Assembly (NCBI GenBank): GCA_903911135.1
Contig: CAIWCG010000124.1
Span: 1-33,679, forward strand
Length of the DNA: 33,679 bases
From: an uncultured Bacteroidota bacterium
Lineage (GTDB): Bacteria > Bacteroidota > Bacteroidia > AKYH767-A > JABDAW01
Reading direction: 5' to 3'
A model generated the notes under the pieces. That model was given only the letters and a program-made list of their open reading frames with translations, was not told the origin of the DNA and made no database searches. Shown piece by piece: positions 1 through 33,679 of this stretch; the stretch's first letter is position 1; the number at the start of each line of letters is the position of its first letter. A program made the position numbers and the translations under genes.

Positions 1-62
1 CCGACACCAAGCAGCGGGCTGCCGCTACTATCGGGGCTATGCTCTACGGCAGGTTGCTCGAA
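1..62 (+). repeat. Dispersed intergenic repeat R1, copy 1 (truncated by window start)
   Basis: aagcagcgggctgccgctactatcggggctatgc...ctacggcaggttgctcgaa is nearly identical to 12589-12652 and partly matches the reverse complement of 23939-23970. Confidence 0.85.
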
Positions 63-88
63 CCAACATTCATCAAGTAACCTGGCTG

Positions 89-115
89 CGGCGAAAAGGC
101 TTTGCCTTTTCGCCG
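89..115. repeat. Perfect 12-bp inverted repeat (CGGCGAAAAGGC-TTT-GCCTTTTCGCCG)
   Basis: Direct reading; 3-nt loop. Confidence 0.85.
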
Positions 116-140
116 AAGACTACCCGTTCCTCTCCCATTG

Positions 141-162
141 GTCTGGATTTGCATCCAGACCT
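141..162. repeat. Hairpin GGTCTGGAT-TTGC-ATCCAGACC
   Basis: Perfect 9-bp stem; near-identical palindrome recurs at 33641-33663. Confidence 0.8.
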
Positions 163-255
163 CAAAAATAGCCCCAATAAAACCAATTTCCTCAACAACT
201 AACCATAATACATTGATAATAAGCCAATTGCCACATAAAGCACCCAAAATAAATA

Positions 256-465
256 AGCCATTTATCATCTCGTAACGCCCATTTATCATCTTGTAACGAC
301 CATTTATGGTAAAGTAACACCCATTTTCCATCTTGTAACAACCATATACCATATCGTAAAGACAATTTACCATTTAGTAACGCCCCTATTCCATATCGTA
401 ACACCCATTTCCCATATAGTATCGCACATAATCCATTTTGAAACACCCATAATCCACCTTGTAAT
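256..465. repeat. Tandem array A: 10 x 21 bp, consensus about (g/a)cCCATTTaCCATcttGTAAC
   Basis: GTAAC anchors (some degenerate) end at 276, 297, 318, 339, 360, 381, 402, 423, 444, 465: exact 21-bp spacing. Confidence 0.95.
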
Positions 466-550
466 CCACTTTTCCTGATAAATCGAATGCAACAGAACCT
501 GCCATAGGCTTCAAAAAAGAATTATATCGGAAAGAAAGGGCATAAAAAAA

Positions 551-574
551 CGCCCCCTCTTTGCAGAGGGGGCG
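551..574 (-). terminator. Rho-independent terminator of the 602-4909 gene
   Basis: CGCCCCCTCT-TTGC-AGAGGGGGCG perfect 10-bp stem flanked by an A-run (U-run on minus strand). Confidence 0.85.
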
Positions 575-601
575 TTTTAAAGATTTACTCTTTACCGAGA
601 A

Positions 602-3600
602 TTACTGAACGATCAATTTTGATTGAACTTTCTGGTCTCCTTTGGTGAAGATGACGAAATAAACACCCTTTGCGATGGATGCAGTGTTGATTTCGACTTG
701 GTTGTCGCCCATTACAGAGGTACGAACTTCATTCATTATTGTTCTTCCAGTTACGTCAACCATAGACACGGTGTAGTTGGCTTCATCCAATGTGTTGAAG
801 GTAACCATTACGTGGTCTGTAGCTGGGTTTGGATAGATATTGAAAGAAGAGAATGAGTTTTCAACTTCGCTGCCTGCAATTCTGGCTGTAGTGCAGAATG
901 TCTGGATAGCAGTGAAAGCGGAAACGTTTGTACCTGTAGCATCGCAACGAGTTTGGATTTGATACTCGTAGCAAGTGTTATGCGTCAAGCCAGAGAAAGT
1001 GTAGTGAGAGTTTGGAGCGATAACGTAAGTAGTCCAAGGAAGAGTTCCTTGTTTACGGATCTGTACGTTATAACCGTTCACACAACCTGGTTGAACCCAC
1101 TGTGCATAAGCAGAGTTTGAAGTGATGTTGATGGTAGGGATGGTAGCAGGAGTTGGAGCGATGCAATCAGAACTTAATACTGTGCAAGCTACACCTGTAC
1201 AACCAGCAGTATTGGTAACGGTTACGCAATAGTTACCTGGATGGTTAGGAGTGATAACGATAGCTTGAGTAACTGCACCAGTGCTCCATAAGTAAGCAGC
1301 GTTTGAAGCAGCAGTAAGCGTTGCATTTCCAGTACCAGCGCAATAAGTCAAAAGACCTGTTGCAGTGATGTTTGAATTTGCAGCAACCAAGATGGAAGCA
1401 GAACGAGAAGCTGTTCCTGTGCAACCACATGCATTGGTAACCGTTACGGTATAGGCACCGGTAGTAGAAACTGTGTTGGCAGCAGTAGTGGCACCATTGC
1501 TCCATAAGTAAGAAACACCACCGGAAGCAGTCAATGTCAAGCTACCGCAACCGCTAGCAGGACCAGCGATGGAAGCAACAGCCTTAGGGCAGAAATTGCT
1601 TGCATTGAAGGTAGCATTACCGTTGCAACCGTTAGTGTTGGTTACTGAAACAGTATAAGAACCAGCTCCTGTGATCGTCAAGAATTGAGTAGTTTCGCCA
1701 GAAGCCCAATTATAAGAAGCATAACCTGCACCAGCATTCAATACCATGGAAGTAGCAGAACAAGAAGTTGGGATAGTTCCTGTGATATTTGGCGTGATGA
1801 AGTTGTTTACGGTGATTGTTCTGCAAGCAGAACCTGTGCAACCAAGAACGTTAGTTGCAGTTACGCAATAAGTTCCTCCAGTTGTGATAGGACCGCTGCT
1901 TTGGTTGGTAGAACCATTGCTCCAAACATAAGTGGCAGCACCACCGGCAAAACCGTCAAGAACTACAGAACCTCCTTGACAGAAAGTGGTAGGACCGTTA
2001 GCAGTGATAACAGGAATTGGAGAAATACCGATTGTTACTGATCTTGAAGCACTACCTACACAGTTACCTTGAGTAACAGTTACAGAATACATTCCTGAAG
2101 TAGAAACGTTGATAGCTTGGGTAGTTTCACCAGTGCTCCATAAGTAAGAAGCATAAGAACCAGTAGAGATAGTTACAAAACCACCAGCACAAGTGAAGGT
2201 AGTTCCTGTAATGGTTGGGTTATTGAAAGTAGTCACTGTTACTGTATGAGAAGCAACACAAGTACAACCAGAAGCATTAGAAACTGTACAATGGTATGTT
2301 CCACCAGCATTTACAGTTATTGATTGAGTTGTTGCACCATTGCTCCATGAGTATGAAGTGCCGCCATTTGCAGTTAAGGTCGCAGAAGCATTAACACCAG
2401 AACAAACACTGGTAGGACCAGTGATTGAACAAGTAGGAGCGGTATTCACAGAGATATTCTGACAAGCAACACCTGAACAACCATTTCCATCAGTAACAGT
2501 TACACAAGCAGTGGTGCTGGATGTAAATGTAGAAGAAGCACCGTTACCACCATTGCTCCAGTTATAAGAAGCAAAGTTACCAGTGCTTAAAGTAATGGAA
2601 CCATTACAAGCAGATACTGGACCAGAGATAGATGGAGTTGGATTAGTATTAACAGTGATGTTAGAAGTAGCATTTCCAGAACAACCATTTCCGTCAGTAT
2701 AAGAATAAGTATATGATGTTGATGGACCGCTATATGGATTAGCTTGATTCCAAGAACCACCTGCAGGAGAACCCATTAAAGTGATGTTTGAACCAGCACA
2801 ACCGCTAACGTCACCAGCAGTTACTGTTGGGTTTGCATTAACAGTAATATTTGAAGTAGCTTGTCCTGAACAGCCGTTGTTATCAGTATAAGAATATGTA
2901 TAAGATGTAGATGGACCGTTATAAGGATTAGCAACTGACCAAGAACCACCTGCAGGAGAACCCATCAAAGTGATATCACTACCAGCGCAACCACTAACAT
3001 CTCCAGCAGTTACTGTTGGATTGTCATAGATAGTTACATCTACACAAGCAGAACCAACACAACCATTTGCATCAGTAACGGTAACGCAGTTAGTTCCTGT
3101 AGCACATACAGTAGTTGTTTGACCGTTTGATGCATCTGACCAGCTATAAGAAGTCCAAGAACCTGCATCCAAAGTTACACATGATCCTGAGCAGGCAGTA
3201 GTAGCACCAACAATTGAAGCGGTTGGATTGCTGTTAACTATTACATCAACACATGTTGAACCAACGCAACCATTTGCATCAGTTACTGTTACACAATAGT
3301 TACCGGCAGTATAGGTAGTGATGGCATTAGTCATGTCATTAGTGCTCCAGCTATAAGCATCCCATGTACCTGCATCCAAAGTGGTAGAAGAACCATCGCA
3401 GATGGAAGTGGTTCCAGAGATAGAAGGAGTTGGATTTGCATTTACGGTAACATCCATACAGGCAGAACCTGTACATCCGTCAGGCAAAGAAACAGTTACG
3501 CAATAAGTTCCTGAAGTTGTTGCAGTAAATGATTGACCATTGCTGCCATCGCTCCAAGTATAAGAATCATAACCTGCACCAGCATCCAATATTACATTGC

Positions 3601-4909
3601 CACCATCGCAGAAGGTAGTAGCGCCACTGGCAGTTACAACTGGTGTTGGAACTGGATTAGCTACAACATCCAAGCAAGAACTTCCGATACAGCCACTAAC
3701 ACCGTCAGTAACCGTTACGCAGAACTGACCGCCACTATAAATCAAAATAGATTCGGTTGTTTCACCGCTATTCCAGCTATAAGTTGCCCATGCACCAGCA
3801 TCCAATACTACGTTTCCGCCATTACAGAATGTTGGAGGAGAACTTAAGGTGATGGCAGGATTTGGAGAAGTGTAAGAAGTTACATCTATACAAGCTACAC
3901 AAGAGCAGCCATTTGCATCAGTTACAGTGCAGCAATAAGTTCCGGTTGCAGTTGCAGTAAGAACTTGACCATTGCTACCATCACTCCAAGTATAAGAAGC
4001 AAAACCTGCTCCAGCGTCTAAATTAACTGATCCACCAGCACAGAAAGAAGTTGGGCCATCAGGAGTGATTGAACAACTGATATTGTTGCTGCCAGTTAAT
4101 GTTGTACAGGCAGTTGCAGAACAACCCAAGAATCCGTTTACACTTACACAATAAGTTCCAGCGGCAGTAACTGTAATGCTTTGAGTACTTTCACCTGTGC
4201 TCCAATGATAGTTTGTATTGTTGCTTGCAGTAAGAGTTGCAGAACCACTGTTGCAACCTATGCTGCCTGTGGTAGTAATCGACACTGATGGTCCTTGAAT
4301 AACAAATGCAAATCTATATCCCACACCAGTACATCCCCAAACGTTAGTAACTGTACAGGAGTATAAACCGGTAGTCATAGGATTGATAGTTTGGGTAGTG
4401 GCACCGGTATTCCAATGATAGGAAGAGTATCCTGTACCAGCGTTCAACGTCTGTTGTCCAGCACAAAGGCTGAAAGGACCAGAAAGACGAATACGTGGGA
4501 AAGGACGAGCGTGAACGGTAACATGGATGCAAGCGGTACCTGTACAGCCGTCTGCATCTGTTACGGTTACACAATAGTTTCCATTGAAATAAGCATTGAT
4601 CGACTGATTGTTCGATCCTGTGTTCCAATGGTAATGTGACCAGTTTCCTGCGTTCAAATTAACATGTTGCCCTGCGCAAAGGTTCGTAGAACCATTTGCA
4701 GTGATGACAATAGGTTGATTGATTGTGCAGGCAAAGGATGAAGCCATCGCTTCTCCGTTGTCAGAAGTGGAAACTACCGTAATTTCATCGGAGTTTCCTG
4801 TCGGAAGGGGTCCTTCAGTCCCATCCACAAAAGATTTTGCCGACAAAGCATTACCCAATAAGGCAAGCCCGAAGCAAAGGACAAGTGTTAGTAATTTTAA
4901 TTTGTTCAT
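602..4909 (-). CDS. Very large secreted repeat adhesin-like protein with T9SS type A C-terminal sorting domain
   Basis: N-terminal signal peptide (MNKLKLLTLVLCFGLALLGNALSA); many Cys-containing ~75-80 aa repeats (...TFCxGGxVxLDAG..SYxWSdGs..GTYCVTVTDanGC...); fibronectin III-like segment near the C-terminus; YPNPATDHVMVTF...KLIVQ ending. Confidence 0.9.
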   Translation of the reverse strand: MNKLKLLTLVLCFGLALLGNALSAKSFVDGTEGPLPTGNSDEITVVSTSDNGEAMASSFACTINQPIVITANGSTNLCAGQHVNLNAGNWSHYHWNTGSNNQSINAYFNGNYCVTVTDADGCTGTACIHVTVHARPFPRIRLSGPFSLCAGQQTLNAGTGYSSYHWNTGATTQTINPMTTGLYSCTVTNVWGCTGVGYRFAFVIQGPSVSITTTGSIGCNSGSATLTASNNTNYHWSTGESTQSITVTAAGTYCVSVNGFLGCSATACTTLTGSNNISCSITPDGPTSFCAGGSVNLDAGAGFASYTWSDGSNGQVLTATATGTYCCTVTDANGCSCVACIDVTSYTSPNPAITLSSPPTFCNGGNVVLDAGAWATYSWNSGETTESILIYSGGQFCVTVTDGVSGCIGSSCLDVVANPVPTPVVTASGATTFCDGGNVILDAGAGYDSYTWSDGSNGQSFTATTSGTYCVTVSLPDGCTGSACMDVTVNANPTPSISGTTSICDGSSTTLDAGTWDAYSWSTNDMTNAITTYTAGNYCVTVTDANGCVGSTCVDVIVNSNPTASIVGATTACSGSCVTLDAGSWTSYSWSDASNGQTTTVCATGTNCVTVTDANGCVGSACVDVTIYDNPTVTAGDVSGCAGSDITLMGSPAGGSWSVANPYNGPSTSYTYSYTDNNGCSGQATSNITVNANPTVTAGDVSGCAGSNITLMGSPAGGSWNQANPYSGPSTSYTYSYTDGNGCSGNATSNITVNTNPTPSISGPVSACNGSITLSTGNFASYNWSNGGNGASSTFTSSTTACVTVTDGNGCSGVACQNISVNTAPTCSITGPTSVCSGVNASATLTANGGTSYSWSNGATTQSITVNAGGTYHCTVSNASGCTCVASHTVTVTTFNNPTITGTTFTCAGGFVTISTGSYASYLWSTGETTQAINVSTSGMYSVTVTQGNCVGSASRSVTIGISPIPVITANGPTTFCQGGSVVLDGFAGGAATYVWSNGSTNQSSGPITTGGTYCVTATNVLGCTGSACRTITVNNFITPNITGTIPTSCSATSMVLNAGAGYASYNWASGETTQFLTITGAGSYTVSVTNTNGCNGNATFNASNFCPKAVASIAGPASGCGSLTLTASGGVSYLWSNGATTAANTVSTTGAYTVTVTNACGCTGTASRSASILVAANSNITATGLLTYCAGTGNATLTAASNAAYLWSTGAVTQAIVITPNHPGNYCVTVTNTAGCTGVACTVLSSDCIAPTPATIPTINITSNSAYAQWVQPGCVNGYNVQIRKQGTLPWTTYVIAPNSHYTFSGLTHNTCYEYQIQTRCDATGTNVSAFTAIQTFCTTARIAGSEVENSFSSFNIYPNPATDHVMVTFNTLDEANYTVSMVDVTGRTIMNEVRTSVMGDNQVEINTASIAKGVYFVIFTKGDQKVQSKLIVQ

Positions 4910-5305
4910 TTAACTATTTATTTAATTTGTGCTTACTCTATAAGGTTTTCAGCTTCCCCTTTTTTATGTGATTTACATGGTTTATCGGTTGGTTGGCTGC
5001 ATTTGCAACCGGCACTAATGAATACTGATGTTCAGGAAATGGTAAAAAAACAAAAATATCTTTCATTAACATTAACGTCGAGTTTAACGACATGAATATC
5101 TTATTTGAAACTATTCCAATACTTGAAAAATACATTAGTAAGTGAGTTGTGTTACGAGTTCGTTCTGAATTAAGGCTGCAAATAAAATAAATTTATTCAA
5201 TACTTCCAAATATTTCTGAAAAAATTACCAATCGTTAGAGAAAAGTTAATAAATGCTTAACCTAAGGGAAGCCAAAATAACCGATGAAGCGGATACTTAT
5301 TACTA

Positions 5306-6052
5306 TTACAGGTATTTATTCTGCAATCTATCGTAGGTGACGATCTTTTTCAGGTATTTTTCCCTTTGGCAATTCTTTAACGATTCAATATGCCGCAGGT
5401 GATGGCAATCGGTTCCGATGAAATCAACCAGATTTTGGTCAATCATCTTCATGGCAATCATCCTGGCGGCTGGCGAATAATAGCCAGTCAGCGAATTGGT
5501 GTTTATCTGGAGATAAACTCCCCTATCGTGAAGCTTTTTATACTCATCGAAGTCTTCATAGAAATAAGGATAGCGTTCCGGATGAGCCATAACGGCCTTT
5601 AATCCCAAAGACTGAATGGCGAATATGGCACCGTTGAGATTCTCGGGTTTATTTATGTAAGAGGTCTCGAACAAAAGATATTTGCCTCCGAAAGTAAGCA
5701 CATCAGGGCTCTTTATCTTGGCCATGAACTGCTCGTCGAGGTAATATTCTGCGGCAGCATTTATTTCCATGTCGAGGCCTTCGTTCTTTACTGCCTCTCG
5801 CACTTGCGCCAATCCCTCATTTATGTTTTGTGGGGTGTTTTTATAATAATCGCTCATGATGTGAGGTGTAGTGATGAGCTTACGGAAACCCATTCCATGC
5901 AATTCCTTGATGAGCTTGATGGAGTCTTCTATGGTTTGTGCGCCATCATCGATGCCAGGTATCAGATGCGAGTGCATATCCGTTATCACTTCAGAATAAT
6001 CTATCGACGTTTGCGGTTCTTTTTTGCCAAAAATGTTATTGAATAATCCCAT
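5306..6052 (-). CDS. CpsB/YwqE-type tyrosine-protein phosphatase (PHP family), capsule/exopolysaccharide-associated
   Basis: DMHSHLIPGIDDGAQTIEDS, TPHIM, AHPERY, IGTDCHH motifs. Confidence 0.85.
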   Translation of the reverse strand: MGLFNNIFGKKEPQTSIDYSEVITDMHSHLIPGIDDGAQTIEDSIKLIKELHGMGFRKLITTPHIMSDYYKNTPQNINEGLAQVREAVKNEGLDMEINAAAEYYLDEQFMAKIKSPDVLTFGGKYLLFETSYINKPENLNGAIFAIQSLGLKAVMAHPERYPYFYEDFDEYKKLHDRGVYLQINTNSLTGYYSPAARMIAMKMIDQNLVDFIGTDCHHLRHIESLKNCQREKYLKKIVTYDRLQNKYL

Positions 6053-6064
6053 CTTGTTAAGGTT

Positions 6065-7078
6065 TTATGATGATTGGTTGGTAAGCTGCATGTTCTTGAA
6101 CCATTCGAAAGTCAATTTAAGGCCTTCGTTCAATTTTATCTGCGGTGCGTAGCCAAGATAGGTCTTTGCCGCAGTAATGTCGGCCAATGAATCCCTTATG
6201 TCGCCTTGTCTTTCGTCTCTATATTCGGCATGGGCAGCACTTCCCGTTAAGTTTTTCAATTCATTAAAGATATCGTTGATGGAAGTGGTATCGCCTACCG
6301 CCACATTATAAATCTTTCCGATGGCATCAGGATGTTCGGCAAAAGCTGCCTTGATGTTTGCCTGAACGGCGTTCTCCACAAAGGTAAAATCCCGTGTTTG
6401 CGTGCCATCTCCGTTTATATAGGGTGATTTATTTTTCATCAAGGCCTCCATAAACAAAGGAATGACGGCTGCATAGGCTCCTTCGGGACTTTGATTGGGG
6501 CCGAAGACATTAAAATAGCGCAAGCCGATTATTTCCATGCCATAATTCATCGCAAAAACCTTGGCATACAGTTCGTTCGAATACTTGGAGACGGCATAAG
6601 GCGACAACTGATTGCCTATCTTTGATTCCACTTTTGGCATCGTCTTGTCGTCGCCATAAACAGAGGAAGAACTGGCAAAAACCACCCGCTTTACGTTGCT
6701 ATGTCTGGCTGCTTCGAGGATATTCAAGAATCCGGTGGCATTGGCTTCGTGAGTGGCAAGCGGATTCTTCAACGAACGCGGAACGGAACCCAAAGCGGCC
6801 TCATGAAAGACATAATCCATGCCTTCGCAAGCGCTCAAACAGGCAGCAAAATCGGTGATGGTATCCTTTATGAACTCAAAAGAGAGATTGTTTTTGAAAG
6901 GCATCAGATTCTTGTAATGACCGTTCGACAAATCATCCAACACACGAATCTTTCGAGCCTTGTATTTCAGCAGATATTCCACCAGATTGGAGCCAATAAA
7001 ACCTGCCCCACCTGTTATCAGGAAGGAATGGCGACTTAAATCGGTATTATGGAAAGGCGTTTCATACATCGTGGGCAA
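6065..7078 (-). CDS. NAD-dependent epimerase, WbpP/TviC-type UDP-N-acetylglucosamine 4-epimerase
   Basis: GGAGFIGSNLVEYLL, SSSSVYGD, SPYAVSKYSNELYAKVF, TRDFTFVEN motifs; SDR family. Confidence 0.8.
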   Translation of the reverse strand: MPTMYETPFHNTDLSRHSFLITGGAGFIGSNLVEYLLKYKARKIRVLDDLSNGHYKNLMPFKNNLSFEFIKDTITDFAACLSACEGMDYVFHEAALGSVPRSLKNPLATHEANATGFLNILEAARHSNVKRVVFASSSSVYGDDKTMPKVESKIGNQLSPYAVSKYSNELYAKVFAMNYGMEIIGLRYFNVFGPNQSPEGAYAAVIPLFMEALMKNKSPYINGDGTQTRDFTFVENAVQANIKAAFAEHPDAIGKIYNVAVGDTTSINDIFNELKNLTGSAAHAEYRDERQGDIRDSLADITAAKTYLGYAPQIKLNEGLKLTFEWFKNMQLTNQSS

Positions 7079-7207
7079 ATTTAGTAAATTTTAATCTTTT
7101 GAATTGACCGAACATTTCCACAATTTCTTTTCAAAACCTGACTTTTAAACCCCCGAAAAGGACCATTAAAGCCCCTTTTTAAGCTAAAACCTTCCCGAAG
7201 GTTCAGA

Positions 7208-7417
7208 AATATTTCTTTAGCCTTAATGAAATTTTCTTTAGGCTTATTGGAAAAATTCCTAACTTTATTGGAATAATTCCTAACCATAATGGAATATTTC
7301 TGAACCTTAATGGAATAATTATTAGGCTTAAAGAAATAATCCTTAAGGTTAAAGTGCAGCACTTTAACCTTAAAGAAATATTCCTTAACCTTAAAGAATA
7401 TTTTCCAGCATTAACGG
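7208..7417. repeat. Tandem array B: about 10 x 21 bp, consensus about GAATAATTCCTTAACCTTAATG
   Basis: GG/GA anchors at 7228, 7249, 7270, 7291, 7312, 7333, 7354, 7375, 7396 (21-bp steps), last step 20 bp. Confidence 0.92.
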
Positions 7418-7489
7418 AAATGGAGGGTGGATGACTTATCTTTTTTTGTCTGTATATATATAGGAGTGGGAATGCTTTTTTTGATGAGA

Positions 7490-7520
7490 CTTGGTTATTA
7501 TAAATAATTTTGTAGTTTTG
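7490..7520 (+). promoter_or_regulatory. Bacteroidota-type promoter (TTG ... TAgtTTTG)
   Basis: TTG at 7490-7492 and TAGTTTTG at 7513-7520, 20-bp spacer, 25 bp upstream of ATG 7546. Confidence 0.7.
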
Positions 7521-7545
7521 CCAGAATAAATTAAACAAAAATAAA

Positions 7546-8406
7546 ATGAAAAAACTAATTATTTATTTCATGGCACTCCTCCTAATGAGCGGTGGCGCTT
7601 ATGCCCAAATCACTCAAGTTAGTCAAAACGATAGTTTTAGAGTAGCTATTATTTATCCTTTTCAACATGCCGGAATCAAGCTTGTTTATCAAGATCTTGA
7701 TAGCGACCCCGTAAGAATTTACAACCTGAACAATACCCTTTATAAAACAATTACACCACCAATTATAGGTCACGTTTTTTATCTTAGTGAAGATTTATTT
7801 GATAACGATCCTACCACTTTAGAATATGCAATTGAAATTGTAGATAATAATAATATGCATTCAACAAGAATTTATCGCGAAAATGGTACCTTATTATTTT
7901 CGGGTGATACTTTAGTTTTTGATTATATTAATCATTATACTGTTTCTTATGGCACCAACATAAGTCCGATATTCAATACCGATAGTGGAACATTTATGAG
8001 TTTGAATAAATATACAACAGGTAATTGGTCTGTTTCACCTCCCTACCAAGTGCTTTATAAACTCCCAGGCACCTTGTTTTGTGCAGCTTGCGATGGCAGT
8101 AATTTCCCTGCAACTCATATTACAGGTATCCGTGATCCGGGTAATGGAAATAATATGGAGTTGAGAGCTTTCCCGAATCCATCGAACAATAAAACGAAAA
8201 TATATTACTCCCTGCCCGAAGGTGTTTTGGAAGGGGACTTGATTCTGTTCGACTTGCTAAGCCAGGAAAAGAAACGCATAAGGGTGAACAGATATAGCCC
8301 GTTCATTGAAGTCTCCACTTCCGACATTGCTGCGGGGAATTATTTTTATAGAATCGAAACATCTAAAGGCATTTCGCAAGGCAAGCAGCAAGTGGTGGTG
8401 CATTAG
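7546..8406 (+). CDS. Secreted protein with T9SS type A sorting domain
   Basis: Signal peptide MKKLIIYFMALLLMSGGAYA; C-terminal RAFPNPSNNKTKIYYSLPEG...GNYFYRIETSKG...QQVVVH. Confidence 0.85.
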   Translation: MKKLIIYFMALLLMSGGAYAQITQVSQNDSFRVAIIYPFQHAGIKLVYQDLDSDPVRIYNLNNTLYKTITPPIIGHVFYLSEDLFDNDPTTLEYAIEIVDNNNMHSTRIYRENGTLLFSGDTLVFDYINHYTVSYGTNISPIFNTDSGTFMSLNKYTTGNWSVSPPYQVLYKLPGTLFCAACDGSNFPATHITGIRDPGNGNNMELRAFPNPSNNKTKIYYSLPEGVLEGDLILFDLLSQEKKRIRVNRYSPFIEVSTSDIAAGNYFYRIETSKGISQGKQQVVVH

Positions 8407-8498
8407 TGCTAATTCCTGATTTCCTCCTCCTCTTATGATAGCGAGCCCTTTCTCGAGCTGCAATAGGAGGAACAGAATTAAAAATGTTATTGAAAGAA

Positions 8499-8522
8499 TT
8501 ATCTTTTATGATACATCTTTTC
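8499..8522. repeat. Direct repeat, copy of rfbB 3' end (distal)
   Basis: ttatcttttatgatacatcttttc, identical to 9043-9066. Confidence 0.9.
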
Positions 8523-8544
8523 AAAGATATCCATTCAAATTATG

Positions 8545-8829
8545 TTATTTGATATTCATCGAGGAGCGATAAACCCTAAGAACATGAATGGTATCCGTGT
8601 CGATTATCTTATAAAAGATTCTATAGTTTCCATGAACCAATTCCCTTATCGTTTCATCATTCGTTTCAGGAACCATCTTGCCGGTTTTTGGTAAATGCTC
8701 AAGAATATCCACATGAGAAATCAGCTTTAAAACAAGTCGGTTGGCGTAAAAAACAGAGTCGTAAGAAATGAATTTATGTATTTGCTTTAAGTCCTTTTTG
8801 GCAAGAGAAGTCCAGATTATTTCAACCAT
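8545..8829 (-). CDS. RelE/ParE-superfamily toxin
   Basis: 94 aa; MVEIIWTSLAKKDLKQIHKFIS...ELVHGNYRIFYKIIDTDTIHVLRVYRSS typical of ParE-like toxins. Confidence 0.85.
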   Translation of the reverse strand: MVEIIWTSLAKKDLKQIHKFISYDSVFYANRLVLKLISHVDILEHLPKTGKMVPETNDETIRELVHGNYRIFYKIIDTDTIHVLRVYRSSMNIK

Positions 8830-8996
8830 TTCTTCACTTCCTTTTTCAGGTCTTTATGAGAGGTAAGGTTCCCCTTTGCAGAATCCTTCAGGCCTTCATC
8901 AATCTTTTCAATCACTATTAATCTTTCTACCAATTCATCCAATGTAAACTCCTTTGGGAAGTCTTTTATCGCTAATGTTACCGCTTCTTTTGTCAT
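8817..8996 (-). CDS. Putative cognate antitoxin (59 aa), overlapping the toxin start by 13 nt
   Basis: Not in the supplied ORF track; translated by hand: MTKEAVTLAIKDFPKEFTLDELVERLIVIEKIDEGLKDSAKGNLTSHKDLKKEVKKWLK*. Confidence 0.75.
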   Translation of the reverse strand: MTKEAVTLAIKDFPKEFTLDELVERLIVIEKIDEGLKDSAKGNLTSHKDLKKEVKKWLK

Positions 8997-9042
8997 GTAA
9001 TTGATATTTGATTTAATGCAAAGTTAATAAAGAAAAGAATGT

Positions 9043-10104
9043 TTATCTTTTATGATACATCTTTTCGTAGTACTTCTGGTAAGCGCCGGATGTAACGTCG
9101 TTTAGCCATTCTTCGTTGGCAAGATACCAATCTACCGTCTTTTCCAAGCCTTCCTCAAATTGAAGCGATGGTGCCCATCCGAGTTCGTTCTGGAGTTTCG
9201 AGGAATCGATGGCATAACGCAGGTCGTGCCCTGCCCTATCCGTCACAAAAGTGATTAACTTGGCTGAAGTTCCCGGTTCTCTGCCCAATTTCTCGTCCAT
9301 TATCCTGCAAAGCAGGTGAACCAAATCGATATTTGTCCATTCATTGTTGCCTCCTATGTTATAAGTCTCGCCAATCTTTCCCTTATGGAAAATCAAGTCT
9401 ATCGCCACCGCATGATCTTCAACAAAAAGCCAGTCGCGAACATTTTCTCCCTTGCCATAAACCGGAATGGGCTTGTTGTTTTTGATATTGTTGATGGTAA
9501 GCGGAATGAGCTTCTCGGGAAAATGATAGGAGCCATAGTTGTTGGAGCAATTGGAGATGACAACAGGCAATTTATAGGTATGAAAATAAGCCCGAACAAG
9601 ATGGTCGGAGCTGGCCTTGGAAGCAGAATACGGGCTACGAGGGTCATAGGCCGTTTTTTCGGTAAAGAATCCCTCTTTGCCCAGCGAACCGAAGACTTCA
9701 TCGGTGGAAATGTGGTAGAATTTCTTGTTTTCCATGTTTCCATTCCAACAATTCTTGGCTGCATTAAGCAAAGTCGTGGTTCCTACTATGTTGGTCATGA
9801 TAAACTCCAAAGGATTCGTTATGGAACGATCCACATGCGACTCGGCAGCGAGATGAATCACGCCATCGAATTGATGTTCGGCGAAAATACCGTTCATGAA
9901 TTCGGCATCCACTATATCGCCCTTTATAAAAGTGTAATAGGGAAGATTTTCTATCTCCCTCAAGTTCTCGAGATTGCCGGCATAGGTCAGTTTGTCGAGA
10001 TTGAATATTTGGTAATCGGGGTAGTTCCTGACGAATCGTTTCACCACATGAGAACCGATGAAGCCAGCTCCACCAGTGATTAAAATTTTCTTTTTATCAG
10101 TCAT
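9043..10104 (-). CDS. rfbB: dTDP-glucose 4,6-dehydratase
   Basis: GGAGFIGSHVVKRFV, DKLTYAGNLENL, HISTDEVFGSLG, SPYSASKASSDHLVRAYFHTYKLP, NCSNNYG. Confidence 0.95.
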   Translation of the reverse strand: MTDKKKILITGGAGFIGSHVVKRFVRNYPDYQIFNLDKLTYAGNLENLREIENLPYYTFIKGDIVDAEFMNGIFAEHQFDGVIHLAAESHVDRSITNPLEFIMTNIVGTTTLLNAAKNCWNGNMENKKFYHISTDEVFGSLGKEGFFTEKTAYDPRSPYSASKASSDHLVRAYFHTYKLPVVISNCSNNYGSYHFPEKLIPLTINNIKNNKPIPVYGKGENVRDWLFVEDHAVAIDLIFHKGKIGETYNIGGNNEWTNIDLVHLLCRIMDEKLGREPGTSAKLITFVTDRAGHDLRYAIDSSKLQNELGWAPSLQFEEGLEKTVDWYLANEEWLNDVTSGAYQKYYEKMYHKR

Positions 10105-10113
10105 AAAATAAAA

Positions 10114-11412
10114 TTATAAACTCCAATAATTCATGTCCTTTATCTTGCCGCGATAGATACCCTTGATATCCACCAACAAGCCTGGTTCTGCCGAAATTGA
10201 TTTGAAATAATTTTCATCCAGATTCATGTATTCTGCATGGTTTACAGCCAAGATGATGGCATCGTATCCGGCACCTATCTTGTCAACAAGTCCAAAACCG
10301 TATTCATGTTTCAGATGCTCCGAAGACGCCTTCGGATCAGCTACATCCACATGGACGCTGTACGATTTCAATTCATTGACCACATCGGCCACTTTCGAGT
10401 TTCTTATATCCTCCACATTCTCCTTGAAAGTGGCACCCATAACCAATACCGTTGCCTTCGAAATATCCTTTCCATAAGAGATAATCCGCTTCACGGTTTG
10501 TTTGGCCACATAAAAACCCATTGTATCATTTACATAACGGCCGGAATTGATGACTTGTGCATGATAATCCAATGCCTGTGCCTTATGAGTGAGATAATAT
10601 GGATCGACGCCGATGCAATGCCCACCAACCAAACCTGGGGAAAACCTCATGAAATTCCATTTGGTTCCAGCAGCTTCAAGTACTTCATATGTGTTTATTC
10701 CCATCCTGTTGAAAATTATCGAAAGCTCATTCATAAAGGCAATATTCACATCACGCTGGGTGTTTTCAATGATCTTGGCAGCCTCTGCCACCTTAATGGA
10801 GGACGCTTTGAAGACCCCTGCCTGCACTACCAATTCATAAGTCTTGGCAATGATATCCAAAGACTCTGCATCACAACCGGAAACCACCTTGATGGTCTTG
10901 GCCAATGTATGTTCCTTATCGCCCGGATTGATTCGTTCTGGGGAATATCCAACCTTGAAATCATCAATGAATTTCAAACCGGAAAGTTCCTCCAACAATG
11001 GAATGCAATCCTCCTCGGTGCAACCGGGATATACCGTAGATTCGAAAACAACATAATCCCCTTTTTTAAGTACCTTACCAATGGTGGTGGTAGCCCCAAG
11101 AAGAGGTTTCAAATCCGGCAACTTGTGCTCATCTATGGGCGTAGGGACAGCCACGATGAAGAAATTAGCTTCCTTCAATAATTCCTTGGAGGTGGTAAAA
11201 TGAATGTCACAACCTGCAAAATTACTTGCATCCAATTCTCCGCTTGGGTCCACGCCATTGGTCATCATATCCACACGTTCCTGGCTGATGTCAAAGCCAA
11301 TTACCTTTACCTTTTTCGCAAATTCCAAGGCAATGGGAAGGCCAACATAACCAAGACCGATTACGGCAAGCTTAGCCTCCTTATTCATCAATTGTTCGTA
11401 AGTGTTTTTCAT
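10114..11412 (-). CDS. Nucleotide-sugar (UDP-N-acetylhexosamine) dehydrogenase, TviB/WbpA type
   Basis: AVIGLGYVGLPIALEFAK, FESTVYPGCTEE, GYSPERINPGD, PGLVGGHCIGVDPYYL. Confidence 0.9.
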   Translation of the reverse strand: MKNTYEQLMNKEAKLAVIGLGYVGLPIALEFAKKVKVIGFDISQERVDMMTNGVDPSGELDASNFAGCDIHFTTSKELLKEANFFIVAVPTPIDEHKLPDLKPLLGATTTIGKVLKKGDYVVFESTVYPGCTEEDCIPLLEELSGLKFIDDFKVGYSPERINPGDKEHTLAKTIKVVSGCDAESLDIIAKTYELVVQAGVFKASSIKVAEAAKIIENTQRDVNIAFMNELSIIFNRMGINTYEVLEAAGTKWNFMRFSPGLVGGHCIGVDPYYLTHKAQALDYHAQVINSGRYVNDTMGFYVAKQTVKRIISYGKDISKATVLVMGATFKENVEDIRNSKVADVVNELKSYSVHVDVADPKASSEHLKHEYGFGLVDKIGAGYDAIILAVNHAEYMNLDENYFKSISAEPGLLVDIKGIYRGKIKDMNYWSL

Positions 11413-11417
11413 GCTGT

Positions 11418-12476
11418 TTATTTTTTTAAGGAGTAAATGCGTTCAATTATCTCCACCACTTTCAAGCCTTCCAATGCGTTGGTGGTGATGGTATTTCTGC
11501 CTTTCAACGTATCTATTACATTCTCTATTATATAATGATGATTGGCCGCCGAACCCTTGTAGGCGCCATAATCATTAGCTGGATTGCTCGGTGGCAATTC
11601 AGGCATTTCATAATCCTTTATGTGACAATATTCCACCGTATTCATGTATTGTCCCCCTATCTTTACACTGCCTTTACTGCCTATGATGGTGATGCTGCTC
11701 TCCAGGTTCTTATCCCAAACCGAAGTGGAATAGTTGATGCTGCCCATTCCGCCATTCAAGAAATTGAAACTCACAATGCCAGAATCCTCAAACTCGGTTA
11801 GACCTTCATGGTTGAAGTTGCCGAATTGTGCGTTGATATCCTTGATGTCGCCAAAAAGCCAGTACATGATGTCGATGAAATGCGAAAACTGCGTAAACAA
11901 AGTGCCGCCATCCAGTTTGGCAATACCCTTCCAGCCGCCTTTTTTATAATAGCGTTCATCGCGGTTCCAGTAGCAGTTCAGCTGCACCATATAGATATCG
12001 CCCAAAACCTTCTCTTCAATCACATTCTTTATCCAAACCGAAGGCGGACTGTAACGGTTCTGCATGACGCAAAAAATGTTCTTGTGCGCCTGCAAAGCCT
12101 TGAAGATAACCGCCTCACAGTCAGCCTTGCTAAGCGCCATCGGCTTCTCGCAAACGATATGCTTCTTGGCATCCAGTGCCAACAGCGAATGGGTGGCATG
12201 CAAGCCGTTCGGAGTGCAGATGCTCACCACATCGATATCTACACCAGATAAAAACATATCTTCTGGGCTCTTAAAAAAAGGCACGTCGTAATTTTCAATG
12301 CCCAGTTTGTCTTTCTCGGCAACATCGCAAAGCGCCACCAAAGTAGCCTCCGCATTACGCTGAATCATTTCGGCATGGCGTTTCCCGATATGCCCACATC
12401 CGATTACTGCAAATTTTATCAAAATAATGATTGTTTTTGTTAAGCCGGCAAAAATAACAAAAAAAGCTACAGCCAA
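11418..12476 (-). CDS. Gfo/Idh/MocA family oxidoreductase; true start may be an internal TTG giving (M)IKFAVIGCGHIGKRHAEM
   Basis: GxGxxG motif GCGHIGKRHAE, CEKPMALS motif, C-terminal oxidoreductase fold sequence. Confidence 0.88.
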   Translation of the reverse strand: MAVAFFVIFAGLTKTIIILIKFAVIGCGHIGKRHAEMIQRNAEATLVALCDVAEKDKLGIENYDVPFFKSPEDMFLSGVDIDVVSICTPNGLHATHSLLALDAKKHIVCEKPMALSKADCEAVIFKALQAHKNIFCVMQNRYSPPSVWIKNVIEEKVLGDIYMVQLNCYWNRDERYYKKGGWKGIAKLDGGTLFTQFSHFIDIMYWLFGDIKDINAQFGNFNHEGLTEFEDSGIVSFNFLNGGMGSINYSTSVWDKNLESSITIIGSKGSVKIGGQYMNTVEYCHIKDYEMPELPPSNPANDYGAYKGSAANHHYIIENVIDTLKGRNTITTNALEGLKVVEIIERIYSLKK

Positions 12477-12588
12477 CCTCCCCCCCCTAATTCCTAATTT
12501 ATTATTCGTAATTATTTTTTGGAGCCTACGGTTTCTTCTCGTATCATGTCCAGTCCCGCTATCCGCTGTAGCCGCTGCCTTCCCATTA

Positions 12589-12652
12589 CCGATACAAAGC
12601 AGCGGGCTGCCGCTACTATCGGGGCTATGCTTCTATGGCAGGTTGCCTCGAA
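12589..12652 (+). repeat. Dispersed intergenic repeat R1, copy 2
   Basis: Near-identical to 1-62. Confidence 0.9.
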
Positions 12653-12674
12653 TCAGCTTTCAGTAAGCTAATGT

Positions 12675-12700
12675 TTCCTGACGGGTTTCTCCTCCCGTCA
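12675..12700. repeat. Hairpin CCTGACGGG-tttctcct-CCCGTCAGG
   Basis: Perfect 9-bp inverted repeat between R1 copy 2 and array C. Confidence 0.8.
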
Positions 12701-12759
12701 GGTCTTATTGGTATTGATATCAAACCTGACAGGACGAGACAACCCGTCAAGAGTTAGGT

Positions 12760-12977
12760 TCACTAACCCCACGGATGTGTCCACTAATCCCACTGATGTG
12801 TCCATTAACCCCACTGATGTGTCCATTAACCCCACTGATGTGTCCATTAACCCCACTGATGTGTCCACTAACCCCACTGATGTGTCCATTAACCCCACTG
12901 ATGTGTCCACTAACCCCACTGATGTGTCCATTAACCCCACTGATGTGGGCATTAACCCCACTGATGTGGGCAATAAA
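12760..12977. repeat. Tandem array C: about 10 x 21 bp, consensus CCCACTGATGTGTCCATTAAC
   Basis: gatgtg at 12774, 12795, 12816, 12837, 12858, 12879, 12900, 12921, 12942, 12963: exact 21-bp spacing, highest unit identity in the window. Confidence 0.98.
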
Positions 12978-13045
12978 CTTATGTCTGTGTTGTCTCTTTT
13001 TCTCGTATAAAAACTCACCTTTCCCATATAAAACTCCCCCAACCA

Positions 13046-13075
13046 TTTGTTTGTTCAAGCTTTTTTTTACTTTTG
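13046..13075 (+). promoter_or_regulatory. Bacteroidota-type promoter (TTTG ... TAcTTTTG)
   Basis: TACTTTTG 13068-13075 with TTTG 13046-13049 (18-bp spacer), 24 bp upstream of ATG 13100. Confidence 0.65.
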
Positions 13076-13099
13076 TATCTCCATTTAAAACATCAGAAC

Positions 13100-14305
13100 A
13101 TGAAAAAGTTAACACTAATTCTAATCCTTCTCCTCGCCACCATCACCATCTCCAAAGCAGATAGCTGGACTAGGAAAGCTGATTTTCCAGGTATTGGAAG
13201 AGCAAAAGGTGTTGGATTTTCAATTGGTAATATTGGATTTGTAGGTGCTGGTTTAGGAAGTGATATGCATGGTCTTGTTTGGTTTGAAGATTTTTGGGCA
13301 TGGGATCAATTGGTGAATATTTGGAGATATAAAGCAAATTTAACAGGTTTGTCTTCAGCAGTGATATTTCCGATTGGTGGTAAAGGTTATATGGGAACTG
13401 GTGATAACAATTATACAAGATATTCAATTTTTGGTGAGTGGGATACTGCAATGTTTTCATTAACTGGTAAAGCTAATTTTGGAGGAGGAGCTAGAGAGGA
13501 TGCCTGTGGTTTTACAATCGGAACCAAAGGATATATCGGAACTGGATTGGGTAATAATGGATATAATAATGATTTGTGGGAGTGGGATCTACCAAGTAAT
13601 ACATGGACCCAAAAGGCTAACCTTCCTGGTGATTCAAGGATTTGTGCTGTTTCATTTGTCATTAATAATAAAGGATATATTGGATTAGGTAAAAATAGCT
13701 CGAACCAATATTTGAATGATTTTTGGGAGTGGGATCAAGCCAATAATATATGGACGCAAAAGGCAAATTATATTGGTGTTGAACGATATAAAGCTGTAGG
13801 TTTTTCAATTGGAACAATTGGGTATGTTGGTACAGGTATGCAAGACACTAGTACTTTTTATAATGATTTTTGGTCATTTGACCCTATTTCAAATATCTGG
13901 ACACAAAAAGCCAATTTTGGTGGAGAAGTTCGTGGTGGTGCTGTATCTTTTTCAATTGGCAGTAAGGGTTATATTGGTACAGGTTATAATTACAATAATT
14001 ATTTCAATGATTTTTGGGAATATACACCTGATTCTACCAACGGCATTCCAGAGCTCACTCAAGAAATCAAAACCAGCCTCTATCCAAATCCCATGCAAGA
14101 TAAAACCATTCTTACCATTCAGGGCAGCAGCAAGAATGCCTTGCTTAATATCTATGATATAAATGGCCAAAAGGTGCGCAGCATTTCCACCGATAACAGA
14201 CAAGAAATCATCATCAGCAGAGATAATCTTGCTTCAGGCATTTACTTTTATGAGTTGAAAAACTCCCAAGCCATCCTGTCATCAGGCAAGATAGTGGTGG
14301 AGTAA
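13100..14305 (+). CDS. Kelch-repeat-like (beta-propeller) secreted protein with T9SS type A sorting domain
   Basis: Start MKKLTLILILLLATITISKA; repeated (GFSIGxxGYVGTG...NDFWxxDxxxNxWTQKANF) blades; C-terminal LYPNPMQDKTILTIQG...GIYFYELKNSQ. Confidence 0.85.
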   Translation: MKKLTLILILLLATITISKADSWTRKADFPGIGRAKGVGFSIGNIGFVGAGLGSDMHGLVWFEDFWAWDQLVNIWRYKANLTGLSSAVIFPIGGKGYMGTGDNNYTRYSIFGEWDTAMFSLTGKANFGGGAREDACGFTIGTKGYIGTGLGNNGYNNDLWEWDLPSNTWTQKANLPGDSRICAVSFVINNKGYIGLGKNSSNQYLNDFWEWDQANNIWTQKANYIGVERYKAVGFSIGTIGYVGTGMQDTSTFYNDFWSFDPISNIWTQKANFGGEVRGGAVSFSIGSKGYIGTGYNYNNYFNDFWEYTPDSTNGIPELTQEIKTSLYPNPMQDKTILTIQGSSKNALLNIYDINGQKVRSISTDNRQEIIISRDNLASGIYFYELKNSQAILSSGKIVVE

Positions 14306-14314
14306 GCCAAAACT

Positions 14315-16141
14315 TTATCCCAGCACAAAGGCTTTCTTGAGATGGTTTACATTTCCCTTCAAGTCGAAATACTCGAAATAAATGATGTAGATGCCCACTA
14401 AGGCCTTGGCGGCATCATCATTTATACCATCCCAACTGAAAACTCCATCCACTCCCATCAGCTCATTGCCCACAAGATTCCTTATTTGCCTGCCTCTGGC
14501 ATCATAAATAAGGATGCTGCCCATGTTTCCACCCACCTCAAAATGATAATGAAAGTTCACCACATCGTTCAGCCCGTCGTTGTTGGGGGTAAACACCATG
14601 GGTTCTATAAACAGCGTGTTGTCAGTGTTGGCAGCCTCCTCGAATTGGGAGTTTTTATATCCCGGAGTAGCAAACCCTACCCCTTCAGCAGCAGAATGCC
14701 AGTTGGTCTTGTCCTGTGTTGTCCTCTCCGGATTGATGCGCTCCAAACTTACTCCATGAAAATCATTCAACAAAGGAAACTGCATGGCATCGGAATATTG
14801 CAGCTCATCCATAACCTTCAATTGAGGATTCAACAAAGCCACTCCACCCGAATCGGCATAGAACTGCGGCATGCTTGTTATCTGAAGAAACCCATTGGGA
14901 TTGGAGGTATAATATTGGCTTTTAACGATATTCACATCAGCAGTCAATACCAAATATTCATAAGGATAAAACAACTTGCTTACGCTCGATATGGGCTTGA
15001 CATCATTAATCAAACCATTGCTGAAACCCACATTTGCAAGCTGCATACCCTTCATTTCGAAGGTCTTGTCCGACCTGTTGTAAAGCTCTATAAAATCCAC
15101 CCCACCCGGAAAAGGATTGTACAGGACTTCATTGATAACCACCTCCAAGCTATCCATAATATCAGGCATGCCGAAGGGTTCTTGAACAGTCAAAAGCATG
15201 TTGCCAGCATAATCATTGATGGAATCGATGTTTAGGATATACCTAGTGCTCACCACAAACGAATCAAGAAAAGTAAGATGAACAAGACTGGCATCAGCAG
15301 CGTCTCTTAAGGCGCTGATAGGGTTTCCAATGGAATTATTAACCGCATAATTGCTTGTGTTTTCTGATGATGCCTGCTCCAAATTCTCTGAAAACTGGAT
15401 GTCCAATTGTGTATTGGAAACAACAGTCAACAACGAAACGCTGGGAGAAATGGTATCTACGATGATAGGCCCAACATAGAAATCATCGAAATAAAACTTG
15501 GTGGCGTTGCTGGCAGTATATTGACAGAAAATGCCAAAATAATTGGTGCTGGTAAAGCTGTTGTCGAAGAAGGCGGGTCCTTCTGTCACATAATTCGTTC
15601 CGCCGGTAGTATCAGAATAAATGTTCCAAGTGCCGAGATTATCCCTAGTAACCTTAATGCCAATCGTGTTAACGGATTTATTCACATGTTGAGGTATCCC
15701 TGTAAAAACAAGGGTATTCGTCGCACCTATTTGTTTGAGGAATTCAATGTTCTTGTTGCCATTTATATATAGGAAATAGCCATTCAAACTAACCTTCAAA
15801 TCAGCATTATCAGCAACCAGATAAATCCGTTCGTTGTTTCCAGTTGTCGGAGACAAAGATAGCTTCATCCAAAAATGCCACTCCGTATTATCTATACTCG
15901 TGTTGACAGTGGATAGGTAGGAGGTATCCGCCGATGTTCCATTAAGTTGCAACTGACTTGATGAGTTGATCTTGAAATTTGCCGCATTGCCGTTCCATGC
16001 CGGGTTCAGCGTAAAATCTCCATCAATGAAACCATCGTTAACCTGCGCAAAGGAACCGATGTTCATCATCAGCATCATCAATAGAAAGGTTAAAGGAATC
16101 TTGTTGGAGTGCATTAATCTCCTGAAACTGTATTTTTGCAT
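14315..16141 (-). CDS. Secreted protein with lamin-tail-like domain and gliding-motility-type (T9SS type B-like) C-terminal domain
   Basis: VVINEVLYNPFPGGVDFIELYNRSDK (lamin-tail domain-like); MVFTPNNDGLNDVV...ILIYDARGRQIR...FSWDGINDD...GIYIIYFEYFDLKG. Confidence 0.78.
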   Translation of the reverse strand: MQKYSFRRLMHSNKIPLTFLLMMLMMNIGSFAQVNDGFIDGDFTLNPAWNGNAANFKINSSSQLQLNGTSADTSYLSTVNTSIDNTEWHFWMKLSLSPTTGNNERIYLVADNADLKVSLNGYFLYINGNKNIEFLKQIGATNTLVFTGIPQHVNKSVNTIGIKVTRDNLGTWNIYSDTTGGTNYVTEGPAFFDNSFTSTNYFGIFCQYTASNATKFYFDDFYVGPIIVDTISPSVSLLTVVSNTQLDIQFSENLEQASSENTSNYAVNNSIGNPISALRDAADASLVHLTFLDSFVVSTRYILNIDSINDYAGNMLLTVQEPFGMPDIMDSLEVVINEVLYNPFPGGVDFIELYNRSDKTFEMKGMQLANVGFSNGLINDVKPISSVSKLFYPYEYLVLTADVNIVKSQYYTSNPNGFLQITSMPQFYADSGGVALLNPQLKVMDELQYSDAMQFPLLNDFHGVSLERINPERTTQDKTNWHSAAEGVGFATPGYKNSQFEEAANTDNTLFIEPMVFTPNNDGLNDVVNFHYHFEVGGNMGSILIYDARGRQIRNLVGNELMGVDGVFSWDGINDDAAKALVGIYIIYFEYFDLKGNVNHLKKAFVLG

Positions 16142-16240
16142 TTCTAATTGGGTATTTATTTGTAGAAAGAAATTTTAAAATTACTAATAATAAATGAGAG
16201 CGATTTTTGTTATAATGCTTCTCATAAATATTAATCAAAG

Positions 16241-17230
16241 ATGAAAGTAGCCGTAATAGGTGCCACGGGATTGGTTGGCAGCATGATGTTGAAGGTTTTG
16301 GAAGAGCATGATTTCCCTCTAACCGAACTGATTCCGGTGGCAACGGATAAGTCCATAGGAAAGAAGGTAGTTTATAAAGGCAAGGAATATAAAGTCATCG
16401 GAATGGATGATGCCCTGATGATGAAACCTGATATCGCATTGTTTTCTGCCGGTGGTAATACATCGCTGGAACATGCTCCACGATTTGCCGCCGTTGGAAC
16501 TACCGTCATCGACAATTCTTCAGCATGGCGAATGGATAAGGACAAGAAACTTATTGTTCCTGAAATCAATGCCAATGTATTGACCAAAGCGGATAAGATC
16601 ATTGCCAATCCAAATTGCTCCACCATACAAATGGTGATGGCTTTGGCACCCTTGCATAAGAGATTCAAGATAAAACGATTGGTTATCTCCACCTATCAAT
16701 CCGTCAGTGGAACAGGTGCAAAGGCCTTGCAACAGATGGAGAATGAACGTAGTCGGATAACCGGTGAAATGGTTTATCATTATCCAATCGATAAGAATTG
16801 TATTCCTCATTGTGATGTTTTTTTGGATAATGATTACACCAAAGAAGAGATGAAAATGGTGAATGAAACCAGAAAGATACTTGGCGATGATTCGATTCGA
16901 ATCACCGCTACCTGCGTTCGTGTTCCGGTGAATGGCGGTCATTCCGAGTCCGTGAACATTGAATTTGAAAATGATTTCGATGTGAAGGAGGTTCGAGAAA
17001 TACTATCCAATACAAAAGGTGTTGTTGTTGAGGATGACCCAAAGAACAATGTTTATCCCATGCCTTTGTTTGCCTTCGGTAAGGATGATGTTTTTGTTGG
17101 GAGAATCAGACGGGATGACTCCAATCCCAATACGCTGAACCTATGGATTGTAGCCGATAATCTCCGCAAGGGAGCAGCTACCAATGCCGTTCAAATTGCA
17201 GAATATCTTGTTGCGAATGGACAAAATTAA
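16241..17230 (+). CDS. asd: Aspartate-semialdehyde dehydrogenase
   Basis: MKVAVIGATGLVGSMMLKVLEE, SAGGNTS, ANPNCSTIQMV, YQSVSGTGAKA, RVPVNGGHSESVN. Confidence 0.95.
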   Translation: MKVAVIGATGLVGSMMLKVLEEHDFPLTELIPVATDKSIGKKVVYKGKEYKVIGMDDALMMKPDIALFSAGGNTSLEHAPRFAAVGTTVIDNSSAWRMDKDKKLIVPEINANVLTKADKIIANPNCSTIQMVMALAPLHKRFKIKRLVISTYQSVSGTGAKALQQMENERSRITGEMVYHYPIDKNCIPHCDVFLDNDYTKEEMKMVNETRKILGDDSIRITATCVRVPVNGGHSESVNIEFENDFDVKEVREILSNTKGVVVEDDPKNNVYPMPLFAFGKDDVFVGRIRRDDSNPNTLNLWIVADNLRKGAATNAVQIAEYLVANGQN

Positions 17231-17241
17231 GAAAGCAATTA

Positions 17242-17826
17242 TTAATGGCTCTTACCAAAGACTTCGACTGCTTTAATCAAGTCTTGAAAGAACTCTTTGA
17301 ACTCCTTATCATATAAGTCAAAATTCCTTTTCAAATCGCCGATTGACAACTCCATGTTTGACTTGAACTTGGCCTTTCTCGACATGCCATTCAATACCTT
17401 TTCTATCCCCATGAAGTTGGAATAATTATACAACCAATCGTATTCAATCATATAGGGCATCAACTTTTTAATGCCAACAGGTAAAATTTCTTCCTTATTC
17501 ATCACGATTTCATAGCATTGCTTTGAATAATCCTTCAAAGGTATTTTTGAATAATCATGCCAATTCACAGCCAAGAAATGATCATAAAAGATATCCAATA
17601 TCACCGGGGAATATTTATGATAGGCTGGTCGTAAACGTATCTTACCAACCTCAACTATAGGATGTGAATCGGTAAAACGGTCTATCTCCCGATGCAATTC
17701 AATACCCTTGATGATGCCATCACTATAGTTGTCATAATGCTTGCCCACCACATGGTCTGCAATGAAATTGCCCACCGTTACTTCAGGGTCGTCGCCTGAC
17801 AAGTAAAGGTGGGCAAGAAAATTCAT
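17242..17826 (-). CDS. acpH: Acyl-carrier-protein phosphodiesterase (AcpH family)
   Basis: MNFLAHLYLSGDDPEVTVGNFIADHV...GIELHREIDRFTDSHP...DIFYDHFLAVNW. Confidence 0.85.
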   Translation of the reverse strand: MNFLAHLYLSGDDPEVTVGNFIADHVVGKHYDNYSDGIIKGIELHREIDRFTDSHPIVEVGKIRLRPAYHKYSPVILDIFYDHFLAVNWHDYSKIPLKDYSKQCYEIVMNKEEILPVGIKKLMPYMIEYDWLYNYSNFMGIEKVLNGMSRKAKFKSNMELSIGDLKRNFDLYDKEFKEFFQDLIKAVEVFGKSH

Positions 17827-17871
17827 TTGTATTATTAATGACGATAAATCACCGAATCGTCAAACAATTAT

Positions 17872-18432
17872 TTACTTTATTTTTCCGCAATAGCTCGAAT
17901 CCCGTGTATCAATCTTTATGATTTCACCGATATTCACGAACAAGGGTACTTGAACTTCAGCACCTGTCTCCAAGGTTGCAGCTTTCAAGGTGTTGGTAGC
18001 GGTATTTCCTCGCTCACCAGGTTCGGTATAGGTAACTTCCAATTCCACGAATGTAGGGGCATCTGCAATGATTGGCGTATCGCCTTCGAATGCAACCTTT
18101 ACGGTCATGCCTTCTTTCAGGAAACGGGCATTTTCTCCAAACAAATCTGCAGGAATGTGCATTTGTTCGTAGGTCTCGTTATCCATGCAAATCAAATGTG
18201 CATCCTCTTTATATATATATTGTAGTTCCTTGTATTCCATTCTTACCAATTCCACTTCTTCGCCTGAACGGAAGCGGTATTCAGCTGATTTTCCTGTCTT
18301 TACATTCTTCATTTTTGCCTGATAAAAGGCGCGAAGATTTCCCGGAGTTCGATGTTGATATTCCGTTATCACACATAATTCTCCATTAAATCGAATCACC
18401 GATCCGAGATGAATATCTGATGTTGTAGCCAT
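17872..18432 (-). CDS. efp: Elongation factor P
   Basis: MATTSDIHLGSVIRFNGELCVITEYQHRTPG...; GERGNTATNTLKAATLETGAEVQVPLFVNIGEIIKIDTR. Confidence 0.95.
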   Translation of the reverse strand: MATTSDIHLGSVIRFNGELCVITEYQHRTPGNLRAFYQAKMKNVKTGKSAEYRFRSGEEVELVRMEYKELQYIYKEDAHLICMDNETYEQMHIPADLFGENARFLKEGMTVKVAFEGDTPIIADAPTFVELEVTYTEPGERGNTATNTLKAATLETGAEVQVPLFVNIGEIIKIDTRDSSYCGKIK

Positions 18433-18600
18433 GTTATTATATTATATTTTTGATTATTAAGGGGCGCAAAAATAGGCTTTATCCTTTAAATAACAAACTC
18501 TAACGCTTCTATAAGCTTGCCATTATGGATTTTTCAATGATTATGGATTGAAAAGAAACTATAATCATTGAATGAAAATAGGGACAAATGATATGGAATT

Positions 18601-19425
18601 TTAGAATCCTATCTTATAATTATAAATCGTATCGCGGTCTTTATAAACCAAGGTAAATCCATTGTTTTCAAAATGAATGACCCTGAAGGTGGTGAAATTA
18701 TTGCCTTCCATTTTTGCATCCATCATGATCAAACCACTTTCGTTATAAACCCTCAAAACTTTGAGATTCTTTATGGACTGATACTTGCTCATATCTGCAT
18801 CGCTGCCACTCAAAACAAGTTTTTCAAAGGTCTGAAACTGGGTCCTTTCTCCAATCAGTTTTACGAAATCATCAAAATTCGGCAATTTATTCGAATAAGC
18901 CACCCCTGCCAGATTGGTTTCGGTTGATTTCCCTGCTGTAAACTGGGTGCCCATTTGATTTCCTGTAGTATTGTTTTGGGTAAGATATACAATATTTGCC
19001 GCCATCATTGCCGCCACTACCTTCATCTTATGATAGGCCCTTTCCTTCACTTTTTCCATGCTGGATAAAACTGTCGTTCCCTTCGCTTTGGCACTTACTT
19101 CACCCAATTTGAAAAGGCCATTCACTTCGCTTTGAACTGATGTCAAGGTAACATTTTCACAATCTTCAGCACCAAAAACGGTCTTGTAGGAGGTGGCTTC
19201 AGCAAATGTTTGTACTCGTCCTGATTTCATCACTACCTTTTGAACCGTATTTTTATAAACCGTATTTACCAAATCTTCATTAGGATAACTGAATTTAATC
19301 GCATCGGCGGTAATTTCCTTTACGGAACAGGCGATTTTTTCATTATTGGTGTAAATGGTGTCCATTTGGGCAAATGACATTGCCGAGAAAACGGACAGAA
19401 CGATAATCATTAATGCGTTTTTCAT
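18601..19425 (-). CDS. Secreted/periplasmic protein of unknown function
   Basis: 274 aa with N-terminal signal (MKNALMIIVLSVFSAMSFAQ); no family recognised. Confidence 0.7.
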   Translation of the reverse strand: MKNALMIIVLSVFSAMSFAQMDTIYTNNEKIACSVKEITADAIKFSYPNEDLVNTVYKNTVQKVVMKSGRVQTFAEATSYKTVFGAEDCENVTLTSVQSEVNGLFKLGEVSAKAKGTTVLSSMEKVKERAYHKMKVVAAMMAANIVYLTQNNTTGNQMGTQFTAGKSTETNLAGVAYSNKLPNFDDFVKLIGERTQFQTFEKLVLSGSDADMSKYQSIKNLKVLRVYNESGLIMMDAKMEGNNFTTFRVIHFENNGFTLVYKDRDTIYNYKIGF

Positions 19426-19585
19426 TAGTACTATTTATTTTTAATTATGGTAGCAAATCTACAAAATCTTTCTTTTATCAAGATTATTTTCAAAAAATAT
19501 ACCAAATTATTTAATCTGTTATTGAGGATTATAAAGTTTTGATAGGCCAAATTTTCATGCATAATCATCAATAATCATTAAAAAC

Positions 19586-19853
19586 CTTAAAAATGCCAGT
19601 CTTATTAATGGGATTAACATTTGTTGGTCTTAAAAAGGGCATTCCCATTAATGAGTCTGGTGTTTATGGTCTTAAAAATGCCAGGTGTATTGATAGAATT
19701 GGTATTTTGCAGCTTAAAACCTTAAAAAGGTCAATCCTCTTAAGAGGATTGGTGTTTTTAAGCCACAAAAGGTCAATCGTCTTAAGAGGATTGGTGTTTT
19801 TAAGCTACAAAAGGTCAATCATCTTAAGAGGATTGGTGTTTTTAAGGTTTTTA
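19586..19853. repeat. Tandem array D: about 6 units of 42 bp (2 x 21)
   Basis: cttaa anchors 19586, 19629, 19671, 19713 (43/42/42) and ggtcaat anchors 19729, 19771, 19813 (42/42); last units contain caatcctcttaagaggattg. Confidence 0.9.
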
Positions 19854-19968
19854 ATGTTTTATGGATTTTTTGTCAAGCATATCATTGGCATCATCATAAA
19901 TTAATATGGATATTATAATTGCTTCAATTTATTGAGCTATCATACTATCCTGCTAATCATCAATAAAA

Positions 19969-19997
19969 AAAGCCACACTATGAGAGTATGGCTTTTT
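19969..19997 (-). terminator. Likely terminator of the citrate synthase gene
   Basis: AGCCACACT...AGTATGGCT stem (G-U wobble on the minus-strand RNA) with flanking A/T runs. Confidence 0.65.
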
Positions 19998-20018
19998 ATA
20001 AATGGGGTTTGGTGGATT

Positions 20019-21338
20019 TTAATTGTTTTCCACTTTTTTGAGACCTTGTTTGAAAATCCAGTCGCTGGTGACAGAACCAGGACGTTCGAGCGGAGTGCCC
20101 AAAGCCCTATCCCACAACAAGGAAGTCAATACGCCAAGGGCGCGAGAAACGCCAAATAGGACGGTATAGAAATCGTATTCTACCATGCCATAATGAATGA
20201 GCAAAACGCCTGAATGGGCATCTACATTTGGCCAAGGATTCTTGATTTTTCCGATGGTTGACAAAATTGGAGGGACGACTTCATATATATTGCTGACAAT
20301 CTGGAAGTTCTCATCATCAGGCATGAATTTCAAGGCAAATTCCCTTTGTGCAGTGTATCGTGGATCAGTTTTACGCAATACTGCATGGCCATATCCTGGA
20401 ACTACTTTGCCTTCGGAAAGGGTTTTCTTCACATATTCGGCAATCTCATCTTTGGTTGGCACACGACCACCGAAAGATTCCTTCAAATCCAAAATCCAAC
20501 GAACTACTTCTTGGTTTGCAAGTCCATGCAAAGGACCGGCAAGACCGTTCATACCTGCAGAGAAAGAATAATAAGCATCGCTCAAGGCAGTGCCTACCAA
20601 GTGGGTGGCATGAGCCGAAACGTTTCCACCTTCATGGTCGGCATGAATGGTAAGATACAAACGCATCAATCGATGGAATTCGACATCATCATAACCGAGC
20701 ATGTGGGCAAAATTGGCAGCCCAATCCAGTTTGTGATTCGGTTCGATATGAACATCATCCTTATAAACCCTTCTATATATATAGGCAGCAACTCTTGGCA
20801 AACGAGCGATAAGATTCATGATATCCTCGTACATAGGATCCCAATGGTCCTTTTTGTTGATACCTTTTCTATAAGCAGCAGCAAAAACCGATTCTGTTTG
20901 CAAAGCCAAGACAGCTGCACTGAACTGGGTCATCGGATGGGTCGATTTTGGCAACGAATCAAGCATGTCGAAAACATGTTTAGGAACATTGCTTCTTCTT
21001 ACCCATTGGTTACTGATTCCATGAACATCTTCATCTGTTGGAAGTTGGTCCATAAGCATGAGATAGAAGATTCCCTCTGGCAAGGGTTCGTCGCCATCCT
21101 TTGCCTTTGGAAGCTTCTCGGCCAATTCCGGGATGGAATATCCACGGAAACGAATACCTTCTTCAGGGTCTAGCTTGGAGGTTTCAGTAACCATACCAAT
21201 CATTCCCTTCATACCGCTATATACCTGATCAATGGTGTATTGACCAATAACCTGATCACCATGAGCTTTTACAAACTCTTTTAACTGAACCGCGAATGGT
21301 AATGCTTTTTTCGCGAAATCTTCTTTTAACTTGTCCAT
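20019..21338 (-). CDS. gltA: Citrate (Si)-synthase of the eukaryotic/mitochondrial-like type
   Basis: LDPEEGIRFRGYSIPE, HADHEGGNVSAHATHLVGTALSDAYYSFSAGMNGLAGPLHGLANQEV, VVPGYGHAVLRKTDPRYTAQREFAL, NPWPNVDAHSGVLL. Confidence 0.95.
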   Translation of the reverse strand: MDKLKEDFAKKALPFAVQLKEFVKAHGDQVIGQYTIDQVYSGMKGMIGMVTETSKLDPEEGIRFRGYSIPELAEKLPKAKDGDEPLPEGIFYLMLMDQLPTDEDVHGISNQWVRRSNVPKHVFDMLDSLPKSTHPMTQFSAAVLALQTESVFAAAYRKGINKKDHWDPMYEDIMNLIARLPRVAAYIYRRVYKDDVHIEPNHKLDWAANFAHMLGYDDVEFHRLMRLYLTIHADHEGGNVSAHATHLVGTALSDAYYSFSAGMNGLAGPLHGLANQEVVRWILDLKESFGGRVPTKDEIAEYVKKTLSEGKVVPGYGHAVLRKTDPRYTAQREFALKFMPDDENFQIVSNIYEVVPPILSTIGKIKNPWPNVDAHSGVLLIHYGMVEYDFYTVLFGVSRALGVLTSLLWDRALGTPLERPGSVTSDWIFKQGLKKVENN

Positions 21339-21386
21339 AATGTTGTTTTTTTAATTATTATAAAAATTTAGAAATATATCTTTAAA

Positions 21387-21725
21387 TTAAGAAGTAAATA
21401 TTGAAATGTACTGAATACATAGAGCAGATGAATAATGCGGTTGGCGGCTATTTATTTTTAAAGGACTATAATCCGTTTTATTTCTTCTGTCTTTTATAAC
21501 CCCAGACTTATTCAACTCGGAAGCGAGCAAAAAAATACTCAATATAAATAACCCAATAATTATTGTCCACATGATATATTTAAATATGTTTTTGGCTTTT
21601 TTGGTAAATCTGGAACTTGTTTTCTTGACTCTAATTTTTTGTTTAATCCTTTTACGATGCTTATGGCGGTGGTGTCTATGTTCTATTATTTCGCCATCAT
21701 CATCATAATCTATTACCTCGCTCAT
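21387..21725 (-). CDS. Small basic single-TM protein of unknown function, directly downstream of eno
   Basis: 112 aa with charged N-terminus (HRHHRHKHRKRIKQKIRVKK) and TM segment IMWTIIIGLFILSIFLLA. Confidence 0.55.
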   Translation of the reverse strand: MSEVIDYDDDGEIIEHRHHRHKHRKRIKQKIRVKKTSSRFTKKAKNIFKYIMWTIIIGLFILSIFLLASELNKSGVIKDRRNKTDYSPLKINSRQPHYSSALCIQYISIFTS

Positions 21726-21745
21726 AAATCTATGTTCAATCTAAT

Positions 21746-23047
<1,302 letters not shown>

Positions 23048-23263
23048 TTATTTCAAGACTGCAAATATAATTTTATAAAATGGTTCTGCAAATGATTTTG
23101 TCAGAATTTTTATAATTTTTTCTCCTCCTCCTTATAAAACTCTCTGTTCCAAGGCATTAATTAACAATTTCGAACCCGCCCAAACCCTTGTTTTATCCTC
23201 CAAAACCGCCTCCCATTAACCCCTTCCTCACTCCTAATTCTAAATTTATGATTCCTAATTTTC

Positions 23264-23428
23264 CTTTTGGGGCGCCCCCAGCAGCAGCCTTAAGGGAAAG
23301 GGCTGCTGCAAGGGGTCGGGGTGCTACGAGGGTTCGCTACGCTCCGTTTTTGCCTCCACCACCAAAGGCCAATAGGAGGCAAAGAACAGCCTTCGGCTCC
23401 TCTCCGCTCCCTCGCCCAAGCTCCGAAC
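23264..23428 (+). repeat. Dispersed structured repeat R2, copy 1
   Basis: Shares cttttggggcgccccc-[stem]-ggtcggggtg...tcgctacgctccgtttttgcc...ccaata...ggcaaagaac...gccttcggc...ccctcgcccaagct with 30485-30650. Confidence 0.88.
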
Positions 23429-23515
23429 CACGATTGCTGCCAACACCACAGGCAGTTCTCGCAACAAATTCTCTAATCTTCGGACAACTTCAAGCTAAAT
23501 CAAGCTAAAATCACC

Positions 23516-23704
23516 CATTTCTGGTATCAAAGAAACCATTTCTTATATCTAAGAATTCATTTCTCTTATCTAAGAAACCATTTCTTACATCAAAGAATTC
23601 ATTTCTTAGGTTTAAGAAATCATTTCTCAAAGCAAAGAAAGCATTTCTCTTATAGCAGAAACCATTTCTTTTATCAAAGAAACCATTTCCTGAACCATTT
23701 TTTT
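23516..23704. repeat. Tandem array E: 9 x 21 bp, consensus about CATTTCTTATATCTAAGAAAC
   Basis: cattt anchors 23516, 23537, 23558, 23579, 23600, 23621, 23642, 23663, 23684: exact 21-bp spacing. Confidence 0.96.
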
Positions 23705-23723
23705 CGGGTTTTTCACCAAATTT

Positions 23724-23915
23724 TCCATTTTTACGGTGGTCAAATTCATTTTGACGGTTGTCGAACCCAAAATGACGATGGTCAAAGTCAAAATGACCGT
23801 TGTCAAAGCCATTTTGACGAGCGTCAAAATCACTTCTACTCTTGTCAAATCCATTTTGACTACCGTCAAAATGCCGCCGACGATGGTCAAATTCCATTTA
23901 ACTGGCGTCGAAATG
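23724..23915. repeat. Tandem array F: 9 x 21 bp, consensus about GTCAAAGCCATTTTGACGANC
   Basis: gtcaaa/gtcgaa anchors 23739, 23760, 23781, 23802, 23823, 23844, 23865, 23886, 23907: exact 21-bp spacing. Confidence 0.96.
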
Positions 23916-23938
23916 CAGGTTTTGGGATGAAAACATGA

Positions 23939-23970
23939 TCGAAGCAACCTGCCATAGAGTCTAGCCCTGA
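23939..23970 (-). repeat. Dispersed repeat R1, diverged partial copy 3 (reverse orientation)
   Basis: tcgaagcaacctgccatagagtctagccctga matches the reverse complement of R1 (tcggggctatgctctacggcaggttgctcga). Confidence 0.7.
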
Positions 23971-24184
23971 CATGCCCAAGATTATCCTCTTGTGCGTTGG
24001 CATTTTTGGGGGGTAAGGCAGAGATAATTGATGGCTGGCAGGACGTACATCGGTACGAGAACGGAACATAGGCTTCAAAAAATCAATACCTTGTTCCAGA
24101 ATAAAAATCGAATATGGGAGGGGACGAAAAGGAGTAGAATTTTAAGAAATGGTTGTAAGATTTTTAAGAAATTGCAAAATAAAA

Positions 24185-24216
24185 TTTGTATAACCGAACA
24201 TTTTTGTGTAATTTTG
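24185..24216 (+). promoter_or_regulatory. Bacteroidota-type promoter (TTTG ... TAatTTTG)
   Basis: TTTG 24185-24188, 20-bp spacer, TAATTTTG 24209-24216, upstream of ATG 24267. Confidence 0.7.
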
Positions 24217-24266
24217 TGGCTCGAAAACAAAGTGACTTCCAAACTAAAAAAAACACCTCGATCATA

Positions 24267-27200
24267 ATGAATAAAAATGTACTGAAAGTAACCAGGATTT
24301 TAGCGCTGATTGTGCTGTGCCAGATGATGTGGCAACAGTCGAATGCAACGTTGGGTTCGTATTCCGTTTCGCGCTTGCAGATATGGACAGGAAATGCGCA
24401 TCCTGCCAATGTTACCTGGCAAGAAATGTTCAATTATACGGGGCATGTGCTGCCTACTTTCACCAACAGCAACAATTTGGACAACGACATCAGCACGCCA
24501 CAGGCCTTGCCTTTCACCTTTAACTATGACGGAATAAATTGCAATTATTTCTATATCTCCACCAATGGGTTCATCGTTTTGGATACCTTGTCGTCAGCCA
24601 CCTTGGCAGCAAAACAACGACCTTGGTATTCGGTCAATGCAAACAGAGGCTGGAGTTCGGGCACAGCAACGGCAGATACTGCCTATAATGGTAGTAACTA
24701 TTCGTTTTATCATTTGTTTTCAAGTTCGAATTACAATACTACGTTTACCAGCAACAATTCGTATTCAGCCAGAACCATAGCCCCGTTTTATGCAGACCTT
24801 CAAACAGGAAGAACTGGCTCAACACCACATCCATTAAACACTTGCATTACCTGGTATTATAGCCCAGGGAATATTATAGCGGGAGATACTATGGTTGTAG
24901 TTGAATGGAGGCAAATGACCTTCAAAGTTTGGACAGGTACTTTCCGAAGATTGTGGTTTCAAGTGCGACTGCATAAAACTTCCAATACCATCGAGTTTTA
25001 TTATCAATGGATGGCCAACCAGTATACGGGCAATTATCCTGACTATTATGTTTGTGGGTTAAATTCTGCCACTTATGCCGGATCGCCAACGGCAAGTAAT
25101 GTATTTACACAAAGTACTGCCAATACAAATACTTTTTCGGGTACCGGGACCCAGCCCGTTCGGCTAAATGCTCACGAACTCCAGAATTATAAATTGATAT
25201 TTACCAGAACCGGGTCCGATATGGGGATAACGACAATATATCCCCCGAATACGGATACTTGTGCGTACCCCCCGATTACATCGGGGACCTATCCGCTATG
25301 CACTACCGGGGGCTTGTATATTGTCGATTCGGTAACGAATTTCAGCAGTTCCACTTTAAGTTTCAGTATGATATCGCAAGGGAAAGTTTACACAAGAATT
25401 ACAGATAGTTTAAATGGCGCCCAAGTTTGGAGTGTGTTGGATTCTGGGAATATCATTGCTCCCATAGGTGGAGGACAATCAATAGGTGTTGCTACCAGTC
25501 ATGCCTGGGATTTGTCTCAACCAGGGAAATATTATATTAAATCTTGGACAACAAGTTCTATTGTTCCATGTGCTTGTACTGATATTAATTTAAACAATGA
25601 TACCTCCACGCTAACTATCTATGTTAGCAAGGTTACCGCCACCTCCGATGTTTCAACCATGTGCAGTGGAGCATCAACTTATCTGCATGCAAATTCAGTA
25701 ATCAATAATGTCGGTGATTCATTATTCTATGGACACATTACAAGGATGAATTACTCTGCACCAGGAGGAACTTATACATCAATTAGTTCATGGACCTCAG
25801 GAGATAGTGATGATGGAGCTTATACAGTAACATTGCCTTTTACATTTCATTTTTTTGGTAATGCTAGAACAATTATGAATATTGGGTCAAATGGCTTTGT
25901 TGAATTCAGCAGTTATTATTTCGCTCCAACTTCGCCATCACTACCTGACAATACTGTTTTAGGAACTGGGAATGATGCTATTGGTTTGGTATGGTCAGAT
26001 ATGAAATCAAATTATGGTGGATCCATCCAATATACTACCATCGGGTCAACTCCCAACCGTGAATTTGTGATAAAATATAATGCAGTATGGGACACAACAA
26101 GTTCAAATGCAGTTACTGCATATATGATTTTGCATGAAACTTCTAACTTGATTGAATTTCAGAATACTACCGTTCCATCTGGATCCTATACACAAGGAAT
26201 TCAAGATTCATTAGGAGAAAATGCATTTTATTTAAGCAGTAGAAATGCAAATACTTGGTCAGCATCGAATGATGCCTATTTATTTGCTTCTCAACCGTCA
26301 TATTATTGGACAGCAAATCCAACAGATGCTTCATTAACCAATCCAACATCTCAAAACCCGCAAGTTTCGCCAACAGTTACAACAACATATACAGTTACAT
26401 TGAATGGAGGTAATACCGGATATCCTGACAGTATTGGTGTTTGCCCAAAAACAAGTTCAGTTACCGTAACAATTACGCCTGGACTTGGTGCCATTAGTCC
26501 AATTTCAGGATATAATAACATCTGTTCTTATACAAATGTATTGTATACAATTCCAGCTGTAACCAATGCAACAAGTTATATTTGGGATTATAGCAATTTG
26601 ATTGACGCGACTTTAAATTATCAGCATACCGATACTTTATCATTAACATTGGGAACAAATTCTGGATGGTTAACAGTAAAAGCCTATAATTCTTCATGCG
26701 GAATTTATACAACCGTTGACTCATTATATATTACAGTTGTACCATCATATTATGGGCCTGGTCAATGGTGTGGAGGGGTAAGCAATGATTGGTTTAATAT
26801 TTATAATTGGTGTTCAAGCATTCCATCAGCAACAATACCAGCTCATATTGATGGAAATTTATTACCCTTGCATTTCCCAGTTATTAACGGAACTGGTGCA
26901 ATTTGTCAAAACATGAATTTGTATGGAGATAATGATTCATTGACAATAAATGGCAGTTATAGTTTAGATGTATATGGCAGTTGGTATAACGGTCTATATG
27001 GCCAAACAACTTTTATTGCAAACAATAGTACAATTAACTTTACTGGTAATGCAAATACTTATGAAGTTATAAATGGAGTTTATCCAGCTGTATTTCATAA
27101 CATTACTGTAAATAAGGGATCCGACACAACCTATATTCTTGAAAATGTTCAAAATCAAACCATTTCAATGTCTGGTAATTTGGCCCTTACAAATGGATTA

Positions 27201-29099
27201 TTTAGGATTAGTGAAGTAACATCAACTGTTACAACCACCAGTTCACCCTTTGTTATACCTGCTACTGCTGGCTTGGAGTTGAACGGTGGAATTTTATTAT
27301 CAGGAAATTATTCAATTACGAATAATGGCCTATTTAGGATGACAACTAATTCAAGTAATGATACGCTTGGCAATACTACTGGCAACTCGATTACAACTAC
27401 TGGTATCCATGGTTTTATGGATATCCAGGGAGGAAATTTAAATATAGCCTCTCAGGTAATCGTTTCAAGTGGTGCGAGATTTAGTTATGATGATGCAAAT
27501 TCCAGTTCTGGGGCATCAATAATAACAATTAATAAATTTGGCACAAACAATAATACTTCAGCCACATTTGATGTTGATGCAAATTCTTCTTTATATATTG
27601 GTAGTGGAACATTATTGTTTCATCAATGGAATACAGGGACAGCTGGCGATGTTAAATTTGGAAATGGAACTGGGACAAAAACGATTGATGTGAATTATTC
27701 TAATAAATTTCAATTCGGCGATGCAACATCACCAAATACTGGAACAAAAACATTCGTTGTTTTAGATAGCGTCGTTGATTTTAACAATATAACTTTAAAT
27801 CCTGGACTATCTGGAGATACATTAAAACTAAAATCTCCTATTAGCCTTAATGCATCTGGAATTTTAGCCCTTAACAGTGGAATTTTAAAATTGAACGGAG
27901 ATTCAATAATAATAAAGAATTCAAGTTCAACGGCCATTTCAAATAATACAACTGTACCTTTAGGTTATATTTTGGCTGAAGATTCTTTAAATCATGCAGC
28001 AGTTAAACGGTATGTCAGTCAAGGAAATATTAATTATACCTTTCCTTTTGGTAATAAACGTGGGTATTATATTCCATTTGTTTTCAATGATTCAGCAACT
28101 GCTTCACATGACTGCTGGGTAAAAGTTGCGACTTATGCTCCAAGAGATACCATAGCAAAGAAACCATATCCGTCTTGGCCAAATGCAGTAACTCATATCA
28201 GGGATTCTTCGGGTACCCACCCAACCGACAGTATCCATATTGCAGGTAGATATTGGCAAATCGACGTTACACCTGTTGTAAGTGGAAATTTTGTAAGAGG
28301 ATCAATGGTTTTTGGATATGGCTATGATGAAAGACCTATTGTTAATGAATCTTCAGGTTTAAAGGCGCAACGATGGCTTTCCTCCTATAGCAATTGGGTA
28401 GCACCTGCAAATTCAACCATATACGGATGGACGGCAAACGCAACACAAGGTGGCATTTCTACAAACAATCTAGCTACCGGATATGGAAAAGTCAGGATAT
28501 ATGGGGTAACTAATTTTTCTCCATGGGCTCTTTCTACTGTCGGTAATCCTTTGCCAATAGAACTTCTAAATTTTACTGCCAATTACAATGGGAAAAATGT
28601 TGATCTCTATTGGACAACTGAATCTGAAATAAACAATGATAAATTTACCGTTGAAAGAACCATTGACAAGGAAACCTTTGATTTTGTAGCCGAAGTTGCT
28701 GGACATGGAAATTCAAATGCTGAAAATAATTACCATGCAATAGATGAAAATCCTGTAATTGGCCTTGTGTATTATCAACTTAAACAAACCGATTTCGACG
28801 GTCATTTTACTCTTTCCGGGTTGGTACCAATAACTATTGGCAAGGATGTTTTTGAGGTGACAAAGGTTTATGGCAATAATGAAAATAATTCCATGCATGT
28901 TCAGGTTTTTGACAGTAACAATGAGGAAGTAAACATAATTGTGTACGATGTTTTGGGAAACATCATCAAACAACAAAAAGAAACTATCTACAAAGGTGGC
29001 AACGATATCACTCTCGATTTGAATTTTCTACCTAAGGGCTTGTATTTTGTTTCCGTAAGAAATGAAACAAAAATGATTACAAATAAGGTAGTCTATTAA
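24267..29099 (+). CDS. Giant secreted surface protein with T9SS type A sorting domain
   Basis: Likely start MNKNVLKVTRILALIVLCQMMW; Ser/Thr/Asn-rich repeats; LPIELLNFTANYNGKNVDLYWTTESEINNDKFTVERT domain and KGLYFVSVRNETKMITNKVVY end typical of Bacteroidota T9SS cargo. Confidence 0.88.
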   Translation: MNKNVLKVTRILALIVLCQMMWQQSNATLGSYSVSRLQIWTGNAHPANVTWQEMFNYTGHVLPTFTNSNNLDNDISTPQALPFTFNYDGINCNYFYISTNGFIVLDTLSSATLAAKQRPWYSVNANRGWSSGTATADTAYNGSNYSFYHLFSSSNYNTTFTSNNSYSARTIAPFYADLQTGRTGSTPHPLNTCITWYYSPGNIIAGDTMVVVEWRQMTFKVWTGTFRRLWFQVRLHKTSNTIEFYYQWMANQYTGNYPDYYVCGLNSATYAGSPTASNVFTQSTANTNTFSGTGTQPVRLNAHELQNYKLIFTRTGSDMGITTIYPPNTDTCAYPPITSGTYPLCTTGGLYIVDSVTNFSSSTLSFSMISQGKVYTRITDSLNGAQVWSVLDSGNIIAPIGGGQSIGVATSHAWDLSQPGKYYIKSWTTSSIVPCACTDINLNNDTSTLTIYVSKVTATSDVSTMCSGASTYLHANSVINNVGDSLFYGHITRMNYSAPGGTYTSISSWTSGDSDDGAYTVTLPFTFHFFGNARTIMNIGSNGFVEFSSYYFAPTSPSLPDNTVLGTGNDAIGLVWSDMKSNYGGSIQYTTIGSTPNREFVIKYNAVWDTTSSNAVTAYMILHETSNLIEFQNTTVPSGSYTQGIQDSLGENAFYLSSRNANTWSASNDAYLFASQPSYYWTANPTDASLTNPTSQNPQVSPTVTTTYTVTLNGGNTGYPDSIGVCPKTSSVTVTITPGLGAISPISGYNNICSYTNVLYTIPAVTNATSYIWDYSNLIDATLNYQHTDTLSLTLGTNSGWLTVKAYNSSCGIYTTVDSLYITVVPSYYGPGQWCGGVSNDWFNIYNWCSSIPSATIPAHIDGNLLPLHFPVINGTGAICQNMNLYGDNDSLTINGSYSLDVYGSWYNGLYGQTTFIANNSTINFTGNANTYEVINGVYPAVFHNITVNKGSDTTYILENVQNQTISMSGNLALTNGLFRISEVTSTVTTTSSPFVIPATAGLELNGGILLSGNYSITNNGLFRMTTNSSNDTLGNTTGNSITTTGIHGFMDIQGGNLNIASQVIVSSGARFSYDDANSSSGASIITINKFGTNNNTSATFDVDANSSLYIGSGTLLFHQWNTGTAGDVKFGNGTGTKTIDVNYSNKFQFGDATSPNTGTKTFVVLDSVVDFNNITLNPGLSGDTLKLKSPISLNASGILALNSGILKLNGDSIIIKNSSSTAISNNTTVPLGYILAEDSLNHAAVKRYVSQGNINYTFPFGNKRGYYIPFVFNDSATASHDCWVKVATYAPRDTIAKKPYPSWPNAVTHIRDSSGTHPTDSIHIAGRYWQIDVTPVVSGNFVRGSMVFGYGYDERPIVNESSGLKAQRWLSSYSNWVAPANSTIYGWTANATQGGISTNNLATGYGKVRIYGVTNFSPWALSTVGNPLPIELLNFTANYNGKNVDLYWTTESEINNDKFTVERTIDKETFDFVAEVAGHGNSNAENNYHAIDENPVIGLVYYQLKQTDFDGHFTLSGLVPITIGKDVFEVTKVYGNNENNSMHVQVFDSNNEEVNIIVYDVLGNIIKQQKETIYKGGNDITLDLNFLPKGLYFVSVRNETKMITNKVVY

Positions 29100-29126
29100 C
29101 CATTGTCAATAGATTCAATTTAAATG

Positions 29127-29155
29127 GAGCCAGGTATAATGCCTGGCTCTTTTTA
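29127..29155 (+). terminator. Rho-independent terminator of the 24267-29099 gene
   Basis: GAGCCAGG-tataatg-CCTGGCTC followed by TTTTTATTTTT. Confidence 0.85.
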
Positions 29156-29246
29156 TTTTTGGTAGGTACATCAACGATAAATGATGGTAGAGTTCATGAA
29201 TGCAAAATTTTCTTGCTATTTTTGCCACGAATAAAAATTTATCATT

Positions 29247-30401
29247 ATGCCACAATATCACTCCTTAGGGAAGTTCCCTCAAAAGCGCCACATAGTTTAT
29301 CGCAAACCCGATGGTGGCCTTTATGCCGAAGAACTGGTTTCTTCCGAAGGCTTTGCAAACATCTATTCCATCATCTATCATTGCCATCCGCCTACATTGG
29401 TGAAGCATGTGGGTGAACCTTTTTCGGTGGAGCCCAAGATTGCCTATAAAAAGAACTTGAAGAACGAAAGCTTTTTGGGCTTCAATGTCAATCCGGTCGC
29501 TGATTACCTACTAAGCAGAAAACATATTCTCGTCAACAATGATTTGAATATCTGCTTGTCGGCGCCACAACAGTCGTTGAAGGATTATTTCTACAAGAAT
29601 GCCGATTCCGACGAAGTTATCTTTGTTCATGTAGGTTCCGGAACCTTGAAATCTATATATGGAAACCTCGATTTCGGTTATGGCGACTATCTGGTCATTC
29701 CACGTGGAACCATCTACCAGATAGAATTCAAGGACGAAAACAACCGTCTGTTCATTGTTGAATCACACAGTCCCATCATTACACCGAAACGATACAGAAA
29801 CGAATATGGCCAACTGTTGGAACATTCTCCCTTCTGCGAGCGCGATATCCGCAAGCCGATGAACCTGGAGACCTACGACGAAAAAGGCGACTTCAAGGTG
29901 ATGATAAAAAAGGAAGGCATGATGCACCCCTTCATCCTCGCCACCCATCCTTTCGATGCTATTGGCTGGGACGGAAACCTCTATCCCTGGGCCTTTTCCA
30001 TTCACGATTTCGAGCCCATCACAGGCCGAGTCCATCAGCCCCCTCCTGTACACCAAACCTTCGAGGCGCACAATTTCGTCATCTGTTCCTTTGTGCCCCG
30101 TTTGTTCGATTATCATCCGCAAGCCATTCCGGCACCATATAATCACAGCAACATCGACTCCGACGAAGTTCTCTATTACGTCGATGGCGATTTCATGAGC
30201 CGCAAAAGCGTGGTGAAAGGCCAGATAACGCTCCATCCGGGTGGCATTCCACATGGGCCACACCCAGGCACAGTAGAAAAAAGCATCGGAGCCAAAGAAA
30301 CCCTCGAGCTGGCCGTAATGGTGGATACCTTCAAACCACTCTGGCTCACCGAAGACTCGCTGAAAATCAAGTCCGACGACTACTTCCTTTCCTGGCTATA
30401 A
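29247..30401 (+). CDS. hmgA: Homogentisate 1,2-dioxygenase family protein
   Basis: LGKFPQKRH...YAEELVSSEGF; PRGTIYQIEF; PPPVHQTFEAHNFVICSFVPR; LHPGGIPHGPHPG. Confidence 0.9.
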   Translation: MPQYHSLGKFPQKRHIVYRKPDGGLYAEELVSSEGFANIYSIIYHCHPPTLVKHVGEPFSVEPKIAYKKNLKNESFLGFNVNPVADYLLSRKHILVNNDLNICLSAPQQSLKDYFYKNADSDEVIFVHVGSGTLKSIYGNLDFGYGDYLVIPRGTIYQIEFKDENNRLFIVESHSPIITPKRYRNEYGQLLEHSPFCERDIRKPMNLETYDEKGDFKVMIKKEGMMHPFILATHPFDAIGWDGNLYPWAFSIHDFEPITGRVHQPPPVHQTFEAHNFVICSFVPRLFDYHPQAIPAPYNHSNIDSDEVLYYVDGDFMSRKSVVKGQITLHPGGIPHGPHPGTVEKSIGAKETLELAVMVDTFKPLWLTEDSLKIKSDDYFLSWL

Positions 30402-30421
30402 TCCAGTTTACCCCACTGAAT

Positions 30422-30460
30422 ACAGGGCAGAAGTATCCGATACTTCTGCCCTGTTCCTTT
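30422..30460 (+). terminator. Strong rho-independent terminator after hmgA
   Basis: ACAGGGCAGAAGTAT-ccg-ATACTTCTGCCCTGT perfect 15-bp stem, followed by tccttttat. Confidence 0.85.
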
Positions 30461-30484
30461 TATGCCCACCACCATTATAATTAT

Positions 30485-30650
30485 CTTTTGGGGGCGCCCC
30501 CTTTTAGCTGCCAAGGGAAAAAAGGCAGCTAAAAGAGGTCGGGGTGTTCTGTGGGGTCGCTATGCTCCGTTTTTGCCGCCATCCCCTTAAGCCAATAGGC
30601 GGCAAAGAACCGCCTTCGGCGCCACTACACTCCCTCGCCCAAGCTACGAA
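30485..30650 (+). repeat. Dispersed structured repeat R2, copy 2
   Basis: See R2 copy 1; conserved flanks, compensated stems. Confidence 0.88.
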
Positions 30651-30692
30651 ACAGCAAAACTGCAAATTTAAAAGATACTACTCGCAACAAAG

Positions 30693-30722
30693 CAAAAAAA
30701 GGCGGCACCATCTGTACCGCCT
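30693..30722. repeat. Direct repeat / terminator-like hairpin, copy 1
   Basis: caaaaaaaggcggcaccatctgtaccgcct; copy 2 at 31354-31382 with one substitution and one A length difference. Confidence 0.85.
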
Positions 30723-30832
30723 CTATGGTTAATGAAAGAATTCAAAATTCTTATTTATTAGGAACCAAGTTGCAAATTCAGTAATGTGACCGTCATATAC
30801 TGAATGTTGGGGGGTGAAAAAACTTCTAACGT

Positions 30833-31099
30833 TTATGGAAATGATTTATAAATATCTTTTCTATGGAGGACTCTTACAAATATAATACTATCCTCTTTAA
30901 CAAAAATACCTATTCTATAATCTCCGATTCTGATTCTATAGGCAGACGAATGTCCTTTTATCTTCTTTATGTTAGAAAGGTCATGAAGGCCTTTTGCGAG
31001 CTTGACTTTCGTAATGGTCTCGTCAAGAGATTTCATGAGAGATTTTTCAGTTATTTTGTCAATGTCCTTACTAAATCTATCGGTATATTCTACCTTCAT
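30833..31099 (-). CDS. RelE-type mRNA interferase toxin
   Basis: 88 aa; MKVEYTDRFSKDIDKI...LHDLSNIKKIKGHSSAYRIRIGDYRIGIFVKEDSIIFVRVLHRKDIYKSFP. Confidence 0.88.
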   Translation of the reverse strand: MKVEYTDRFSKDIDKITEKSLMKSLDETITKVKLAKGLHDLSNIKKIKGHSSAYRIRIGDYRIGIFVKEDSIIFVRVLHRKDIYKSFP

Positions 31100-31296
31100 T
31101 AAGTTCTAAGTTTTTTTAGAATAGAAGCCTCGCTTACCTTTTTAGAAAGATCAGCTTCATTCATCATCAATAACAAGGCATGATCTTCTTTCTCCTCTTC
31201 AGTAAGAATTTTTGAAGATAAGCCAAGCCTTTTAGCCAATTCCTTAAAGAGTTTCAAGTCATCTTTGTTCTCTGAATTAATAATCAATGTGCTCAT
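31099..31296 (-). CDS. Antitoxin of the RelE-type module
   Basis: 65 aa; immediately upstream and overlapping the toxin start; MSTLIINSENKDDLKLFKELAKRLGLSSKILTEEEKEDHALLLMMNEAD. Confidence 0.8.
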   Translation of the reverse strand: MSTLIINSENKDDLKLFKELAKRLGLSSKILTEEEKEDHALLLMMNEADLSKKVSEASILKKLRT

Positions 31297-31353
31297 ATCT
31301 TTTTTATTTATTTAAGCTGCAAATATACACAATGCCCACAAAAACCCCTATAA

Positions 31354-31384
31354 CAAAAAAGGCGGCACTATCTGTACCGCCTTT
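31354..31384 (-). terminator. Likely terminator of the 31405-33084 gene; copy 2 of the repeat at 30693
   Basis: AAGGCGG-cactatctgta-CCGCCTT with flanking A/T runs. Confidence 0.75.
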
Positions 31385-31404
31385 TGTAATAATCTCTTAT
31401 CCTT

Positions 31405-33084
31405 TTATTGCTTGATGAACTTGCCTCTTATGCTTTCTTTCTCGCTTTTTACTTCATAGAAATAAACGCCATTGCTCCATTTGGTAAGCTCTATGGTATT
31501 GTCTATGCCGGTGAGCGGTGCTTTATAAACCTCATGACCCAAGATATCGGTAATGATTATTTGTTCATTTGCGGAAGAAATACTTTGATGAATGGCTATG
31601 GTATTTTTCGCCGGATTAGGATAAACGATTATCTTATTCGTATTATTGATTTCGTTGATGCCTGTTGATTGTATTACATGCACCGAAATCATCGAATTGC
31701 TTGTTCGTTGCAGATAATAGCTGTTGTTGTAACTTGTAGAGCACCCGATGGCATCGGTGATGGATAGCGTGATGGTATAATTTCCGGCTGCTGCATAGGT
31801 ATGTGTAGGATAAGCAATCGTATCATGCGTGGAAGCATCTCCCCAATTCCAATCATAATGAATCGGCGCTTGACCATGACTCTGGTTCACTATCCAATAC
31901 GTATGTGCTGCCGTATCGGGATACAATAGGAAGGTGGCCGAACATACATTCGCATCGGTTATGGTGGCACTCTGGCTGGTCACGCAACTGGCAGCATCCG
32001 TTATCGTTACGGTATAATTCCCAGGCAATAATCCGGTGGCATTTTGTGAGGTGACACCATTGCTCCAATGAAAGGTATAAGGCGAAGTCCCTCCTGTTGG
32101 CGTACACGATACCCAACCATCAGCACAAGTGGAACATAAGGCCGCAGTAGGATTTAAGGTGGCACTGAAACCTACACAGCCACTGGATGAGCCAGAAAGC
32201 TCAACATAAGCCCTATACATTGCATTTTGAATAAAGCTCGAAGAATCTCGATAGTAATTTCCATCACAATTACGATACATAACCGAATCAATTCCATTTT
32301 GGTCTGGGGTTATATGCCCTACGCCTGTATTGTAATAAAATGTGTTTGGATAACAACTTGAGTGTGTTGCATAAGGAGCACCGCCCCATTGGGAACATGT
32401 TCCTGGAGAAGGAAATCCTATTACTACCCCAAAAGTATCCAATAGGTTACCATGATATTCCAAAGTAACGCAAAAACGGTTGGTAGGCAGTTGAATGTTA
32501 GGGGCAAAATGAAGATTATACAAATCTCCAACCCAACTAGATGGAGAAAGCGGTGCATTAAAAGGAATAATCAAAGTATCCGTCCAATAGATGGTGGATG
32601 TGGGATAACCGTGGCTGTTGATGCCTCCTATTTTACAAATTAAGGTATCATCATTTCCTGAATTGTTTTCCTGCCCAACTAACATAGCCAAGGAATCCAC
32701 TTTTACGGAATCATATAATGATGATGAATACCCCGTTGGCACAACATTATATGAATCAATCAAAGTATCAAACGAAACGGTGAAGAATCGATAAGATGAA
32801 TCTGCAAGGACATAATGCATATTGGCATCCCATAAAAAACTATTATAACTATTTCCAATCCAACTAAGCTGGTTCCATTTATCCGCCGAATCTATATCTA
32901 TCCAAAAAGAGATAGGGCCCGATTTCTCATGACGCGTAGATTGATGCACCGAATTATCTTTGAAGTTAGCCGGCAATGGATGGCCCTTCATCCCATTCAC
33001 AAGCATAGAGTTGGTAGAGTTTTGCGCCATGGCAACTCCACCCAGCAGCATCATGGCCGCCAATAGTGTGTAAATCTTTTTCAT
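31405..33084 (-). CDS. Secreted protein with SprB-like and PKD-like domains and T9SS type A sorting domain
   Basis: Signal MKKIYTLLAAMMLLGGVAMAQ; TGGTSPYTFHWSNGVTSQNATGLLPGNYTVTITDAASC; YPTHTYAAAGNYTITLSITDAIGC; IVYPNPAKNTIAIHQ...GVYFYEVKSEKESIRGKFIKQ. Confidence 0.9.
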   Translation of the reverse strand: MKKIYTLLAAMMLLGGVAMAQNSTNSMLVNGMKGHPLPANFKDNSVHQSTRHEKSGPISFWIDIDSADKWNQLSWIGNSYNSFLWDANMHYVLADSSYRFFTVSFDTLIDSYNVVPTGYSSSLYDSVKVDSLAMLVGQENNSGNDDTLICKIGGINSHGYPTSTIYWTDTLIIPFNAPLSPSSWVGDLYNLHFAPNIQLPTNRFCVTLEYHGNLLDTFGVVIGFPSPGTCSQWGGAPYATHSSCYPNTFYYNTGVGHITPDQNGIDSVMYRNCDGNYYRDSSSFIQNAMYRAYVELSGSSSGCVGFSATLNPTAALCSTCADGWVSCTPTGGTSPYTFHWSNGVTSQNATGLLPGNYTVTITDAASCVTSQSATITDANVCSATFLLYPDTAAHTYWIVNQSHGQAPIHYDWNWGDASTHDTIAYPTHTYAAAGNYTITLSITDAIGCSTSYNNSYYLQRTSNSMISVHVIQSTGINEINNTNKIIVYPNPAKNTIAIHQSISSANEQIIITDILGHEVYKAPLTGIDNTIELTKWSNGVYFYEVKSEKESIRGKFIKQ

Positions 33085-33375
33085 TTTATTAATTTATAGG
33101 TAATACCTTTATTCAATTTCGATGTAAAATTAACAAACTCGACAGAGAAAAACAAGGGGCAGGGCTTATTTTTAATTTTATGCTTATATATATAGTATGT
33201 TTTATGGGTAATTTTCAGGTGGGTGGGTGATGAAATTTGTCTTTTATATGGCCTTCGGATTCACGGAAACCATGCAAAAAAGTTTTTATAGGTTCAGAAG
33301 TTTCTGAAGGGATGGGAAAACTCCTTTTTAGTTTGTGGGGGGCGGAATTTATGGGGTTTTAAGGGAAAATAGTGA

Positions 33376-33628
33376 CTCATAATTGGAATTGTTACGCTCA
33401 TAAGAGGCATCGGAGCTCTCATAATTGGCATTGTTGCTCTCATAATTGACATCGGAGCGCTCATAATTGGCATCGGAGCGCTCATAATTGGTATTGTTGT
33501 ACTCATAAGAGGCATCGGTGAACTCATAATTGGTATTGTTGCTCTCATAATTGGCATCGGTGAACTCATAATTTGGCATTGTTGCTCTCATAATTGGCAT
33601 CGGTGAACTCATAATTTGGGTTTTCGTG
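33376..33628. repeat. Tandem array G: about 12 x 21 bp, consensus CTCATAATTGGCATYGKTGNN
   Basis: ctcata anchors 33376, 33397, 33418, 33439, 33460, 33481, 33502, 33523, 33544, 33565, 33587 (22-bp step, extra t), 33608. Confidence 0.96.
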
Positions 33629-33640
33629 TCCATTTTTAAT

Positions 33641-33663
33641 GGTCTGGATTGCAAATCCAGACC
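33641..33663. repeat. Hairpin GGTCTGGATT-GCA-AATCCAGACC
   Basis: Perfect 10-bp stem; same palindrome family as 141-162. Confidence 0.85.
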
Positions 33664-33679
33664 AGCTGGGTGGTGAACC

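What the first reader, a model, noticed from the sequence alone, without database searches (positions are those of the whole stretch)
256..33628. A recurring system of intergenic tandem arrays with different sequences but one fixed 21-bp period
Seven arrays in six intergenic regions (A 256-465, B 7208-7417, C 12760-12977, D 19586-19853, E 23516-23704, F 23724-23915, G 33376-33628) have unit sequences that are unrelated or only weakly related, yet six step by 21 bp almost without exception and the seventh by 42 bp (2 x 21). Copy number clusters near 10 (A 10, B ~10, C ~10, E 9, F 9, G 12). Ordinary slippage-derived minisatellites would not be expected to converge on one unit length and similar copy number at independent loci. 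21 bp is two turns of B-DNA (about 10.5 bp/turn), so every unit presents the same face of the helix; 21 is also 7 codons. Possible explanations: phased binding platforms for a repeat-recognising protein, arrays written by a dedicated amplification/templating enzyme that sets the unit length, or arrays of short structured RNAs. I recognise no described element with this combination.
Basis: partly seen in the sequence, partly recalled or inferred. Interest (0 to 1): 0.92.

Follow-up and report, generated by a model that had tools for sequence, protein, structure and literature searches.

The report
Genome-wide 21-bp repeat arrays, sequence-independent
Three related lake-type Bacteroidota genomes carry several hundred short repeat arrays each between their genes; almost every array has its own sequence but all are built in steps of exactly 21 letters, and some sit behind a protein family found nowhere else, which points to an undescribed DNA-reading system.

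Summary
All seven arrays are real. In 486 kb of the window's genome 75 of 77 tandem arrays have a period that is a multiple of 21, and 211 of 224 in 1.0 Mb of a second species; strong self-matching is found at lag 21 and at none of lags 19, 20, 22 or 23 in the window's genome. This suggests roughly 600-800 arrays per genome. They are intergenic and median 199 bp. They are absent from sampled genomes outside the genus. Units share no common motif. Between homologous arrays, indels are about 7-fold rarer relative to substitutions than in flanking repeats, so spacing is actively kept. Forty-two-bp arrays tend to be 21-bp units in alternating orientation. Arrays disperse to unrelated loci. New here: a genus-only ~313-aa protein family (10, 12 and 1 copies; 0 of 395 other Bacteroidota searched) has a 21-bp array just downstream in 20 of 23 cases (chance about 13%). 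Those arrays are a ~12-bp core plus ~9-bp variable spacer, spaced exactly 21; in one paralogue pair every core has switched together. Best reading: helically phased private recognition sites for a trans-acting factor. The factor is unproven.

The parts
258..467 (.). Array A, ~10 x 21 bp, consensus CCATTTACCATATCGTAACGC
   Evidence: related arrays at the ends of G000:C35 (77%) and C244 (75%)
7206..7421 (.). Array B, ~10 degenerate 21-bp units with a central GTTAAAGTGCAGCACTTTAAC inverted repeat; preceded by an ~80-bp leader (7124-7205) that travels with it
   Evidence: 92% copy of 7124-7425 at G000:C194, 81% at C80, relatives in G001 C86, C113, C25, C103; flanking genes not homologous
12764..12972 (.). 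Array C, ~10 x 21 bp, TAACCCCACTGATGTGTCCAT
   Evidence: relative in G001:C39 shares core AACCCCACTRATGT but a different 7-bp remainder
19586..19853 (.). Array D, 42-bp unit (two 21-bp halves), dyad-symmetric; 19725-19846 regular, left part degenerate
   Evidence: dyad z 4.1
23515..23704 (.). Array E, ~9 x 21 bp, dyad unit CATTTCT-N8-AGAAAC
   Evidence: in the 85%-identical copy at G000:C238 the unit reads CATTTCCTGNGTTCAGGAAAC, both arms changed
23725..23915 (.). Array F, ~9 degenerate 21-bp units around TTTTGAC-N4-GTCAAAA
   Evidence: same dyad core in G001:C104 and C65
33376..33616 (.). Array G, ~11.5 x 21 bp, CTCATAATTGGCATCGGTGCT, with 42- and 63-bp higher-order pattern and a 1-bp insertion
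12509..12663 (-). Flavo-1-type dispersed hairpin element left of array C (Rfam RF01705 match at 12548-12630)
1..62 (-). Truncated Flavo-1-type element at the contig start, left of array A
23257..23443 (.). Dispersed repeat left of E/F; also at G000 C88, C145, C175, C103 and C238
23924..24085 (+). Dispersed repeat right of E/F (shares GCAACCTGCCATAGA with Flavo-1-type elements); C88 and C145 carry both flanks around a different 21-bp array

Best explanation
Each array is a set of private recognition sites set exactly two helical turns apart. The unit is a core of about 11-14 bp plus a spacer whose sequence is free but whose length is fixed so that the total is 21. A trans-acting factor that reads duplex DNA would bind the cores side by side on one face of the helix, in direct or inverted orientation. 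When the preferred sequence drifts, all cores of that array follow, so arrays end up with unrelated sequences while the spacing stays. Arrays also spread as ~200-900 bp blocks to other intergenic sites. Shown: period lock, indel depletion, no common motif, core/spacer structure, coordinated core change at individual loci, dispersal, restriction to the genus, linkage to a genus-only protein family. Inferred: that a factor binds, that binding is cooperative, and that the 313-aa family takes part (candidate only).
For: Period lock. Homologous arrays show 57 mismatches per gap against 8.3 in flanking repeats. No shared motif in 170 de-duplicated units. Conserved columns form a contiguous block: mean z 1.9 in 21 gene-linked arrays (p 1e-6), 0.63 in 144 others (p 2e-8). 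Forty-two-bp arrays: similarity to own reverse complement 0.58 against 0.47 shuffled, p 3e-10, so sites are read in both orientations, as duplex-DNA sites are. Genus-only protein family: 10/12/1 copies, 0 of 39 others in the order, 0 of 395 in a phylum sample; arrays downstream in nearly all copies, including 13 of 15 found only after the hypothesis was formed, against 13% of genes within 250 bp; cores spaced exactly 21 (or 42) in every such array. Paralogues L263/L265 (77% identical proteins, closely matching flank beyond the array): the ~8 cores and one inverted site all changed from TTGATACACAAA to TTAGACTCAGGA, while spacers still match unit by unit (0.48 against 0.35 shuffled, p 0.019). 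E versus C238: both dyad arms changed in nearly all units.
Against: Hundreds of private sequences would need hundreds of specificities; no such set of DNA-binding proteins was found. The linked protein has no recognisable DNA-binding fold (two coiled-coil hairpins plus a cupin-like domain), accounts for only about 23 of well over 1,000 arrays, its array sequence follows protein similarity only weakly (Mantel r 0.17, p 0.009), and its cores are only slightly enriched in other arrays (33 against 16 before self-matches are removed). The spacer test rests on one pair after choosing the best register; a second pair gave p 0.08. Gene conversion could also make contiguous conserved blocks. No expression or binding data exist.
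Confidence: 0.42

Rival explanations
1. Register-locked minisatellites without function: one ancestral 21-bp array family spread as non-autonomous intergenic elements, and unequal exchange and slippage in multiples of 21 keep the period while point mutations scramble the sequence.
For: Higher-order periods 42, 63, 84, 126; dispersed copies at non-homologous sites; small families of 2-6; an empty site in G000 (convergent genes 12 bp apart) against a 346-bp filled site in G001.
Against: Neutral indels should drift the period to 20 or 22, and lags 19, 20, 22 and 23 give 0 windows in G000. The mismatch:gap ratio is 57 against 8.3 in flanks. It does not explain the near-obligate position behind one protein family or cores changing while spacers persist.
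Confidence: 0.25
2. A dedicated enzyme amplifies or rewrites local DNA in 21-nt steps, setting the unit length mechanically whatever the sequence.
For: Unit length constant while the sequence is free; coordinated change of all units, including inverted ones; genus restriction.
Against: Whole-unit rewriting should homogenise spacers too, but gene-linked arrays have conserved cores and divergent spacers. REP-type Y1 transposases exist only as decayed or partial copies in the genus. No candidate enzyme found; reverse transcriptases and Cas1 were not searched.
Confidence: 0.15
3. The arrays act as RNA: transcribed tandem sites or hairpins (terminators, sponges, small-RNA targets) in 3' regions.
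For: Location between genes, often downstream; 42-bp arrays are dyad-symmetric; gene-linked arrays often carry an inverted first unit or a terminator-like hairpin.
Against: Most 21-bp units are barely palindromic; arrays lie in divergent and convergent spacers alike; RNA function would not obviously need an exact 21-nt step.
Confidence: 0.12
4. Translated repeat peptides (7 codons per unit).
For: Period divisible by three; indel depletion; slightly more open frames than shuffles (4.46 against 4.21 for 21-bp units, 3.65 against 3.08 for 42-bp units).
Against: No codon-position pattern in variability (mean z -0.16); arrays sit between genes in all orientations; reverse-oriented units.
Confidence: 0.03
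5. Selection for intrinsically curved DNA: any 21-bp repeat adds its bend in phase.
For: Arrays are predicted to be more curved than flanks (median 1.22 against 1.12) and the effect falls at period 20 or 22.
Against: Real units are less curved than shuffled units at the same period (1.30 against 1.67) and the 10.5-bp A/T harmonic is not raised in 21-bp units. Wedge parameters were entered from memory.
Confidence: 0.05

Closest known systems
BrickBuilt MITE/minisatellite of Porphyromonas gingivalis (PMC4596501)
   Same: Bacteroidota; intergenic; tandem array with conserved flanking segments; dispersed and non-autonomous; species- or genus-restricted
   Different: One 23-bp sequence in 19 copies with IS5-like terminal inverted repeats; here hundreds of arrays with private sequences, a strict 21-bp step, no common terminal repeats found, and a linked protein family
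Iterons and phased operator arrays (plasmid Rep sites, partition sites)
   Same: Short direct-repeat sites at about two helical turns, conserved core plus less conserved spacer, sometimes one inverted site, next to a gene (general knowledge)
   Different: One array and one cognate protein per replicon; here well over 500 arrays per chromosome, each different; no replication or partition gene linked
REP/BIME/REPIN elements and the Flavo-1 motif (RF01705)
   Same: Dispersed intergenic repeats near gene 3' ends; Flavo-1-type elements flank about a third of sampled arrays in this genome
   Different: Arrays are not built of Flavo-1; the two congeners have arrays without this Flavo-1 version; RAYT transposases are decayed
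Bacterial VNTR/minisatellite loci, including intergenic tandem repeats of lake Planctomycetota (PMC9426551)
   Same: Intergenic tandem repeats, frequent in a lake bacterium
   Different: Such loci have varied unit lengths (general knowledge); no fixed period across unrelated sequences is described in the passages read

Membership tests
BrickBuilt-type MITE with minisatellite | Shared terminal inverted repeats | tested here: not met
   Only 8 of 153 arrays had inverted flanks within 450 bp; those examined are Flavo-1-type hairpins or a different element, not common ends
BrickBuilt-type MITE with minisatellite | One repeat sequence shared by copies | tested here: not met
   302 arrays fall in 240 similarity groups, 198 of them singletons
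BrickBuilt-type MITE with minisatellite | Dispersal to unrelated intergenic sites | tested here: met
   Copies of B, E/F and the L013:8718 array have non-homologous neighbours
Ordinary slippage minisatellite | Unit length varies between loci | tested here: not met
   75/77 and 211/224 arrays are multiples of 21
Iteron / phased operator array | Core plus spacer units at a fixed helical step | tested here: met
Iteron / phased operator array | Cognate DNA-binding protein encoded next to the array | tested here: inconclusive
   A genus-only family is next to about 20 arrays but has no known DNA-binding fold
REP/REPIN-RAYT | Intact RAYT (Y1) transposase in the genome | tested here: not met
   Only fragments with stops in G000, one 113-aa frame in G001, mostly interrupted or partial frames in G002
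CRISPR array | Repeats separated by unique spacers, with cas genes | tested here: not met
   Period 21, spacers only ~9 bp and often similar; cas genes were not searched genome-wide
Coding tandem repeat | Codon-position bias of variation | tested here: not met
   mean z -0.16

The most novel reading that the evidence does not exclude
A genus-specific DNA-reading system with hundreds of private specificities: 21-bp-phased site arrays, each read by its own drifting (perhaps nucleic-acid-guided or modular) factor, with the 313-aa coiled-coil/cupin-like family as array-bound partner.
Probability: 0.2. Interest if true: 0.95.

Novelty: categorically new. Interest (0 to 1): 0.82.

Why it matters
Hundreds of unrelated sequences held to one unit length is a pattern that standard views of bacterial minisatellites do not predict. 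It means something in these cells either measures or writes 21 bp. If the arrays are binding platforms, they form one of the largest sets of phased sites in a bacterial genome, with rapid co-evolution of sites that can be followed locus by locus. The genus-only protein behind about twenty arrays gives a concrete entry point.

Tried and rejected
Coding repeats. Common motif by EM over rotations and strands (95.7 against 84.6 +- 3.8 shuffled, weak, no usable motif). Sub-periods of 7 or 10 bases by identity (a weak 7-bp A/T harmonic is seen, unexplained). Curvature as the selected property. RAYT as mobiliser. Flavo-1 inverted pairs as the general array boundary: looked promising, but only about a third of arrays in one species have it. 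Positional orthology of arrays between species: synteny too poor; one shared site, one filled/empty site. Gene-linked cores as seeds of dispersed arrays: little enrichment. Pfam, NCBIfam and PDB sequence searches of the 313-aa family: nothing; PHROGs: two weak single-member hits only. Literature searches found no description.

Full report
What was checked. The window is a whole contig (G000:C124) of a 3.80-Mb, 296-contig Bacteroidota genome. It carries type IX secretion sorting domains, an enolase/citrate synthase operon and sugar-nucleotide genes. The seven arrays are present as described. To see whether they are special I took 486 kb of the same genome, 1.0 Mb of a second species of the genus (G001, the same assembly as public record CAIMUP01, Umea1_bin-1585), 140 kb of a third (G002) and controls.

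The period lock. Counting 105-bp windows with at least 62% self-match, G000 gives 98 at lag 21, 108 at 42, 60 at 63, 68 at 84, and 0 at 19, 20, 22 and 23. G001 gives 273 at lag 21, 0 at 19, 22 and 23, and 4 at 20. TRF: 75/77, 211/224 and 16/23 merged arrays are multiples of 21; 0 arrays in 45 kb of the sister genus; 4 of 18 arrays in 1.34 Mb from 79 other Bacteroidota loci. If the samples are representative this means about 590 arrays in G000 and 800 in G001 (my extrapolation). Median length is 199 bp. Arrays lie in co-directional, convergent and divergent spacers (home-made gene caller), and contigs often end in them, as expected of short-read assembly.

Sequence freedom and spacing constraint. 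Of 302 arrays, 198 have no relative in the sample and the largest group has six. EM over all rotations and strands finds no usable common motif. Yet where homologous arrays can be aligned, there are 57 mismatches per gap opening against 8.3 in flanking repeats. Pairs are not independent and flank hairpins may be indel-prone, so the sevenfold difference is indicative. Neutral divergence to the point of unrelated sequence should have produced arrays of 20 or 22; none are seen in G000.

Orientation. Arrays whose true period is 42 are close to their own reverse complement (0.58 against 0.47 shuffled, p 3e-10; dyad z about 2.5). A natural reading is 21-bp units in alternating orientation. Twenty-one-bp units show this only weakly. 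Together with coordinated change of inverted sites this suggests double-stranded DNA as the thing read (inference).

Dispersal. B with its leader recurs at 92% and 81% in G000 and in several G001 loci, unit by unit alignable; E+F with both flanks (911 aligned columns) recurs at 85% in C238; C88 and C145 have the same two flanks around other 21-bp arrays. Neighbouring genes are not homologous in any of these. A convergent gene pair 12 bp apart in G000 is 346 bp apart in G001, with an array between. So arrays move or are exchanged. No transposase is implicated; Y1/RAYT genes are decayed in the genus.

Flanking hairpins. In G000 a ~150-bp Flavo-1-type element (RF01705) sits just past stop codons, mostly antisense to the gene, and the array, when present, is always on its 5' side (43 elements in 486 kb, 24 with an array within 400 bp). 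The other two species lack this version, so it is an associate, not the cause.

A linked protein family. Looking for expanded families near arrays, one stood out: ~313 aa, no Pfam match; it ranks first of 37 families for a downstream array (7 of 8, p 5e-6). A whole-genome search finds 10 copies in G000, 12 in G001, 1 in the 58%-complete G002, 0 in 39 other genomes of the order and 0 in 395 other Bacteroidota. In 19 of 23 loci TRF finds a 21-bp array right after the gene, and one more, L267, has a degenerate one that the lag measure and the site spacing recover. That is 20 of 23; L264, L273 and L277 have two units, weak or no signal. Among the 15 copies not used to form the hypothesis, 13 have it, against 13% of all genes within 250 bp. 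The model (pLDDT 87.6) has two long coiled-coil hairpins and a C-terminal cupin-like domain; there is no DNA-binding fold, so its role is open.

Anatomy of gene-linked arrays. Each has its own ~12-bp core, 4-8 copies in one orientation spaced 21 (now and then 42) without exception, often one or more inverted copies, and spacers of ~9 bp that differ between units. Core columns are contiguous more than chance. In paralogues L263 and L265 (77% identical proteins, flank beyond the array closely matching) every core is TTGATACACAAA in one and TTAGACTCAGGA in the other, the inverted site included, while spacers still correspond unit by unit (0.48 against 0.35, p 0.019 after choosing the best register). 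In L260/L268 the core change CTTCTCAT to CTTCACAT is seen in direct and inverted units, but the spacer test there is not significant (p 0.08). Wholesale copying of units would have homogenised spacers; parallel change of cores alone is what a drifting recognition specificity would leave. Against a simple protein-site code, array similarity follows protein similarity only weakly (r 0.17).

Conclusion. Shown: a genus-wide class of dispersed intergenic arrays with free sequence, fixed 21-bp step, bipartite units and a linked genus-only protein family. Inferred: the step exists because sites must lie on one helical face for a trans-acting factor. I put this at 0.42, a neutral register lock at 0.25, a 21-nt writing enzyme at 0.15. 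None of the known element families I tested is met in all its defining features, and the literature searches found no description (the library holds open-licence papers only, so absence there is weak evidence).

Noticed in passing
window 12509-12663 (-) and 1-62 (-); many G000 loci: Flavo-1-type elements (RF01705) are strongly placed just past stop codons, antisense to the gene (27 of 30 whose nearest gene end is a stop), and any nearby array lies on their 5' side; the function of Flavo-1 is unknown and this placement could be informative.
   Followed up: partly
L259-L281: Genus-restricted ~313-aa protein family, highly divergent paralogues (down to 16-26% identity), two coiled-coil hairpins plus cupin-like domain.
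   Followed up: yes
21-bp units genome-wide: A weak excess of a 7-bp harmonic in AA/TT placement (ratio 1.32, z 4.5 in 21-bp units; 1.60, z 4.7 in 42-bp units) with no matching identity signal; unexplained.
   Followed up: partly
window 8545-8829 (-) and 30833-31099 (-): ParE-type toxin genes, each with a small ORF at its upstream end that may be the antitoxin.
   Followed up: no
window 2637-3077, inside the 602-4909 (-) adhesin-like gene: 189-bp in-frame tandem domain repeat in a secreted protein with a type IX sorting domain; 189 = 9 x 21, probably coincidence.
   Followed up: no
window 4930-4962 (-): DUF805b cis-regulatory RNA motif (RF02914) upstream of the 602-4909 adhesin-like gene.
   Followed up: no
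G001_C14:5841-6172 and G002_C4:10137-10366: An array conserved at the same gene pair in two species (76% over 231 bp) although the neighbouring proteins are only 43-56% identical.
   Followed up: no
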